64,000 nucleotides of DNA from Streptomyces sp. NBC_00376 (GTDB lineage: Bacteria; Actinomycetota; Actinomycetes; Streptomycetales; Streptomycetaceae): assembly GCF_036077095.1 (NCBI RefSeq), contig NZ_CP107960.1:62001-126000 (forward strand), read 5' to 3'. Under the pieces are notes generated by a model. The model made no database searches, was not told where the DNA came from, and saw nothing but the letters and a program-made list of their open reading frames with translations. Shown here piece after piece: positions 1 through 64,000 of this stretch; within the stretch, counting starts at the first letter, position 1, and every line of letters begins with the position of its first letter. The position numbers and the translations under genes are program-made.

Positions 1-1
1 C

Positions 2-682
2 CAGAAACGCGAACAGAAGCCTGATCTGAGCGAGCACCCTCAATTGCGTCGAATGATCATGGAGGGACTTAAGTTCGTCGTCAAAAACCCTCCCCTACGT
101 GCAATCATGCTGGGGGATGCGATATTCAACCTCTTCCTGGTCATGTATCAAACCATGTTGCTGGTCTTTTTGGATCGGGAGATTGGTCTCCAATCCTTCG
201 GTATCGGCATCATTCTGTCGGGAATGGGTTGTGGTGCCTTGCTGGGCGCACTGTCGGCAACCAGGGTCTCCAAGCGAGTCGGGCAAGGTCCGGTCATCTG
301 GCTCGCGTCACTGGCTACCTGTCCATTGACCGTGCTCATGCCGTTGGCGCGAACGGATTGGAGCCTCTATGTGGCTGCGATCGGACTCGCGGCTCTTTCA
401 CTGGGCGGAGTCGTTCGCGTGGTGACTCAATCAAGCTTCCAACAGGCCCTGACGCCGGATCGGCTTCTGGGCCGGATGAGTGCAACAGCTCGTTTCGTTT
501 CCTGGGGCGGCATTCCTATCGGTGGGCTTTTGGGTGGAGTCTCGGGCTCTGTGTTCGGAGCAACAGGCACCTTGTGGATTGGTGCAGCCGGCATGACGCT
601 GAGCACCCTTCCCAACTTCCTGTCACCGCTTCGAACAATGCGCACGTTGCCCACGGAGAAGGCCCCGGAGTTGGCGTATTGA
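2..682 (+). CDS. MFS transporter, C-terminal part (5' end outside window)
   Basis: The reading frame is open to the left edge, so the gene starts outside the window. About 225 residues remain, rich in hydrophobic stretches that fit the second six-helix bundle of a major facilitator superfamily exporter. The stretch SEHPQLRRMIMEGLKFVVKN resembles the central cytoplasmic loop that precedes helix 7 in such proteins. The last residues form a short charged tail. The substrate cannot be told. The next gene to the right is an IS remnant, so this gene borders the mobile zone. Confidence 0.75.
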   Translation, partial: QKREQKPDLSEHPQLRRMIMEGLKFVVKNPPLRAIMLGDAIFNLFLVMYQTMLLVFLDREIGLQSFGIGIILSGMGCGALLGALSATRVSKRVGQGPVIWLASLATCPLTVLMPLARTDWSLYVAAIGLAALSLGGVVRVVTQSSFQQALTPDRLLGRMSATARFVSWGGIPIGGLLGGVSGSVFGATGTLWIGAAGMTLSTLPNFLSPLRTMRTLPTEKAPELAY

Positions 683-779
683 GGCGTCACAAAATGGCTG
701 ACAGACAAGCGCGTATGTATGACCTGTAGGGATCTTCACTCAGACATGAAGTTGGTGCGGTTGAGGGGGATGATGACGG

Positions 780-1258
780 CTGAGGTGCCCCCGGTGGTGT
801 GGACACTCTGACAATGGATCTTGTGGATCCGAGGAAGGGTGTCCTGGTGGGACGGAAATCTCCGTATCCGGCGGAGTTCAGGAATGACGCGGTCGCGCTT
901 TACCGCTCGGCGAGTGGGAAGCGTACGTATGCGGCGGTCGCGGCGGATGTCGGGGTGACCGGCGAGACGCTGCGGAGCTGGGTGCGCCAGGCCGACGAGC
1001 ACGCAGGCCGGGATCACGGCCGCGAGGACCAGACCGCGCAGGGCCAGGATGAGGAGCTGGCCCGGCTTCGCGCGGAGAACGGCCGGCTGCGCAAAGCGGA
1101 GAAGGAGTGGGAGCTCGAGCGGGAGATCCTGCGCCGGGCGGCGGCCTATTTCGCGAAGGAGATGAAGTGAAGACCCGCCGCTGGGACTTCGTCTCCGCCC
1201 ACGCCTCATCCTTCGGCGTCCAGCGGATATGCCGGGTTCTTCAGATCTCGCGCTCGGG
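780..1258 (+). mobile_element. IS3-family remnant: left end, orfA and 5' stub of orfB
   Basis: The segment begins with a typical IS3-type end (GTGGACACTCTGACAATGG near 796-814), followed by an intact-looking orfA (799-1170, probably starting near 850) and the first roughly 30 codons of orfB (from GTG 1167, KTRRWDFVSAHASSFGVQ). OrfB stops matching at about 1258, where an oppositely oriented internal orfB piece begins. The element cannot be functional: the catalytic part of orfB is missing from this strand. Confidence 0.7.
799..1170 (+). CDS. IS3-family transposase OrfA (helix-turn-helix subunit)
   Basis: The product carries the N-terminal helix-turn-helix of IS3 OrfA proteins (SPYPAEFRNDAVALYRSASG, then a GVTGETLRSWVRQ recognition helix) and ends in a leucine-zipper-like helix (ENGRLRKAEKEWELEREILR) and the family ending RRAAAYFAKEMK. 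The first 15-20 codons as listed may not be translated; a start near 850 fits the family better. OrfB overlaps its last bases (GTG 1167) but is truncated, so the pair cannot transpose by itself. Confidence 0.7.
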   Translation: MDTLTMDLVDPRKGVLVGRKSPYPAEFRNDAVALYRSASGKRTYAAVAADVGVTGETLRSWVRQADEHAGRDHGREDQTAQGQDEELARLRAENGRLRKAEKEWELEREILRRAAAYFAKEMK

Positions 1259-1343
1259 CAGCGCGTCGATGACCAGCTCGGCGCGCATGTGCGAGGCCAT
1301 CGAGTAGCCGAGCACCCGGCGTGAACAGATGTCCAGGACACAG
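1245..1343 (-). pseudogene. Internal fragment of IS3-family OrfB, inverted relative to the adjacent stub
   Basis: On the minus strand this piece reads CVLDICSRRVLGYSMASHMR, the well-conserved stretch after the first catalytic Asp of IS3 OrfB proteins. It joins in frame to the recombinase relic on its right (PWPGQ then TCVLDICS). With the plus-strand orfB stub it marks an inversion or two-step deletion. Confidence 0.65.
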
Positions 1344-1801
1344 GTCTGGCCGGGCCAGGGGTCGCGGTTCAGGCCGCCGGAGGCCAGGCACCTCCGGAAG
1401 CGGTGCAGAGTCTTGATCAGGAAGACGTGCGCGAGCGCGCTGGCCGACTCACCGGACTGACAGCGCAGAGAGACGTAGTGCCTGAAGTCGTCCTCGGCCC
1501 AGCTCGCGAGGGTCTCGGGCAACTGGTGGTCCCGGCCGAATGCGGCAAGAGCACGTAGGTGGCCCACTCGCTGGCCGACCGTGACCGGTGAGTGAAGTTT
1601 CGCCGGCAGGTGCAGTCCGCGGGCGAGCACTGCCGGATGGCGGGGGTTGAACCAGATCATCGCCAGTTCGCGGCCCAGGAGGTTCCACTGAGGGGGCAGC
1701 CCTCGGAAATGGGCCCTCATGTTTGCGGACGCGCCGTTGGGCGCCTTGCGTACCACCCCGTTGAAGTCCCAGACGTCCGTGTCGCCGAACCGCGGGGGCA
1801 T
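1344..1801 (-). pseudogene. Tyrosine recombinase/integrase relic, N-terminal part only
   Basis: About 150 residues starting at MPPRFGDTDVWDF resemble the N-terminal core-binding part of actinobacterial site-specific integrases. Telling segments are WDFNGVVRKAPNGASANMRA, WNLLGRELAMIWFNPRHPAV, VTVGQRVGHLRALA and ASGGLNRDPWPG. The catalytic domain with the Arg-His-Arg-Tyr residues is absent because the frame runs into IS3 sequence at about 1343. The right side is bounded by the inverted repeat of the nested IS3 element at 1835. Confidence 0.55.
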
Positions 1802-1910
1802 CGCTCCGTCCAAGAGCGGGTGTGACTGTAGGACGGGCCTTGACCCCTGATTCTGAACACGGGTTATGCGGCTTCCGGAAGATTTCAAGTTCAGTGAGAC
1901 GGTCGTGACG

Positions 1911-2980
1911 CTAGGAGGTTTGTGGTGCGGGTTCCCTGCGTTTGGCCGGGTCGTTGATCCAGGCCGTCTGGGGTATCTCGGGTGGTCTGGGACGGCGGCC
2001 GAAGCGTTCGGGGTGGCGGGCGTATGCCTCGGCGAGGGTGACCGCGCGCTGGTCGCGGACTTCCTCGGCGGTCCCGAAGTGGACGGAGGCTGGTGTGTGC
2101 CAGCCGATACCCGAGTGCCGGTGCTCATGGTTGTAATACGCGATGAACGCGTCGAACCACTCGCGGGCGTGGGCCAGCGAATCGAACCGTTCGGGATAAT
2201 CCGACATGTACTTCGTGGTCTTGAACTGGGCCTCGCTGTAAGGGTTGTCGTTGGAGACCTTCGGCCTCGAGTGCGACCGCGTCACGCCCAGATCGATCAG
2301 TAGTTGGGAGACCTTCTTCGACGTCATCGAGGTGCCGCGGTCCGCGTGCACGGTCTGGGGCACGATGCCGTTGCGGGCGATGGTCTCGCGGATCAGCTCC
2401 TCGGCCGGCACGGCTGATTCGGCTCGCTCGACGGTGTGGCCGACGATATACCGGCTGAAGATGTCGATGATCACGTAGGCGTGATACCAGACGCCCTTGG
2501 CCGGCCCGGCCGCCTTGGTGATGTCCCAGGTGAACACCTGCGAGGGCCCGGTGGCGACCAGCTCGGGCACCGCCTTGGCGGGATGGGTGGCCTGCCGTCG
2601 GCGCTCACCGGACTGATCCTGCTCGCGCAGGATCCGGTACATCGTCGAGACGGAGCAGTGATAGCGCCCGGCATCCAGCTCACGGGCCCAGATCTGCGCG
2701 GGCGCCAGCTCGGCGTACTCGTCGCCGTTCATCAACTCGAGTACCGCAGAACGCTCTTCGGCCGTCAGGGCCGACGGCTGCATCTGCGGGGCACGTGTTC
2801 TGCGTGGTGGTGGGGGCCGGAGCCGACGGTAATGCGTGGCGCGGGAGCGGCCGGTCAGCCGACAGGCGGCCGTGATGCCCAGCTGAACCTCGACGCTGGT
2901 GAACGCCTCGTCCACGACAGGGTCGGCGGCAGGCTTCAGTCCGCGCTCTCGGAGATCATTTCCAAGAGCGCGGAAGCTTT
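1911..2980 (-). CDS. IS3-family transposase OrfB (DDE catalytic subunit), likely made by -1 frameshift from OrfA
   Basis: The DDE integrase core is intact: first Asp in VFTWDITKAAG, second in TVHADRGTSMTSKK, and Glu in NPYSEAQFKTTKYMSDYP, followed by the YNHEHRHSGIGWHTPASVHF tail typical of the family. The frame is open upstream to 3152 with no convincing start, while OrfA ends at 2936. A slippery GGAAAAG run on the minus strand (complement of 2976-2984) sits in the overlap, and OrfB lies in the -1 frame. The transframe OrfAB protein is therefore the likely transposase. Confidence 0.8.
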
Positions 2981-3319
2981 TCCCATCACCTCGAGTGCGG
3001 CCTTGTTCCGTGCCAGGTCCCTCTGCAACCGCTCCACCTGCTGCCGCAGCTTTTCGTTCTCCACCTCCGCGGCGGACTTCTTCGCACGGGCCGGGCTGGT
3101 CCGGCGGTCGACCAGGTTTTCCAGGGCCCCGGCATCCCGGGCGGCCCGCCACTCCTTGACATGCGAGTGGTAGAGCCGTTCCCTGCGCAGGACCGCACCC
3201 TTCTCGTTCCTGGGCGCCGCGTCGTACTCGGCGACGATTCGCAGCTTGTACTCCGAGGTGAAAGTGCGGCGCTTCGGCCTCGGCGCCGGCTCGGACCCGA
3301 CGGGCTCTGTACTGGGCAT
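2936..3319 (-). CDS. IS3-family transposase OrfA
   Basis: A 127-residue protein with a helix-turn-helix (RRTFTSEYKLRIVAEYDAA) and a C-terminal coiled coil (AEVENEKLRQQVERLQRDLA) used for multimerisation. It ends EMISESAD within the 5' part of the orfB frame, giving a roughly 45-bp overlap with the slippery run described for OrfB. ATG start at 3319. Confidence 0.8.
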   Translation of the reverse strand: MPSTEPVGSEPAPRPKRRTFTSEYKLRIVAEYDAAPRNEKGAVLRRERLYHSHVKEWRAARDAGALENLVDRRTSPARAKKSAAEVENEKLRQQVERLQRDLARNKAALEVMGKASALLEMISESAD

Positions 3320-3377
3320 AAGGGACGGTTCTCCTGTCGTGCCCTCTCAGGCTAACCCCGCAGAACGGGATGTCTCA

Positions 3378-3688
3378 CCCAAGGCTGACAGAGAGGGTTC
3401 GGCCAGCGTAGTTGATGTTGTTTGGAGTGTTTGTTCGTAGGCGATGGGGCTGCGGTGTCCGAGGCGGGAGTGGCGTCGGACGGTGTTGTAGCGGTGGAGC
3501 CAGCGGAAGAGGTCCAGGCGGGCTTCGCGTTCTTCGTTCCAGGCCCTGCGGCCCTGGAGGGTCTCGCGTTTGCAGGTCGCGTTGAACGACTCCGCCAGGG
3601 CGTTATCCGCCGAGCTGCCGATGGCGCTCATGGACTGGGTCACGCCAGCCTGGCGGCAGGCGTTGGCGAAGGCCCGGCTGCAGTACTG
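3378..3688 (-). pseudogene. 3' part of element A orfB, separated by the IS30 insertion
   Basis: The minus strand reads YCSRAFANACRQAGVTQSMS, then SSADNALAESFNATCKRETL with the catalytic Glu, and ends RRHSRLGHRSPIAYEQTLQ. This continues exactly from the HTDHGAQ end of the 5' part at about 5144, so the two were one gene before the IS30 element entered. Confidence 0.85.
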
Positions 3689-5140
3689 GACGGATTCAAC
3701 TGATCGTCGCAACACCTTGATCGGGAGGTGGAGCGATGGGCTCTGTGGAGCGGCACAAGCAGGTTCGTGCGTATCGGGGGTTGGTGCCGTCGCCGGGCAG
3801 GCCGTCGGTGGCCTGGCGTGAGGACAGGGTCAGGTTCTGGACGGTGATCGCTCGGGGTGCCAAGACCGAGGATGCGTGCAGTGCTGCCGGGGTGTCCGGG
3901 CCGGTGGGATTCCGCTGGTTCCGGCACGCTGGCGGCGTGAATCCGTGTCTTCCTGATGATGTGTCCGGGCGCTACCTGTCGTTTCCCGAGCGGGAGGACA
4001 TCGCCGTCTGGCATGCCCAGGGCGCCGGCGTCCGCGAGATCGCCCGCAGGCTCGGACGGGCGCCGTCGACGGTCTCCCGTGAGCTGCGGCGCAATGCCTC
4101 TACCCGGACCTACAAGCTGGACTACCGGGCCTCGACCGCGCAGTGGCACGCTGAACGCCGGGCCCGGCGCCCGAAGACGGCCAAGCTCGTGGACAATCCG
4201 AGGCTGCGAGCCTATATCCAGGCCCGGCTGTCGAGGGACGTCACCGACGCCGGAGGCAACCGTCTGGGCCCGGAGGGCCCGGCCTGGAAGGGGCGCAACA
4301 AGCCGCACCGCGGCGACAGAGGCTGGGTGACAGCATGGAGCCCGGAGCAGATCGCGCGACGCCTGCCGGTCGAGTTCCCCGACGATGAGGACATGCGCAT
4401 CAGTCACGAGGCGATCTACCAGGCGCTCTACGTCGAGGGACGTGGTGCGCTGAAACGCGAGCTGGTGGCCTGCCTGCGCACCGGACGGGCGCTGCGTGTT
4501 CCCCGGGCACGCAGCCGGCAGAAGGCGTGGGCCCACGTCACCGACAAGGTCCTCCTCGGCGAGCGTCCCGCCGAGGCCGAGGACCGCGCCGTTCCCGGGC
4601 ACTGGGAGGGCGACCTCATCATCGGGCTGAAGCGCTCGGCGATCGGGACTCTCGTCGAGCGCACCACCAGGTTCACCATGCTGGTCCACCTGCCGCGCGA
4701 GGAGGGCTACGGTGTGGTCCCGCGCACGAAGAACGGACCCGCTCTGGCCGGATACGGTGCCAGCACGATGAAGAACGCCCTGGCCAGGACGATGACCACA
4801 CTGCCTGAGCAACTCCGGCGGTCTCTCACCTGGGACCGCGGCAAGGAGTTGTCCGCGCACGCCGCCTTCACGGTCGAGACCGGCATCCCTGTCTACTTCG
4901 CTGACCCCCACAGCCCCTGGCAACGCGGGACCAACGAGAACACCAACGGCCTACTGCGTCAGTACTTCCCCAAGGGCACCGACTTGTCCCGCTGGAACAG
5001 CGAAGAGCTCCAGGCCGTCGCGGCGGTCTTCAACAACCGGCCCCGGAAAACACTCGGGTGGCGAACCCCGGCTGAAGTATTCACCAAGCAGCTACGATCG
5101 CTCCCACCAGCCAGCGTTGCGACGACCGATTGAATCCGTC
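3689..5140 (+). mobile_element. Complete IS30-family insertion sequence
   Basis: Inverted ends begin GACGGATTCAA (3689 onward; complement at the right end to 5140) and extend with matches to GTCGTCGCAAC. The element is 1452 bp and flanked by the direct repeat CTG (3686-3688 and 5141-5143), the 3-bp target duplication. The single transposase gene fills it. Exact excision rebuilds the split IS3 orfB, which fixes the boundaries. Confidence 0.9.
3736..5133 (+). CDS. IS30-family transposase
   Basis: A 465-residue protein. It has an N-terminal helix-turn-helix (about residues 75-115: LSFPEREDIAVWHAQGAGVR, then REIARRLGRAPSTVSRELRR) and a central ISHEAIYQALYVEGRG motif. The DDE core is intact: Asp in GHWEGDLIIG, Asp in SLTWDRGKELSAHA and Glu in SPWQRGTNENTNG. 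The ending NNRPRKTLGWRTPAEVF is typical. The extra N-terminal helical segment (about 70 residues) is longer than in the shortest IS30 members. It reads opposite to the IS3 gene it disrupts. Confidence 0.9.
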   Translation: MGSVERHKQVRAYRGLVPSPGRPSVAWREDRVRFWTVIARGAKTEDACSAAGVSGPVGFRWFRHAGGVNPCLPDDVSGRYLSFPEREDIAVWHAQGAGVREIARRLGRAPSTVSRELRRNASTRTYKLDYRASTAQWHAERRARRPKTAKLVDNPRLRAYIQARLSRDVTDAGGNRLGPEGPAWKGRNKPHRGDRGWVTAWSPEQIARRLPVEFPDDEDMRISHEAIYQALYVEGRGALKRELVACLRTGRALRVPRARSRQKAWAHVTDKVLLGERPAEAEDRAVPGHWEGDLIIGLKRSAIGTLVERTTRFTMLVHLPREEGYGVVPRTKNGPALAGYGASTMKNALARTMTTLPEQLRRSLTWDRGKELSAHAAFTVETGIPVYFADPHSPWQRGTNENTNGLLRQYFPKGTDLSRWNSEELQAVAAVFNNRPRKTLGWRTPAEVFTKQLRSLPPASVATTD

Positions 5141-5143
5141 CTG

Positions 5144-5743
5144 GGCCCCGTGATCGGTGTGCATCACGGCGCCGGCGAGGCTGCCGCGGGTCCGCTCGGC
5201 TGCTTTCAGGGCGTCGACGACGAGGTCGGCGCGCATATGGTCGGCGATCGCCCACCCGGCCAGGCGCCGTGAGCAGAGATCGATCACGGTCGCGAGATAG
5301 CGGAACGTCCCGCCGGCCAGCGGCAGGTATGTGATGTCGCCGACGTACTTTCGGTTCACCTCGTCCACGGTGAAGTTACGGCCGATCAGGTCCGGCACCT
5401 TCGCCGCGGCGGGGTCCGGGATGGTGGTGCGATGCTTCCTGCGCAGGCGGAGGCCGGCCAGCCCGATCGCCTGCATGATGCGGGCGACCCGCTCGTGGTT
5501 CACGCGCTCGCCGTCCTCGCGGAGTTCAGCGGTGATCCTGGGGGCGCCGTAGGTGCCGTCCGAGGCCCGGTGGATCACGCGTATCCGGGCGGCGAGCTGG
5601 GCGTCGGCAGCCTGGCGGGCTGCCCGCAGCGGTGCACTCCGGCGCCAGTGGTAGAAGCTCGAGCGGGCGATGCCCAGGATGCGGCACAACCGCTTCACGC
5701 CGTAACGGCGCTGGTGGTCCTCAACGAACTGGCAGCGGTTCAC
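5144..5743 (-). pseudogene. 5' part of element A orfB
   Basis: Starting at GTG 5743, which overlaps the OrfA stop, the protein reads MNRCQFVEDHQRRYGVKRLC, then the HTH_21 region, YVGDITYLPLAGG (first Asp), CSRRLAGWAIADHMRADLV and MHTDHGAQ (second Asp), where the IS30 element interrupts it. Residues and order match the intact orfB at 13348-14250. Confidence 0.85.
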
Positions 5744-6048
5744 CAGCCCGTCTCCGAGGCGAAATAGCGGGCCGCCTTGCGCAGGATCTCCCGTTCCTTC
5801 TTCAGCTCGGCGTTCTCCCGCCTCAAGGCGGCGACCTCGGCCTCCAGAGCCGACGGCGCCACCGGAACCGTCGGCGGCATGGCCGCCCGACGGCCGCGCG
5901 GACGACCGGCTCCGGCCGCCCGGATCCAGTTGCGCAGCGTCTCCGGGTTCACCCCCAGGTCGGCGGCGATCTGCTTGATCGTCGCCTCGGGCCGCGAATC
6001 GTACAGCGCGACCGCGTCCGCCTTGAACTCCGGCGGATAGTGCTTCAT
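5740..6048 (-). CDS. IS3-family transposase OrfA of element A
   Basis: The start is taken at ATG 6048 (MKHYPPEFKADAVALYDSRP). The frame is open a little further but the family starts here. It has a helix-turn-helix (AADLGVNPETLRNWIRAAG), a basic linker, a coiled coil (LRRENAELKKEREILRKAAR) and the ending YFASETGW. The stop overlaps the orfB GTG. OrfA is intact, but its partner is disrupted. Confidence 0.8.
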   Translation of the reverse strand: MKHYPPEFKADAVALYDSRPEATIKQIAADLGVNPETLRNWIRAAGAGRPRGRRAAMPPTVPVAPSALEAEVAALRRENAELKKEREILRKAARYFASETGW

Positions 6049-6121
6049 GACCACGACACGTCCATCTCTCAGATCCTCAAGATCCACTATCTCGAGTGTC
6101 CAAGATCAGGGGTGAAGGCCC

Positions 6122-6345
6122 GCCCCAGAACATCACTCGGATGAGACAGGTTCGATGCGTCTGTAGAACCGTCGAGCTTGGGCTCGTACCACCAGCCCGG
6201 ACCCTCGGGCAGGACCGGGAGGGCTTGGGCCAGTGCCACCAGGGGGATGCAGTCGAGCATGAGGCAGATACCGAATCAGAGGCCCGCGACGGTGCTGCCG
6301 GGGGCGCAGAACGACGGCTTCGCACACCCGTGAGAACCTAGGACG
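6122..6345. other. Gap between IS element A and membrane-protein gene
   Basis: No gene, hairpin or repeat could be supported here. Frames on both strands are open but have arginine/proline-rich composition expected of GC-rich noncoding DNA. It presumably contains the promoter of the gene at 6346. Confidence 0.4.
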
Positions 6346-7536
6346 GTGAAAGCGAAGTGCGCTCCCCTGGGCGATGAGCGGCGCGACCGCGGCCCCGAGC
6401 TGCCGCCGACCCGCAGCGTCCTGATCACTGGCGGCCTGGTGCGCGTGTCGGGCGCAGCGGCCGTGGGCTGCGGGGCGCTGTTCGGTCTGCTTCCCGTCCT
6501 CGCGCTCATCGGCAGACTCGGTCTCCCCGACGACCCGCCAGGTTTCGTGCCGGTGTTCGGCGGCCCGCTCATCGCTGCGGCGCTGGGCATCGTCGTCTTC
6601 CTGATCGTGCTCGGCTATGCCCTGACCTTCCATCAGCTGGCGCTCGCGGGCATGTACGCACCGGCTGAGGACTCGTCGGCGCTGAGGAATGCGGTCGAGG
6701 TGCGTGGCCGCGTCACACGCACGCCGTTCTTCCCGGCGGTCGTGACGAGCATCGTCATCGGCTTCCTGCTCCTGGCAACGGCCGGCATCCTGCTCGCCGC
6801 GTCCGCCTGGCCGACGGTGGCGATCGCCCTGCTCCTCCCGGGCGTGCTCTGCGTCCCGGCCGTACTCGCTCTGATCGCCGCCGACCGACGGTGGAGCCGT
6901 ACCGCGCCTGATCGCCTTCCCACACGGGCCCTGGGCGAACAGGGCCCCGCTCAGCTCCTCCTCGGCGACGCCGACACGGAACTGCGGCAGCAGGTCAAGG
7001 CCCGAGAGCGCGCCGAGGCCACCGAACTCGACCATGCGACCACCGCCGTGCTCGTGACCCTCGCCATCGCGAGCCTCGCCATGATGAGCCCCTCACTCTC
7101 ACCCACGGCTGCCATCTGGAGACAGGTGCAGCTGGTCGGCGTCGGGCTCGGCGTCCTGTGCCTGCTCGTACTGCTCGGCATCAGGGTGCTCCGGATCCGG
7201 CGACTGCGACGCACTCTTGTACGGGTGCGCCGCGGGGGCGCGGACGTGTCCGGAATCGACCGCGCGCACGCGATCACCGCGACGACGACCCAGGCGTCCG
7301 AGCTGCACGCGGCGACAACCCTCTGGTCGCTGCTCGGCGCCGCAGCGCTCGGCACTGTGGTCCACCGGACCGCGGATGTCGCGCCGGTCCTGATCGTCGC
7401 CGGCATCTGGGCGCTCGGCTTCGCCGTGCTCATCGCGCTGTCGATGCGTTCGGACACTGCCGCCCCAAAGCTCCGGGAGGAGTTCGGCTACCGGCTCCCG
7501 ACCAAGACCTCCGGAAACGACAACACCTGGCACTGA
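6346..7536 (+). CDS. Multi-pass membrane protein of unknown function
   Basis: A GTG start gives 396 residues with about eight hydrophobic segments in two blocks. The first block is about residues 25-180 (for example GALFGLLPVLALIGRLG, AALGIVVFLIVLGYALTF). The second is about 230-370 (VLVTLAIASLAMM, VGVGLGVLCLLVLLGIRVL, APVLIVAGIWALGFAVLIAL). A charged loop with a short coiled-coil-like stretch (RQQVKARERAEATELDHAT) separates them. No catalytic motif is recognisable. Codon use looks normal, so it is probably a real host gene trapped between mobile relics. Confidence 0.65.
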   Translation: MKAKCAPLGDERRDRGPELPPTRSVLITGGLVRVSGAAAVGCGALFGLLPVLALIGRLGLPDDPPGFVPVFGGPLIAAALGIVVFLIVLGYALTFHQLALAGMYAPAEDSSALRNAVEVRGRVTRTPFFPAVVTSIVIGFLLLATAGILLAASAWPTVAIALLLPGVLCVPAVLALIAADRRWSRTAPDRLPTRALGEQGPAQLLLGDADTELRQQVKARERAEATELDHATTAVLVTLAIASLAMMSPSLSPTAAIWRQVQLVGVGLGVLCLLVLLGIRVLRIRRLRRTLVRVRRGGADVSGIDRAHAITATTTQASELHAATTLWSLLGAAALGTVVHRTADVAPVLIVAGIWALGFAVLIALSMRSDTAAPKLREEFGYRLPTKTSGNDNTWH

Positions 7537-7680
7537 GATGCCGTCGCCAGCCGACGAACAGCCAGAACAGCCCTCAATTCACGCTCGTGACTCGGCATCG
7601 GACCGTGGTCCTGCAGCATCCCGAAGCCGCCCTTGTTCAGTGGGGTACGCGGGGCGCAACTCGCGGGGCGGGCTTCCCTC

Positions 7681-7971
7681 GTGGAATGCGGGGCGTTCTC
7701 GGCACGGCTCGGCACACGCGAACCCTTCAGAGAACTGATCACGGGAGTAGAGGCCGCACTCGATCTCCGGGCGCACCGGGCCGGGACGCTTTCCCGTCAC
7801 TCCGCCTATCTCCGCCAGCGGACCGTGGGAAGAATCGGGAGCCTGACCCGACTCATCCGGCAAGCCGCGATCACCGCGATCCTCGACGGCACCGAACGCA
7901 TCACCAAGGCCACACTCGAAGCCATCCGCCTCGACCACCTCGCCGAAACCCACCACCGCCGACGGGTTCGG
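7681..7971 (+). pseudogene. C-terminal relic of a TniB-like transposition ATPase
   Basis: The frame contains REPFRELITGVEAALDLRAH, then RHSAYLRQRTVGRIGSLTRL and TAILDGTERITKATLEAIRL. This resembles the C-terminal lid domain of TniB/TnsC-type AAA+ proteins of actinobacterial Tn5053/Tn7-like elements. The Walker A/B part is missing upstream, and the frame then runs into unrelated sequence. No tniA or tniQ partner is visible. Confidence 0.45.
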
Positions 7972-8255
7972 CGCGGATCTCGGTATCGTCGCGCAGCGCC
8001 TCCCACGGGCTACGGCCCTCGGGGGGTTGTCCAGGTTTCTTGTCGGGGGTGTGTCCGGGCGATCTGTCAGATTATCCCGGAAAGCGTTGGTGGTCCCGGC
8101 ACGCGGCCATCTCCGGGTATAAGAGGGTCCACGAAGCAAGTCTTGGGGACCAATGTGGATATTCTGCATGCGGTTGGAACGTGATGGCCAGCCGGATCTG
8201 ACAGCATCAGCCGCACGGCGTGCCTCGCGTCGAAGCGATCGAGTCGTCTTGCGGG
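7972..8255. other. Noncoding stretch between relics
   Basis: No coding potential could be supported. A TCTGTCAGATTAT stretch near 8062 and GGATCTGACAGCATC near 8195 share an inverted CTGTCAGA/TCTGACAG core and might be decayed transposon ends, but this is weak. Confidence 0.25.
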
Positions 8256-8731
8256 TCAACCGTGGTCTTCCCACTCCGCTTTGCAGAACCGCGCCTCGCT
8301 GACCACGGCGTCCCCGGCTCTGGTGGCCCGTACGTACATGTTGAGACCGTCCGGCCCGAGATCTCCGCCGCAGCCGATGATCAGGCCTATCTCGCGTTCT
8401 TCGAGGTGCTTGATCAGGGCTGCGTCGGCGGCTGAGACCGTCATGCCGATCAGCCGGATGCCGTCGAAGTCGATCTGCGGGCCGGTGCGTCCGTGCAGGG
8501 TGACGGCGCCCAGGGTGGGGGGCGTGCCAAAACCGCGGTCACACCCCAGTCGCTGTAACACCCCCAGCCAGCCCCGCCGTCCAGGCCAGTCGAGACGTAG
8601 GCGGTCGCCCCGTCCAGAGCCGACGCCACCTGGTCGGGGTTCATCCCGAACCGCAACGGCCCCACCCCCACCAACGGCTCAAGCACCCACTGCGCGCGCA
8701 CGTCCTCGGGCTTCCTGTTCCACCAAGGCAT
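8256..8731 (-). pseudogene. Conserved-looking hypothetical gene with one frameshift
   Basis: From ATG 8731 the protein reads MPWWNRKPEDVRAQWVLEPL, then RFGMNPDQVASALDGATAYV and GCYSDWGVTAV. The sensible frame then switches near 8530-8545 and continues GAVTLHGRTGPQIDFDGIRL, KHLEEREIGLIIGCGGDLGP and ARFCKAEWEDHG to the stop at 8256. The two halves read as one roughly 158-residue cytoplasmic protein of unknown function. The switch lies beside a G/C homopolymer run, so it is either a real mutation or a sequencing error. Confidence 0.5.
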
Positions 8732-8979
8732 CCCAACCCCCACGATTGCTCCAAACACCCCCGGCACTACCTGCCGGTGATCTTGTGGAACCGTATGCGC
8801 AACCTCTGACATCGCGGTCGTCAACAACCTCTCCGACGGCGCACGTTCTGTCAGTACTCGCCAGACCGCGGATCGCCAACGTGACGCGGGCTGCGTACCG
8901 AGTTGTCCTGTCGAAGTGCATCTGTCAGATGACAAGCCGCTGACCTGGTGTGGTGCCATGTTGATTGAGAACGCTGGCC

Positions 8980-9021
8980 CTGGCTCTGTTCACCAGAACG
9001 GGTTCTGGTGAACAGAGCCAG
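8980..9021. repeat. 42-bp near-perfect palindrome
   Basis: The 20-base arm CTGGCTCTGTTCACCAGAAC (8980-8999) is exactly complementary to 9002-9021, with only GG between. It lies 130 bp upstream of the secreted-protein gene at 9153 and is not followed by a T run. It could be a transcription terminator, a cruciform or protein-binding site, or a transposon end. Confidence 0.8.
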
Positions 9022-9152
9022 ATCCGGCCTTCGATCGGAATCGGCGTCCGGCGGGATCGGTCCCGTCCCCGGTGCGGTCCGGCACCCTCTTTCGAGGGAA
9101 AGATCACCGCTCTGTCCGCACCGTCCTGGATGGTGCCGACAGACTTGCGATC

Positions 9153-9596
9153 ATGAAGATCTGGAAGAGGGCAGCCGTGGGCATGGCGGCATGGTCCCTC
9201 GTGGCTGCGCCGAGCCTGCTCGCTTCGACGCAGGTGCAGGCGACGAATCCGGCCGCGGCTCACACCGCCTCTCGAACCTCTCTGCTGGACGTGTTCGTAC
9301 CGCCCGTGACCTCTCCCACCGCGGAGTCGGTCTGGACGGCCGGCCAGACGGTTGAGGTCACCTGGGACACTGCCGACCCGCCACAGCACATCACCAACCC
9401 CAAGGGCGCGATCTACTTGAGGAAGGGCGACAGGACCGGCCCCATGCTTGACGAGGGCTTCGACATCCTGAAGGGGAGACAGGAAGTGGTCGTGCCGGAC
9501 GTTCCTCCCGGGAACGACTACAGGATCGTCCTCTTCGGCGACTCCGGTAACTTCTCCGCCCCCTTCACGATCACGGGAGGGCCGACCGATTCCTAA
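9153..9596 (+). CDS. Small secreted protein with a Kre9/Knh1-like domain
   Basis: The 147-residue product starts at ATG 9153; an upstream in-frame extension lacks a signal peptide. Residues 1-30 are a Sec signal (MKIWKRAAVGMAAWSLVAAP ending near ASTQVQA). The mature part, about residues 50-145, has VTSPTAESVWTAGQTVEVTW, a beta-sandwich opening typical of Ser/Thr-rich Kre9/Knh1 family domains. It continues through IYLRKGDRTG, VVVPDVPPGNDYRIVLFGDS and GNFSAPFTI. Probably extracellular. Its function is unknown. Confidence 0.7.
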   Translation: MKIWKRAAVGMAAWSLVAAPSLLASTQVQATNPAAAHTASRTSLLDVFVPPVTSPTAESVWTAGQTVEVTWDTADPPQHITNPKGAIYLRKGDRTGPMLDEGFDILKGRQEVVVPDVPPGNDYRIVLFGDSGNFSAPFTITGGPTDS

Positions 9597-9850
9597 CGGT
9601 GCGGCCCGGCCGTCCAGGCGACAGCCCGGCGCCTCGGCGGCCGAACGTCGCGCTGGCCGGTGGCCGTGCTCCTGATGCCGGGCGACAGCGGCGTTCAGCG
9701 CCCGTTCCTGATCGGGGTGCAGTTCCCCATGCACGGACGAACCCTGACGGCACGTCGGTCTCGAACCGCTCCAGTTCCTCCGCCGACGCGGGCGCCCAGG
9801 GCTCAGGCAGGTCCCGTACGACTGCCCGCGCCGCCGACCCGAGCCTCCCG
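9571..9850 (-). pseudogene. Possible N-terminal relic of another tyrosine recombinase
   Basis: The minus strand reads VVRDLPEPWAPASAEELERF then ETDVPSGFVRAWG. This resembles the start of actinobacterial integrases, but the rest is lost. With the empty-looking sequence 9850-10228 it makes up a 630-bp gap between two secreted-protein genes; nothing else could be supported there. Confidence 0.35.
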
Positions 9851-10228
9851 CAACGACATCCGCACCGTCGCCGAACAGAGATCAACTGGCTCACAAGCCA
9901 CCATGCTCAGCTCACCGACCAGAGCGCTCAGCCCCGCCAGGTGAAGTGCTCACTCGCCAGATGAAGTACCGAGTCACAACTGGTGACAGTCGAATACGCG
10001 AGCCCACCAGTATCAAACCCGGCATCGTGGCCCGTACAAGATTGCCAGCACCCGGCACCATGGTCGGCTACTCCCTCCTGTCATCATGACCACGGCGCAG
10101 GAGCGGTGGCGCCGTGATCCGCATGAAGGCATCTACGCCATTTGCCTTCCGCCGGTGCTGCGCCCCCTCGCTCCAATGTGCGCAAGCATGCCGGGCGCAA
10201 GACGCGCTCGCCTGAGACAGGAGCCGTA

Positions 10229-12187
10229 ATGGCGCTGAAGATACGCAGACCGAAGACCGCTGCCATGGCGCTCGCCGCCACCATGGCCGCGGTCTCGTTG
10301 GGCACCGCCCTTCCCTCGGCCGCCGCCGGGTACACCGCGTCGGCTGGACCGTGGAGCACAGCCGACACCCTGACCGGAGCGGACGGCCAGCAGACTCTCA
10401 TCGATGTCCAGGTGGCCGGTAACGGTGCCGCGTTCGCGCTGTGGCGGGAAAAGGCCGCCGGGGCCACCGGTTGGGACTTCCGAACCGCTGTCCGGCCGGC
10501 CGGCAGCGCGACGTGGAGTGCGTCGCACTCCCTGGCGACCGGACGTGACAAGAATTCCGCAGCCGTCCTTGCCGTGAGCGCCAACGGGCGGGCCGTGGTG
10601 ACCTGGCTGGACGGCAGTGGTGCAGACGGTTCGCTGGTCGCCCTGGCCGCCAACTGGAACCCGGCCACGGCAGCCTGGTCTGCCCCGGCCACACTCGCTG
10701 CCTGGGGCGGCCTGGACATGTCCACGCCCCGCCTGGCCGCGGCGGCCGACGGCACCTTCACCGCCGCATGGGACCAGGGTGACGGGTACCGCAACTACGA
10801 TGTGAGGACTGCCGCCCTTGCCCCCGGCGACCGGGCGTGGTCCGCACCTCGGACACTGGCCTCCACCACTACCGGAGCCATCTGGAGCATCGACCTCGCG
10901 GTGGCCCCCGGCGGCGCCGCCACCGCGGTCTGGGATGAACTCAACCGCTTCACCGACGAGCACACGGTTTTCACTGCCACCCGTACCTCGGCCCAGCCCG
11001 GCTGGAGCAGCGCCACCGTGCTGCCCGGCACCGACGCCACGTCCAGCAACGTACAGGCGACGATGGATGCCAAGAACGCCACCACCGTGCTGTGGCGCAC
11101 CGGCGCCAGCGACCTGAAATCCGCCACCCGTACCACTCCTTCGGGCAGCTGGGGTGCCGCTCAGACCGCCGTTTCCGCCATCGACTACAGCGACGGAAGC
11201 GAACCGCTGGCCGCGCCCAACGGTGACGTCACCTACGTGTGGACGGGCTGGAGCCGCACTGCCGGTACCCCCGTCGTGCAGACCGTGACCCGCACCGCGA
11301 GCACCGGGACCTGGTCCGCGCCGAAGACGCTGTCCACCGGCTACGTCAACTGGCAGGTGGACGCCTCCATCGGCGCTGACGGAACCGTGCAGGTCGTGTG
11401 GCCGCAGGTGCCGAGCATCGACAACGGCAACGACAACTACCTTGAGTGGGCAGTGCGCGCCAACGGCACCTGGAGCAAGGCCACCGCTCTGAACAGCACA
11501 CCCGTCGCCGCCGTCCCCAACACCGACGCCCTCGCCGGCGAGGTGGCTGCCGGACCGGACGGCCGGGCCACGGTGCTGTGGCGCAAGGCCGAGTACACCG
11601 GCAGCGGGGGCTACACCTCCCAGGTGTGGTCCCAGTCGCAGACCCTGCTGTTCAAGCCACAGATCACCACTTACGCTGCGGTGAGCGGAACGGCCCGAAC
11701 CGGCTCCACCCTCGCCTGCTCCGCCGCCTGGAACGGCACCAACACCAAGGCCACCTGGTCCTGGCTGCGCGACGGCGCGGTCATCTCCGGCGCCACCGCC
11801 AAGACCCGCGCCCTCACCTCTGCCGACTACGCCCACAAGGTTTCCTGCCAGGTCAAGGTCAGCAACGGCGCGGGCTCCGTCGCTTCCACCTCACCTGCGC
11901 TGAAGGTCGCGGTCGGCCCCGCCCTGAAGGCCACCACCGCGCCGACGGTCTCCGGCTCCGTCAAGGTCGGCCACAAGCTGACGGCTGCCCGCGGCACTTG
12001 GTCGCCGTCCGCGACTTCCTGCACGTACCAGTGGAAGCGCAACGGCAAGTCCATCAGCGGCGCGACCAAGTCCACCTACGTCCTGGTGAAGGCCGACCGT
12101 GGCCGGAAGATCACGGTCAAGATCACTGCCCACCGCAACGGCTGGACCAACGGCACGGCCACCACAAAGCCTGCCACCGTGCGCTGA
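10229..12187 (+). CDS. Secreted beta-propeller-like protein with two C-terminal Ig-like repeats
   Basis: A 652-residue product from ATG 10229, preceded by an AGGAG-type ribosome binding site. Residues 1-33 form a signal peptide (MALKIRRPKTAAMALAATMA, ending SAAAG). Residues about 35-480 hold repeated W-containing blades (SATWSASHSLAT, TAAWSAPATLA, DRAWSAPRTLAS, TGTWSAPKTLS), as in sialidase/BNR-type propellers. Two repeats of about 85 residues follow: one with WLRDGAVISGATAK, the next with YQWKRNGKSISGATKSTYVL, as in actinobacterial cell-surface Ig-like repeats. No catalytic residues are recognised, so adhesion or ligand binding is likely. A strong hairpin follows the stop. Confidence 0.75.
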   Translation: MALKIRRPKTAAMALAATMAAVSLGTALPSAAAGYTASAGPWSTADTLTGADGQQTLIDVQVAGNGAAFALWREKAAGATGWDFRTAVRPAGSATWSASHSLATGRDKNSAAVLAVSANGRAVVTWLDGSGADGSLVALAANWNPATAAWSAPATLAAWGGLDMSTPRLAAAADGTFTAAWDQGDGYRNYDVRTAALAPGDRAWSAPRTLASTTTGAIWSIDLAVAPGGAATAVWDELNRFTDEHTVFTATRTSAQPGWSSATVLPGTDATSSNVQATMDAKNATTVLWRTGASDLKSATRTTPSGSWGAAQTAVSAIDYSDGSEPLAAPNGDVTYVWTGWSRTAGTPVVQTVTRTASTGTWSAPKTLSTGYVNWQVDASIGADGTVQVVWPQVPSIDNGNDNYLEWAVRANGTWSKATALNSTPVAAVPNTDALAGEVAAGPDGRATVLWRKAEYTGSGGYTSQVWSQSQTLLFKPQITTYAAVSGTARTGSTLACSAAWNGTNTKATWSWLRDGAVISGATAKTRALTSADYAHKVSCQVKVSNGAGSVASTSPALKVAVGPALKATTAPTVSGSVKVGHKLTAARGTWSPSATSCTYQWKRNGKSISGATKSTYVLVKADRGRKITVKITAHRNGWTNGTATTKPATVR

Positions 12188-12190
12188 CTC

Positions 12191-12219
12191 GACGCGGGCC
12201 GGTACCACCGGCCCGCGTC
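12191..12219 (+). terminator. Hairpin terminator after the propeller protein gene
   Basis: Arms GACGCGGGCCGG (12191-12202) and CCGGCCCGCGTC (12208-12219) pair perfectly over 12 bp around a TACCA loop, 4 bp after the stop codon. There is no U tract, as is common in high-GC actinobacteria. Confidence 0.8.
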
Positions 12220-12262
12220 TGCCGATCCGGGACCCGGTCGGCTCAGAGGTCGTTTTCGTCCT

Positions 12263-12722
12263 TCATCCCGAGATGGGATGTTCTGTGGCCTTCTTCGGGT
12301 CGCGCCAGGAGATGGTGTTCTCATTGGTGAGGCGGCGGGCCATGAGGTCGGTCATGGCAATGTGGATCACGGCTTCGGAGCGGGCGGGCAGGGTTTCGTA
12401 GTCGCGGGCCAGGCGGCGGTGGAGCATGATCCAGCCGTAGGTTCACTCCACCGCCCACCGCTTCGGGATCGGGGTGAAGCCCCTGCTCCCAGGCTTGCGG
12501 GCGGTGATCTCCATGTCGATGCCGAGGGTGGCGGCATGCTCGACGAGGTGCTGGCGGTAACCGCCGTCGACCCACACCTTGCGGATGCGCGGATGGTCGG
12601 CGGCGACCTGGTCGAGCAGCGCGGTTCCGGCAACAGAGTCCTGCACGCTGGCCGCGGTCACCAGCACGGCGAGGAGAAGGCCGAGCGTGTCGGTGACGAT
12701 GCTTCGCTTCCTGCCGACGCTC
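12263..12722 (-). pseudogene. IS5-family transposase, C-terminal relic with a nonsense mutation
   Basis: The minus strand reads SVGRKRSIVTDTLGLLLAVL, VTAASVQDSVAGTALLDQ, then VWVDGGYRQHLVEHAATLG (DDE Asp region) and GFTPIPKRWAVE. A TGA stop follows where the family has Arg, and then TYGWIMLHRRLARDYETLP in the same frame, ending at 12263. The N-terminus is absent beyond 12722, where IS701-like sequence begins. Confidence 0.75.
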
Positions 12723-12970
12723 TAGTAGTGCTTGGTCATGTTGGTGCGGGGTCTGGCATGTTGCGGTGACAGGTGGGGCAGGCGCCGGTCCAGATCGCGA
12801 GGAGTATCTGCAGCTCGTGGACGACTCGGTAGAGGCTCAGGCCGACGCCGTCTCTTTTGGGGATCGGCTCAGTCGCTGCAGGGTGCAGAAGGCGTGGACG
12901 ACCGAGACGAGGGTGACGTGGTGGTGCCAGCCTGGCCAGGTTCGGCCTTCGAAGTGGGCCAGGCCCAGGG
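12723..12970 (-). pseudogene. IS701-like transposase 3' end, truncated by an IS3 insertion
   Basis: On the minus strand 12970-12836 reads LGLAHFEGRTWPGWHHHVTL, VSVVHAFCTLQRL and a stop, like the C-terminus of IS701-family transposases. The remaining bases to 12723 look like the element's 3' tail. It is cut at 12971 by the inverted repeat of the IS3 element. Confidence 0.5.
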
Positions 12971-13045
12971 GGACCTTGACCCCGGATTTTGGACACCGGA
13001 GAGACTTGGATCTTGATGGTCCAGGAGAACGGAGTCCCTGTGGGG

Positions 13046-13351
13046 ATGAAGCACTATCCCGCCGATTTCAAGGCGGACGCGGTCACGTTGTACCGGTCGA
13101 GGCCGGGAGCGACAATCAAGTCGGTCGCCGCTGATCTCGGGGTGAACACCGAGACGCTGAGGAACTGGATCCGAGCCGCGGACGGGCGCCGGCCCGGCGC
13201 TCACTCCGCACCGCCGACCGCTGCCCGAACCGAAGGCAACGACGTTCAGGCGGAGCTGACCGCAGCACGCAAGAGGATCCGCGAACTCGAGGAAGAACGC
13301 GACATCCTCCGTAAGGCGGCCCGGTATTTCGCGACGGAGACGCGCTGGTGA
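13046..13351 (+). CDS. IS3-family transposase OrfA (element C)
   Basis: Starting at ATG 13046 (MKHYPADFKADAVTLYRSRP). It has a helix-turn-helix (AADLGVNTETLRNWIRAAD), a variable linker and a coiled coil (ARKRIRELEEERDILRKAAR), ending YFATETRW. The TGA overlaps the orfB GTG. Residues differ from the element A copy mainly in the linker. Confidence 0.85.
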   Translation: MKHYPADFKADAVTLYRSRPGATIKSVAADLGVNTETLRNWIRAADGRRPGAHSAPPTAARTEGNDVQAELTAARKRIRELEEERDILRKAARYFATETRW

Positions 13352-14250
13352 ACCGCTACCAGTTCGTTGAGGATCACCAGCGCCGTCACGGCGTGAAGCG
13401 GCTCTGCGACATCCTCGGCCTGGCCCGCTCGAGCTTCTACTACTGGCGCCGCACCGCAGCCGCAAGAGCGGCCCGGCAGGCCGTCGAGGCCGGGCTCGCG
13501 GCCCGAATACGCAAGGTCCACCAGGACTCCAACGGGACCTACGGAGTTCCGAGGATCACCGCCGAGCTCCGTGACGGGGACGGCCCGGCTATCAACCACA
13601 AACGCGTCGCGAGGATCATGCGGACCATCGGGCTCGAGGGAGTCCGGTTGCGCCGCCGGCACCGCACCACCGTCGCGGACCAGGCCGCGGCGAAGGCGCC
13701 AGATCTGATCGGGCGTGACTTCACCGCGGCTGTGGTGAACACGAAGTACGTCGGGGACATCACATACCTGCCGGTCAGCGGCGCGAAGCCGCTCTACCTC
13801 GCAACCGTCATCGACCTCGCCTCACGCCGGCTGGCCGGGTGGGCGATCGCCGACCACATGCGGACCGAGCTCGTCACCGACGCCCTGGCGGCCGCCGAGC
13901 GGACCCGCGGGAGCCTGGCAGGAGCGATCACGCACACCGACCACGGCTCGCAATATACGAGTAGGGCCTTCGCCGAGATCTGCAGGTCAGCAGGGGTCCA
14001 GCAGAGTATGGGCGCGATCGGGTCCAGCGCGGACAACGCCGCCGCGGAAAGCTTCAACGCAGCCTTCAAGAGAGAAACACTCAAAGGCCGAAAGGCCTGG
14101 CCGAGCGAGCGCGAGGCCAGGCTCGACGCCTTCCGCCGGCTGACCCGATACAACACCCGACGCAGGCACTCCCGCCTCGGCCAAAGATCCCCGATCGCCA
14201 ACGAGAACGGCCTCCAACCCGCAGCAACTACCCTGGCCCAAGCCGCATAG
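13348..14250 (+). CDS. IS3-family transposase OrfB (element C)
   Basis: A 300-residue DDE transposase with all expected parts: FVEDHQRRHGVKRLCDILGL, then RSSFYYWRR, DSNGTYGVPRITAELRD, TKYVGDITYLP (Asp), THTDHGSQYTSRAF (Asp), SSADNAAAESFNAAFKRETL (Glu) and RRRHSRLGQRSPIANE. No stops or shifts. The DHGSQY motif here is the intact form of the site where IS30 elements entered the sibling copies. Confidence 0.9.
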   Translation: MNRYQFVEDHQRRHGVKRLCDILGLARSSFYYWRRTAAARAARQAVEAGLAARIRKVHQDSNGTYGVPRITAELRDGDGPAINHKRVARIMRTIGLEGVRLRRRHRTTVADQAAAKAPDLIGRDFTAAVVNTKYVGDITYLPVSGAKPLYLATVIDLASRRLAGWAIADHMRTELVTDALAAAERTRGSLAGAITHTDHGSQYTSRAFAEICRSAGVQQSMGAIGSSADNAAAESFNAAFKRETLKGRKAWPSEREARLDAFRRLTRYNTRRRHSRLGQRSPIANENGLQPAATTLAQAA

Positions 14251-14530
14251 ACGTGTTCACAATCCGGGGTCAAGGCCCGTCGACAAACTCCCCCATAGCC
14301 CTGAAGGCATGGGTGGATCCCCTTCGCGTTGCATCCCTCCTCCGCCTTGCAGCTGCACGCACCCAGCCCCGCTCCTTCTCCCACCCCCAATTTGCCGGTC
14401 GGTCTTACCGCCCATCGGGCCAATACGCGCAACCAGTCGGCATCTCAGGATGTGCAGGATGTCCCTGTGCGGTCGGCTCGGAGCGCGGTGACGACGTTGC
14501 CGTCGTTCCGTTTCCCCGAGCCGCCGACCC

Positions 14531-14564
14531 GAACCGGACGTGCGTGTCTCCACGCATCCGGCTC
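14531..14564 (-). ncRNA. Group II intron domain V
   Basis: A 34-nt hairpin, GAGCCGGATGCGTGGAGACA at its 5' side, matches the bacterial domain V pattern with a GAGA-type tetraloop and closing GUUC. It is followed by a domain VI-like stem (GGTCGGC...GCCGACC) with an inner ACGACG-gcaa-CGTCGT hairpin. Domain V is the catalytic heart of the ribozyme, but the rest of the ribozyme is absent. Confidence 0.8.
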
Positions 14565-14584
14565 TCCACGTGTCTTGCCTGCGG

Positions 14585-14972
14585 TCAGCCGGTTCCGGCT
14601 GCCGATTCGATGTTCCACGGAGTCGAGATACGTGCTCCGCGGTAGCGATAGCGTTCGATCACGACGCTGGATGCGCCGAGGAACGCGGTTTCGCCGTCGG
14701 CGAACCGCCACACCTGGTCACAGAATCTCTTGAACTGGCTGCTGGGTATGCTGTGTTTCGGACGGAGCCAAATCGCGATGCGGTGCCACGTATGGTTGTC
14801 GACCGCGTTGAAGGTCCGCTTCGCCGAGCCGTGGCGGAAGTAACACGCCCACCCTCTCGGCGTCTGATTCAGCCCGGTCAGGAACTGGGTCAGACTCCGG
14901 TTCTGGGTGTTTCTGCAGGTCCGCTCCGAGATCCGGTCCTTCATGGCCTGCACGGCCTTCTTGGATCCCCGG
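14585..14972 (-). pseudogene. Group II intron reverse transcriptase, maturase C-terminus only
   Basis: Residues KKAVQAMKDRISERTCRN, then FLTGLNQTPRGWACYFRHGS, AKRTFNAVDNHTWHRIAIWL and RPKHSIPSSQFKRFCDQVWR match the maturase-specific (GIIM) domain and the end of intron-encoded proteins. The YADD polymerase core is missing, because the fragment begins right at the gudD 3' end. Confidence 0.75.
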
Positions 14973-16292
14973 TCACCACCGCGGCTTCGTCGGGTTGAAG
15001 TCCGAGTGGAACCGGCGCATGTAACCCGTGTCGTCGCGTCCGGTGATGCCCTGCCGAAGGTAGTTCTCATGCAGCCGGGCGAGCGCGTCCCGGTCCAGCC
15101 GCACGCCGAGCCCCGGCGACATCGGCACTGGCACGGCGCCGTCGACGAAGGTCAGCGGGCGCTCCACAACGTCGACACCCAGCTGCCACGGCGTATGGGT
15201 GTCGGCGGCGTAGGACAGCTGCGGCAGTGCCGCGCCGAGGTGGGTCATCGCGGCAAGGCTGATGCCGAGATGGCTGTTGGAGTGCATCGACAGGCCAAGG
15301 CCCCAGGTCTCGCAGATGCCCGCCAGACGCACAGACTGCCGCAGTCCGCCCCAGTAGTGGTGATCGGACAGGATGACCTGAACGGAGCCGCGATCGACGG
15401 CCTCGGGAATGTGGTCGAAGGAGACCACACACATGTTGGTGGCCAGCGGCATCCCGGCGGTCTCGGCGACGGCGGCCATGCCGGCCAGGCCCTCGGTCGG
15501 ATCTTCGAGATATTCCAGCAGGCCCTGTGTCTCGGCGGCGACCCGGCGGGAGGTCTCGACGCTCCACGCGGCGTTGGGATCGATGCGCAGCGGCAGCGCG
15601 GGGAACTCCTCGCGCAGCGCGCGAATGGCGTCGAGTTCCTCGTCGGGAGCGAAGACACCGCCCTTCAGCTTGATCGACTGGAAACCGTAGGTCTGCACCA
15701 TCGTCCGGGCCTGCGCCACGATCCCGTCAGGGTCGAGCGCAGCGCCGTAGGGGTCCGGCGCATCGCCGGGATGCTGCGCCCACTTGTAGAACAGGTACGC
15801 CGAGAAGGGAACGGCGTCGCGTACCCGGCCGCCGAGGAGATCGTGGACCGGGCGGCCGATCGCCTGGCCCTGCACGTCGAGGCAGGCGACCTCGAATGCG
15901 GAGAAGACCCGCAGCGCCGCCTTCTCCGGGCCCATGCCGCCGGACGGACCGAGTTTCTCCGCGGGCGCGTCAGCCGTGCCGAGCAGCGCATCCACCACGG
16001 ACTTGATGTATTCGGTCCGGAACGGGTCCAGCCCGATCAGCAGCGGTGCCACTGTACGCAGCACCGCCAGGTGCGTGGCGTCGCCGTAGGTCTCGCCGAG
16101 CCCGACGAGTCCGTCGCCGCAGTCGACTTCGATGATCGCCCGCAACGCCCACGGCTCGTGGCAGCCCACGGCGTTGAGCAACGGCGGGTCAGGGAATGCG
16201 ATGGGCGTGATGCGGATGTCGGTGATCGTGGCGCGCCCTGACGGGCTCTGCAGCTCCACGTGGTCCTTCCCCGTACGAGAATCGGTCGTCAT
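14973..16292 (-). CDS. gudD: Glucarate dehydratase-like enolase-superfamily enzyme
   Basis: The 439-residue protein would dehydrate D-glucarate (or galactarate) to 5-dehydro-4-deoxyglucarate in the cytoplasm. Enolase-superfamily residues are present: the catalytic Lys pair in QSIKLKGG, metal ligands in LRIDPNAAW, EYLEDP and ATNMCVV, the SDHHYWGG segment and the catalytic His in MHSNSHLGIS. These fit the glucarate dehydratase subgroup, and the length matches it (about 440). ATG 16292 overlaps the kdgD stop by ATGA. Last gene of the uronate segment. An intron fragment abuts the stop, so no terminator is left. Confidence 0.85.
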   Translation of the reverse strand: MTTDSRTGKDHVELQSPSGRATITDIRITPIAFPDPPLLNAVGCHEPWALRAIIEVDCGDGLVGLGETYGDATHLAVLRTVAPLLIGLDPFRTEYIKSVVDALLGTADAPAEKLGPSGGMGPEKAALRVFSAFEVACLDVQGQAIGRPVHDLLGGRVRDAVPFSAYLFYKWAQHPGDAPDPYGAALDPDGIVAQARTMVQTYGFQSIKLKGGVFAPDEELDAIRALREEFPALPLRIDPNAAWSVETSRRVAAETQGLLEYLEDPTEGLAGMAAVAETAGMPLATNMCVVSFDHIPEAVDRGSVQVILSDHHYWGGLRQSVRLAGICETWGLGLSMHSNSHLGISLAAMTHLGAALPQLSYAADTHTPWQLGVDVVERPLTFVDGAVPVPMSPGLGVRLDRDALARLHENYLRQGITGRDDTGYMRRFHSDFNPTKPRW

Positions 16293-17251
16293 GCCCGGGA
16301 CTCCTCCAGTCGACGGAGTGCCGCGCGTCCGCGGTCCACGAGGGTCGTGAGTTGGGCGACGTGTTCCGGTGTGGCCTCCACCAGCGGCGGGCGGACGGGG
16401 CCGACGGCCAGTCCGGCCAGCTGCGCACCGGCCTTGACCAGCGAAACAGCGTAGCCCGGCACGCGGTCGCGCAACGCAACGAAGGGCAGGTAGAACTCGG
16501 TCAGCAGTGTTCGCTGCGCCTCCTCGTCGTCGCCGCGCAGAGCCCGGTGGAACGCGGTGGCGATGTCGGGGGCAAAACAGTGCACCGCCGAGGAATAGCT
16601 CTCCACGCCGATCGCGGCGTAAGCCCGAGCGCTGAGCTCCGCGGTCGGCAGCCCGTTGACGAATCCGAAGTCGGCAGCGCGGGGGTGTCCGCTGCTACGT
16701 ACGGCGGTGACCAGGCGCAGCATGGCGTCGACGTCGCCGCAGCCGTCCTTGATGCCCGCTACGGTCGGGATGTCGAGCAGTTCCACTGCGGTTCCCGGAT
16801 CGAGGACCGCGTTGGCCCGCTGGTAGACGGTGATCGGCAGCGGTGTGGCCTCGGCGACGTAGCGAATATGGCGCACCAGCCCCTGCGGGGTGGACGTCAG
16901 CAGGTAGGGGGGCAGCAACAGCAGTCCGTCGGCGCCGCATTCCTGCGCGGCCAGCGCGAACTCCCGCGCGATCCGCGGGCCTCCGCCCGCCCCGGCAAAC
17001 ACCGGGAGACGTCCGGCGGCCTGCTTCACCGCGGTGGACACGACCTGCCGGTACTCGTCGAGCCCGAGCGCGGGGAACTCGCCGGTGCCGCATGCCACGA
17101 ACAGCCCGCTGGGTCCGGCGGCGATCTGTGCCTCGACGTGGGAGGCGAAGACGTCCAGGTCGACCTCGTCGGCGTCGTCGAAGGGAGTCAGGGGGAAGGA
17201 GAGCAGTCCCGAGAGCCGCGTTGTTCGTTCATCGCATTTCACGGTATTCAT
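16289..17251 (-). CDS. kdgD: 5-dehydro-4-deoxyglucarate dehydratase (DapA family)
   Basis: 320 residues. It would decarboxylate and dehydrate 5-dehydro-4-deoxyglucarate to 2-oxoglutarate semialdehyde. DapA-fold markers: LSFPLTPFDDADEVDLDVF, CGTGEFPALGLDEY, the conserved Tyr in ITVYQRANAVLD, and the Schiff-base Lys at about residue 168 in VAGIKDGCGDVDAM. GVESYSSAVH is typical of the KDG-dehydratase branch rather than DapA itself. It follows udh by about 105 bp and overlaps gudD. A semialdehyde dehydrogenase for the product is not in the window. Confidence 0.88.
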   Translation of the reverse strand: MNTVKCDERTTRLSGLLSFPLTPFDDADEVDLDVFASHVEAQIAAGPSGLFVACGTGEFPALGLDEYRQVVSTAVKQAAGRLPVFAGAGGGPRIAREFALAAQECGADGLLLLPPYLLTSTPQGLVRHIRYVAEATPLPITVYQRANAVLDPGTAVELLDIPTVAGIKDGCGDVDAMLRLVTAVRSSGHPRAADFGFVNGLPTAELSARAYAAIGVESYSSAVHCFAPDIATAFHRALRGDDEEAQRTLLTEFYLPFVALRDRVPGYAVSLVKAGAQLAGLAVGPVRPPLVEATPEHVAQLTTLVDRGRAALRRLEESRA

Positions 17252-17313
17252 GGATGAATCTCCACTTCAAGGGTTGCCTCGGCCGAGCCGGTGCTCGACT
17301 GACTGTCAAGAAC

Positions 17314-17364
17314 GGATGGCTGTTATAGATGGATGGCTGTCACGAGCGGACGGCTGTCACCAGG
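17314..17364. repeat. Three 17-bp tandem repeats between udh and kdgD
   Basis: Units GGATGGCTGTTATAGAT, GGATGGCTGTCACGAGC and GGACGGCTGTCACCAGG lie head to tail. The last one overlaps the end of udh. They might be a local duplication or a binding array in the short gap before kdgD. Confidence 0.6.
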
Positions 17365-18202
17365 TTCGCCCCAGCGGGAGGGCACACCATGTGCCCCCGA
17401 GCCGGGCTGCGATCGGGTCGGCGGGGTCCGGCGCTCCGCACCGGCCGATGACCTCGGGCGCGAACTGCTCGGCGTCGTCGAGCGGGTGGTAGCCGATCGC
17501 CTCACCTTCGGCCAGGCTCACCCAGCCCCGGGTGTTGCGGCTGACTCCCCAGACGATCCGGTAGCCGGGTTCGCGGCAGCTCAAGCAGGCTTCGACGAGG
17601 CGGTGCCCGTCGGCCGGTGACAGCCAGGTGGACAGCCCGCGCATCCCGTTCGGCATCGGGAACCAGCTTCCGATGCGCAGACAGATGATGTCCATGCCGA
17701 AGCGGTCGTGGTACAGCCGTCCGGCGGACTCGATCGCGGCCTTGCTCCAGCCGTAGAGGGTGTCCGGGCGGGCCGGCGCGTTCGCGGCGACCGGAGTGCC
17801 GTCGTACTGATGGAAGCCGACGGCATGTGTCGAGGAGGCGAGGACGACCCGGGGCACACCGGCCAGCCGGGCCGCTTCCAGGAGGTTCAGTGTGCCGCGC
17901 ACGTTGCGGTCCAGTACGTCGTCCAGGCTGGACTCGACGCTCTGGCCGCCGAGATGGACGATCGCGCTGATGCCCCGGCACGCCTCCAGCAGGGCCTCGG
18001 CGTCGGTGAGGGAGGCGATCACGGTCTCCTCCGCTCCGCTCCCTTCGACGGCGGGCGGCGTGGTGATGTCGAGAAGCCGCAGCGTGCGGCCCTCCCGTGC
18101 CGCCAGCGGCCGCAGTTGGGTGCCGACCCTGCCCGCGGCGCCCGTGAGCAGGATCCGGGTGGTGTCGACGGAGCCGGTGACGTGCGCGCCTTGCCGGGTC
18201 AT
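17357..18202 (-). CDS. udh: Uronate dehydrogenase (NAD-dependent, extended SDR)
   Basis: A 281-residue Rossmann enzyme that would oxidise D-galacturonate or D-glucuronate to the aldarolactone with NAD+. Motifs: TRILLTGAAGRVG (nucleotide binding), VHLGGQSVE, the catalytic YxxxK in TLYGWSKAAIE, and CLRIGSWFPMP then STWLSPADGHRL, a combination characteristic of Udh. The start at ATG 18202 was chosen for its GGAGG ribosome site and family fit; the longer open frame covers a kinase relic. It feeds kdgD/gudD, although a dedicated aldarolactonase is not seen beside it. Confidence 0.85.
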   Translation of the reverse strand: MTRQGAHVTGSVDTTRILLTGAAGRVGTQLRPLAAREGRTLRLLDITTPPAVEGSGAEETVIASLTDAEALLEACRGISAIVHLGGQSVESSLDDVLDRNVRGTLNLLEAARLAGVPRVVLASSTHAVGFHQYDGTPVAANAPARPDTLYGWSKAAIESAGRLYHDRFGMDIICLRIGSWFPMPNGMRGLSTWLSPADGHRLVEACLSCREPGYRIVWGVSRNTRGWVSLAEGEAIGYHPLDDAEQFAPEVIGRCGAPDPADPIAARLGGTWCALPLGRTW

Positions 18203-18470
18203 GCAGAACCTCCGGTGTCGTTCGATGCGTGACTGAGCGGCGTCCGTGGCCGGCAGTGGCCCGACTTCCGTGGCGGCGACCAGGTGACCGAGCCGTAGCC
18301 GGGCCACCTCAGTCAGCCCTGGGAGGGGCCGTACAGGTAGCCACCGGCGAGCGCGTCGCCCGCGCCCACCGTTCGACGTACGCCGATAGCGCCCCGTACC
18401 GTCCACCGCGGACATTGGTGAACACTGCCGCAGTACGGATCGCGCCGCCTACCGCGTGCGAGCCGGCGGG
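18203..18470 (-). pseudogene. PfkB-type sugar kinase remnant between udh and the GntR gene
   Basis: On the minus strand near 18313-18420 the frame reads RRTVGAGDALAGGYLYGPSQ then G-stop. GAGDALAGGYLYG is the C-terminal PfkB signature that holds the catalytic Asp. The upstream part is not recognisable, so a kinase gene has been almost deleted, probably a 2-keto-3-deoxy sugar acid kinase judging from the context. The rest of the gap holds nothing supportable. Confidence 0.5.
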
Positions 18471-19151
18471 CTACTCGTCGCGCTGCGCCAGCCGCGCCGC
18501 GCCGATCGCGTGCAGGCGGAAGGCCCGTGCGGCGTCGTCCTCCCGGCCGCCCACCAGCATGTCGAGCAGGCGCGCGTGTTCGTTGACCAGCTTGTCGCGG
18601 CTGCCGGTGTAGAACGGGTCGGAGACCACGCGCAGGGCCCAGAGGCTGGGCTCCATCACCTCCCACAACCGCGGGAGCAGGTGGTTGCCACTGGCCTGGC
18701 AGACGAGGCGGTGGAAAGTCATGTCGCTGTCGCGGAAGCTGATCGGGTCGTCCTGCCGGGCCGCCCGCCGCATGTCGTCGATCACGGCGTTCAGCTGGTC
18801 GACGTAACCCTCGGCGCGGCGCTGGGCGGCGGATCGGGCGGCGAACTCCTCGAGCTGACCGCGCAGCTCCCGTGCCTGCTCGGCCTGCTCGGTCGAGATG
18901 TGGGCGACCCGGCTGCCCAGCCGCGGCACGTGAGTGACCAGGCTCTCGTAGACCAGCCGCTTGACGGCCTCGCGCACCGGGGCCTGGCTGATGCCCAGGC
19001 GTTTGGCGATGTCGGATTCGACGATCCGCTGATCCGGCACCATCTCGCCGCTCAGGATGGCCGAGCGCAACAGCCGGTATACCCGGTCGGACAGCAGCCC
19101 GCCGGAAGCCATGCCCCTGTTCTGTTCGAGCAAATCGTTCAGGCCGGTCAT
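18471..19151 (-). CDS. GntR-family (FadR/FCD-type) transcriptional regulator
   Basis: 226 residues. The N-terminal winged helix is at about residues 20-80: YRLLRSAILSGEMVPDQRIV and RLGISQAPVREAVKRLVYES. A C-terminal all-helical FCD ligand domain follows, with metal-binding His residues in DSDMTFHRLVCQASGN and VNEHARLLDML. Such regulators usually sense sugar acids. ATG overlaps the lactonase stop (ATGA), so it is translated with the fucose genes. A TTATCGATAG site 31 bp upstream recurs before the importer operon, suggesting autoregulation and control of the whole unit. Confidence 0.85.
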   Translation of the reverse strand: MTGLNDLLEQNRGMASGGLLSDRVYRLLRSAILSGEMVPDQRIVESDIAKRLGISQAPVREAVKRLVYESLVTHVPRLGSRVAHISTEQAEQARELRGQLEEFAARSAAQRRAEGYVDQLNAVIDDMRRAARQDDPISFRDSDMTFHRLVCQASGNHLLPRLWEVMEPSLWALRVVSDPFYTGSRDKLVNEHARLLDMLVGGREDDAARAFRLHAIGAARLAQRDE

Positions 19152-20029
19152 CAGTGCTCCCCCTGCCGCGTCATCATCCCATTATCGATAGCGGTGTCCG
19201 CCAGATCGAGTCCGTAGGCCCCGATGGCCGTACCGCCCCACACCGTGGTGGCTTCGTCCGCGGTCAACTCACCCAGCACACGCGCCGTGGCCCCGACCAC
19301 GTCCTCGTACGGCGACCACTGTGTGCTGACCGGCCAGTCGGACCCGAACGTCAGCCGACGCGGCCCGAACACGTCGAGCAGCACCCGCGCCACGGCGTCC
19401 AGCCGCACTCCGCCCGGTTCGGCGGTGGCCTTGCCGAGTCCGGACAACTTGCACACCACGTTGGGCAGTCGGCCCAGTGGCGTCAGCTGCGCGGCCCATT
19501 CGCTGAGGCCTTCGCGCCGCACGTCGACGGCCGAGATGGCTGCGTGGTCGACGACGAACCGCACCTGCGGCAGGTCCCTGGCCGCTGCGTATGCCTCACG
19601 CAGAGTCCCGTGCCCCAGCAGCAGGTCCATGGCCAGGCCCCGCTCGCCGAGAGCCGCGAGTGAGCGCCGCACCTGGGGCAGCCCGAGGCGGGCGCCTTCG
19701 CCTGCCCCGACCGGGTCACGGACCCCGACCAGCGCCGAACCCCCGTCCTCCGCGCGGAGTGCGTCGATCGTGTCCACCGCGGCCGGGTCGGCGAGATCCG
19801 CGTGGACGACGACGCCGGCGATTCGTGGGGACCGCGCTGCCAGGCCCAGCAGCCAACGGGCCTCGTCCACGGTCCGCCCGGCCTGCACGACAACAGCCGT
19901 CACCGACCCGGAGGCCGCGGTGAGGTCGTCGAGAAGGAAGGGGCGATGCAGTTCGCCTGCGGACCGCAGCCACGCATGGTCGTGCAGGCCGGGGTCCCAC
20001 AGGTGGACGTGTGCGTCGATGACGGTCAC
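19151..20029 (-). CDS. Amidohydrolase, probable L-fuconolactonase
   Basis: A 292-residue TIM-barrel hydrolase of the amidohydrolase_2 (COG3618) type. Metal and catalytic motifs: VIDAHVHLWDPG (HxH), FVVDHAAIS and FGSDWPVSTQW. Family members open sugar lactones such as L-fuconolactone or rhamnonolactone. The GTG start at 20029, overlapping the reductase stop (GTGA) behind a GGAGGTG ribosome site, is preferred over the longer frame. Placed directly after an L-fucose dehydrogenase-like gene, it would give L-fuconate. Confidence 0.75.
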   Translation of the reverse strand: MTVIDAHVHLWDPGLHDHAWLRSAGELHRPFLLDDLTAASGSVTAVVVQAGRTVDEARWLLGLAARSPRIAGVVVHADLADPAAVDTIDALRAEDGGSALVGVRDPVGAGEGARLGLPQVRRSLAALGERGLAMDLLLGHGTLREAYAAARDLPQVRFVVDHAAISAVDVRREGLSEWAAQLTPLGRLPNVVCKLSGLGKATAEPGGVRLDAVARVLLDVFGPRRLTFGSDWPVSTQWSPYEDVVGATARVLGELTADEATTVWGGTAIGAYGLDLADTAIDNGMMTRQGEH

Positions 20030-20964
20030 GGCGTCGGCACCTCCTCCGGTAGCAGTCCCGCTGCGCGCAGCTCCGCCCACAGGTCGGCGGGGACGGTGGT
20101 CTGCGCCATGGCGAGGTTCTCCCGCACTTCATCGGCCGTTCTGGCTCCGACGACCAGAGCGGACACGGCAGGATGCCCCCACGCGAACCGCAGGGCCGCC
20201 GCCTTCATCGGCACCCCGTGGCGAGCACAGATCTCCGCGATGGCCAGTGCGACGGCAACCTGGTGCGGCTCGGCTGTCCGGTAGTCGTACCTCGCGCCGG
20301 GTCGGGGATCGGCCAGCAGGCCGGAGTTGTACACCCCGCCCAGGATGACCCCGACACCGCGGGCCTCGCACTCAGGCAGCAGGCCCGTCAGAGCTTCCTG
20401 GTCGAGGAGTGTGTACCGGCCGGCCAGCAGCACGCAGTCCACGTCGACTTGCGCGACGATCCGCTCCAGCATGCTGCTCTGGTTCATGCCCGCGCCCACC
20501 GCCGACACCACGCCCTGCTCCCGCAGGTCGACCAGGGCGCGGAAGGCCCCCGCGAGGGCCTCCTGCTCATGGTGGTCGGGGTCGTGGACATGCGCGATGT
20601 CCACCCGGTCCAGGCCGAGCCGGGTCAGGCTCTGCTCCAGGCACCGCATGGTGCCGTCATAGGAGAAGTCCGGCTCGGCCCCGTCGTCGGTGAGGAGGTA
20701 TCCGACCTTGGTCGCGACGACGACCTCGGACCTGGGTACCCCGGCCAGCACCTGGCCGAGGCGCTGTTCGGACACGCCGTTGCCGTACCGGGGGGCGGTG
20801 TCGAACAGGCGCGTCCCGCCCGCCAGCGCGGCACGCACCGTGCCGGTGGCATCCTGCTCCGGAACCGGCTCGTAGAGGTTGCCCAGGGGCGCACAGCCCA
20901 GGCCGAGCCTGCCGACCGTGAGACCGGTGCGGCCCAGCACACCCGGGCCCGAGACCTGGTTCAT
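20026..20964 (-). CDS. Aldo/keto reductase, probable L-fucose (D-threo-aldose) 1-dehydrogenase
   Basis: A 312-residue AKR barrel. The opening LGRTGLTVGRLGLGCAPLGN, then LYEPVPEQDATGTVRAAL, is characteristic of bacterial D-threo-aldose/L-fucose dehydrogenases. The catalytic tetrad is visible: Asp and Tyr in LFDTAPRYGNGVSE, Lys in VVATKVGYLL and His in DIAHVHDPDHHEQ. It would oxidise the free sugar at C1 to the lactone. ATG overlaps the rraA-like stop (ATGA). L-galactose or D-arabinose are alternative substrates. Confidence 0.8.
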   Translation of the reverse strand: MNQVSGPGVLGRTGLTVGRLGLGCAPLGNLYEPVPEQDATGTVRAALAGGTRLFDTAPRYGNGVSEQRLGQVLAGVPRSEVVVATKVGYLLTDDGAEPDFSYDGTMRCLEQSLTRLGLDRVDIAHVHDPDHHEQEALAGAFRALVDLREQGVVSAVGAGMNQSSMLERIVAQVDVDCVLLAGRYTLLDQEALTGLLPECEARGVGVILGGVYNSGLLADPRPGARYDYRTAEPHQVAVALAIAEICARHGVPMKAAALRFAWGHPAVSALVVGARTADEVRENLAMAQTTVPADLWAELRAAGLLPEEVPTP

Positions 20965-21749
20965 CGCTGGGACGACCTCTGCTGGTCGCGCCACTGCTCG
21001 TACTCCGCGCGCGACTCCGATGTCAGCGGGTAGTAGTTGCCGAGCCGGGCGCCCTGGTCGAGACGCATCCGGCTGAACACCTCCCAGTCCTGGTGGTCTC
21101 GGGCCGTGGCGACCACCTCCGGCGCGGTCGCCTGAGGGACGACGACGGCGCCGTCGTCGTCGGCGACCACGATGTCGCCGGGCAGGCACAGCACTCCGCC
21201 GGCGGCAACCGGCACGTCGTACGCCCAGGGGAACAGCTCCGACTGGGAGGCGTAGTGCGGGGTGGTGCCGGTGCACCAGATCGGCACGCCGAGCTCGCGG
21301 ACCCGCGGAGCGTCCCGGATCCGGCCGTCGACGACGATCCCGGCGCCGCCCTTGCGCTTGAAGTAGCGGACGAGCATGTCGCCGACGCAGCCGCTGAACG
21401 CCGACCCGTACGCCTGGATGACGAGGACGTCGCCGGGCTGTACCGCCTCCAGGACCGCCCACAGGGCGGTTTGGCGTTCGACGGCCTCCTGGGCCAGGCC
21501 GCTGGCTATGTCCTCGCGCTGCGGCATGAACTGGAGCGTCAACGCCGACCCGGCGATCTTCTGCCCGGTCGTGAGGGACTGCGGCCCCTCCATCCACGTG
21601 CGCCTGATGCCCAGGCCGTGGAGCTTCGCGCACGCGGTGGCGCTGCTCACCTGGCCCATCTGATCCACCAGCTCCGCATCGGCACGCCGGTATGTGTCGC
21701 CGCGCACCGGAAGGGGAAACACCGGCTGGGCATGCTCATCGTTCGTCAT
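20961..21749 (-). CDS. RraA-family protein, possible metal-dependent pyruvate aldolase
   Basis: 262 residues. The conserved RraA/HMG-aldolase core is at about residues 105-190: GDVLVIQAYGSAFSGCVGDM, GAGIVVDGRIRD and GDIVVADDDGAVVVP. The Arg-Asp pair in GRIRD corresponds to the substrate Arg and the metal-binding Asp of 4-hydroxy-4-methyl-2-oxoglutarate aldolases, so the catalytic site seems intact rather than only the RNase-regulator fold. In a fucose operon it could cleave a 2-keto-3-deoxy acid to pyruvate and an aldehyde. It overlaps the AKR gene. Confidence 0.7.
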   Translation of the reverse strand: MTNDEHAQPVFPLPVRGDTYRRADAELVDQMGQVSSATACAKLHGLGIRRTWMEGPQSLTTGQKIAGSALTLQFMPQREDIASGLAQEAVERQTALWAVLEAVQPGDVLVIQAYGSAFSGCVGDMLVRYFKRKGGAGIVVDGRIRDAPRVRELGVPIWCTGTTPHYASQSELFPWAYDVPVAAGGVLCLPGDIVVADDDGAVVVPQATAPEVVATARDHQDWEVFSRMRLDQGARLGNYYPLTSESRAEYEQWRDQQRSSQR

Positions 21750-21750
21750 T

Positions 21751-23700
21751 CTACTTCTCCTGATATCGGTCGAACGTTGGGTGGCTCGGGATGAACTGAC
21801 GGCGCCTCACCTGCATGGTCAGATCGAGCCGGGTCCCGGGCGGCAGAATCACCAGCAGGTGGTTGTCGTGCACGTCGATGCGCCGGGTACTGGTCGTGAA
21901 CTCGTCGGCCCGGTAGGCACGGTTCGGGCCGGGATAGCCGTCGTCGAGCTGGTCCACCACGACATGGTCGATGCCGTCCTCGGCGAACGCGCCGGCCTGT
22001 ACGACCACGCGCCGCTCGCGCGTATTGCTCAGGTTGACCAACTGGACGCCGACCCGGGTCTCGTCGAGCTCCTCGACGAGGGCGGCGACGTCGGCCGGCA
22101 GGCCGGGACGGCCGCGGCCGGCGTCCCAGTAGCGCACCCGCGTCTGCTGGAGCCCCCCGTTGTAGGGGGCGGCGGGCGCGCCGGTGGTCAGCTGCACCAG
22201 GATCTCGGTCACCACGGGATTGAGCCGCTGCCACCAGTGGATGTCATCGGTGCGGACCGACGACGCATCCGCGTGGACGAGTGCCATCCTGCGGGCGACC
22301 TGCCCCAGCGCCATGCTGAGGGCGCGGGCCGGGTAGTCGGGGTTGCGGCCGTCGAGGTAGGCGAGCCACGGCGCCTCGTGTCCGGCCTCCTCCTTGTCGC
22401 GGAAGGCATGGACGGTCGTCCAGTCGTAGCCGCATTCGCGCTCCACGCGGTCGAGCCGCTGCCGGTCCTGCGGGTCGCTGGAGCACCACCAGATCCAGGC
22501 CGGGAAGGCGATCTGCAGGGGTTGGTGGTCGAACCAGCCGTGCACGCCCTTCCGGTAGGGCACCAGTTGCAGGTCGCCGTCGGCATCAGGCCCGAGGCGC
22601 TGGAGCCAGGTCGAGGCCATGCTGGATTCCCCGTCACGAACCGGCCCGCGCGTCGCCTCTTCCAGCACCCGGTCCAGCGGGGCGCGGGCCAGGTCGAACC
22701 ACGCGTCGTCGCCGGTGACCAGCGCGGCGTTCATGGCCGCGACGACTGCGACCGCGCCGACGCTGTGCAGACCGTGCGGCCAGGTCCAGCCGTACGAGCC
22801 GCCGTACCAGCGGCCGTCGTGCAGCTCACCGACCTCCCCGGAGGGTCCCACGTTGTCGGGGATTACACCGCCCGCGGCGGCGGCCCGGTCCCGCCAGGCC
22901 TGCACGTAGTCGACGAGCCAGTCGCGGTACCGGTCCTCGCCCGTGTACAGCCACGCGTTGGCGATCAGCGAGGTGGAAGCGAGGTTCACCGCGACGTCGC
23001 CGTCGCCGAGCCGCCGGTTCATCGCCTCGCCCATACGCCGCGCGTTGGCGGGGTCGGCCAGGTCGTCCCAGGTGTCGATGCCGGGCAGGTCCTCCAGGGG
23101 CAGGCCGTACGGCTTCATGTTGGTCAGTTCCGCGCCGAACCCCTGCGCCCATGCCTCGTCCACGCCCCGGCGTGGACCGCCGGCCCCGGTGTGCGGAGCC
23201 CGGATGATCCGCCGCGGGCCGTCGACGTTGCCGACGGGCGAGGTGGGCAGGTAGAGCTCGGCGAAGCGCAGCGCCCGCCGGCGGAACGTGTCGTCGGACG
23301 GGTCGGCCGCGCAGATCCCGTAGAACATCAGCAGCGACTCGCCCTGGTGGAACCAGTCGTACCCGCGCTCGTACTCGTCGACCAGGAACCCGGCTTCGGA
23401 AAGCTGCCGGGTGATGCCGTTCCAGTGCTTCTTGCTGGCGTCGAGCAGGTCGTCCGAACCGCCGAGCATGTAAAGCATCGGCCAGTTGAAGAACGGTTCG
23501 TAGAAGTCGTCCGCCCCGTCACGGCCTTCCAGTACCCCGTCGAAGCGCAGCCCGCCCTCGGGGTGGCAGTACCGGTCCTCGAAGACCCGCCATGCCTCGT
23601 CCAGTACGGAGAACAACTGCCGTTGCAGTACGGCCCAGGCGGGCGGTTCGCAGGCCGGCACGGACGCCGTCACGCTCACCATGTGCTTGCCCACGGTCAT
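21751..23700 (-). CDS. Large cytoplasmic enzyme of unknown family, glycosidase/lyase-like
   Basis: 649 residues without a signal peptide. The start ATG 23700 overlaps the permease stop (ATGA). The first roughly 480 residues are helix-rich and Trp/Tyr-rich (DDFYEPFFNWPMLYMLGG, YERGYDWFHQGESLLMFYGI, HDGRWYGGSYGWTWPHGLHS), as in (alpha/alpha) barrel glycosidases or polysaccharide lyases. The last roughly 140 are a beta domain (VGVQLVNLSNTRERRVVVQA, NHLLVILPPGTRLDLTM). No known catalytic signature is recognised. Its place between the importer and fucose-oxidation genes suggests it processes imported oligosaccharide. Confidence 0.6.
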   Translation of the reverse strand: MTVGKHMVSVTASVPACEPPAWAVLQRQLFSVLDEAWRVFEDRYCHPEGGLRFDGVLEGRDGADDFYEPFFNWPMLYMLGGSDDLLDASKKHWNGITRQLSEAGFLVDEYERGYDWFHQGESLLMFYGICAADPSDDTFRRRALRFAELYLPTSPVGNVDGPRRIIRAPHTGAGGPRRGVDEAWAQGFGAELTNMKPYGLPLEDLPGIDTWDDLADPANARRMGEAMNRRLGDGDVAVNLASTSLIANAWLYTGEDRYRDWLVDYVQAWRDRAAAAGGVIPDNVGPSGEVGELHDGRWYGGSYGWTWPHGLHSVGAVAVVAAMNAALVTGDDAWFDLARAPLDRVLEEATRGPVRDGESSMASTWLQRLGPDADGDLQLVPYRKGVHGWFDHQPLQIAFPAWIWWCSSDPQDRQRLDRVERECGYDWTTVHAFRDKEEAGHEAPWLAYLDGRNPDYPARALSMALGQVARRMALVHADASSVRTDDIHWWQRLNPVVTEILVQLTTGAPAAPYNGGLQQTRVRYWDAGRGRPGLPADVAALVEELDETRVGVQLVNLSNTRERRVVVQAGAFAEDGIDHVVVDQLDDGYPGPNRAYRADEFTTSTRRIDVHDNHLLVILPPGTRLDLTMQVRRRQFIPSHPTFDRYQEK

Positions 23701-24533
23701 CCCTTCGTCGCGCCGGCGGTGAGGCCGCCGACGATCTTGCGCTGCATGATGACGAAGAAGATCAGCACCGGTGCGATCGCCAGCAGCAGCGTCGGATAGA
23801 CCACGGACAGGTCGGTGGTGTGCAGACCGATCGCGGAGTACACGCCGGTCATCACGGTGTACAGACCCGATGCCGGACCCAGCACGATCTGCGGGTTCAC
23901 GAAGTCCGTCCAGACTCCGATGGTGTGCAGGACGATCGCGGTGACCACGACCGGCTGCATCAGCGGGAAGATCACCTGCCAGAAGGTGCGCAGCCGGCCC
24001 GCGCCGTCGATCTGCGCCGCCTCGTCGAGCTCCCTGGGGATGGACTTGATGTAGCCCACGAACAGGAACATCGACAGCGGCAGGGTCAACGTCGCCTCGT
24101 ACAGGACGAATCCGGGGATCGTGCCCATCAGGCCCGTGAAGCGCAGCACGTAGATCACCGGGATGACCAGGACCTGCCCGGGGATGAACAGCCCGGCCAG
24201 GAACACCAGCAGCATCCCCTTGTGCCACCGGCGGGTACCCCGGGCGATGACATAGGCGGCCGGACCGGCCAGCGCCAGGGACAGCACGTTGACCAGGACC
24301 ACGAACATCACCGTCACACCGAACGACTTGATGATGTTGTAGTCCGGTGACGACAGTGCCGCTCGGAGATAGTCCGTGGACAGCGCTCCCGGGGCGGCGG
24401 AGAACGGCCGTTGACGGATCGCCGACTCCGGTTTGAACGCGTTGACGATCACGAGGTACAGCGGCGCCAGCATGACCAGTGCGAAGAGACCGAGCATGAC
24501 CGAGCCGACGCGGCTGTCTGCATTGCGTTTCAC
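23697..24533 (-). CDS. ABC sugar importer permease (MalG-type)
   Basis: 278 residues with six predicted membrane helices. The EAA loop that contacts the ATPase is ELDEAAQIDGAGRLRTFWQV. The GTG start overlaps the other permease's stop (GTGA). Pairs with the permease at 24530-25510. No ATP-binding subunit is encoded nearby. Confidence 0.88.
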   Translation of the reverse strand: MKRNADSRVGSVMLGLFALVMLAPLYLVIVNAFKPESAIRQRPFSAAPGALSTDYLRAALSSPDYNIIKSFGVTVMFVVLVNVLSLALAGPAAYVIARGTRRWHKGMLLVFLAGLFIPGQVLVIPVIYVLRFTGLMGTIPGFVLYEATLTLPLSMFLFVGYIKSIPRELDEAAQIDGAGRLRTFWQVIFPLMQPVVVTAIVLHTIGVWTDFVNPQIVLGPASGLYTVMTGVYSAIGLHTTDLSVVYPTLLLAIAPVLIFFVIMQRKIVGGLTAGATKG

Positions 24534-25510
24534 TGTTCCACCGCCTTCTCGCTGCGCTGGCGCAGCGCCACGATCACGACGGCGAGCACCGTGATGACGA
24601 TCATGAGGGCGATGCTCTGGGCCGAGGCGTAGCCGATCTTCCCGTTCAGGAACGACTCCGACAGGACCAGGTATGCGTACGTCTGCGTGTGGCCGGCCGG
24701 ACCACCGTCGGTCATCGCCAGTACCAGGTCGTAGACCCGCAGCAGTTGGACGAGCACGAGGACCACGTTGATCGTCACCGTGGGTGCCAGCATCGGCAGC
24801 ACGACCTGGCGGAACGTCTGCCAGCGTGAGGCGCCGTCGATGCGCGCCGCCTCCAGGAGCGACTCCGGGATCGTCTGCAGCCCGGCGAGGTAGAGGACCA
24901 CGTTCACGCCGAACGTCGACCAGACCACCACGAAGACGACGGCTGCGAGCGCCCACTGCGGATCGGAAAGGAACGGGACCTTGGAGCGGTGCGCCGCAGT
25001 CAGGAGCGTGTTGACCGCTCCTTCGCTGCTCAGTATCGCCGACCACAGGAAACCGATGATGACTGCGCCGAGCACGTGCGGGTAGAAGAACAGGCCCCGC
25101 AGCATAGCCTTGACGCGCCCCTCGCCGTTGAGCATGACCGCGAGGCCCAGGCCGAGGACGTTGCAGGCCACGGTGCCGACCACCGCGATCACGAGCGTGA
25201 CGTATGCCGCGTTCGCCACGCCCGGGTCGTGGAACAGCTGGACGTAGTTGTCCAGGCCGAGGGATTTGTAGCTGTCGGAGAAACCGTCCCAGTCGGTGAG
25301 GCTGAGCCGTCCGGCGACCACGACGGGGATGAGGATGAAGGCCACGACCGCCGCCAGTGCGGGGCCGACCATGAAGATGCTGGACAGGCTGCCCGCCGCG
25401 CGTACGCGCAGCGGGCGCGGGTGAGTGTGGTGAGTGCGTCGGGGGCGCTCATGGACCGGCGGGTTGTCCGACGGCCCATGAGCGGTGAGCGTCGCGTTAC
25501 TTGGGCGCAT
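24530..25510 (-). CDS. ABC sugar importer permease (MalF-type)
   Basis: 326 residues. A basic cytoplasmic N-terminus is followed by six helices. The EAA loop reads SLLEAARIDGASRWQTFRQV. The proposed ATG 25510 lies 14 bp inside the solute-binding protein gene, implying translational coupling. The extended N-terminal 40 residues are unusually Pro/His-rich, so the true start could be slightly later. Confidence 0.88.
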   Translation of the reverse strand: MRPSNATLTAHGPSDNPPVHERPRRTHHTHPRPLRVRAAGSLSSIFMVGPALAAVVAFILIPVVVAGRLSLTDWDGFSDSYKSLGLDNYVQLFHDPGVANAAYVTLVIAVVGTVACNVLGLGLAVMLNGEGRVKAMLRGLFFYPHVLGAVIIGFLWSAILSSEGAVNTLLTAAHRSKVPFLSDPQWALAAVVFVVVWSTFGVNVVLYLAGLQTIPESLLEAARIDGASRWQTFRQVVLPMLAPTVTINVVLVLVQLLRVYDLVLAMTDGGPAGHTQTYAYLVLSESFLNGKIGYASAQSIALMIVITVLAVVIVALRQRSEKAVEQ

Positions 25511-26756
25511 TCGCGGCCCACCACTTGTCCATGGCCCCCGCCACCTGATCGGCCTTTGTTCCGAGATACATGCTCTGGACCTGGGTGTTGAACTCGTCGG
25601 GGAAGCCCGCCGGGGACGAGTTGTCGCCCAGTCCCGGGCCGATCGCGACGGTCTTGCCGCCGGCCTTGTCGAGGAGCTTCGCGATGTCGTTGGTCAGCGG
25701 GGTGGCCTTGTAGCTGTACCCGGTACGGAAGTTGCCCTCCGCGCTCAGCGCCATCGTGATCGCCTTCTTGTCGCTGACCAGGTACTTCACCAGGTCTATT
25801 GCCGCGTCCGCGTGCCTGGAGCTCTTGAGCACCGAGTACGGCATGGCCGGGTTGGCCGCCTGCGGCGGCGTGGAGCCGTCGAACGTGGGGACGGGGAACA
25901 CTCCCGCGTCGATGCCCGGCTTCGCTTCGGCGAGCGAGGCCGCCAGCCAGTTGCCCATCACCATCGTCGCCGACTTGCCGGCTGTGAAGTTGTTGATCAT
26001 GTCCTGGTACTTGATGCCGTTGGCGTCCTTGGGAACCAGGCCGTCCTTGATCCAGGACTCGTAGACGCCCAGGTACTTGGCGTAGTTGCTGCCGACGAAG
26101 GTCACGGAGCCCTTGTTCCGCTTCGCGTACCACTGCGGCTCGGTGTTCATCACGTTCGGGTTGGCCATCATCAGGGCCTGCGCGCCGGTGGTCCACTCAC
26201 CACCGGTCTGCAGCGGCGTGTAACCGGCGCCCTTCAGCTTGCGCAGCGCGGCGGTGAACTCGTCAACCGTCTTGGGCGTTTTGGTGACACCAGCCTTGGC
26301 GAAGGCAGCCTTGTTGTAAAATACCAGCGACTGGAGCTGGACGCCGGTGCCAGCCATCCACGCCTTGCCGTCCAGCTTGGACGCCTCCGCGAACGGTGCG
26401 TCCTTCACCCACTGTTCGTCGGGCAGCGGCGCCATCTGTCCGGCGAGAGCCGTGTTCTGCCCGCCGGCGAGGATGTCGGGTGGGCTGCCCGCGGCCAATT
26501 GCTGCTTCAGCGTATCCTCGATGCCCCTGCCGGTGGGCGCCTCGATCGTGACCTTCACTCCGGGGTGACCGGCGACGTACCCCGCCACCAGGTCCTTGTA
26601 GAACTGCTTGGTCAGCACCGGAGTGATGTTGACCAGCATGCGGATGTTCTTGTCGCCGCCCGCTGAGTCCGAGCCGGTCGAGCAGCCCGTGAGCAGTGCG
26701 GCGGACATGGCGATGGCACCCAGCTTGACCAGGTGCCGGCGAGAACCCGAAACCAT
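25497..26756 (-). CDS. ABC sugar importer solute-binding lipoprotein
   Basis: 419 residues. A lipoprotein signal with lipobox LLTGCS (Cys at about residue 25) anchors it outside the membrane. The rest is a family 1 extracellular solute-binding protein (QFYKDLVAGYVAGHPGVKVT, then GSPPDILAGGQNTALAGQMA and FYNKAAFAKAGVTKTPKTVD). ATG 26756 has a GGAGGG ribosome site. First gene of the long fucose/uronate unit, so its ligand is probably a fucose- or uronate-containing oligosaccharide. TATCGATA-type operators lie in its promoter region. Confidence 0.88.
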   Translation of the reverse strand: MVSGSRRHLVKLGAIAMSAALLTGCSTGSDSAGGDKNIRMLVNITPVLTKQFYKDLVAGYVAGHPGVKVTIEAPTGRGIEDTLKQQLAAGSPPDILAGGQNTALAGQMAPLPDEQWVKDAPFAEASKLDGKAWMAGTGVQLQSLVFYNKAAFAKAGVTKTPKTVDEFTAALRKLKGAGYTPLQTGGEWTTGAQALMMANPNVMNTEPQWYAKRNKGSVTFVGSNYAKYLGVYESWIKDGLVPKDANGIKYQDMINNFTAGKSATMVMGNWLAASLAEAKPGIDAGVFPVPTFDGSTPPQAANPAMPYSVLKSSRHADAAIDLVKYLVSDKKAITMALSAEGNFRTGYSYKATPLTNDIAKLLDKAGGKTVAIGPGLGDNSSPAGFPDEFNTQVQSMYLGTKADQVAGAMDKWWAANAPK

Positions 26757-27093
26757 CGAACCCTCCATCGAGCGAGCTAATCGCTTATCGCTTATCGATA
26801 GCGAGCTCACCATCGAGGACCCGCCGGGCGTCGGTCAAGAGCTCCCAACGGCAGCGTTACCTGTTCGCAACCTACCCGGCAGGTCAACTCGGCTTCTTTC
26901 GGCGGGTTTTGTAAGACCCCTTGACACTCGCTACCGCCGACCCACTACTTGTCGCTCAACGATTATCGATTAGCCGGAGCATCGTGCAACGAGGGCCCGG
27001 TAGTCGAACCATCGTGCGACGAGGGCCCGGCCGGAGGCGCCGTGCGCCTGGACCGAGGGCCCGGTTCCAGTAGGCACCTACGAAAGGCACTAC
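26757..27093. promoter_or_regulatory. Divergent promoter region with GntR-type operators and 30-bp spaced repeats
   Basis: This gap separates the minus-strand importer operon from the plus-strand beta-helix gene. It holds TTATCGATAG at 26792-26801 and TTATCGATTA at 26963-26972, two copies of a TATCGAT core. It also holds three copies of CGAGGGCCCGG (26990-27000, 27020-27030, 27054-27064), the first two in a 20-bp repeat with a 30-bp period. The TATCGATA site also precedes the GntR gene at 18471. No clear -10/-35 pair can be fixed by eye. Confidence 0.6.
26792..26801. promoter_or_regulatory. Candidate operator TTATCGATAG upstream of the importer operon
   Basis: Contains the palindrome TATCGATA, 36 bp upstream of the solute-binding protein start. 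An identical decamer lies upstream of the operon's GntR gene (19182-19191). Confidence 0.55.
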
Positions 27094-29250
27094 ATGTCCA
27101 GATTCTCTCGACGTGATCTCCTCAGGGCCGCCGGGGCCGTCGGTGCCGGTGCGTCGGCAGCCCTCATCACCGGGCCGGCCTACGCCGGTACCGGTGACCG
27201 GCGAGACCGGGCCGAGGACCAGAAGTCCTTCTTCGTGGCAACGGACGGGAAGGACTCGAACCGGGGCACGCAGGCCGCGCCATTCGCGACGCCGGAGAAG
27301 GCGCGCGACGCGATCCGGGCCTGGCGGCAGGGTGCGCCGGGCCGTGCCACGGCACCGGTGACCGTCTTCCTCCGGGGCGGCACGTACCGGCGGACGCGAA
27401 GCTTCACCCTCGAAGCGCAGGACTCCGGTACGCCGGGCCGACCGGTCACCTACGCCGCCTACAACGGCGAACAGGTCCGGCTCGTCGGTGGCGTGGACCT
27501 GCCCGCTACCGGGTTCGAGGCGGTCAGCGACGAGGCGATACGCAACCGTCTCCCGGCCGGGTCACGTGACATCGTCCGCGAGTTCGACCTGAAGGCGCTC
27601 GGGATCACCGACTACGGTCAGATCGTCCAGACCGGATACGGCCTGCCGCGCACGGTCACCCCGCCCGAACTGTTCTTCAACAGCAAGGCGATGACCCTCG
27701 CCCGTTACCCGAGCACCGGGTTCCTCGCCGCCGGCCAGGTCATCGACCCGGGCGGGAACCCCCGCAGCGTCCTCGGCGACCCCGACAAGATGGCCGCCGA
27801 ATTCGCCAAGGGCGCCACGTTCAAGTACACCGACCCCCGGCCGTCGACCTGGACCGACACCAGTGACGTGTGGATGCAGGGCTACTGGTTCTACGAGTGG
27901 GCCGACGGCAACCTTCAGATCAAGGCGATCGACCCGGCGGCGCAGACGGTCTCCACCAAGACTGCCAGCATGTACAGCGTCAAGGCGGGCCAGCGCTACT
28001 ACTACTACAACGTGCTTGAGGAACTCGACTCGCCGGGCGAGTGGTACCTCGACCGGGCCACCGGGAAGCTGTACCTGTACCCGCCGGGTGACCTGACCGG
28101 TGCGTCGGTGCAGCTGTCGCTGCTCGCCGACCCGATGGCCGTCCTCAACGGCTGCTCGAACGTCACGTTCTCGAACCTCATGTTCGAAGGGTCGCGCGGC
28201 GACGGCATCGTCATCACCGACGGCACGTCCAACACGGTCACGGACTGCACCCTGCGGCTCCTGGGCGGTCGCGCGGTCACGATCGGTGATGCGAGTGTCT
28301 CGGCCGGCCCGCACGGCGGATCGGGGAACGAGGTCCGCGGCTGCCACATCCAGGCCACCGGCCAGGGTGGCATCGCCCTCGCCGGCGGTGACCGGGCCAC
28401 CCTCACCCCGGCGCGCAACCGGGCGGTCGGCAACGAGATCCACGACTACAGCCGCCTCCAGCTGACGTACAGCCCCGCGGTCGAACTCGCCGGTGTCGGA
28501 AACCACGTCGCCAACAACCACATCTACGATGCGCCGCACGTCGCCATCCTCTTCCGCGGCAACGACCACGTGATCGAGTACAACGAGATCAACGATGTGG
28601 TGAAGGAGACCAACGACGCCGGCGCCATCTACGCGGGCCGGGAGTGGACCGGACGCGGCACGGTCATCCGCTACAACTTCCTGCACGACATCGTCGGCAG
28701 CGGCGGATCCCACTTCGCCTCGGGCGTCTACCTCGACGACTGCTTCTGCGGAACGACGGTGTTCGGCAACATCTTCTACAAGGTCGACACCGCCTTCCAG
28801 ATCGGCGGCGGCCGGGACAACGTCATCAGCAACAACATCATGCTGTCGTCGGGCCGTTCGGTGACGCTCGACGAACGAGGTCTCAACTGGGCGGCGCAGA
28901 ACGTGGCACCCGGCGGCGCGTGGGGGATGTACGACCTGCTGGCCGCCGTTCCGTACCAGAAGGAGCCATGGCGGTCGCGCTATCCGAACCTCGTGGACAT
29001 CGCCGACGATCAGCCGGCGTACCCGAAGTACAACGTCGTCGAGTACAACGCGCTCTGCACCGTCGCCGCGCTGGACATCGCCCCTTCCGCGCGCACGTAC
29101 GGAACGGTTGACCACAATCTGACACTCACTGCCGACCCCGGCGTAGTGACAGTCGTGGACGGGAAGCCGACCCTGGGCAACGACGACCTGATCGCCGCTC
29201 AACTCCCCGGCTACCAGCGGATACCCATGAACCGGATCGGGCGCTCGTGA
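27094..29250 (+). CDS. Tat-exported right-handed beta-helix protein, possible GH141-type glycosidase
   Basis: 718 residues. A twin-arginine signal (FSRRDLLRAAGAVGAGASAA) ends near residue 31. Then FFVATDGKDSNRGTQAAPFA and TPEKARDAIR, an opening shared by parallel beta-helix enzymes including GH141, and helix turns at about residues 350-600 with NTVTDCTLR, NEVRGCHIQAT, GNHVANNHIYDAP, HVIEYNEINDV, TVIRYNFLHDI and NVISNNIML. Characterised GH141 members include alpha-L-fucosidase, which would suit the neighbouring L-fucose oxidation genes. The family call is inferred; a polysaccharide lyase is the alternative. Confidence 0.65.
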   Translation: MSRFSRRDLLRAAGAVGAGASAALITGPAYAGTGDRRDRAEDQKSFFVATDGKDSNRGTQAAPFATPEKARDAIRAWRQGAPGRATAPVTVFLRGGTYRRTRSFTLEAQDSGTPGRPVTYAAYNGEQVRLVGGVDLPATGFEAVSDEAIRNRLPAGSRDIVREFDLKALGITDYGQIVQTGYGLPRTVTPPELFFNSKAMTLARYPSTGFLAAGQVIDPGGNPRSVLGDPDKMAAEFAKGATFKYTDPRPSTWTDTSDVWMQGYWFYEWADGNLQIKAIDPAAQTVSTKTASMYSVKAGQRYYYYNVLEELDSPGEWYLDRATGKLYLYPPGDLTGASVQLSLLADPMAVLNGCSNVTFSNLMFEGSRGDGIVITDGTSNTVTDCTLRLLGGRAVTIGDASVSAGPHGGSGNEVRGCHIQATGQGGIALAGGDRATLTPARNRAVGNEIHDYSRLQLTYSPAVELAGVGNHVANNHIYDAPHVAILFRGNDHVIEYNEINDVVKETNDAGAIYAGREWTGRGTVIRYNFLHDIVGSGGSHFASGVYLDDCFCGTTVFGNIFYKVDTAFQIGGGRDNVISNNIMLSSGRSVTLDERGLNWAAQNVAPGGAWGMYDLLAAVPYQKEPWRSRYPNLVDIADDQPAYPKYNVVEYNALCTVAALDIAPSARTYGTVDHNLTLTADPGVVTVVDGKPTLGNDDLIAAQLPGYQRIPMNRIGRS

Positions 29251-29299
29251 CCCGCACGGCCGAGAGCGGCGGGGCAGGGAGCCGGCCGGCCAAAGCCAG

Positions 29300-29326
29300 T
29301 AGATAAATTAGTAATTAATCTTGACG
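29300..29326 (+). promoter_or_regulatory. AT-rich operator/promoter candidate before the galactose unit
   Basis: In otherwise GC-rich DNA, TAGATAAATTAGTAATTAAT is followed by TTGACG (29321-29326), a -35-like hexamer. It contains inverted ATTA/TAAT elements. Located 180 bp upstream of the SDR start, a reasonable place for binding by the GntR regulator at 30338. The -10 box is not clear. Confidence 0.4.
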
Positions 29327-29362
29327 GTGGCCCGGTTGCCCCGTCAGTCTGTATCAGCCGGA

Positions 29363-29401
29363 CGAGGGCCCGGCCGCCTGGGTCAGGAGGCCGGGCCCTC
29401 G
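29363..29401. terminator. Strong hairpin between the beta-helix gene and the galactose unit
   Basis: CGAGGGCCCGGCC pairs perfectly with GGCCGGGCCCTCG (13 bp), and the 13-nt loop holds a CCTG-ggt-CAGG mini-stem. It could end transcription of the beta-helix gene (stop 29250). It also lies downstream of the promoter-like TTGACG, so it could act as an attenuator. Its arm matches the CGAGGGCCCGG boxes at 26990-27064. Confidence 0.7.
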
Positions 29402-29508
29402 TTCCGTGGGCGCGCATGCGGAGTCGCAGGCACACCTCAGCACAGCGTCCGAACGGCGCCACCGGCGGAATCGCCGACAGCTTCACCACCCGAGGAGCCG
29501 ACAGCCCC

Positions 29509-30267
29509 ATGAACGGAAACACCCGCTTCGCCGACAAGGTGGCAGTGGTCACCGGAGCCGCGTCGGGCATCGGCGCGGCCACCGCCGAACGGCTCGCCGC
29601 CGAAGGCGCCGCGGTGATCCTCGCCGACATCGCCGAGGACGCGGGCAAGCGTGTCGCCGCGAGCATCCGAGCAGCGGGCGGCCGGGCCCTCTTCATCAGC
29701 ACGGACGTCGCGGACGAGGGCGGCTGGGGGCGGATCGTCTCCGCGGCGCACACCTTCGGCCCCGTCGACGTCCTGGTGAGCAACGCCTTCACGGTCGACG
29801 TCACCCCCGCGCACGAGATGACCATCACCTCGTGGGAGCGCCAGCTCGCAGTGAACCTCACCGGAGCGTTCCTCGGCTTCCGTGCGGTCCTGCCCGATCT
29901 GCGCGAACGCCACGGCGCCGTGGTGCTCACCTCCTCGGTCCACGCCCACAAAGGCATCCCCGGACATCCCGCGTACGCGGCGTCCAAGGGCGCGCTGCTC
30001 TCTCTGTGCGGACAACTGGCGGTGGAGTACGGACCTGAGGTGCGAGTCAACACGGTCCTGCCCGGCCCCATCCTCACCGGGGCATGGGACCGGGTCTCGG
30101 AGGAGGACCGGAGGCAGAGCATCACCGAGACTGCCGCCAAGCGTTTCGGTACTCCCCAGGAGGCTGCGGCGGCGATTGCGTTTCTCGCCGCCGACGAGGC
30201 GTCCTACATCACGGGATCGAGCCTGCTGGTGGACGGCGGCTGGTCCGTCGTCAAGGCCTCGGCCTGA
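29509..30267 (+). CDS. SDR-family oxidoreductase, possible D-galactose 1-dehydrogenase
   Basis: A 252-residue classical SDR: VAVVTGAASGIGAATAERLA (TGxxxGIG cofactor site), then LADIAEDAGK (Asp after beta-2 favours NAD), TSSVHAHKG (catalytic Ser), YAASKGALL (YxxxK) and the ending SYITGSSLLVDGGWSVV. ATG 29509 is taken because it starts the domain. As the first gene of a galactonate operon it could oxidise D-galactose to galactonolactone. A 2-keto-3-deoxy sugar-acid dehydrogenase role cannot be excluded. Confidence 0.65.
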   Translation: MNGNTRFADKVAVVTGAASGIGAATAERLAAEGAAVILADIAEDAGKRVAASIRAAGGRALFISTDVADEGGWGRIVSAAHTFGPVDVLVSNAFTVDVTPAHEMTITSWERQLAVNLTGAFLGFRAVLPDLRERHGAVVLTSSVHAHKGIPGHPAYAASKGALLSLCGQLAVEYGPEVRVNTVLPGPILTGAWDRVSEEDRRQSITETAAKRFGTPQEAAAAIAFLAADEASYITGSSLLVDGGWSVVKASA

Positions 30268-30337
30268 CCGTCTCCGTACCCATCGCACAGGACCTGACCG
30301 TCTCCGTATTCAACGCACACCAGAAAGGCACACAGAC

Positions 30338-31081
30338 ATGACGCCATACGCGCGCCGCGGAGTGCACGGCCAGACCGTGGAGACTCTCGCGCGCCGGGTG
30401 CTGAGCGGCGAGATCCCCGAAGGAGCGACGCTCGATCTCGTGGCGTTGCAGGATGAGTTGGACGTCAGCCTGACCGCCTTGCGGGAATCCCTGAAGGTCC
30501 TCGCCGCCAAGGGGATGGTCGACGCGCGCCAGAAACGCGGCACCTTCGTCAGAGCCCGCGCCGACTGGAACCTCCTCGACGCGGACGTGCTGCGCTGGCA
30601 GTTCGCGGGTGGCACCGACTCCGGCACCGATCCGGCACTGCTGTACAACCTCGGTGAGGTGCGCGGCATCATCGAGCCGGCCGCTGTCCGGCTGGCCGCC
30701 GCCCGCCGCACCGATTCCGACCTGGACGCACTCGAAGCGGCCCTCGCCGCGATGGGTGAGCAGGAGGGCGGCGCGGCCCACGCGGTCGAGGCGGACCTCG
30801 CCTTCCACCGCGCGCTCCTCGCGGCCACCCACAACGAATTGCTCGAACGCATGGAGATGGTCATCGAGTCGGGCCTCGCGCACCGCGACGAGATCGTGCA
30901 CAGTTCGCCGCACGGCGAGGACCCCGTACCCAGTCACCGGGCTGTGCTTGACGCCGTACGCGACCAGGACCCGGTCGCTGCCGAACGCGCCATGCGGGCC
31001 CTGCTCGACCAGGCCGTACGCGACCTCGACCGGGCCCACGGCACCCGGCCGGCCATCGACGAGGGGACCGCGAACCGGTGA
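30338..31081 (+). CDS. GntR-family (FadR/FCD-type) regulator of the galactonate unit
   Basis: 247 residues from ATG 30338. The winged helix is VETLARRVLSGEIPEGATLD, then LDVSLTALRESLKVLAAKGM and VDARQKRGTFVR. The FCD domain has EVRGIIEPAAVRLAAARR, AVEADLAFHRALLAATHNEL and PVPSHRAVLDAV. It resembles the DgoR group of galactonate-responsive repressors. Its end overlaps dgoD (GTGA), placing it inside the operon it probably controls. Confidence 0.82.
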   Translation: MTPYARRGVHGQTVETLARRVLSGEIPEGATLDLVALQDELDVSLTALRESLKVLAAKGMVDARQKRGTFVRARADWNLLDADVLRWQFAGGTDSGTDPALLYNLGEVRGIIEPAAVRLAAARRTDSDLDALEAALAAMGEQEGGAAHAVEADLAFHRALLAATHNELLERMEMVIESGLAHRDEIVHSSPHGEDPVPSHRAVLDAVRDQDPVAAERAMRALLDQAVRDLDRAHGTRPAIDEGTANR

Positions 31082-32223
31082 AGATCACTCGCATCGAGAC
31101 CTTCCTCGTACCGCCACGCTGGCTGTTCTGCCGGATCGATACCGACGAGGGCGTCGTCGGCTGGGGGGAACCCGTCGTCGAGGGCCGGGCCGAGGTCGTA
31201 CGCGCCGCCGTCGATGTCCTCGCCGAATACCTGATCGGCCAGGACCCGCTGCGCATCCAGGACCACTGGCAGGTGCTCAGCAAGGGCGGCTTCTACCGGG
31301 GCGGCCCGATACTCTCCAGCGCCGTCGCCGGTATCGACCAGGCCTTGTGGGACATTGCCGGCAAGGCGTACGGCGCCCCGGTGTACGCGTTGCTCGGCGG
31401 TCCGGTCCGCGACGAGGTGCGGGTCTACGCCTGGGTCGGCGGCGACGAACCCGCCCAGCTCACCGAAGAGATCACCGCCCAGGTCGAGGCCGGCTTCACC
31501 GCCGTCAAGATGAACGCGGCGGGTCGCACCACCCCCCTCGCGACCCCTGCCGAGACCACCGCCGTCGTCGATCGGGTGACCGCCGCCCGTGCGGTCCTCG
31601 GCCCCGGCCGCGATGTGGCCATCGACATGCACGGCAGATTCGGACCGGCCGGCGCCCGCCGGGTCCTGCACGCCATCGAACCGCTGCACCCACTGTTCGT
31701 GGAGGAACCGCTCCTTCCCGAACAGGGGCACCTGCTGCCCGCCCTCGTCGGCGCCACCTCCGTACCCATCGCCACCGGCGAACGGCTTTACGGGCGGGCC
31801 GATTTCCTGCCCGCCCTCACGGCCGGCATCGCGGTCGCCCAGCCGGACCTCGCGCACGCCGGAGGCATCTCCGAGGTCCACCGCATCGCCTCGCTCGCCG
31901 AGACCTACGGTGCACAACTCGCCCCGCACTGCCCCCTCGGCCCGATCGCACTCGCCGCCAGTCTCCAGATCGCCTTCTCCACCCCGAACTTCCTCATCCA
32001 GGAGCAGAGCCGGGGCATCCACTACAACAAGGACGCCGACCTGCTGTCGTACGTCGTCGACACCGACCCGTTCCGCTTCGTCGGCGGACGGGCGCGGCGC
32101 ACGGGACAGCCGGGGCTCGGTATCACCGTCGACGAGAAAGCCGTACGCGCGGCCGACCGGACAGGACACGCCTGGCGCAACCCGGTGTGGCGGCACGACG
32201 ACGGCGCCTTCGCCGAGTGGTGA
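31078..32223 (+). CDS. dgoD: D-galactonate dehydratase (enolase superfamily)
   Basis: 381 residues converting D-galactonate to 2-keto-3-deoxy-D-galactonate. The N-terminus MKITRIETFLVPPRWLFCRI, then DTDEGVVGWGEPVVEGRA, is diagnostic of DgoD. Catalytic and metal residues include Lys in TAVKMNAAG, AIDMHGRF (Asp, His), FVEEPLLPE (Glu), ATGERLYGRAD (Glu), QPDLAHAGGI and the His in LAPHCPLGPIALAA. Length fits the family. Starts at GTG 31078, overlapping the regulator stop. Confidence 0.92.
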   Translation: MKITRIETFLVPPRWLFCRIDTDEGVVGWGEPVVEGRAEVVRAAVDVLAEYLIGQDPLRIQDHWQVLSKGGFYRGGPILSSAVAGIDQALWDIAGKAYGAPVYALLGGPVRDEVRVYAWVGGDEPAQLTEEITAQVEAGFTAVKMNAAGRTTPLATPAETTAVVDRVTAARAVLGPGRDVAIDMHGRFGPAGARRVLHAIEPLHPLFVEEPLLPEQGHLLPALVGATSVPIATGERLYGRADFLPALTAGIAVAQPDLAHAGGISEVHRIASLAETYGAQLAPHCPLGPIALAASLQIAFSTPNFLIQEQSRGIHYNKDADLLSYVVDTDPFRFVGGRARRTGQPGLGITVDEKAVRAADRTGHAWRNPVWRHDDGAFAEW

Positions 32224-32228
32224 GCGCC

Positions 32229-33107
32229 ATGACTCCGCTGCTGATCGAGACCGACCCGGCCCACGGCGGACGGTGGACGTCCCTGCGGGCGGCCGGACGC
32301 GAATGGCTCTGGCACCGCGACGAGCCACGCCGCCCCGGTGCCATTCCGGGTGACGCCTTCGCCGACGCCGGTGGACTGGAGGAATGCGTACCGACCGTAC
32401 GAGGCACACCCGACCACGGCGATGCCTGGACCCGGCCCTGGCAGTGGGCCGATGGCACCGAGTCCGTCGACTGCCCGGACTTCCGGCTCAGCCGCCGGAT
32501 TCGCAGCGACGGGGGCGGCGCAGTGGCCGACTACCGGCTCACGGCCGAACCCGGCTACCGCTTCCTGTGGGCCGCGCACGCGCTGTTCGATCTCTCGGAG
32601 CAGGCCCATATCGGGATCAGCGACGGCACGCCGACCCGCTTCTATCCCGACAGCGGCGCCCGGTGGATTCCCTGCTCCTGGCCGTCGCAGCCCGGGCGGA
32701 CGGAAGGGCTCGACCGTCTCGGGCCGGATGACGGGACGGCCGTCGGCGCCATCGTCGACACCCCGCAGGTGTACGTCCGCGACGGCGCGGCCACGTTGCG
32801 CATGGCCGTCGAGGCCGAAGGCCAGCCGGTGTCCGTGGCGCTGTGGCGCAACCTCGGCGGCTTCCCCGAGCAGGTGCCGTACCGGTCCGTAGGGGTCGAG
32901 CCCATGCTCGGCCGGGTCTTCGACCTGGCGGCCGCGCGGGACGGGGACGCCGCGTGCGTTCCGCACAGCGGCGAGGTCCGCTGGCGTCTCACCCTGGCTG
33001 CGCAGGCACCGGAGCCGTGGACACAACCAGCGCCACAGACGGAGCCGGAAACCGACACGGCACCGGAAGACACAGACAGGAAGGGAACTCACACGTGGAT
33101 CTGCTGA
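32229..33107 (+). CDS. Aldose 1-epimerase-like (mutarotase fold) protein
   Basis: About 292 residues. A beta-sandwich mutarotase-like fold is suggested by TPLLIETDPAHGGRWTSLRA, GREWLWHRDEPRRPG, GLEECVPTV, FLWAAHALFDLS, IPCSWPSQPGR and SVALWRNLGGFPEQVPYRSV, as in galactose mutarotase-superfamily proteins. It probably interconverts anomers of the sugar entering the pathway. The start may be GTG 32220, which overlaps the dgoD stop. The last 30 residues (acidic and Pro-rich) overlap the next gene by 13 bp. Confidence 0.65.
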   Translation: MTPLLIETDPAHGGRWTSLRAAGREWLWHRDEPRRPGAIPGDAFADAGGLEECVPTVRGTPDHGDAWTRPWQWADGTESVDCPDFRLSRRIRSDGGGAVADYRLTAEPGYRFLWAAHALFDLSEQAHIGISDGTPTRFYPDSGARWIPCSWPSQPGRTEGLDRLGPDDGTAVGAIVDTPQVYVRDGAATLRMAVEAEGQPVSVALWRNLGGFPEQVPYRSVGVEPMLGRVFDLAAARDGDAACVPHSGEVRWRLTLAAQAPEPWTQPAPQTEPETDTAPEDTDRKGTHTWIC

Positions 33108-33742
33108 CCGCGCTGCGCACCCACCGGATCGTCGCCATCGTGCGCGGCGACGACGCGGACGCCGCGCTCAGAACCGTACTGACCCTGGCGGAGGAGCACC
33201 TCCCGCTCATCGAGGTCTCTCTCAGCGGAAAGGACGCACTCGACGTCATCCGCCGGGCCCGCGCCGCGCTGGGCCCCGGTGCACCGCTCGGTGCGGGCAC
33301 CGTCCTCACCGCCGAGGACGCACACGCGGTGCGGGACGCGGGAGCCGGCTTCGTCGTCACCCCTGCCGTCTGCGAGGCCGTCACGGAGGCCGAGCGCCTC
33401 GGGCTGCCCGTCCTCGCGGGGGTGATGACCCCCACCGACATCGTCGCCGCACGGCGGCTCGGTGCGGACGCGTTCAAGATCTTTCCCGCGGCGCAGGCCG
33501 GTGGCCCCGGATATCTGAGGGCACTGCAGGGCCCGTTCCCGGACGCGCCGTTCGTGCCGGTCGGGGGGGTGGACGCCGACGCGGCCGGGGCCTATCTCGC
33601 GCACGGGGCTACCGCGGTGGGTGTCGGCTCGCCGCTGATCAGCGACGCGGCCGACGGCGGCAGCCTCGAAGCACTCCGCGAGCGGGCGCGCGCGTTCCGC
33701 GACGCCGTACGCGCCGCCGCCCCCACGGACGCCGGCCGATGA
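33095..33742 (+). CDS. dgoA: 2-dehydro-3-deoxy-6-phosphogalactonate aldolase
   Basis: 215 residues, class I KDPG/KDPGal aldolase fold. The opening LTALRTHRIVAIVRGDDADA is followed by catalytic Glu in LIEVSLSGKDALD, GAGTVLTAEDAHAV, and the Schiff-base Lys at about residue 128 in DAFKIFPAAQAG, then VPVGGVDADAAGAYLAHGAT. GTG 33095 follows an AGGAAGGGA ribosome site. It would split KDPGal into pyruvate and glyceraldehyde 3-phosphate. KDPG specificity cannot be excluded, but the dgoD neighbour favours galactose. Confidence 0.88.
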   Translation: MDLLTALRTHRIVAIVRGDDADAALRTVLTLAEEHLPLIEVSLSGKDALDVIRRARAALGPGAPLGAGTVLTAEDAHAVRDAGAGFVVTPAVCEAVTEAERLGLPVLAGVMTPTDIVAARRLGADAFKIFPAAQAGGPGYLRALQGPFPDAPFVPVGGVDADAAGAYLAHGATAVGVGSPLISDAADGGSLEALRERARAFRDAVRAAAPTDAGR

Positions 33743-34608
33743 CCGCCGGCACACCGGCCGTCTGCTGGCAGGACCGGCTCGGGCTCGGTGAAGGAATACG
33801 CGCGGTCGACGACGGCATCGTCCTCGTCGACATCCTCACCGGGCGGCTGCTGGCCGGACCCGCAGACCGCTCAGCTCCGCTGACGCAACTCGCCCGGCTG
33901 TCCGTGCCCCTGGGCGCGGTCTCCCCCGTCCACGCACGCCCCGGCACCTGGATCGCGGCCGCCGGCACCGGTGTCTGCCTGATCACCGCGCACGGGCGGA
34001 CCGAGTGGCTCGCGCGCCCCGAGGACGGGGCCGCCACGGCCATGCGGATGAACGACGCGACCGCCGACCCGTACGGCAGGTTCTGGGCGGGCAGCATGGC
34101 CTACGACGCCGAGGACGGCGCGGGCTCCCTCTACCGTGTCGACCACGACGGCACGGTGATCCGAGTGCTGGACGGCCTCACCGTTCCCAACGGCCCGGCA
34201 TTCTGTGCGGACGGCACCGTGATGTACCTCGCCGACAGCGCCAAGGGCATCATCCGCCGGTACCCGGTCGACCCGGACACCGGGCTGCCGGGTACGCCGG
34301 ACACTTTCGCCGTCTTCGACCACGGCAGCCCCGACGGCATGACGGTGGACGCCGAGGGCGCCCTGTGGACTGCGGTCTGGGGCACCGGCACCGTCCACCG
34401 CTACCGCGCCGACGGCACCTTGGACCGGCAGATCCGAATTCCTGCGACGCAGCCTGCCGGGCTGTGCCTCGACGGGGACGGCCTGTACGTCACCAGCGCG
34501 CGGCACGGTCTCGCTGCACCCGGACCGCTGGACGGTGCGGTCTTCACCACCCGGGTCGGCGTCCGGGGTCTGCCCACGTGTGCTTACCACCCCGGGAGAG
34601 CCGAGTGA
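33739..34608 (+). CDS. SMP-30/gluconolactonase-family lactonase, probable galactonolactonase
   Basis: A 289-residue six-bladed propeller lactonase. Metal ligands are visible in GLGEGIRAV (Glu), AMRMNDATADPYGRFWAGSM (Asn), LTVPNGPAFCADG (Asn) and GSPDGMTVDAEGALWTAVWG (Asp). It would open galactonolactone formed by the SDR, giving the dgoD substrate. Start and stop overlap both neighbours by 4 bp. Confidence 0.85.
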   Translation: MTAGTPAVCWQDRLGLGEGIRAVDDGIVLVDILTGRLLAGPADRSAPLTQLARLSVPLGAVSPVHARPGTWIAAAGTGVCLITAHGRTEWLARPEDGAATAMRMNDATADPYGRFWAGSMAYDAEDGAGSLYRVDHDGTVIRVLDGLTVPNGPAFCADGTVMYLADSAKGIIRRYPVDPDTGLPGTPDTFAVFDHGSPDGMTVDAEGALWTAVWGTGTVHRYRADGTLDRQIRIPATQPAGLCLDGDGLYVTSARHGLAAPGPLDGAVFTTRVGVRGLPTCAYHPGRAE

Positions 34609-35606
34609 CGGCGATTCGCACGTCCCGCCAAACCGGCCGGCGGCCGGTGACGGGACCGGTGACCTGTATCGGTGAGACCATGGCCGCGCTGATCCCCGAA
34701 CCCGCCGCCCCGCTGGACGGCGCCGGTCTGCTCGGGATCCGGATCGCGGGCGCCGAGTCCAACGTGGCGATGTACCTCGCCGACCACGGGGTGCCCGCCC
34801 GTTGGGTCTCCGCGCTCGGTGACGACCCGTTCGGACACCGGATCCGCGCCGAGGTGGCCGCATCCGGTGTCGACATCAGCGGCGTACGCACCGACCCGCA
34901 CCGCCCGACCGGACTCCTCGTCAAGGACCCCGGCACCGAGGGCACCCGGGTCCACTACTACCGCCGCGGCTCCGCCGCCTCGGCCCTGACCCCGGACCTC
35001 ATGGACGACGACGCCGTGCGCTCCGCAGGCCTCATCCACCTGAGCGGCATCACCCCGGCGCTCTCGGCAGGCTGCCGGGACCTGGTCACCGCGCTGCTCG
35101 AGCCCGACATTGCTGAACGCCCGTGCCCCGTGAGCTTCGACGTCAACCACCGGGCCGCTCTGTGGGCGGACGGTGCGGCGGCCACCGTGCTGCTCGGGCT
35201 CGCCCGACGGGCGGACATCACGTTCGTGGGCCTCGACGAGGCACAGGCCCTGTGGGGAGACGGACTGGCCGACGCCTTCGCCGTACGGGACTTGCTGCCA
35301 CAACCGCCCGTCCTCGTCGTCAAGGACGGTGCACGGGCCGCCACCGCCTTCGACGGCCCCAGGGTCCACACCGTGCCCGCTCCCAGGGTCGAAGTCATCG
35401 AACCGGTGGGCGCCGGTGACGCGTTCGCGGCTGGGTTCCTCGCCGGGCTGCTGCGCGGCGAGGAACCTGTACGGGCGCTGCGGCTGGGGCATCTGACGGC
35501 GGGTGCCGCATTGCGGGTGACCGGCGACCACGGCCCGCTGCCGGACCGCGCCCGCCTCGCCGAGCTACTCGACGCGGCGCCTGAGGAGTGGGCAGAAGGT
35601 GGGTGA
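34605..35606 (+). CDS. PfkB-family kinase, probable 2-keto-3-deoxygalactonate kinase
   Basis: 333 residues. PfkB features: CIGETMAALIPEP, GAESNVAMYLADHGVPARWV, SALGDDPFGHRI, TFVGLDEAQALWGDG, VLVVKDGARAATAF and the C-terminal signature VIEPVGAGDAFAAGFLAGLL with the catalytic Asp. GTG 34605 overlaps the lactonase stop. It would phosphorylate KDGal for the aldolase, completing the oxidative route. Last gene of the unit. Confidence 0.85.
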   Translation: MTAIRTSRQTGRRPVTGPVTCIGETMAALIPEPAAPLDGAGLLGIRIAGAESNVAMYLADHGVPARWVSALGDDPFGHRIRAEVAASGVDISGVRTDPHRPTGLLVKDPGTEGTRVHYYRRGSAASALTPDLMDDDAVRSAGLIHLSGITPALSAGCRDLVTALLEPDIAERPCPVSFDVNHRAALWADGAAATVLLGLARRADITFVGLDEAQALWGDGLADAFAVRDLLPQPPVLVVKDGARAATAFDGPRVHTVPAPRVEVIEPVGAGDAFAAGFLAGLLRGEEPVRALRLGHLTAGAALRVTGDHGPLPDRARLAELLDAAPEEWAEGG

Positions 35607-36353
35607 CCCGGCGATCCGCCCAGTGAGCTGAACCTCCGACAAGGCGTACAGCAACGGGCCTTGCCGCCGCCACCTGCGCCGACGCGGCATCAAGCACACG
35701 ATCCTGGAAAGTCCGATTCCAGGGCCGCACGCCTCTCTCCGCCCTGAAGCAGGCGCAGGACGGGGAACCGGATGCCGCCGGGCTCGGTGAGCTGCTCCGG
35801 GAAGTGGGCGAGGACTGCCACCCGCCCCAGTCCCCCGCCGATATCGTCGGCCGGCTCGGCCGCGTGCTTGCCGTTCTGCTGCTCGACATCCCGGCCGTCC
35901 GCACGCTTGCCACCGCCCTGGCCCTCGGCACACCGCAGGACACCGCCGTCCAGACCGCCTACGAGCAGATCCGCGCGGCCTGGACCACAGCCGGGATCTA
36001 CTGACACCGCTACCCGACCACACGAAGCTCACCTGGTGATGTGGGGACTCGGCCTCACAATTCGAACATCTGCTCTAATAAGTGAACGGCGAGCACGGTG
36101 ATCGCTTGGATCCCGGGGCAACCTTGCGGCAGCGGGTTCCCAGCTGCTTGCGTATCAGGTCGGCGGCAAGGTCGATGGTCGACTTCGAACCGGAAGGCGA
36201 ACCTGGTAGACAGCATCCTGAGAGCCCTCGACAGGCTGGTTGTTCTTCACAAACACGCCAACTCCCGCCGGGGGCCCTCGCGTTGTGGCAGGAATCGGCC
36301 ACTTTGCGGTCGGATGCCGGGCTGGTGTCAGCGCGGTCCGTAGCGGTCCCAAG
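35607..36353. other. Gap with decayed transposase and hypothetical fragments
   Basis: Near 35637-35697 the plus strand reads DKAYSNGPCRRHLRRRGIKH, like an IS5-type transposase stretch. At 35711-36004 a different frame gives VRFQGRTPLSALKQAQDGEP, then LGELLREVGEDCHPPQ and a helical tail ending AWTTAGIY, of unknown family. On the minus strand 36085-36190, STIDLAADLIRKQLGTRCRK could be the start of another transposase. All are too short for firm calls. No promoter or terminator is clear. Confidence 0.35.
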
Positions 36354-37352
36354 TTACTTGTGCAGCGCGGGCCCCGTTGTGGAGCGGATCACCAGTTCGG
36401 GGTCGAAGAAAAGTTCTCCCGTCGGTACTTCGCGGTTGCTGACGAGCGACAGGACGCTGCGGCCGACTTCGAGGGCGAGCCGGTCGGCCGGCTGCCTCAC
36501 GGTGGTCAGGGGCGGATCGACAAACTCCGTGATCATGGAGCCGTCGTAGCCCACGACGGAGACATCCTCAGGGACCGAGAATCCCTGCCGTCGGATGCCG
36601 CGGATCGCGCCGAGGGCCATGTAGTCGCTGGCGGCGACGATGGCAGTGGCACCGAGCTGTAGCAGGGTATGCGCGGCTGCCTGACCGCCTTCGACGGTGT
36701 AGGACTGCCTTATCACCCAGCGTTCGGCGTCCTGGCTGCCCCGTTTGGCCATGGCGTCGAGGAAGCCCTGCACACGCCGGTCGGCCGGGAGGTTGCCGGC
36801 TGGCCCGGATGCCATGCCGATGGCGCGGTGGCCGAGACGGTGTAGATGGTCCACGGCCAGTTCGGCTGCCAGTGCGTCGTCGGTGGAGAAGACGGGCGCG
36901 GGAACATTGTCGGCGAACCCCCCGTTGACACCGATGTACGGGATGCGTCGGGAGCGGAGCATCTCGTACGTTTCGGTGTCGGCACCCTCCACGGTGTTGG
37001 ACGAGGACAGGAACACGACGGCCGCGATGCCCTTGTCGATGATCGAAGCGATGAACTCCCGTTCCTGGACCCCTCCGGGAAACGCCGGGCACAACACAGC
37101 CTTGAGTCCGTGTGGTGCCAGTGCCGCCTCGATGCGTTCGGCGACGTCGGCGAAGAAGGGGTTGGAGACGTGCTCGGTGATCACCGTGACCAGTTGGCCC
37201 TCCACGGGCCTTTCGTAGCCGAGTTCTGCCATGGCTTTTTCGACGGCGTCCCTGGTCTTCGTCGCCACTCCTTGACGCCGGTTGATGACCCGACTGACGG
37301 TGGCTTCGCTCACACCCGCCCGGGCAGCGATCTCAACGATGCCGACCTTCAT
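36354..37352 (-). CDS. LacI-family transcriptional regulator
   Basis: 332 residues from ATG 37352. DNA-binding domain VGIVEIAARAGVSEATVSRV then INRRQGVATKTR. Periplasmic-binding-protein-like sensor: VTVITEHVSNPFFADVAERI, YIGVNGGFADNVPAPVFSTD, HRAIGMASGPAGNLPADRRV, ATAIVAASDYMALGAIRGIR and VVGYDGSMITEFVDPPLTTV. It follows the clan GH-D gene by 23 bp in the same direction, so it probably governs the adjoining importer/glycosidase operon. Confidence 0.88.
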   Translation of the reverse strand: MKVGIVEIAARAGVSEATVSRVINRRQGVATKTRDAVEKAMAELGYERPVEGQLVTVITEHVSNPFFADVAERIEAALAPHGLKAVLCPAFPGGVQEREFIASIIDKGIAAVVFLSSSNTVEGADTETYEMLRSRRIPYIGVNGGFADNVPAPVFSTDDALAAELAVDHLHRLGHRAIGMASGPAGNLPADRRVQGFLDAMAKRGSQDAERWVIRQSYTVEGGQAAAHTLLQLGATAIVAASDYMALGAIRGIRRQGFSVPEDVSVVGYDGSMITEFVDPPLTTVRQPADRLALEVGRSVLSLVSNREVPTGELFFDPELVIRSTTGPALHK

Positions 37353-37375
37353 TCGTCCCCTTTTCGCTGGCAGGG

Positions 37376-39133
37376 TCATGCGGTTTTCCGGATCAGAGCC
37401 AGCCCCATGTTCGGCACTGGCAGGTTGTGCAGGCCGGGGGTGAGTGTGATCCGGGTTCGCTCGATGATACGGCCGGAGGGATCACGGATCTCGGCCTCCA
37501 CCTGCGCTCCCTCATCCTGGACCTCCAGCACCAGCCGGTTCTCGGCAGTCGCGTTGATCAGGACCGTCTCGCGATGGACCGCAGGCTGCACCGGTACAGT
37601 CCGGTCGCTGAACACGGACACCACGTTCACCCCGTCCGCTCCGGCCTGCACCAGGGTGTAGAGGTCGTCAGGGCGGCCGGGCTCGACCGTTCCGTCGAGC
37701 AGTTGGGGGCGCAGGCGGCGCCACTGGGCCAGCCAGAAGCGGACCGCTTCGGCGTGGTCCTCGGGGAGTGCGTCGAGGCGCACGGAGACCTGCGGAACGG
37801 AGTGAAGTGCCCCGATGAGCTGCCGTGCGGCGGTCGCTGCGGGAGCTGCGGTGTCCCACAGCAAGGGGTCGGAGTGGACGACACCGCCAACGGCGAGCAG
37901 TGTGGTGTCGATCGTGCGGACGCGGTTGGCCGTGGAGTCGGCTGGGCAGTCGAAGGATCTGAGCATGTTGCCGAACGCGGCCATGCCCGGACCGACGTAG
38001 GGTTGACGCAGTTCCAGTAGCAGATCGGATCGCTCGGCGAGCAACGCGGTGCGCAGTTCGGTGAGCAGGAGTGTGAGTGACTGTCCGACATCGCCCCTGC
38101 CGTCGCCTGCGTAGGCCATGGCTTCGTCGAGGAAGTCGACCTTGAGTCCGTCGAGACCGTAGGCGCGCACCAGGCGGACGCACAGGCGGACGATGTGGGA
38201 GCGGACTTCGGGGTTGCGGGGGTCGAGGACGTGAGCACCGGGAACCTTGGCGGGGGCCGGGGCGTAGGAAGCCCATTGCTCGTAGCAGTCGGTTCGGGGG
38301 CCCAGGAGCAGAGGCGCGACCCAGGCCATGTAGCGCAGTCCGAGTCGGCGTACGCGGGCGACGTGTGTGGCGAAGTCGGGGAATTTGTCGGTGTCGGGGA
38401 GCCAGTCGCCCACGCCTGCGTATCCGCGGCCGCTGCCGAAACGCTGCCAGCCGTCGTCCAGGATGAGTGTGCCGAAGCCCATGTCCGCGGCGAGGGCGGC
38501 CTGCTGCTCGACGGCTGTCGCATCGACCTGCTGGTTGAAGGCGTACCAGGTGCTGTACAGAGGCAGCCGGGCCGCTTCGGGAACTGGCATGGCGGCCGGG
38601 GTCTGCTTTTCGTACCAGCCTCGCAGCAGGCGCATGGCCGAGGCGACTGAGGGGCTGCGCGGTACGAAGAGGATGTGGTGCGGTGTGGTGGAAGGCGGCA
38701 GTTCGAGGTGGACGACGTGGGTGTCGTTCTCCTCGGACACTCCGAAGCGCAGGGCGACCTCGGGGACGGGGTCGGCTGCGGCGAATGCGAGCAGTGTGGC
38801 GCCTGAGTGGTCGTAGAGGCAGCCGGCGGCGAGGCCGTCGATGAGGCTGACCCTGGACCTGCCTTCCCAGTCGGCGACCAGGGTCCGGCTCCAGCCTGCC
38901 TTCGGGTGCCAGTAGCCGGCTGTGTCGCCAAGCGGGGCGGAGAGCCGGATCTCCACCGGTGAGCCGGGGGCTTCGACTTGCAGCATTCTCAGGCCGCCGG
39001 GCACTTCGGACAGTGTCCAGGCGGGGTCGGTGCCCGGGGCCAGGACGGCGATCTCCACGGTGTCGAGCAGTGGCTCGAAGGTGGCGGGCGCCAGTTCCGC
39101 GGTGGTGACGGCCTCGGTGGGCTGGGTGCTCAC
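37376..39133 (-). CDS. Clan GH-D (GH36-like) alpha-galactosidase-like enzyme, cytoplasmic
   Basis: 585 residues without a signal peptide. A beta-rich N-terminal domain is followed by a TIM barrel with STWYAFNQQVDATAVEQQAA, FGTLILDDGWQRFGSGRGYA, LRYMAWVAPLLLGPRTDCYE and GLDGLKVDFLDEAMAYAGDG; Asp at about residue 333 fits the clan GH-D nucleophile. LLLELRQPYVGPGMAAFGNM and SFDCPADS lie where the acid/base Asp is expected. GTG 39133 follows AGGAG. It would hydrolyse galactosides imported by the adjacent transporter. It is shorter than typical GH36, so the specificity is open. Confidence 0.75.
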   Translation of the reverse strand: MSTQPTEAVTTAELAPATFEPLLDTVEIAVLAPGTDPAWTLSEVPGGLRMLQVEAPGSPVEIRLSAPLGDTAGYWHPKAGWSRTLVADWEGRSRVSLIDGLAAGCLYDHSGATLLAFAAADPVPEVALRFGVSEENDTHVVHLELPPSTTPHHILFVPRSPSVASAMRLLRGWYEKQTPAAMPVPEAARLPLYSTWYAFNQQVDATAVEQQAALAADMGFGTLILDDGWQRFGSGRGYAGVGDWLPDTDKFPDFATHVARVRRLGLRYMAWVAPLLLGPRTDCYEQWASYAPAPAKVPGAHVLDPRNPEVRSHIVRLCVRLVRAYGLDGLKVDFLDEAMAYAGDGRGDVGQSLTLLLTELRTALLAERSDLLLELRQPYVGPGMAAFGNMLRSFDCPADSTANRVRTIDTTLLAVGGVVHSDPLLWDTAAPAATAARQLIGALHSVPQVSVRLDALPEDHAEAVRFWLAQWRRLRPQLLDGTVEPGRPDDLYTLVQAGADGVNVVSVFSDRTVPVQPAVHRETVLINATAENRLVLEVQDEGAQVEAEIRDPSGRIIERTRITLTPGLHNLPVPNMGLALIRKTA

Positions 39134-39135
39134 GA

Positions 39136-40002
39136 TCACTCCTTGACAGCGCCGGCGAGCAGGCCGGAGACGAAGTGGCGTTGAAGGGCCAGGAAGACGA
39201 TGATCATGGGAATGGCGGCGACGGCCGTTCCGGTGAGGATGGCCCCGTAGTCGGTGTCGTCGACACCCTGCAGTGAGGCGAGTGCGACGGGAATGGTGAG
39301 GGAGGCATTGTCGCGCAGCACGATCAGGGGCCAGATGAAGTCGTTCCACTGGTAGAGGAACAGGAAGATGCCCAGTGCTGCCAGGGCGGGCCTCATCGGC
39401 GGCAGGACGACCCGCAGGAACAGACGCAGTTCGCCGCAGCCGTCCATGCGGCCGGAGTCGAGCAGTTCGTCGGGCAGCGCAGCCATCGACTGGCGCATGA
39501 GGAAGATACCGAACGGCAGCGCCAGATTGGGCATGATCACTGCCTGATACGTGTTGAGCCAGTGCAGCTCGGCCATCATCTTGAACAGCGGAACCAGTGT
39601 GACCTGAGTCGGGATGACCAGCCCCAGCATCAGCATGCCGAAGAGTGCGTCACGGCCCTTGAAGCGGTACTTGGTGAAGGCGTAGCCGGCCAGGGTGCAG
39701 ACGGCTCCTGCGCAGACTGTGTAGATGACCGCGATGAGCAGAGAGTTGAGCACGACCTGCCCGAAGGATGCGGTCTCCTGCAGGCTGGAGAGGTTCTTGC
39801 CGAGGTCCCCGCCGGGAAGCAGCGGCGGCGTGGAGTCGAAGATCTCGTCAGTGCTGTGGGTGCTGGCGATGACGAGCCAGTAGAAGGGAAGGAGCACGCC
39901 GGCGAGCACGATGGCCAGCCCCGAGGTCAGCAGGATGCCGCGGCCTGGGCGGTGCAGGCCGGTGCGTGGTGCGCGGGCGGCGCCACGTGCGGGGGTCGTC
40001 AT
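39136..40002 (-). CDS. ABC sugar importer permease (MalG-type), LacI-linked system
   Basis: 288 residues, six helices. A DELLDSGRMDGCGELRLFLR loop replaces the canonical EAA start, with DSGRMDG for EAAxxDG. ATG 40002 overlaps the partner permease stop (ATGA). Confidence 0.88.
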   Translation of the reverse strand: MTTPARGAARAPRTGLHRPGRGILLTSGLAIVLAGVLLPFYWLVIASTHSTDEIFDSTPPLLPGGDLGKNLSSLQETASFGQVVLNSLLIAVIYTVCAGAVCTLAGYAFTKYRFKGRDALFGMLMLGLVIPTQVTLVPLFKMMAELHWLNTYQAVIMPNLALPFGIFLMRQSMAALPDELLDSGRMDGCGELRLFLRVVLPPMRPALAALGIFLFLYQWNDFIWPLIVLRDNASLTIPVALASLQGVDDTDYGAILTGTAVAAIPMIIVFLALQRHFVSGLLAGAVKE

Positions 40003-40925
40003 GATTTGTCTCCCAGGACCCGGAACTGGATCAGGCCGAGGACTCCGATCAGCACCGCAAGGACGTAGGCGATGGCCGACGCGTAGCCGAAGTCGAAGTA
40101 CGTGAAGGCGTTCTGGTACAGGTACACGCCGATGGTCAGCGTGGCGTTGTCGGGGCCGCCGCGGGTGAGGATGTACGGCTCGTCGAAGATCTGCAGGGTG
40201 CCGATGGTGGAGAGCACCGTGGCGAGGAGGATCGCCGGACGCAGTCCCGGAAGGGTCACGTGACGGAAGGACTGCCAGGCTCCGGCTCCGTCGACCGAGG
40301 CGGCGTCGTACAGCTCCTTGGGAATGGTCTGCAGGCGGGCCAGCAGAATCACCGCGTTGTAGCCGGTGTAGTGCCAGGTCAGTGCCAGACCGAGGGAGAT
40401 CTTTGCCCACAGCGGATCAGTCAGCCACGGTACTTCGCCGATTCCGACGAGCGAGAGCAGCCAGTTGAGCAGCCCGTACTTCTCGTTGAGCAGGACGGAG
40501 AAGATGACACCGTACGCCACGAGGCCGGTGACCATCGGCATGAAGAATCCCAGTCGGAACACCGAGCGTGCCCGCAGGAATGCCGAGTTGAACGCGACGG
40601 CCAGGCCGGTGGCGAGCGCCAGCATGATCGGCACCTGGACCGCCAGGATGACTGCCGTGTTCTTCAGTGCCGTCCAGAACAGCGGGTCGTCCAGTAGCCG
40701 CTTGTAGTTGTCCGCTCCGACGAAGGTGTCGACGCCGTCGACCGTCCTGTGGAGGCTGAGAACGAACGACCAGCCGATCGGGTAGAGCTTGAAGGCGGCG
40801 AACAGCAGCACGGCGGGCAGGACGAAGGCGTAGGGCGCGAGACGGCGCGCGCTCAAGCGCGGTGGTCGGGAGTCGCGCACACCCGCCGTTCGCACCGTAC
40901 GGGTCGGGGAAGTGACAACGCTCAT
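39999..40925 (-). CDS. ABC sugar importer permease (MalF-type), LacI-linked system
   Basis: 308 residues with six helices and the EAA-type loop KELYDAASVDGAGAWQSFRH. ATG 40925 overlaps the binding-protein stop (ATGA). No ATPase gene is adjacent. Confidence 0.88.
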   Translation of the reverse strand: MSVVTSPTRTVRTAGVRDSRPPRLSARRLAPYAFVLPAVLLFAAFKLYPIGWSFVLSLHRTVDGVDTFVGADNYKRLLDDPLFWTALKNTAVILAVQVPIMLALATGLAVAFNSAFLRARSVFRLGFFMPMVTGLVAYGVIFSVLLNEKYGLLNWLLSLVGIGEVPWLTDPLWAKISLGLALTWHYTGYNAVILLARLQTIPKELYDAASVDGAGAWQSFRHVTLPGLRPAILLATVLSTIGTLQIFDEPYILTRGGPDNATLTIGVYLYQNAFTYFDFGYASAIAYVLAVLIGVLGLIQFRVLGDKS

Positions 40926-42271
40926 CGGGCGACCTTGCGTCCGGTCTGGGAAGCGAGCTGTTCCGCCGCCGCATGCAGCACCTTGGCCGGGTCTGCGCCC
41001 TTGAGCAGCACCTTCGTCTGGGCGTCGGTGACCACCTTGAGCGCTCGGGCATAGTCGGAGGTGTAATTGAACGCCGGCGAGGGCGCCTTGAGGGCACCGA
41101 AGAAAATCTCACCCTTCTTCTGGCCGCCGAAGAACTTCGACGGCTCGTGGAAGACCGGATCGTCGTACGCCTTCAACAGGGCCGGGGCGATCCCCTTGCC
41201 CTGGTAGATCTTGACCTGCGACTCGGGCCGCGTCAGCGCGAACTCCACGAAGTTCCAGGCCGCGGCCTGGTGCTTGCTGGTACCGGCAACGGCCAGGTGC
41301 GTGGAGTTCACGGTGGCGGCGGTGGCCCCGCCGCGGCGTACGGACGGGGGCAGACGCACACCCCACTTGCCCGCCTGGTCGGGGACCGTCTCCTCGATGA
41401 TGCCGCCGAACCAGGTCGGCCACGGCAGGACCGCCGCCGTTCCCTTCTTGATCGAGCTGATCAACGCGTTCCAGCCGCCGGAGATGTCGCTGACGAGTCC
41501 GGCGTCGTTCATCTTCTTGATGATCGACATGGCACGCACGGCCTCGGCGGAATCGAGGGTGATGTCGCCGTCAGTATTGAAATAGAAGCCGCCCTGGAGC
41601 TGGAGCAGCAGCTGGAAGAAGTTCGCCGAGTCCTGCTGCGAGGCGGGCTTGTCGATCCCCAGAAGGTACTTGCCCGTCTTCTTCTTGATCTCCTTGCCGG
41701 CCTCGATCGCGTCGTCCCAGGTGTCGAGCGCTCCGACATCGACACCGGCTTCCTCAAAGACATCGGCACGGTAGTAGAACCCGGCCGAGTTCGCCTCCCA
41801 CGGAAGCGCGTTCACCTGTTCGCCCTTGGGCGAGACCGTCTCCCACAGGCCCTTCGCGAAGGCATCCCGGTACTTGTGGGCTCCCAGCTTGCCGAGATCG
41901 GCAAGCTGGCCCGGGAAGCGGTCCACGTATCCGGGCAGGTAGTCGACGCCTATGTGCAGTACATCCGCGAGGCCCGCCCCTCCGGCTGCCATGCCCGTGG
42001 TGATCTTGTCCCAGATCGCCGGGTTCCCGATGTCCTGCACGGTCACCTTGATGTCCGGGTACTTCTTGTTGAACGCCGGAACCAGCGCCCGCAGCTCCGC
42101 CGCCGGACCCTGCCAGCTCCACACCGTGATGGAGCCCTTGGTGGCGTCACCGACATCGCCGCCCTGAGCGCCCGTGCTGCCGGTGCCGGAGCAGGCGGTC
42201 AGGCCGCCGAGGCCTGCTCCTGCGGCAAGCGCGCCGCCCACTCCAAGAACTCTGCGACGACTCATGTCCAT
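40922..42271 (-). CDS. ABC sugar importer solute-binding lipoprotein, LacI-linked system
   Basis: 449 residues. The signal has twin arginines (MSRRRVLGVGGALAAGAGLG) and a lipobox LTACS, suggesting Tat-exported lipoprotein maturation. Solute-binding fold: SITVWSWQGPAAELRALVPA, FNKKYPDIKVTVQDIG, VNALPWEANSAGFYYRADVF and NALISSIKKGTAAVLPWPTW. ATG 42271 or 42265 (6 bp apart). Probably binds a galactoside, given the glycosidase downstream. Confidence 0.88.
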   Translation of the reverse strand: MDMSRRRVLGVGGALAAGAGLGGLTACSGTGSTGAQGGDVGDATKGSITVWSWQGPAAELRALVPAFNKKYPDIKVTVQDIGNPAIWDKITTGMAAGGAGLADVLHIGVDYLPGYVDRFPGQLADLGKLGAHKYRDAFAKGLWETVSPKGEQVNALPWEANSAGFYYRADVFEEAGVDVGALDTWDDAIEAGKEIKKKTGKYLLGIDKPASQQDSANFFQLLLQLQGGFYFNTDGDITLDSAEAVRAMSIIKKMNDAGLVSDISGGWNALISSIKKGTAAVLPWPTWFGGIIEETVPDQAGKWGVRLPPSVRRGGATAATVNSTHLAVAGTSKHQAAAWNFVEFALTRPESQVKIYQGKGIAPALLKAYDDPVFHEPSKFFGGQKKGEIFFGALKAPSPAFNYTSDYARALKVVTDAQTKVLLKGADPAKVLHAAAEQLASQTGRKVAR

Positions 42272-42478
42272 GAGATGACCACCTCTGCATGCGGCTCGGA
42301 CATCGACCGAACTCCGGGTCGACTGCAGGGAAGTTAGCAACCAGTCAGACTCACTTGCAATGTTTGATTGAAAACTTTCTGATCGATTCCGCATCGCAGG
42401 CTTGCAGGACTATTGCAACCCGTCGAACGCCGCTGCTAGCTTTCGGCCACTCACTCGAGCCACGCACTGGAGTACGCC
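42272..42478. promoter_or_regulatory. Divergent promoter region between importer operon and secreted glycosidase
   Basis: An AT-rich stretch (about 42350-42395) contains TTGCAAT at 42355-42361 and its inverted partner ATTGCAA at 42412-42418, 50 bp apart, plus GATTGAAAACTTTCTGATCG. These are candidate sites for the LacI regulator at 36354, serving both directions. The assignment is by position only. Confidence 0.4.
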
Positions 42479-44434
42479 ATGAGGCATCGCCGTCCTGCCC
42501 GCCTGGCAGTCGTAGCCACACTCGCCACACTCGCCCCGCTCACACCACTGACCCTGGGCAGTCCGGCCATCGCAGCCACCTCAGCGCTGGCCCTCAGCAA
42601 TCCCGGCTTCGAGGACGGCACCACGGGCTGGACGTTCACTTCCGGCACCGGAGTCGCCACCAACGCACCGCACGGTGGCGCAAAGCTCGCGTACCTGGAT
42701 GCCGGAAGCGGCAACAAGGTGGCGCAGACCATCACGGCGTCCGGTGACGGTACGTACGACTTCTCCGCCTGGATCGCCACCGGCGGCCCGGGCGGAAGGT
42801 TCGTCGCCCAGGTCAACGGCGCGCAGGCCGGTGCGGTGGATCTGCCCAGCCGGTCCGGCTACGCCCGGTACACGATCAGCCGGGTGCCCCTGAAAAGCGG
42901 CGACCAGCTGGAGCTCGCCTTCGAATCCGGCAGCAGCTGGGTCAACGCCGACGACATCATGGTCTCCCCCGCGGCCCCGGTCGACCCGGAGATCTCGTCC
43001 TCCGACCCGAGAATCGTCGAGATGTTCAACTGGTCGAAGCGCAAGGCCAACAGCTGGGTCCAGATGCCCGGCACGACCGGTCCGCTGAACGTCGACGAGG
43101 GCAACCGGTCCGGAACCGGCACCGGGACGTACGGCCCGTCCTACTGGGCCGGGTACGCGCATCGCAGCGCCTACTACTCACGCGACATGGCCCACCAGCT
43201 CGCCGGTGCCTCCGTCCTCGGACTGAACGACGCGAACAAAGCCATGCTGCGTGCCTTTGCCGGCTCCGCGACGTCCGAGCACAAGTACTACCCCGTATGG
43301 GCCGTCAACTTCGACAACAAGACATACCTCTCGATCGACTACCGGAGCCCGACCTCCTTCGTCCGAGAGGTCCCGGCCACGTTCGAGCTGGTGGAGAAAG
43401 CCGAGCACGCCTACCGCTGGAGCGGCGACAGCGCCTACGTCCATGACGGCACGCTCTGGGACTTCTACAAGCACGCGACCAAGGACTTCGTCGAACTCCA
43501 CGACGCCAACAAGCCGAACGGTGTCGCCGAAGGCACCGGCAAGGGCATCTTCGCGGGCGCCGCCAGCTACAACGAGGTCGGAGAGGAGCACCTGGCCGAG
43601 TCCGGGGACTCCATCGGATCCCAGTACCAGGCGTACCGGGCGATGTCCGACCTGGCCGCCGCCAAGGGCGACAAAACCCTGTCCAAGAAGTTCCAGCAGA
43701 AGGCCGACAGCCTCAAGGCCTACTTCAACGACACCTGGAGCGGCTCCGGCTCAGGGCACGACATGGTCCGCGGCTACACCACCGACGGCAAGGCACTCAC
43801 CGGCTGGGGCAAGGAGAACAGCTGGTTCATGCCCATGAAGCAGATCGTCAATCCGGGGGCGCGCGCCGACGCCTACCTCGACTATGTCGACGAGCAGGCC
43901 AGCGGCAGCGGCAAGCCGTCCAACATCGAGGCGATCAGCTACCTGCCGGACACCTTCTTCGCCTACGAGCACAACGACACGGCCTGGAAGTGGATGCAGT
44001 ACGTCTACGACAAGCGGAACGACCAGCACCCGGTGTCCAAGCAAGGCCCCAACGGCGACTACCCAGAAGTCTCCTACACCCTGCTGAGCCAGACCGTCGA
44101 GGGCCTCATGGGCGTGCAGCCCAACGCCCCGGGGCGCGCCCTGAGCACCCAGTCCCGCATGCCCGCCGGAATGGGCTGGCTGCAGATCAAGGACATCAAG
44201 ATCGGCGGCAACACCTTCACCCTGCGTCATGACGGTGCCACCAAGTCGACCCTGACCAACGCCACGGGTTCGGCCCGCTACAAGTGGGAGGCCCGCTTCC
44301 CCGGCAGCCACTCGACGATCAAGGTCAACGGCGTCCCCCAAAGAGCCAAGACGAAGACCGTCAACGGAAAGACCTGCACCTACGCAAAGGTGTCCGTCGC
44401 ACCCGGACAGAAGGTCACTGTGCAAGTCTCGTAA
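42479..44434 (+). CDS. Secreted glycoside hydrolase-like protein with N-terminal carbohydrate-binding-like domain
   Basis: 651 residues. The signal peptide (MRHRRPARLAVVATLATLAP ending SPAIAA) gives a mature N-terminus near residue 34. Residues about 38-162 form a jelly-roll-like module (LSNPGFEDGTTGWTFTSGTG, YDFSAWIATGGPGGRF, WVNADDIMVSP). Residues about 170-560 are helix-rich with YAHRSAYYSRDMAHQLAGAS, ASYNEVGEEHLAESGDSIGS, GKENSWFMPMKQI and EAISYLPDTFFAYEH, resembling six-hairpin glycosidases. A beta tail ends the protein. Exact GH family not recognised. It probably releases oligosaccharides for the divergent importer. Confidence 0.65.
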   Translation: MRHRRPARLAVVATLATLAPLTPLTLGSPAIAATSALALSNPGFEDGTTGWTFTSGTGVATNAPHGGAKLAYLDAGSGNKVAQTITASGDGTYDFSAWIATGGPGGRFVAQVNGAQAGAVDLPSRSGYARYTISRVPLKSGDQLELAFESGSSWVNADDIMVSPAAPVDPEISSSDPRIVEMFNWSKRKANSWVQMPGTTGPLNVDEGNRSGTGTGTYGPSYWAGYAHRSAYYSRDMAHQLAGASVLGLNDANKAMLRAFAGSATSEHKYYPVWAVNFDNKTYLSIDYRSPTSFVREVPATFELVEKAEHAYRWSGDSAYVHDGTLWDFYKHATKDFVELHDANKPNGVAEGTGKGIFAGAASYNEVGEEHLAESGDSIGSQYQAYRAMSDLAAAKGDKTLSKKFQQKADSLKAYFNDTWSGSGSGHDMVRGYTTDGKALTGWGKENSWFMPMKQIVNPGARADAYLDYVDEQASGSGKPSNIEAISYLPDTFFAYEHNDTAWKWMQYVYDKRNDQHPVSKQGPNGDYPEVSYTLLSQTVEGLMGVQPNAPGRALSTQSRMPAGMGWLQIKDIKIGGNTFTLRHDGATKSTLTNATGSARYKWEARFPGSHSTIKVNGVPQRAKTKTVNGKTCTYAKVSVAPGQKVTVQVS

Positions 44435-44858
44435 CGAAAAGTGTCATGAATTAGTACTGCAGCGGCGCTTGAGGTGACGAGGTCGCAGTCCATGGGCTGC
44501 GACCTCGTACACCCGGACGATCCGGAGCACCGACGAGCGCGCGGGTGTCTGGTGCTGGCCGATCGCGCCGAGCGGCTGGGCAGGGAGCTCGCCGAGTTCG
44601 ATGTCGAGGTGGCCCGGCTGGAGGCCGCGGAGGTGATGTTCGGCCAGTACGCCGAGGCGATGGACGGCGGCAGGCGGGACGATCCGGTGGTGGAGCCCGA
44701 TCCGGCGGGATGCTGCTCGTGCCGCACCGCGTCGAGGGGATGAGCCAAGAGGTGCTGCCCGCCGACTATCAGCGGATTGTGCAGGTGTTCGCGGGTGCGT
44801 CCGACAGGCCGGTCAAGACCCGGGAGATGTGCGAGGCGCTGGGGCTGGGCTCGCTGCC
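44435..44858 (+). pseudogene. Relic of a conserved coiled-coil/winged-helix protein
   Basis: One frame reads ADRAERLGRELAEFDVEVAR then LEAAEVMFGQYAEAMDGG. After a shift near 44705 the next reads MLLVPHRVEGMSQEVLPADY, then QRIVQVFAGASDRPVKTREM and CEALGLG, where it is cut at about 44858 by the dehydrogenase sequence. It resembles small actinobacterial proteins with a helical region and a winged-helix-like C-terminus. Function unknown. Confidence 0.4.
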
Positions 44859-45902
44859 CTGCGTGCCACCCTCATGTACGGCGCCGGCGACGTCCGGATC
44901 GAGAACGTCCCGGACCCCGTCCTCAAACAGCCCACCGACGTACTGGTCCGCATCACTGGATCCTGCATCTGCGGCAGCGACCTGCACCCCTACGCCTCGA
45001 TGAAGGCCGAGGACGGCCCGGCCCGGATGGGGTACGAGTTCATCGCCATCGTCGAAGCCACCGACTCTGAGGTGACCACCGTCAAGAAGGGCGACCTGGT
45101 CGTCGCCCCCTTCGCGATCTCAGACAACACCTGCGAGTTCTGCCGCGAGGGCCTGCACACCTTCTGCGCCCACCCACAGGCCAACTTCTGGGACGGCGAG
45201 CCGGAAGAGGGCGGCCAGGCCGAAGCGATCCGCGTCCCGCTCGCCGACGGCACCCTCGTCAAGCTCCCCGTCGCGCCGGACTCGGCCCTCCTCCCGTCCC
45301 TGCTGACCCTCTCGGACGTCTTCGGCACCGCCTACCACGCCGCACTCATGGGCGGGGTCAACGAGCGCACCCGCGTCACCGTGATCGGCGACGGCGCCGT
45401 CGGCCCGCTGGCCGTGCTCTCGGCCAAGTGGCTCGGCGCCAACCAGATCATGCTCATGGGACGTCACCAGGCACGCACCGAACCTCGGCCGGGAATTCGG
45501 GGCCACCGACGTCGTCTCCGCCGCGGAGAGAATGGCATCGAAGCGGTCCGCGAGCTGACCGGCGGGCACGGCACACACGTGGTCCTCGAAGCAGTCGGCC
45601 ACATGTCCGCCTACGAACGGGCCCTCGGAGTCGTCCTCCCCGGCGGCGTCATCAGCCGCGTCGGCGTACCGCAGTACGAAGAGGCACCGGTCGGCTTCGG
45701 CAGCCTCTTCGGCCCCAACATCCGCCTGGCCGGCGGGCCCGCACCGGTCCGTGCCTACATCGAGGAACTGATGCCCGACATCCTCAACGGCACCATCGAG
45801 CCCGGGAAGGTCTTCGACGCCACCCCCGACCTCGACGGCATCCCGGCCGGCTACCGGGTCATGGCTGACCGCAAGGCCCTCAAGGTCCTCGTCAAGCCCT
45901 GA
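44859..45902 (+). pseudogene. Zinc-dependent alcohol dehydrogenase, 5' end replaced and carrying two compensating frameshifts
   Basis: MDR-family protein: RATLMYGAGDVRIENVPDPV, CICGSDLHPYASMKA (catalytic zinc Cys), GYEFIAIVEA, then a structural-zinc-type loop EFCREGLHTFCAH, VTVIGDGAVGPLAVLSAKWL and GTHVVLEAVGHMSAYERAL. The usual initiator codon is replaced by CTG in the fused relic; ATG 44874 would delete the first strand. Between about 45480 and 45540 the frame is shifted: the native LGREFGATDVVSAAE is read as EPRPGIRGHRRRLRRGE, and the frame then returns. The Rossmann domain is therefore probably damaged. Confidence 0.65.
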
Positions 45903-45916
45903 CCCCAGGAACACCA

Positions 45917-45954
45917 CGGGCCGGAAGGGGGCGGCCACGTCTCCCTCCGGCCCG
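45917..45954 (+). terminator. Hairpin after the alcohol dehydrogenase gene
   Basis: CGGGCCGGA (45917-45925) pairs with TCCGGCCCG (45946-45954), and the stem extends inward with one mismatch. It lies 15 bp after the stop. The following 150 bp to the IS3 end hold no supportable gene. Confidence 0.6.
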
Positions 45955-46111
45955 TCGGCCGAAGCGCTGGACCTCGCTCACCTTCTCCTCGGACGCCCCG
46001 GGTAGGACCCGGAAGGGCGGAGCTGGGTGCCGTCTTTCAGCAGGGCGAGACGCACGGCGGCCAGGCTGGTTCTCTCCCGATCGGAGATGGCCTGCAGGGA
46101 CTGAGGTTGAT

Positions 46112-47740
46112 CCCCGGGAGTGGACACCGGGTTTCATGCAACGAGTGACAGCGTAGGTGACGTGATCAGTTGCTGTTCGAACTCGGCTGGTGTGAGGTGG
46201 CCGAGCGCGGAATGCCGACGGCGCCGGTTGTAGTACGACAGCCGGCGAAACAGCTCGAGCCGGGTCTGTGCCTTGGAGGTCCAGCTCCTCCCGTGGAGCT
46301 ACTCGCGCTTGAGGCCCTGGAAGAACGACTCGGCGAGAGCATTGTCATAGCTCGAGCCGACCCGGCCCATGCTGCGGCGGATGCCGTGCCGGCTGCAGAC
46401 TTCGGTGAACGCGGCCGCGCTGTACTGACCGGATTCAACTGGTCGTTGCAACACCGGTTCACTGGAACAACAGTAGCTGCTCGTTGAATGCCTCGGCTGG
46501 TGTCTTCCAGCCGAGTGTCTTGCGGGGTCTGGTGTTGAGAGCGTGGGCGACGGCATCGATCTCCTCGGCGGACCACCTTGAGAGATCGGTGCCATTCGGG
46601 AAGTACTGGCGCAGGAACCCGTTGGTGTTTTCGTTCGTGCCGCGCTGCCACGGACTACGAGGATCGGCGAAGAACACTGGAATGCCAGTCTCGACTCTGA
46701 ACTGCGCATGAGCCGACATCTCCTTCCCCCGATCCCATGTCAGCGACCGTGCCAACTGCTCGGGCAGTGTCGACATCGTGTTGGCGAGTGCGTTCTTCAT
46801 CGTGATCGCCCCATAGCCGGCCAGCGCAGGACCAGGTCAGACTTCCACTGCGCGACCGATGCCCGATAGTCGGGCTTCCCGCCCCTGGTGGCCGCGTTGC
46901 GTCGCAGCTCACGCGAAATCTTCCCCGGATTACGACCGACCTCTCGAGCGATCTCGCGCACGCCCTTGCCTTGGGCCTTGAGGAGCGCGATCTCCTCTCG
47001 TTCACGAAACGACAGGTACCTGTCTGAAGGCGGCTTCGGATCGAACGGTCGCATGCCGCCACACTGTCGGTACCAGCGCGTGGCCACCGCCGGCGCCACG
47101 CCGACGATACCGGCGGCTTCCTCGGCGAGAAGACCCTTGGCGATCTCGGCCCAGAACGCCACTTCGACGTGCCGCTGGTACTTCGGATGTCCCGGGGACC
47201 TCAACTTCGGACGCACCGCTCGATCCGCTGCCTGCTGACGACGCACCCTCCAACACCTCCGTTGACGAGGTGTTGCGACGACCGGTTGAATCCGCCCTGA
47301 GTGCCTCTGTCGGTGTGGAAGACGACGCCGTGGACCTGGCCGCCGCGGGCGGCAACGGCCATCTCGATCGCGTCGGTGACCAGGGAGGTGCGCATGTGGT
47401 CGGCAATCGACCAGCCCACCACCTTCCTCGAGCAGATGTCGATGACCGTAGCGAGGTAGAGCCACGTCGCACCGACGGCTATAGGTGATGTCGCCGCACC
47501 ACCTGGTGTTCAGCGTGTGCGGTGAAGTCGCGCATCACCAGGTCCGGAGCAGGCGGCGCGGTCCTGTCCGCGATCGTCGTCCGCTTCTTCTTCCGCAGGT
47601 GACGGCCGACGATGTGGTTGATCCGCATCAGCCAGGCCACACGCTTGCGGTTGATCCTCCGCCCCCTCGCACGCAGCTCAGCATGGACGCGTGGGGCTCC
47701 GTAGACGCCATGGTGTTCGGCGTGGATGGCGCGGATGGCG
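46112..47740 (-). mobile_element. IS3-family element D remnant interrupted by a defective IS30 copy
   Basis: The minus strand carries orfB from about RAIHAEHHGVYGAPRVHAEL (47740) through WCGDITYI-like sequence after a shift near 47500, SIADHMRTSLVTDAIEMAVA and VVFHTDRGTQ. Then comes IS30 (46428-47296), then YSAAAFTEVCSRHGIRRSMG, SSYDNALAESFFQGLKRE, a TAG nonsense codon, and RRLSYYNRRRRHSALGHLTP. The 3' end resembles an IS3 terminus (GATCCCCGGGAGTGGACACC, 46112-46131). OrfA and the 5' end of orfB are replaced by ISAzo13-like sequence. Confidence 0.75.
46428..47296 (-). mobile_element. Internally deleted IS30-family element
   Basis: Ends related to the intact copy (GGATTCAAC...GTCGTTGCAAC on the left, complement on the right) and a CTG direct repeat (46425-46427 and 47297-47299) define an 869-bp element. 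The transposase N-terminal part (minus frame LSFREREEIALLKAQGKGVR, then EIAREVGRNPGKISRELRR) runs into an out-of-frame C-terminal part (ITMKNALANTMSTLPEQLAR, TWDRGKEMSAHA, RGTNENTNGFLRQYF). The junction near 46830 removes roughly 200 codons including the first catalytic Asp, so it is dead but may be mobilised by the intact copy. Confidence 0.85.
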
Positions 47741-48164
47741 CGGATCTCGTCGGCAAGTTTGCGCGTCGATTTCGTCGTCCATCGCAGCGGCGACATCGGA
47801 TCCCCGCGCACGTCCCGCTCGACCAGCGCCAACAGCGCGGGCCGCAGTCCCGGATCTACCTCGACTGCCCACTTGCGCCCGCCACCGGGACGGCGGACCC
47901 GACCCAGCGGTTCTGCCCCCGCTTCCAACTCGTCAACACCCTTGCGGACGGTTGTTTCGCTGACCTCGGCCGCCTGCGCGACGGCCCGGATCCCGCCGCG
48001 TCCCAGAATTCGAGCCTCAGCACCCATCAGCAGACGGCACTGCCGCTCGTCTAGATGTGGGAACAACACATCGAACATCACCGCGAGTTGGCCACGGACC
48101 TCGCCGGATATGCGCATACCACACCAACGAGCCGAACCACGGGAAGCAACACCTTGATTCTCTG
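47741..48164 (-). pseudogene. ISAzo13-like transposase N-terminus fused in frame to IS3 OrfB
   Basis: The minus frame from 48117 reads MRISGEVRGQLAVMFDVLFP, LDERQCRLLMGAEARILGRG, GIRAVAQAAEVSETTVRKGV, RRPGGGRKWAVEVDPGLRPA and SPLRWTTKSTRKLADE, the N-terminal part of ISAzo13-family transposases. It passes at about 47740 directly into IRAIHAEHHGVYGAPRVHAE of an IS3 orfB without a stop. The ISAzo13 catalytic domain is absent. Its left end truncates the adjacent SDR gene at about 48165. Confidence 0.65.
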
Positions 48165-48618
48165 CGAGCCGTTACTGGCCGAGTACAGCGCACGGTGCGG
48201 CAGCCCCGCGGTGGCGGCGATGGAGCAGGTGTTGACGACCGAAGCGTGATCCGATGCGCAGGTGGGGAAGGGCGGCGCGGGTGGTGCGGACGATCCCGAG
48301 CACGTTGACGTCCAGGACGCGGTGCCACTGCGCGTCCGGATTGTCCTCGACGGTACCGGTGGCCCCGATGCCGGCGTTGTTGACGAGGATGTCAATCCCT
48401 CCGAGTGCTGCGGCGGCTGCCTGCACCGCGGCGTGGACCGAGTCGTCGTCGGAGACGTCGGCGGTGAAGCCGCGCAGCGGGGCGGGAGCGCCGCTCGGGT
48501 CGAGGTCGAGGACGGCAACGTCCGCGCCCCGCTCGGCGAGCAACGTAGCGGCGGCCAGGCCTATGCCGGACGCGCCTCCGGTGACGAGGGCGGTGAGGCC
48601 GTGGAGTTCGGTGGTCAT
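48165..48618 (-). pseudogene. SDR dehydrogenase, probable 2-keto-3-deoxy-L-fuconate dehydrogenase, truncated and frameshifted
   Basis: From ATG 48618, overlapping the fuconate dehydratase stop (ATGA): LTALVTGGASGIGLAAATLL, DVAVLDLDPS, GGIDILVNNAGIGATGTVED and VLDVNVLGIVRTTRAALPHL. Near 48255 the frame shifts; the other frame continues ASVVNTCSIAATAGLPHRAL then YSASN, the YxxxK region, where IS sequence begins. The C-terminal third, including the catalytic Lys context and substrate loop, is lost. The gene order matches oxidative L-fucose operons, hence the call. Confidence 0.75.
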
Positions 48619-49967
48619 GCACTGGCCTTGGGGTTCGACGCTTCCAGGTCAGCGGCCCAGAAGACGCCGTCGGGGTAGCGGTAGGTGTCGAGGCTCGGCT
48701 GCCTCATGGTGGCGGAGAAGCCGGGCTCGACGGGGGCCCGGTAGCGGCCTCGGTCTATCACGACCGGGGCGAGGAAATGCTCGTGGAGGTGGTCGACGTA
48801 TTCGATGACGCGGTCGTCGGTGGTGCCGGATAGCGCCACGTAGTCGAACATCGACAGATGCTGGACGAGTTCGCACAGGCCGACGCCGCCGGCGTGCGGG
48901 CAGACCGGGATGCCGAACTTCGCAGCGAGCAGCAGGATCGCCAGGTTCTCGTTGACGCCGGCCACGCGGGCGGAATCCAGCTGGAGGACGTCGATCGCCC
49001 CGGTCTGGAGCAGCTGCTTGAAGACAATGCGGTTCTGCACGTGCTCGCCGGTGGCAACCTTGACGGGGTGGACGCCGCGTCGGACGGCGGCGTGGCCGAG
49101 GATGTCGTCGGGGCTGGTGGGCTCCTCGATCCAGTACGGGTCGTACTCGGCGAGCGCGTTCGTCCAGGTGATCGCCTCGGCCACGTCCCAGCGCTGGTTG
49201 GCGTCGATCGCCATCCGGATGTCCGGGCCGACGGCGGCGCGGGCGGTGCGGCAGCGGCGGATGTCGTCCTGGAGGTCGGCCCCGACTTTGAGCTTGATCT
49301 GGGTGAAGCCGTCGGCGACGGCCTCCTGGGCGAGCCGGGTCAGCTTCTCGTCGGAGTAGCCGAGCCAGCCGGGAGAGGTGGTGTACGCGGGATAGCCGCG
49401 TTGCAGCAGGTCGGTGGCACGCTCATGCGCGCCCTGCTTGCCCTTGGTCAGCAGGTCCAGTGCCTCGTCCGGGGTCAGTGCGTCACTGATGTAACGGAAG
49501 TCGACCTGGGAGACGAGCCACTGGGGGTCCGCGTCGGCGAGGAGCTGCCACAGAGGCTTGCCCTCCCGCTTGGCGGCCAGGTCCCACACCGCGTTGACGA
49601 CGGCTCCGATCGCCATGTGCATCACGCCCTTCTCCGGACCGAGCCAGCGCAACTGGCTGTCGCCGATGAGCGCGTGAGAGAGGGTGCCGGGGTCGGCGGT
49701 GAGTTCGGCGACCGACCGGCCGACGACGTACGGGGCCAGGGCGTCGATCGCGGCGACCTGGACATCGTTGCCTCGGCCGATGGTGAAGGTGAACCCGTGG
49801 CCCTCGTGGCCGTCCGCCGCGGAGGTGCGCAGGACGACGTAGGCGGCGGAGTAGTCGGGGTTCATGGCGTCGGACCCGTCCAGTTCCCGCGAGGTGGGGA
49901 AGCGGATGTCGTAGGTGTCGACGGCGGTAATCCGCGCCACGATTGCGGACAACTTGGCGCCTTTCAC
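48615..49967 (-). CDS. L-fuconate dehydratase (enolase superfamily)
   Basis: About 450 residues converting L-fuconate to 2-keto-3-deoxy-L-fuconate. Diagnostic N-terminus [20 protein letters not shown], then [16 protein letters not shown] and [20 protein letters not shown]. Catalytic residues: Lys pair in [14 protein letters not shown], metal ligands in [22 protein letters not shown] and [10 protein letters not shown], and His in [23 protein letters not shown] 49967 overlaps the upstream gene (GTGA). A TTG 15 bases further in has a better-spaced AAAGG, so the start is uncertain by a few codons. Confidence 0.9.
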
Positions 49968-50815
49968 GCGTTGACGAAGGTTTGGCGCTGGGTGCCGAGG
50001 CCGTCGATGGTCAGCTCGACGGTGTCGCCCACGCGCAGGTAGGGGGTGACGGGCAGGCCGAGGGCCACGCCCGCCGGGGTGCCGGTGTTGATGACATCGC
50101 CGGGCCTGAGGACCATGTACTGGCTCAGGTACCAGACCAGGTACGCGACGTCGAAGATCATGTTCTTGGTGTGGCCGTGCTGGCGCACCTCGCTGTTGAC
50201 AGCGAGGCGCAGGCCGAGTGCCTGCGGGTCGCGGACCTCGTCGGGGGTGACGAGCCAGGGGCCGAGCGGGTTGAAGGTCTCGCAGGACTTGCCGAGGTCC
50301 CATTGCGGGGAGTACTCCAGCTGGAACTCCCGCTCGGAGACGTCGTTGCTGATCGCGTAGCCGGCGATGTGCTCGGGTGCTTCCGCGGGGCTCACCAGGT
50401 AGCGGGCCTCGCGGCCGATGACGACCGCGAGCTCCACCTCCCAGTCGGTCTTGACCGAACCGCGCGGGATCAGCACCTCGTCGTACGGACCCACCACGGT
50501 GGCTGGATCCTTCATGAAGACCACCGGTCGTTCGGGGACGGGCGCGCCGGTCTCCGCGGCGTGGTCGCGGTAGTTGAGGCCGACGCAGACCACCTTGCCC
50601 GGCCGGGCCACCGGGGCGCCGACCCTCAGTCCGGTGATGTCGAGCGCGGGCAGTACACCGGCCTCGCGAGCCTCCTCGATCCGGCCGGTCACGTCGCCGG
50701 CGAGGAACTCCCCGCCGATGTCGCCGGTGAGAGACCGCAGATCCAATGCGGTCCCGTCCTGGAGGAGCAGCGCCGGAATCTCCCGTCCGGGGTCTCCGAT
50801 GCGGATCAGCTTCAT
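49964..50815 (-). CDS. Fumarylacetoacetate hydrolase-family protein, probable 2,4-diketo-3-deoxy-L-fuconate hydrolase
   Basis: A 283-residue FAH-fold enzyme. Motifs: [60 protein letters not shown] (metal-binding Glu pair), [19 protein letters not shown] (metal-binding Asp), [19 protein letters not shown] and [19 protein letters not shown] 50815 follows ACAGGAG. In the L-fucose oxidative pathway this enzyme yields pyruvate and L-lactate. Leads a three-gene unit with the dehydratase and SDR. CATCCGATG boxes lie upstream. Confidence 0.85.
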
Positions 50816-51209
50816 GTCCCGTCTCCTGTCATCACGCGGGGCACACCCCCGGGTCGATACATCCGATGAATCGGCACGGCTCGACCATACGAGCGAGAGC
50901 CGCTCCATCGCAAGCAGACATCCGATGTTTCCTGCGAAAGAGAGGTCCGAGCCGCCGCACCCACTCCCCCGACCCCTCACCCAGCAACTCTGGAAAGGGG
51001 CTTCGTGGGCGGACAGTGTTCACTTACGCCCCGCTCCACCCATCCGTCTGACACATGCAGCCAGACCGTCACTCGTCGATCCATCCGATGATTCATGAAC
51101 GGACGGCTCGTCGTGCGTCCCCGACTCGCCTCCACAAAGGCCGTCGCGCCCCCGCAGTGGGGGGCGCGACGGGTCGGGGAACGTGCGGGCGCCCGCGAAC
51201 AGTGGGCCC
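50816..51209. promoter_or_regulatory. Upstream region of the fuconate unit with three CATCCGATG boxes
   Basis: Odd palindrome CATC-C-GATG occurs at 50860-50868, 50919-50927 (extended to ACATCCGATGT, 50918-50928) and 51082-51090. The first two lie 45 and 104 bp upstream of the hydrolase start. They are good candidates for a fucose/fuconate regulator not encoded next door. No gene was supported in this gap. Confidence 0.6.
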
Positions 51210-51655
51210 TCAGTCGACGGGCGATAAGACGAAGGTGAACTCGCTCGGCCCGGCCTGGAGTCGGTACGGGGACAGCGGGCCGGACCGCAGGACGCCGAGC
51301 CGATGCCGTGCTCGCCGTGGTCGAGGTTGACCCACACCGTCCCACCGGGAACGGGGTCGGTACGAGGGGGCGGCGTCGAGCTCCTCCGTGCTCCAGAGCC
51401 GGGCGGTGAACCAGAACTCCGGGTCGCCCTCGGCTCGGAGCCCGCCTAGCTCCAACCAACAAACTTCGGACCGGGCGCCGTTCTCCTGCGGGCGGACGCA
51501 GGGGGTCTGCAGACCGTCCACGGTGCAGCGCCCATGGTGGACGCCTCAGAACTGCAGGGCGGTCCGCGTCAAGGCGAACACCGCCTCGAAGGTGGTGTCC
51601 CACACGTGGACGCTCGCACCTCGGCGTACGCCCACGTGCAGGTCTCTTTCAGCGT
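51210..51655 (-). pseudogene. C-terminal relic of a GH2 beta-galactosidase
   Basis: Minus-strand pieces in three frames read HVWDTTFEAVFALTRTALQF, HHGRCTVDGLQTPCVRP, PEFWFTARLWSTEELDAAPS, then (shifted) WVNLDHGEHGIGSASCGPAR, and (back) YRLQAGPSEFTFVLSP before the stop at 51210. VNLDHGEHGIGSASCGP is the last-domain signature of LacZ-type enzymes. At least three lesions (two compensating shifts and one stop) and loss of the catalytic barrel make it a pseudogene. Confidence 0.75.
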
Positions 51656-51691
51656 GACGGTGATCCGCCGCGCGCGTCCGGCCCGACCGGG

Positions 51692-54139
51692 CTACTTGGC
51701 GACGTCGATCTCGTAGTCGCGCTGGGCCCGCGGCTGGCCGGAGCTCTGGTACGCCGTGATCGTGAACCGCGCCGTTCCCGGGGTGACCGGGGTTCCGACG
51801 ATCCCTCCGGTGTCGGCGTTGAGCACGAGCCCATGGGGCAGGGCTCCCGAGGTCACCGCGTATCGCGTGGTCGCCGGCGTGTTGGTCTTCACGGTCGTCT
51901 CGTACAGGGCGCCCTTGGCCGCCGCGGGCAGTGGTCCGGCGTCGAGCTTCGGGATCGGAGCGACGACGGCCTGGGGGTTGCCGACCGGCTTGCCGTCAGC
52001 GTCCAGCTCCTGCAGGGACCATCGCTTGCCCGGCTCGACCACGGTCAGGTGCCAGTTCGTCGACAGGTCGCGGAACCGCGCCCGCTGCTCCGCGGTGAAC
52101 GCACCCAGGTTGCGTGCCGTCTCCCATTGCTGGATGGCATCGAGCAGTCGCGTCGTGTTCTCCCCGCCCGACACGAGGCTGGAGACCGAGCTCTGGAAAC
52201 CTGCCCCGGCGTTCAGACCTGCGCCTCGAGCCAGCTTCCACTCCATGGTGAGCAGACTGTCCGAGCCCTTGAGGCTGATCCAGCCGAGCATTCCGGGAAG
52301 GTAGTTCGCCTGGAGGTACTTGTTGTTCTTGAACACCTGCTCCATCGAGGTGCTGCCGACTTCGCCCCAGCTGGCCCGGGTCAGCGCGTCCCAGGTGTTC
52401 GAGGTCATCCGGCTGGTCTCGGAGATGAATCGGTCCTTGGCATTGGTTCGCCGGAACGTCCCGTTCACGAGGTGAGCCATGCCGTAAGCGCCCCAGCCGG
52501 ACTCCGATGCCGACTCCAGGCCGTCCCACGACATACCGGTGATGCCGGTGTTGTTCCACGCGGTGGTCAGCCTGTCGCTGATCTCGTCGAGGACGGCATG
52601 GTTACCGATCGCGCCGCCGTAGCTGTTGGCCACGACTCGGGCGGCGCGGTCACCCACAGCGTGTGAGACCGCTACCGATCCCCATCGCGCGCGCTGCACA
52701 CCGGTCAGCTTCCACTCCTTCCCGACCTGCTCGGCCGCTCCGTAGCTGACGAATTCGTCCCCAATGCGCAAGTAGCTGTGGTGCACTCCTGCAGCAAGCA
52801 GCGCGCCGGAGTCGAGGTACACGGTGGTGTCGCCGGCCGTCAACGGGCGGGTGAGCGAGGCTCTGCCCCCTGTCACGAGCCGGTCGTCGGCGGGTGGCGT
52901 GAGGTAGTCGTCGCGCGGGAACCAGGACCAGTTGTAGGGCTCGTCGCCGGTGCTGATGAAGTCCGACAGGGTGTGTACGCCGAGCTGTACGCCGTTGGCC
53001 TCGGCGATGTCCACGGCTGCCGCGGCCCCGGCGTCGCTCCCGCCCAGGCTTGAGTCGAACTTGTAGTGGCCGCTCGACTCCCATGGGCCGTAGCTGCTGG
53101 TGAGTGAGTAGATGCGGTTCATACCGGCCGCCTTGGCGAATCGGGCCGCCGCCGGAATATTGCCGGTCTGCAGGTCGCCGAGCACGAGCCACGATTGGCT
53201 GCTCGCCTGTGAGGCCTTCTGCCACTGACCGTTCAGCCTCGGGTAGGGCAGCTTCTCACCTGCCGCGATGTAAGACAGGATCGTCGGCGTCGCCTCAGGC
53301 GAGGCTCCGAAGAGTGCCATCTTGGAACCGGCGACCTTGCCGTCGCGGCCGGGCAGCGGCCCGACCGGGATCGGATATCCGTTTACCTTGCGGTGGCGTT
53401 CCTCGGTGTAGTCGAAGGTGAAGGCGCGCAGTACGGAACCCCAGGGGGTCACGCCTGCAGCGCTCCACTCTTCCAGAGAACCCACGCTCACATGGTCCGG
53501 GTCGTGGTCAATCTCGCTCTCCCAGCCCATGTCCTGGTACTCCTGCGGCCAGGCGCCTTCGGTACGGTCGGTCAGCGGCCGGAGCCCTATGGCGAAATCG
53601 TCGTCGCGGACCACGCCCACCGATGTGCCGACCGTCTCGGAGATCGACGTGGCCAGTGGGCCCCAGAGAAGGGTCTGCACATCGACGTCCTTCGGCGCGT
53701 CGATGGCGACCGCCTCGAACGTGGTGTAGCCGGCCTTGCCGACCACCTCCACCTGAATCGTCCAGTTCGCCGCCGTGTTCCTGAACGAGAGGATCCGGCC
53801 GCCGCGCCCGGACCGATTCACCACGGTCGGCCGTTGCTGTGCGCCGTCGACCACCAGGCTCACCAGGGACGCGGCACGATCGGGCGCCATGTAATCGACC
53901 CCGGTCCTGACGTCAACAAGTCCCACGATCGTCCCGGCGGCGTCCAGCTTGAGTTTCAGATAGCCGGCCCCGATCTCGATCGACGGAGCCAGACCGGCGG
54001 GAAGTGCTTGCGCCGGCTGTGCTGCGACCACAGTCAGAGCGCCGATGGGCAGCATCGCGGCTGCCAACGCACCGGCGCCTCCGCGAAGTACAGCTCTGCG
54101 CGGGGTGTGCTGGGAAGGCGTGCTCTTTGAGAACTGCAT
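51692..54139 (-). CDS. Secreted glycosidase-like protein of unrecognised family with C-terminal Ig-like domain
   Basis: 815 residues from ATG 54139 (AGGAG site). N-terminal export signal TPRRAVLRGGAGALAAAMLP, Tat-like. A beta-rich N-terminal domain (about 50-290) contains IEIGAGYLKLKLDAAGTIVG and WTIQVEVVGKAGYTTFEAVA. A barrel-like central region (about 330-640) has NRIYSLTSSYGPWESSGHYK, GVQLGVHTLSDFISTGDEPY, NNTGITGMSWDGLESASESG and LTMEWKLARGAGLNAGAGFQ; Asp or Glu in MSWDGLE may be catalytic. A putative-Ig module (GLVLNADTGGIVGTPVTPGT) ends it. Encoded downstream of an ABC importer in the same direction. Confidence 0.6.
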   Translation of the reverse strand: MQFSKSTPSQHTPRRAVLRGGAGALAAAMLPIGALTVVAAQPAQALPAGLAPSIEIGAGYLKLKLDAAGTIVGLVDVRTGVDYMAPDRAASLVSLVVDGAQQRPTVVNRSGRGGRILSFRNTAANWTIQVEVVGKAGYTTFEAVAIDAPKDVDVQTLLWGPLATSISETVGTSVGVVRDDDFAIGLRPLTDRTEGAWPQEYQDMGWESEIDHDPDHVSVGSLEEWSAAGVTPWGSVLRAFTFDYTEERHRKVNGYPIPVGPLPGRDGKVAGSKMALFGASPEATPTILSYIAAGEKLPYPRLNGQWQKASQASSQSWLVLGDLQTGNIPAAARFAKAAGMNRIYSLTSSYGPWESSGHYKFDSSLGGSDAGAAAAVDIAEANGVQLGVHTLSDFISTGDEPYNWSWFPRDDYLTPPADDRLVTGGRASLTRPLTAGDTTVYLDSGALLAAGVHHSYLRIGDEFVSYGAAEQVGKEWKLTGVQRARWGSVAVSHAVGDRAARVVANSYGGAIGNHAVLDEISDRLTTAWNNTGITGMSWDGLESASESGWGAYGMAHLVNGTFRRTNAKDRFISETSRMTSNTWDALTRASWGEVGSTSMEQVFKNNKYLQANYLPGMLGWISLKGSDSLLTMEWKLARGAGLNAGAGFQSSVSSLVSGGENTTRLLDAIQQWETARNLGAFTAEQRARFRDLSTNWHLTVVEPGKRWSLQELDADGKPVGNPQAVVAPIPKLDAGPLPAAAKGALYETTVKTNTPATTRYAVTSGALPHGLVLNADTGGIVGTPVTPGTARFTITAYQSSGQPRAQRDYEIDVAK

Positions 54140-54195
54140 GATGGTGCTCCTGTCATCTTTGACGGAAACTGCGCTGCACCGGCCGCTTGCGCCGG

Positions 54196-55023
54196 TCATC
54201 CCTTCGTGGCGCCACCAGTCAGGCCACGGACAAAGTGCTTCTGGAACGCGAGGTAGAAGGCCAGGACGGGCAGTGTGGCCAGCAGCATGAAGGCGAACAC
54301 CGCCCCGAAGTCCTGCTGGTAGGGGCCAATGGAGCGGAAGATCCCGACCGTCACGGTGTTCCCGGCTCCCGGGCCCAGGACGAGCAGCGGGGTCAGGAAG
54401 TCGTTCCAGACCCAGACCCCGAGAAAGATCAGCACGCTGGCCGACGCAGGCCGCAGGAGTGGGAAGACCACCTGCCAGAAGGTCCGGAACCGCCCGGCAC
54501 CGTCGACCGCTGCGGCCTCTTCGAGCTCGCGGGGGATCGAACGGATGAAGCCCATAAAAACGAGCACCGCGAACGGCAGGTAGTACCCGACGTTGACCAG
54601 CACCGCGCCCGGCATCGTGTGCAACAAGCCGATGGCGTTGAGAATCCGCGTGATCGGAAGCATGATCACTGCGGGCGGGATCATCAGGCCGGTCAGCATG
54701 ACGCCGAGGACGGCACGGCTCCACCAGCGGCCGGACCGGACGAGGTGGTAGGCCGACATCGCGGCCAGCACGGTGGTGATCAGGATCGAGAAGGTGGTCA
54801 GTATGACGGAGTTGACGAGCCCGTACCAGAACAGCCCGTCAGGCCGCTGGAGCACCTGCACGATGTTGTCGAGGGTCGGCGGAACCGGGAGCGCGAGCGG
54901 CGATGCGACGACCTTGGCACTGGTTTTGAAAGCGTTGACCAGCGCCACGTAGAGCGGCAGACAGAAGAAGGCCGCCACGCCAGTGGCCAACAGCGGGCGG
55001 ACCCACGGCGTTCGGGAGTTCAC
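54196..55023 (-). CDS. ABC sugar importer permease (MalG-type), ROK-linked system
   Basis: 275 residues, six helices, EAA loop ELEEAAAVDGAGRFRTFWQV. GTG 55023 overlaps the partner permease stop (GTGA). The terminal RGLTGGATKG resembles that of the permease at 23697, pointing to related importers. Confidence 0.88.
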   Translation of the reverse strand: MNSRTPWVRPLLATGVAAFFCLPLYVALVNAFKTSAKVVASPLALPVPPTLDNIVQVLQRPDGLFWYGLVNSVILTTFSILITTVLAAMSAYHLVRSGRWWSRAVLGVMLTGLMIPPAVIMLPITRILNAIGLLHTMPGAVLVNVGYYLPFAVLVFMGFIRSIPRELEEAAAVDGAGRFRTFWQVVFPLLRPASASVLIFLGVWVWNDFLTPLLVLGPGAGNTVTVGIFRSIGPYQQDFGAVFAFMLLATLPVLAFYLAFQKHFVRGLTGGATKG

Positions 55024-56018
55024 AGGTTCACCTCTCGTCGTTGCAGGAGCTTGAGCACGGTCACGCTCGCGATCGACACCACGACGAGCATGATCCCGGC
55101 CATCGCGGACGCCACTCCCGGGCGTTGCTCGGAGAAGGCGGTGCGGATCACCTCGAAAGCGACGGTGGCCGTTCCGTCGGTGCCGGGGCCGCCGTTGGTG
55201 AGCACGGCGATCTGGTCGTAGACCTTGAACGCGCTGATCATCAGCATCACGGTGTTGATCGTCAGCGCGGGCGCGAGCATCGGCCAGGTGATCGCGCGGA
55301 ACTGCTGCCAGGGGCCGGCGCCGTCGAGGCTCGCCGCCTCCTCGAGCTCGACGGGGATCCCCGCGAGCCCGGCGAGGTAGACCACGACGGCGAAGCCGAG
55401 CAACTGCCAGACCATGATCCCGGAGACGGAGTAGATCGCGTACGACGGATCCGTTAGCCAGCCCGGCGGGCTCTTGACCCCCAGTGAGACGAGGGTGCTG
55501 TTCAGCAGGCCGTCGTCCGCCAGGATCGAGCGGCCGATCACCGACACCACCACGGCGGAAAGGATCACCGGTGTGAAGTAGACGCCGCGCAGCAAGCTGT
55601 AGAGGCGACCCTGCCGGCGCAGCAGCAGGGCGATCACGAGACCGAGCAGGTTCGTCAACAGCACCACGATCACCGTGATCACCACGGTGTTCCACAAAGA
55701 GTGCCGGAACTCCTCGTCGCCGAGAAGGAAACCGTAGTTGTCCAGGCCCACGAAGGAGGTGTTCGGGCGGGTGGCGCGCTCGTCGGTCATCCCGATGTAA
55801 AGGGTCCAGAGGATGGGTGCCAGAACCATCGCGGTGAAGACCGTGAGGGTCGGCAGGACGAAGACGGCGAAGGCTCCCGCGGACGGCCATGTCCAGGTGC
55901 GGCGCCTGCGCGGCCCACCCGTGCGCTTGGACGGGGCCGCGGTGGGCTCCGGCCGTCCTGGCCGCGGGACTCCTCCAGCGGCAACGTCCCCCGTCCGGGA
56001 GCGCAGGGGATGCGTCAC
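55020..56018 (-). CDS. ABC sugar importer permease (MalF-type), ROK-linked system
   Basis: 332 residues with a long basic, Pro-rich N-terminal tail before six helices. EAA loop ELEEAASLDGAGPWQQFRAI. ATG 56018 overlaps the binding-protein stop (ATGA). Confidence 0.88.
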   Translation of the reverse strand: MTHPLRSRTGDVAAGGVPRPGRPEPTAAPSKRTGGPRRRRTWTWPSAGAFAVFVLPTLTVFTAMVLAPILWTLYIGMTDERATRPNTSFVGLDNYGFLLGDEEFRHSLWNTVVITVIVVLLTNLLGLVIALLLRRQGRLYSLLRGVYFTPVILSAVVVSVIGRSILADDGLLNSTLVSLGVKSPPGWLTDPSYAIYSVSGIMVWQLLGFAVVVYLAGLAGIPVELEEAASLDGAGPWQQFRAITWPMLAPALTINTVMLMISAFKVYDQIAVLTNGGPGTDGTATVAFEVIRTAFSEQRPGVASAMAGIMLVVVSIASVTVLKLLQRREVNL

Positions 56019-57304
56019 TTCGAGAACTCCTTGAACTGCTTGTTCAGCGTCGCGACGAACTTGTCCACGTCCGCACGGCCGTTGAGGAGATCGTTCAGTG
56101 CCGCGTCGACCTTGGGCATGAAGCCCGACGGCAGGGCCGGGACGCCGCCTTCGTTACCGAAGCTCGGTGTCACGGTTCCGCTGGACTGGGCCCTGTTGTA
56201 GAGATCGAGGGTGGTGTTGTACAGCGGCGGCAGGCCGGACGGCGGCTTGTAGCCCTTGAGGGCGACGAACAAGCCGTCGTACCGCGCTCCGCCGTCGGCG
56301 TTCAGCTTGGAGAACTCGATGGCCCACTTCTTGGCCTTGGCGACGTCGGGGGACTTGGCGCCCACCGACAGTCCGCCGCCGGTGTACGTGGGCACAACGA
56401 GCGAGCCGTCCTGCGTGGGCATGGGGAAGACGCCGATCTGCTCCTGCTGCGCCTTGTCCGGAGCCGCCGGGAACCACGAGCCCATCGGGTACATCGCGCC
56501 CTTGCCCACGAGGAACGCCTCCTGCGCCTGTGCGTAGGTGGCCGACAGGTTGTCGACGTTCTCCTTGCCCGCCAACGCCTTCATCTTGGTCGTCGCGTTA
56601 ACGAACAGCGGGTCGCTGAAATCGGTCTTCCCCGCGACCAGCTTGTCGAGCCACTTCGGGTCCTTGGCGTAGACCTCGTCGGCTACCAGTTGGGAGAAGG
56701 TCCATCGCGGGCCGAGGCCGTCCGGTGCACCGCCACCGATGACGAACGGCTTGACCCCCGCTGCCTTCAGCTTGCCGACCGCGGAGAGCAGCTCGTCCCA
56801 TTTCTTCGGAGGGGTGCTGATGCCCGCCTTCTCGAAGGCCGCCTTCCGGTAGTAGATCTGCCAGGTCTGCGAGTTGGTGGGCAGCTGGTAGATCTTGCCG
56901 TTGAAGCTGTTCGCGGTCGGGCTGACCCAGTCGGCCAGTTCCTTCTTGCTGAACTGAGCGAGCTTGCCGCCCTCCGCCAGTCCGGCAGGGTCGATCGCGA
57001 CCATGATGTCGGGCAGCGCGCCGGTCGAGTCGAGTTGGCGCGCGTACTCGTTGCGCTGCTCGGCACTCGGCGCGACGAGTTTCTTGATCTTCACCCCCGG
57101 CACCTTGGCGCTGGTCTTGGCGATGATGTCGTCCCAGTAGGAGGCGGTGAGGTTGGGGGTCTCGAAGGTGAGCAGGCTCAGCGTCACGTCACCGCCCGAA
57201 CTGTTCCCGTCTCCGCCTTCGCTCCCGTCGCCGACGGCACAGCCGGTCAGTGCGACCAGGCCCAATGCCGCAGCCATCGCGACCCAGTTGGCCCGCTTGC
57301 TCAT
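56015..57304 (-). CDS. ABC sugar importer solute-binding lipoprotein, ROK-linked system
   Basis: 429 residues from ATG 57304 (AGGAGG site), preferred over a start 27 bp upstream. Lipobox ALTGCA with Cys at about residue 24, then a Gly/Ser/Asp linker and a solute-binding fold: SLLTFETPNLTASYWDDIIA, PSAEQRNEYARQLDSTGALP, YRKAAFEKAGISTPPKKWDE and FLVGKGAMYPMGSWFPAAP. Leads the operon with two permeases and the secreted enzyme. Divergent from the ROK gene. Confidence 0.88.
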   Translation of the reverse strand: MSKRANWVAMAAALGLVALTGCAVGDGSEGGDGNSSGGDVTLSLLTFETPNLTASYWDDIIAKTSAKVPGVKIKKLVAPSAEQRNEYARQLDSTGALPDIMVAIDPAGLAEGGKLAQFSKKELADWVSPTANSFNGKIYQLPTNSQTWQIYYRKAAFEKAGISTPPKKWDELLSAVGKLKAAGVKPFVIGGGAPDGLGPRWTFSQLVADEVYAKDPKWLDKLVAGKTDFSDPLFVNATTKMKALAGKENVDNLSATYAQAQEAFLVGKGAMYPMGSWFPAAPDKAQQEQIGVFPMPTQDGSLVVPTYTGGGLSVGAKSPDVAKAKKWAIEFSKLNADGGARYDGLFVALKGYKPPSGLPPLYNTTLDLYNRAQSSGTVTPSFGNEGGVPALPSGFMPKVDAALNDLLNGRADVDKFVATLNKQFKEFSK

Positions 57305-57417
57305 GAGGCCCTCCTTGCTGGTCGAACTCATCAGGGGATGCCGCTCGGCCAGAATTTAGATAAGTAAGTTTCTTTGCAATATTGCTGTTGGGGCGTCAAT
57401 TTAGATAGCGTGACGCT
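57305..57417. promoter_or_regulatory. Divergent promoter region with candidate ROK operators
   Basis: Direct repeats AATTTAGATA at 57353-57362 and 57398-57407 flank the palindrome GCAATATTGC (57376-57385). The AT-rich block stands out from its surroundings and lies between two divergent starts, as expected for a ROK repressor site. Confidence 0.55.
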
Positions 57418-58641
57418 GTGAGTCAAGACATGCGTGAAACCCAGCACAGCGCGGTTCCCGCAGGCCGTGCGGGCGATGCCCACCTGTTGCGCAAGCTCAA
57501 CCTCGCAGCCACTGTGCGGGCCTTCCTCGACGCCGCGTCGCTGACGGTCAATGACGTGCGTTCGACCGTCGGAGTCTCCCGCCCCACCGCCGAGGAACTG
57601 GTGGCGACGCTGCTGGACCAGGGCTTCGTCCGGGAGTCGCTCGACCGTCCCAACGGCGAGCGGTCCGCGGGACGACCGGCCCGGCGATACGAGGTCGTGG
57701 CCGAGAACTTCGCCGTCGTCGGAGTCGACATCGGCGCCCACAAGGTGGCCGTGGTCGTCTGCGACCTGCGCGGGAACGTCGTAGCGGTGCGCAGACGCAG
57801 CGTCGATTCCGGCCTCAGGCCGGCCGGACGCATCGGGGCGGCGGCGCGTCTGGTCGAGACGACCGTCCGGCAGACCGGGACGAGCTGGGAGCACATCCGC
57901 TCGGTGGCCTGCGGCATCACCGGCGTGGCGACCGACGGCTCGGAGGTCAAAGACCTCCGCACCGTTCCTGCGGGCCAGGACCTGGACGTCTACTCGCTCC
58001 CGGGCTTCGACAAGATCGACGTGGTCTCGGAGGTGTCGAGGCGCTTCAAGCGCGACGTGCTGGTCTCCAACGACATCCACCTCGCAGCGGTGGCCGAGCA
58101 GTGGCAGGGCGCCGCCGCCGAGGCACACGACCTCGTCTACATGCACGCCGGCCGCCGCCTCGGGGCCGCGATCGTCATCAACGGGCAGATCCACAACGGA
58201 CGGCACGGCCTAGCGGCGTCCGTCGGCTCCATGAAGATCCTGGGGTGGGCCGACACGATGGCGCAGCTCGACCAGGAGAGCCGCAGGCTTGCGGGCTCGG
58301 CCGCTGAGGAGTCCACCAGCGACGACGTCCGGGCGCTCTTCGAAGCGGCCGCGAACGGCGACCGCACTGCGGTGCGCACCGTCGACCGCGTCGCCGAGGC
58401 CCTCGCCCTGGGCGCCTCCGTCTTGGTCCACGCCGTCGACCCCGACCTCGTCGTGCTCGGCGGCGGCCTGTCCCGCGCGGGGGACCTGCTCACCGGTCCG
58501 TTCGAGCGGCACCTGGCCACGACCTCCCTCAACACGCCGGAGTTCCGCGTGTCCCTGCTCGGCGACGAGTCCGTCGCCCTCGGCGCCGCCCGGCTAGCCC
58601 TCGACGATCTCAAGGCGCGCCTGCTCGCCGTGCAGGCCTGA
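57418..58641 (+). CDS. ROK-family transcriptional regulator
   Basis: 407 residues from GTG 57418. The N-terminal winged helix is RKLNLAATVRAFLDAASLTV, then NDVRSTVGVSRPTAEELVAT. The sugar-kinase-like domain is VVGVDIGAHKVAVVVCDLRG, LVSNDIHLAAVAEQW and HDLVYMHAGRRLGAAIVING. The glucokinase-type zinc motif is not clearly present after HNGRHGLAASVGSM, suggesting a pure sensor. It probably represses the divergent importer and the alpha-galactosidase that follows 32 bp downstream. Confidence 0.88.
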   Translation: MSQDMRETQHSAVPAGRAGDAHLLRKLNLAATVRAFLDAASLTVNDVRSTVGVSRPTAEELVATLLDQGFVRESLDRPNGERSAGRPARRYEVVAENFAVVGVDIGAHKVAVVVCDLRGNVVAVRRRSVDSGLRPAGRIGAAARLVETTVRQTGTSWEHIRSVACGITGVATDGSEVKDLRTVPAGQDLDVYSLPGFDKIDVVSEVSRRFKRDVLVSNDIHLAAVAEQWQGAAAEAHDLVYMHAGRRLGAAIVINGQIHNGRHGLAASVGSMKILGWADTMAQLDQESRRLAGSAAEESTSDDVRALFEAAANGDRTAVRTVDRVAEALALGASVLVHAVDPDLVVLGGGLSRAGDLLTGPFERHLATTSLNTPEFRVSLLGDESVALGAARLALDDLKARLLAVQA

Positions 58642-58673
58642 TCCGCCCCTCTCACCGAACCAGGAGTCACCGA

Positions 58674-60827
58674 ATGATCGAGCCCGGACGCGTTGCCGTG
58701 CCCGCGCCCACCGCCCCCGTGTCCCTCTCCGGCCTCGGCGGGACCGAGACCACAACGATGGTCCTGCTGCCGCGGGCGGACGGCCTGCCCGACATCGGGT
58801 GGATGGGGCTTTCCCTGACAGCGACGGACGTCCGATCCCTGACGATCCCCGCCTCGGTCGAGACCACGGCCTGGAACTCCTGGCTGATCGGCTCACCGGT
58901 CAGCGTGCTCCCGGAGCACGCGCGCGGCTACCTCGGACGGCCCGCGCTGCTCGGCCACCGGATCAGCCCCGAAGGCCCCGCGAGCGACTGGTCCACCGCG
59001 TTCGCTCCCGGCTCGGTGCGGTGCGACGACGGCTCGCTCGTGGTCCAGGCCACCGACGAGGCGGCGGGACTCGAACTGTGCTTCGAGGCTGAAGCCGTCC
59101 CGGGGGGAGGGCTCCGCCTCCGGCACCTGTTGACCAACGTAGGTGCCGGCACCTACGTGGTCGACGCGCTCGACGTGGTCATCCCCGTTCCGACCAGCGC
59201 GGGCGAGATCCTCGACTTCACCGGGCGATGGGCCCGCGAGCGGCAGCCCCAGCGCCATGCCCTCGCGGACGGGCAGTGGGTCCGGGAGCACCGCCGCGGC
59301 ATGCGCATCCTCGACGGCACCGGCCTGATTGTGGTCGGCACCCCTGGCTTCGGATACGGCGACGGTGAGGTGCTCGGTGTCCACCTCGCCTGGAGTGGCA
59401 ACCACCGGTATTCCGTCGAGCAACTGAGCTCCGGCACCGCCGTCGTCCGGGCCGGCGAGCTGCTGCACCCGGGCGAGCTGGTCCTCGCTGAGGGCGAGAC
59501 GTACGCGATGCCCTGGGTACACGTGGCCGCGTCCGCGCGCGGGCTCGACGGCCTGGCGGACGCCACCCATCAGTACGTCCGGTCGCTCGTGGCCCATCCG
59601 TCCCCGCCCGCACCTGTCATGTTCAACCCGTGGGAGGCGGTCTACCTCGACCACGACCTCGACACACTGACCGAGCTGGTCGACATCTCGGCCAGGCTGG
59701 GCGCCGAGCGTTTCGTGCTCGACGACGGGTGGTTCGCGGGCCGCACCTCCCTCGACGACGGCCTGGGCGACTGGAACCCGGACCCGGTGGCGTGGCCGGA
59801 CGGGCTGGCACCGCTTGTGGATCGGGTGCACGAGAAGGGGATGGAGTTCGGGCTCTGGTGGGAGCCAGAGGCCGTCAACCCGGCCTCGGCGGTCCACCGG
59901 GACCACCCCGACTGGATCCTGCGCACGGGCGGTCGGTCGCCCGTGCTGGAACGCAACTGCTACCTGCTCGATCTCAGCCGGAACGATGTGCGGACACACC
60001 TGCTCGACGCCTTCGGCCGCCTGGTGGCGGCGCACCGGATCGACTTCGTCAAGTGGGACCACAACCGCGACCAGATCGACGGCGGTGACTCGCACGGCTC
60101 CGGCCGGCCCACGTCACGGCGGCAGACCCTTGCCTTCCGCGAGCTCCTCGACGAGCTGACCCGCCGCCATCCCGGCATCTCGTGGGAGAGCTGTGCCTCG
60201 GGAGGCGGCAGGATCGACCTGGACGTGCTCGAGCGGGTCCAGAGCGCTTGGACCTCCGACGTCACCGATCCGCTGTCCCGGCAGCCGATCCAGCATTGGA
60301 CCGCCCAGCTCGCCCCGCTGGAGTACCTCGGCGCCCACGTCACCGCGCCGGTCTCCCACCAGACCGGCCGGACCAGCACTCTGGACCTCCGCGCGGCCAC
60401 GGCCTTCTTCGGCCAGTTCGGCGTCCAGTGGGACCTCACGACGGTGCCGACCCACGAGCTGGACCGCCTCGCGTGCTGGATAGACCTTTACAAGCAGCAC
60501 CGCGCGCTCCTGCACACGGGTCGGTTGACACGCGTCGAGCTGCCCGACGGTCTGCTCGCGCATGGAGTGGTCGCTCAGGACCGGTCGGAGGCGCTCTTCT
60601 CCTACGCCCAGCTCGACGAGATCGTGCCCGTGCCACCGCGGCTCCGCATCCCCGGACTCGCCCCTGACCAGGACTACCGCGCCTCGCTCGTCACTCCCAC
60701 CGACCCGTCGGTGACCTGGGAAGTCACGGGCATCCAGGCCTCCGGCGCGGCGCTGGGAGCACTCGGGCTACCGGGTCCCGCGCGGGCACCCCAGAGCGCT
60801 GCGCTGGTCCACCTGCGCGCCCTCTGA
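58674..60827 (+). CDS. GH36 alpha-galactosidase, cytoplasmic
   Basis: 717 residues without a signal peptide, the usual GH36 length. A super-sandwich N-terminal domain is followed by the barrel: FNPWEAVYLDHDLDTLTELV, FVLDDGWFAGRTSLDDGLGD, GLWWEPEAVNPASAVHRDHP, nucleophile Asp at about residue 462 in DFVKWDHNRDQIDGG, WESCASGGGRIDLDVLERVQ, and acid/base Asp at about 529 in AWTSDVTDPLSRQPIQ. It would release galactose from imported alpha-galactosides, feeding the galactonate pathway at 29.5-35.6 kb. The ATG has a strong AGGAG site. Confidence 0.92.
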   Translation: MIEPGRVAVPAPTAPVSLSGLGGTETTTMVLLPRADGLPDIGWMGLSLTATDVRSLTIPASVETTAWNSWLIGSPVSVLPEHARGYLGRPALLGHRISPEGPASDWSTAFAPGSVRCDDGSLVVQATDEAAGLELCFEAEAVPGGGLRLRHLLTNVGAGTYVVDALDVVIPVPTSAGEILDFTGRWARERQPQRHALADGQWVREHRRGMRILDGTGLIVVGTPGFGYGDGEVLGVHLAWSGNHRYSVEQLSSGTAVVRAGELLHPGELVLAEGETYAMPWVHVAASARGLDGLADATHQYVRSLVAHPSPPAPVMFNPWEAVYLDHDLDTLTELVDISARLGAERFVLDDGWFAGRTSLDDGLGDWNPDPVAWPDGLAPLVDRVHEKGMEFGLWWEPEAVNPASAVHRDHPDWILRTGGRSPVLERNCYLLDLSRNDVRTHLLDAFGRLVAAHRIDFVKWDHNRDQIDGGDSHGSGRPTSRRQTLAFRELLDELTRRHPGISWESCASGGGRIDLDVLERVQSAWTSDVTDPLSRQPIQHWTAQLAPLEYLGAHVTAPVSHQTGRTSTLDLRAATAFFGQFGVQWDLTTVPTHELDRLACWIDLYKQHRALLHTGRLTRVELPDGLLAHGVVAQDRSEALFSYAQLDEIVPVPPRLRIPGLAPDQDYRASLVTPTDPSVTWEVTGIQASGAALGALGLPGPARAPQSAALVHLRAL

Positions 60828-60893
60828 TCCGGCTATGGCACCTCGGGTCCGTATGACGTTGCGCATGCGCTACCCGCTTCACGCGTCGTGGTG

Positions 60894-60932
60894 CTGGCCC
60901 GGTTTCCGGATGCCATCCGGGAACCGGGCCAG
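60894..60932 (+). terminator. Long hairpin after the alpha-galactosidase gene
   Basis: CTGGCCCGGTTTCCGGATG pairs with 60914-60932 over 19 bp with one mismatch around a single-base centre, 67 bp after the stop. Likely a rho-independent-type terminator without a U run. The adjoining bases to 60980 hold nothing else. Confidence 0.7.
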
Positions 60933-60980
60933 ATCCGAGAACTACAGCTCGATCCTCATCCGGGGGCTCGTGTGTACCGC

Positions 60981-61346
60981 TCACGCCCGCATCGGCCGCC
61001 GTGGGATCACCCGCAGCACCTGCGGAAACGAAGTCCCTTCCCCCTCGGTCAGTGCTTGTTCCAAGGCGTCCAGGGTCTCTCTGGCTGCTGCCGGTCCGGC
61101 CGATTCCTGGTGTGCCCGCACGATCGTGGAGTCCACGCTGACCAGTTCCAAGCCGACCTCGCCCCTCGCGGCGACCTCGGCGATCAACGCGTCACGCCCT
61201 GGAACACCCCGGTCTTGGCCCAGCCGTTGAACCGGGAACAGATCGCCTGCCAGGCCCCATAGCATTCCGGGACATCCCGCCAGCCACTGCCCGTGCAAAA
61301 CCGCCAAAGCACTCCGTTGAACTGGTCCCGCACCCGCCGAGGTAAC
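60981..61346 (-). pseudogene. IS5-family transposase N-terminal relic with a frameshift
   Basis: One minus frame reads RRVRDQFNGVLWRFCTGSGW, RDVPECYGAWQAICSRFNGW and AKTGVFQGV. The next reads DALIAEVAARGEVGLELVSV then DSTIVRAHQESAGPAAARET, a DDE first-Asp region. The second frame is continuous with the istB frame, producing a chimeric ORF. Confidence 0.65.
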
Positions 61347-62171
61347 CGCCCAGTGATCGATGACGATGAAGGCAGGCGGTTGCTGCGGATCGTCCGCCGC
61401 GGCAGTGCGGCCGATGTCGCGGTCTTTCAGCCGGTAGGAGTCTCCTTTCAAGGAGAGCACATCGGCGTGGTGGACGAGACGGTCGATCATGGCGGCGGCG
61501 ACGGTGTCGTCGCCGAAGACCTCTCCCCAGCGTCCGAAGGGCTTGTTGCTGGTCACGATTACGGACGCGCGTTCGTAGCGGCCGGAGATCAGCTGGAAGA
61601 ACAGGTTCGCTGCTTCCGGTTCGAACGGGATGTAGCCGACCTCATCGATCACCAGAACGGGGACGCGCGCGAGGCGCAAGAGCTCGTCCTGGAGTTTTCC
61701 GGTGGTATGGGCGGCAGCCAGGCGGTCGACCCACTGAGAGGCGGTGGCGAACGCGACGCGGTGACCGGCCTGGCAGGCGCGGATGCCCAGCGCGATGGCC
61801 AGGTGAGTCTTGCCGGTGCCGGGCGGGCCGAGGAAGACCACGTTCTCCTTGCCCGTGATGAAGTCCAGGGTGCCCAGATGGGCCACCGCCTCCCGTTTCA
61901 GCCCGCGCAGGTGATGGAAGTCGAAGTCCTCCAGGGTCTTGCGGGCGGGGAAACGGGCCGCGCGGATGCGGCCTTCTCCGCCGTGGGCCTCTCGGGCGGC
62001 GACCTCGCGCTGCAGGCAGGCGGCCAGGTACTCCTGATGCGTCCAGGACTCGGCGGTGGCGCGTTCGGCGAGCCGGTCGGCAGCGTCCAGCAGGGCCGGT
62101 GCCTTCAACGCACGGCTGAGGAAGGCCAGTTCGGCGGCGATGTCCCGGGACGTGGTGGGGCGGGTGGCCAT
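61347..62171 (-). CDS. istB: IS21-family helper ATPase IstB, C-terminus fused to IS5 sequence
   Basis: An AAA+ transposition helper: Walker A VVFLGPPGTGKTHLAIALGI, Walker B LARVPVLVIDEVGYIPFEPE, then FFQLISGRYERASVIVTSNK, PFGRWGEVFGDDTVAAAMID and LSLKGDSYRLKDRD. The ATPase domain is complete at about 250 residues, but no stop follows; the frame runs on to 60981 through the IS5 relic, giving a 396-residue chimera. Function may survive because the core is intact. Confidence 0.85.
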
Positions 62172-62175
62172 GGCT

Positions 62176-63420
62176 TCACTCCTCTCCTCCTCCGCCCTCG
62201 ATCAGATGGAAGACGCGGTCGTAGGCCGGCAGATCCGGCTGTGCGACCTCCACCGCCGCGGCGACGGCCCCGCTCTGGCGGTACTGGCGCCGCATCGCCG
62301 TGGCGGCATCGGCGTGGTCCGGGTCGGTCAGCGTCTGGTGGCGGGCCCAGCAGCGCGCATGCTCGGCGACCAGGCGGCCGTCCAGATGAGCCCGCACCGT
62401 TTCGGTGTCCGCCTCGATCCGCACGATCCGCCCGATCGCGGCCGGGTGGACGGAGTAGTCGCAGGTGTCCAGGCGGATGTAGTGGTCCCGGCCGATCCGC
62501 ACCGAGGTCTGCCACCAGCGCGGCGGCGCGGTCGGCGGCAGTGGCAGCATCGCGGCCCGGTCGGCCTCCCACCGCTCGGCCGGACGCGCCTCCAGAGTGC
62601 GGTGCACCCGTCGGTTGGCGACCTCAAGCCACGCGGCCAGCTGCGTGTTGAAGTCGGCCGGGGAAGTGAACACCCTGCCGGGCAGGAACGACGTCTCCAG
62701 ATAGCCGTTGGCCCGCTCGACCAGACCTTTGGCCTCCGGGTCGCGGGGCCGGCACAGGATCACCTTGCAGGCCAGCAGCCCGGCCAGCGCGGCGAACTCA
62801 TGACCGAGCACGACCCGTCCCTCCCGGCGGCGTCCGATGGCCGCTTCGTTGTCCCAGACCAGTGCCCGGGGCACCGCGTTCCAGCCGGACAGCAGGTCCC
62901 AGTGGCCGCTCACCAGGTCGGCGGCCTGTCTCGACGGCAGCATCCTCGCGGTGATCACCCGGGAATAGCCAGACACCATCACCAGCACCGGCGGGCGCCC
63001 GGTCTGCCCGAAGCCCAGCGGGATGTCCACCGGCGGGAACCACAGATCGCACTGGGCCAGCTCGCCGGGCTGATACGCCGTCCGCGAGACCGGGTCCGCC
63101 GGAAGGTAGACCGGCCGCAGTTCCCGCACCCGCCGCTTCAGCACTGACAACGACCGTTCCCATCCGATCCGCTCGGCGATCACCGTGGCGGGCATCCGCG
63201 GGTACTCCGCCAGCAACTCGCGGATCGCCGGCTCCACCACGTCCACGATCGAGCCCTTCGGTGCCCGCCGGTACTTCGGCGGATCGTCGCTGGCCACGGC
63301 CCGCCGCACAGTGTTCCGGGCGATCCCCAGATGCCGCGCGATCCCCTTGATCGACATTCCCTCCGCACGGTGAAGCCGCCGGATCTCAGCCCAGTCCTCC
63401 ACACCGATCACCTCTTCCAC
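62176..63420 (-). CDS. istA: IS21-family transposase IstA
   Basis: 414 residues. Helix-turn-helix at about 10-45 (IRRLHRAEGMSIKGIARHLG, IARNTVRRAVAS). DDE core: AQCDLWFPPVDIPLGF (Asp), RALVWDNEAAIGRRREGR (Asp) and PEAKGLVERANGYLETSFLP (Glu). Tail RLDTCDYSVHPAAIGRIVRI is typical. The ORF ends 4 bp before the istB start. Looks functional. Confidence 0.9.
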   Translation of the reverse strand: MEEVIGVEDWAEIRRLHRAEGMSIKGIARHLGIARNTVRRAVASDDPPKYRRAPKGSIVDVVEPAIRELLAEYPRMPATVIAERIGWERSLSVLKRRVRELRPVYLPADPVSRTAYQPGELAQCDLWFPPVDIPLGFGQTGRPPVLVMVSGYSRVITARMLPSRQAADLVSGHWDLLSGWNAVPRALVWDNEAAIGRRREGRVVLGHEFAALAGLLACKVILCRPRDPEAKGLVERANGYLETSFLPGRVFTSPADFNTQLAAWLEVANRRVHRTLEARPAERWEADRAAMLPLPPTAPPRWWQTSVRIGRDHYIRLDTCDYSVHPAAIGRIVRIEADTETVRAHLDGRLVAEHARCWARHQTLTDPDHADAATAMRRQYRQSGAVAAAVEVAQPDLPAYDRVFHLIEGGGGEE

Positions 63421-63561
63421 CTGACTCCCATGGAGCCAGACTGATCACTTGATCACGGAAGGGGTCACTTTTCATCGACCGATAGGGGGTCACGGTTCAA
63501 AGCACGCCGACAGCGGGGCATGAAGATAGGAACTCATCTGTCGAATGCACGAGCGTAGGAA

Positions 63562-63780
63562 GTGTGGCTGATGCTTGCTGTCATGGTTGGAGTCGTCGTC
63601 GCGGGTTTCGGGATCTGCCTCGTGGCTAACCTGTGGAACCTTGCAGATCGGATCTTTTCCTACTATTCCTGCCGCGTGTCAATGGGAAGCGCTACGGCTG
63701 GGACGTTTCGCCTGGTGGGAGGAGGAGCGGTTCTGGTCGGGCTTTTCTGGATCGCAACCGCACTGCCTGAAGTGCTTTAG
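63562..63780 (+). CDS. Small two-helix membrane protein
   Basis: 72 residues with two hydrophobic segments (LMLAVMVGVVVAGFGICLVA at about 3-22 and VGGGAVLVGLFWIATALPEV at about 52-71) joined by a polar loop. Codon use is less GC-biased than in its neighbours. The ribosome site is weak and the true start may be an internal ATG. No family is recognised. Confidence 0.45.
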   Translation: MWLMLAVMVGVVVAGFGICLVANLWNLADRIFSYYSCRVSMGSATAGTFRLVGGGAVLVGLFWIATALPEVL

Positions 63781-63784
63781 GTCG

Positions 63785-64000
63785 TCGACTGCGTGCGAGA
63801 CGGCGGTGGCAGATGAGAACGGCGGCTATACCGACGAAGGCGAGGAAGTGTTCGGCCTTGTGCTCGTAGCGGCGGTGCAGACGTCGCCAGCCGGCCAGTC
63901 AGGACACGGTCCGCTCGACCACCCAGCGGTGGCGTCCGAGTCGCTGTGAGGAATCGATGCCCTTGCGGGCGATGCGGTGTCGGATGCCGCGGGTGCCGAG
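63785..64000 (-). pseudogene. IS5-family transposase C-terminal part with nonsense codon (continues past window)
   Basis: The minus strand from the right edge reads LGTRGIRHRIARKGIDSSQR, LGRHRWVVERTVS, a TGA where Trp is expected, then LAGWRRLHRRYEHKAEHFLA and FVGIAAVLICHRRL. ERTVSxLAGWRRLHRRYE is the conserved DDE Glu region of IS5-type transposases. The 5' part lies outside the window. Confidence 0.75.

Follow-up and report, generated by a model that had tools for sequence, protein, structure and literature searches.

A clade of IS30-family insertion sequences very probably reads the IS3 orfB DNA that encodes HxDxGxQ(Y/F) and inserts directly behind its CAR codon, with duplication of that codon's 3 bp. 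Targeting of this motif is well supported: sequence comparison establishes the site, its duplication, how this clade differs from other groups of IS30, recurrent insertion into one and the same IS3, and motif resemblance at most sites outside IS3. Two members of the clade lie in the window, a stretch of 64,000 nucleotides from Streptomyces sp. NBC_00376 to which all coordinates below refer.

Element 1 (3689..5140, + strand) is 1452 bp long and ends in GAC-GGATTCAA...TTGAATCC-GTC. Its only gene (3736..5133, + strand) encodes an IS30 transposase of 465 aa that scores 245.8 bits against NCBIfam NF033563 (cut-off of 80) and harbors Pfam HTH_38 at residues 77-120, leaving 47 bp 5′ and 7 bp 3′ of the gene as noncoding DNA. 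On both sides of the element, at 3686..3688 and 5141..5143, stands the duplicated target CTG, which is CAG when read along orfB. The host is an IS3 orfB gene on the − strand. Its 5′ part (5141..5743) ends with the residues HTDHGAQ, scores 202.5 bits against the IS3 profile NF033516 (cut-off of 160), and reaches profile position 286 of 369, while its 3′ part (3347..3688) begins with QYCSRAFA and contains rve_3. Both parts share >99% DNA identity with other copies in the genome, the uninterrupted L215 and L216 for the 5′ part and L215 and L226 for the 3′ part. On the coding strand, the site reads CAC ACC GAT CAC GGG GCC CAG/TAC TGC (HTDHGAQ/YC), where the slash marks the insertion point.

Element 2 (46428..47296, − strand) belongs to the same clade but is deleted and decayed, with 869 bp compared to the 1452 bp of element 1 and two TGA codons inside the matched stretch 321-464. 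CTG is again duplicated, at 46425..46427 and 47297..47299. The 5′ part of its IS3 orfB host (47297..48117, − strand) ends with HTDRGTQ in a frame that is not continuously open, contains HTH_21 within 47479-48117, and shares 90% DNA identity with L225 over ~440 bp up to the site. The 3′ part (46099..46427, − strand, outer limit approximate) begins with QYSAAAFT and, for the 326-329 bp next to the site, has 90-91% DNA identity with L219 and L225; the site reads CAC ACC GAC AGA GGC ACT CAG/TAC AGC (HTDRGTQ/YS).

The first-pass annotation had described an intact and a deleted IS30 copy, both placed after the CAG codon of HTDxGxQ with CTG/CAG duplicated in a CAGTAC context; the coordinates and coding-strand sites agree with this description, as does the deleted state of element 2. 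Its wording "two copies" holds in that both belong to one clade, but they are not one element, since their DNA is 73% identical over 405 bp and their best protein segment shows 76.5% identity. The hosts differ markedly, as was also stated there, with 61% DNA identity before the site and 57.5% after it. Because of these values and a match of only 67 of 120 bp around the site, segmental duplication of the pair is rejected.

Five copies of element 1 (four full-length and one partial) are found in the 10 Mb genome, all at the orfB motif site, and H(S/T)DxGx(Q/L) stands at a junction of each of them as well as of element 2. For the four full-length copies, the empty site is seen in uninterrupted paralogues of the same genome that align to the breakpoint on both sides. 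The uninterrupted counterparts are L215 for L001; L210 and L222 for L002; L209, L220, and L224 (~85% identical) for L003; and L202, L209, L220, and L224 for L004. The genome holds 26 matches to the full motif, all unoccupied, compared to one match for the reversed pattern. Checked site by site, an IS3-like orfB covers or lies ≤30 nt from 25 of the 26; NF033516 is the best family for 18 of 19 orfB open frames at such sites, and the fragment L218 has no match among NCBIfam profiles. One unoccupied site lies in the window, CACACCGACCACGGCTCGCAATAT (13933..13956, + strand), in an uninterrupted IS3 orfB (13348-14250, L202) that scores 288.6 bits against NF033516.

The first-pass annotation had proposed that the IS30 group targets a conserved transposase motif, to be checked by tabulating the flanks of relatives, and had named random sites in relatives or extended common flanks of the window pair as outcomes that would speak against it. 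The tabulation was carried out on 171 loci, some of which are draft contig ends. Four (L006, L011, L012, and L013) were dropped because they lack a transposase match of at least 55% identity, and removal of 8 loci without a usable junction and 12 flank duplicates from the remaining 167 left 147 distinct insertions. IS3 orfB homology reaches a junction in 110 of the 147, and the strict motif H[STANG]D.G is present at 93. At least one of motif, out-motif, and IS3 homology is found in 120, and neither motif nor IS3 homology in the other 27. The dependable figure is 110 rather than 120, because the out-motif criterion ([QEN][YF]) has little force when used alone, as shown by L043, which satisfies it yet resembles a non-IS3 site. 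Neither unfavorable outcome was seen: the sites of relatives are not random, and the window elements lack common flanks. The proposal is thus supported in the own genome and, by the flanks of relatives, in several phyla.

Insertion could be random, with copies in useful genes lost and copies in IS3 retained; IS3 genes are generally dispensable and often lie in IS-rich regions. Neutral survival, however, predicts a spread over the ~900 bp of orfB, in contradiction to the 178 of 182 orfB junctions that fall on one codon (180 of 182 within one codon), and another IS30 group has the IS3 orfB site at none of 55 junctions (29 loci). Survivor bias is therefore an exceedingly improbable source of the pattern. 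The strict motif is found at 94 of 265 junctions versus 3 of 157,344 windows in a control shifted outward by 1-300 nt. All four clade members from outside the first sample are at the site, with L233 judged from one readable junction. Among ten hand-picked 5′ host pieces, NF033516 is the best family for every one, and six exceed the whole-protein cut-off although they are cut short. The clade has support of 100/99 in the tree, in which the IS3 label applies to 30 of 37 rows; the seven rows without it include both myxobacterial rows and the Halomonas row.

Alternatively, a few insertions may have been multiplied through movement of the whole IS3::IS30 nest or through its duplication. Genome G505 contains three same-orientation copies of one nest; their sequences part at the ends of the IS3, and in one copy the IS3 is bracketed by an AAG repeat. 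The 12 flank duplicates among the 167 loci (dropped above) also fit copying. Nevertheless, 66 of the 67 TSD-verified motif sites are distinct 24-nt sites, the two window hosts are only ~60% identical, and opposite orientations of the element are seen within the same IS3 (L166 versus L028 and L034; L144 versus L160) and within related IS3s (L003 versus L004). Copying is thus very unlikely to account for the pattern.

Both orientations occur, and the transposase and orfB are more often co-directional. Translational fusion of orfB to the transposase was considered as the cause of this bias and rejected, with 2 of 70 same-orientation loci in frame and one of them open. In three genomes chosen for shared nests, all full-length copies found of the IS3 are occupied, with 3 of 3 in G149, 3 of 3 in G505, and 2 of 2 in G692.

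The target consensus is CAY-N3-GAY-N3-GG-N4-CAR/TWY, in which contacted bases are not separable from bases merely conserved in IS3. Insertions outside IS3 are informative in this respect. Scored with key bases that were derived from the IS3 sites, 13 of 18 TSD-verified non-IS3 sites outscore their own neighborhood at p<0.05 (Fisher p 3e-14), and 5 of 18 do not resemble the motif at that threshold. Non-IS3 insertions thus tend to resemble the motif, which indicates that DNA is read. A short core such as CAG/TA might be all that is recognized, with IS3 struck through its abundance; the six core bases alone are enriched at 9 of 18 non-IS3 sites (p<0.05, Fisher 7e-8), and in G552, CAG also stands at the junctions of copies from another IS30 group, with no IS3 there. 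Sequences this short occur often in every genome. Even so, IS3 orfB hosts 110 of the 147 insertions, with nearly all of these on a single codon, and the eight bases located 8-21 nt upstream are enriched with the core not counted, again at 9 of 18 sites (p<0.05, Fisher 6e-7). Recognition of the core alone is therefore highly improbable. A target hairpin as in a sister group was also rejected, as a stem of at least 7 occurs at only 4 of 118 two-junction clade loci.

The clade, whose transposases are ~465 aa long, very probably recognizes, as DNA, the orfB stretch for the catalytic second-aspartate motif HxDxGxQ(Y/F), and insertion in either orientation after the CAR codon duplicates those 3 bp. 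The reading would be done by the transposase itself, probably via its N-terminal tandem HTH region: in addition to HTH_38, a second helix triplet is predicted at ~28-64 of the element 1 transposase. The structure model is poor and of low confidence overall (mean pLDDT of 55, pTM of 0.29), and its best-modelled part is the two N-terminal helix triplets, the rest being low-confidence. No solved structure matched the clade profile when searched with it. Guide-RNA or homology-directed targeting might be considered instead, since IS110/IS1111 elements and group II introns, as described in PMC11187229, find specific sites, and one group II intron lives in an IS (as presented in PMC4238363). The long noncoding region and DEDD transposase of the seekRNA-bearing IS110/IS1111 elements are absent here, where the transposase matches the IS30 profile and 47 + 7 bp of noncoding DNA in a 1452-bp element leave little room for a guide. 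The inverted-repeat ends and 3-bp repeats of the clade also speak against a guide, as do the non-IS3 sites, which match the motif in part only; this mechanism is scarcely credible, and reading by the transposase is favored.

Insertion interrupts orfB past the second catalytic D and ahead of the E, so that, given the established anatomy of DDE transposases, that IS3 copy is lost. IS3 would predominate as the target since few other sequences carry the motif. The benefit would be a landing site that is both widespread and dispensable, and selection may or may not act on the resulting loss of the IS3 copy. The clade could also draw an advantage from killing IS3; a common, dispensable, conserved landing site and competitor removal are equally economical as the advantage. 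More tentatively, and with some doubt, the clade may be an IS-hunting one, in which a single DDE transposase evolved to read the DNA for the catalytic heart of a rival family. IS3 could then escape only by synonymous change, every full-length IS3 copy in a genome could become occupied, the clade could act as a natural IS3 suppressor in several phyla, and damaged IS3 copies may carry IS30 onward when mobilized in trans.

One mobile element thus uses another as its landing site, in a widespread clade. This one-gene transposon selects its target with codon sharpness, and the target class is itself mobile and conserved across phyla; therefore, transposon-on-transposon antagonism, including synonymous escape, becomes testable with genome data. 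Sister IS30 groups with other target classes provide a natural comparison set for how an IS30 transposase picks its target. Among the results listed by full-text literature searches on IS30 targeting of IS3 orfB, none reports it.

IS30 has a known target specificity, reportedly treated by Olasz in 1998. The clade shares with the IS30 family the transposase profile (NF033563), an HTH N-terminus (HTH_38), inverted-repeat ends (GGATTCAACCGGTCGTCGCAACACC-like at both), and the 2-3 bp target duplication, which is the same 3 bp on both sides at 87 of 118 two-junction loci and differs between the sides at 31, among them the own-genome loci L002 and L004. It differs in its target, an asymmetric coding motif from a different IS family, whose host genes match the IS3 profile (NF033516); the target of the E. 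coli IS30 is palindromic. ISLxc3, an IS30-family element of Leifsonia xyli, is described as 1,511 bp long with a 26-bp inverted repeat, three non-complementary outer bases (CTT, GCC), and an NTG duplication at two copies (PMC2516522). ISLxc3-like outer triplets occur in the present clade. For ISLxc3 and ISLxx5, both IS30-family elements of Leifsonia xyli, the authors report finding no conserved target site (PMC2516522). For IS1086, also of the IS30 family, the link is by annotation alone, as a plasmid record labels a 68%-identical relative "transposase for insertion sequence element IS1086"; IS1086 is reported to have landed within cnr genes or close to them when zinc selection was applied (PMC4803752).

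Beyond the IS30 family, sequence-specific targeting of repeated DNA is described for IS elements in REP sequences, which are extragenic palindromes rather than a coding motif (PMC1525189). The group II intron RmInt1 is likewise mobile and housed in an IS, ISRm2011-2, whose spread it is said to restrict (PMC4238363). RmInt1 is RNA-based and self-splicing, whereas the IS30 clade consists of DNA elements in which nothing points to splicing, and orfB therefore stays split. The Tn5053/Tn402 res-site hunters, as portrayed in PMC7765201, resemble the clade in preferring a site in other transposons, as well as plasmids, with a preferred orientation. They employ TniABQ proteins, generate 5-bp repeats, and use the resolvase of the target, at a res site rather than a transposase codon (PMC7765201); the present element instead carries one IS30 transposase gene and 3-bp repeats.

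Element 1 (3689-5140), an IS30-type element with a 465-aa transposase, runs opposite in direction to its host IS3 orfB gene, while the deleted IS30-type element 2 (46428-47296) runs in the same direction as its own. Both are inserted just after the CAG codon of the HTDxGxQ catalytic motif, and CTG (CAG on the orfB coding strand) borders both ends of each. The two host genes share about 60% DNA identity and the two elements 73% identity over 405 bp; thus, different members of one IS30 clade have each arrived at this site, in distinct IS3 elements. The first-pass annotation had described two IS30 copies at the same codon site of two different IS3 orfB genes. The site, the repeats, and the distinct hosts are confirmed, as is the common group, but the elements are different clade members rather than copies of one element. 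Another IS3-family transposase adjoins the IS3 carrying an inserted IS30 (hereafter, nest) at 1911-3319 on the minus strand, where 1911-3152 matches NF033516 with 166 bits (cut-off 160) and 2936-3319 shows weak similarity to the beginning of that profile. At 58674-60827 lies a gene resembling GH36 alpha-galactosidases (Melibiase, 348 bits).

Relatives were gathered by transposase similarity alone from 150 genus, 297 family, and 394 class genomes, six added regions, and the best 80 loci of a scan of one genome per species. The resulting 171 loci reduce to 147 unique insertions for which at least one junction can be read. At 93 of these, the strict motif H[STANG]D.G is found in codon frame at a distance of exactly 21 nt from the element, and IS3 orfB homology lies within 30 bp of a junction at 110 (25 orfB queries from the genome of Streptomyces sp. 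NBC_00376), 107 of which additionally have an in- or out-motif. The species-scan sample alone (n = 76) gives 45 and 52, respectively. The same codon is hit at 178 of 182 junctions with orfB homology, and the motif is present at 94 of 265 junctions versus 3 of 157,344 windows shifted to other positions within those flanks. The 67 motif sites verified by 3-bp target duplications comprise 66 different 24-nt sequences. An IS3 profile, not IS481, is the best match for all ten host gene pieces in a hand-picked, diverse set including those of the window. Beyond the census sample, four of four clade members (one from a Deinococcus plasmid, three from viral-collection contigs) occupy the site, L233 as judged from a single junction. 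The flank tabulation proposed in the first-pass annotation therefore agrees with its claim that the group targets a conserved transposase motif, and all computational tests made support such targeting, with 27 of 147 insertions, having neither motif nor IS3 homology, outside the pattern. At six loci (L027, L047, L054, L066, L090, and L117), the two flanks are mismatched, e.g., two orfB halves of the same kind, which suggests recombination between copies.

The 10.04-Mb NBC_00376 genome (three contigs) harbors 13 listed IS30 matches: element 1 as four full-length copies (an internal TAG in one) and one partial copy, element 2, and several weaker matches. H(S/T)DxGx(Q/L) occurs at a junction in all five element 1 copies, the partial copy (L005) being judged from the single junction it offers. 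L008, an additional fragment, retains the QY side of the site with IS3 homology, and L010 is without a usable junction. Uninterrupted IS3 copies match the nests from both sides up to the breakpoint for L001 (counterpart L215), L002 (L210, L222), L003 (L209, L220, and L224, about 85% identical), and L004 (L202, L209, L220, L224). The 3-bp repeats are unequal at L002 (CTG, CAG) and L004 (TTG, CTG). Unoccupied matches to CAYNNNGAYNNNGGNNNNCARTWY number 26, one of them in the window at 13933-13956, and the reversed pattern occurs once. An orfB alignment covers or comes within 30 nt of 25 of the 26 sites, the remaining one (L221) falling in an SDR oxidoreductase gene; an IS3 profile is the best match for 18 of 19 scanned open frames, the fragment at L218 matching none.

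A tree of 72 transposases places 37 rows in the clade (support 100/99), 30 of which carry the IS3 label, with two myxobacterial rows lacking it; labelled rows span Actinomycetota, Pseudomonadota, Gemmatimonadota, Nitrospirota, and Deinococcota. A control IS30 group from the same class, recovered with L006, whose identity to the window protein is 45%, has IS3 homology at none of 55 junctions (29 loci). Among 69 non-clade loci with flanks, nine have an IS3 orfB within 1 kb: in six the alignment continues unbroken past the motif, in one a C-terminal fragment lies about 300 bp off, and in two (L232, L242) the alignment stops ahead of the motif, where the site is not judgeable. L232, annotated IS30 in a Citrobacter plasmid, and L242, together with L243, L247, L249, L250, and L253, are more remote IS30 elements (36-38% identity) situated close upstream of an IS3-type orfB; the orfB homology begins at about residue 28-54. 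These loci may represent a single inherited arrangement or a few. Elements of another IS30 group (L172-L176, L186-L188, L191, L192, L194, L195, L198, L200) sit between inverted-repeat arms, often terminator-like, with an exact stem of at least 7 bp across the insertion at 14 of 26 readable loci (five of the 14 being copies from one genome, G107) versus 8% of mismatched flank pairs.

Scoring of the eighteen non-IS3 insertions verified by target duplication used 14 key bases derived from IS3 sites. Thirteen outscore the sequence around them at p<0.05 and five at p<0.01 (Fisher p 3e-14), while five do not at p<0.05. The upstream 8 bases alone distinguish nine of the 18 sites (Fisher 6e-7), and the core 6 bases alone likewise distinguish nine of 18 (Fisher 7e-8). 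Because non-IS3 sites tend to resemble the motif, in upstream and core bases alike, the element recognizes its target as DNA, IS3 being where such DNA mostly occurs. Direction by a guide RNA would be an alternative; the near absence of noncoding sequence from the element counts against it. DNA recognition would fall to the transposase, which has an HTH_38 domain. Its structure model is poor overall (mean pLDDT 55); two helix triplets, at about 28-64 and 83-121, are modelled better, and the first of these would read the target. The first HTH of IS30 has a role in target choice.

Where the motif is present on one side only (92 cases), it leads into the left end 71 times and into the right end 21 times (p 1.6e-7). 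Reading-frame fusion was rejected as the source of this bias, the transposase being in the orfB frame at only 2 of 70 sites where the motif enters the left end. This frame avoidance may simply reflect conserved spacing within the element.

Single IS3s have been hit in both orientations, with equal 3-bp repeats each, in genomes G149 (L166 versus L028 and L034) and G692 (L144 and L160, with a two-base difference between their short arms at the junction); L003 and L004 of NBC_00376 are a third opposite-orientation case, in related IS3 copies. Long-arm searches (40 first-look candidates scored per genome) found all full-length copies of these IS3s occupied, three in G149, three in G505, and two in G692, the remaining matches being short and partial; as these genomes were chosen for shared nests, full occupancy is not a rate. 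Nor is saturation general, since L215 and L216, near-identical copies of an IS3 hit by element 1, persist uninterrupted in NBC_00376. The three G505 nests share one orientation, and their IS3 is flanked by an AAG repeat in one (L162) and is without matching repeats in two; IS3 may thus have moved the nest.

An ecological reading in which the clade preys on IS3 is plausible. Among papers matched by full-text searches of an open-access library on this question and on IS targeting of IS, titles and abstract openings hold no report of IS30 targeting IS3 orfB; prior knowledge is possible in subscription papers and ISfinder, which lie outside that scope. Leifsonia IS30 elements have ends similar to those of the clade, but no conserved target was reported for them (PMC2516522). 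Mobile elements that target mobile elements have precedents in the res-site hunters (PMC7765201) and RmInt1 (PMC4238363).
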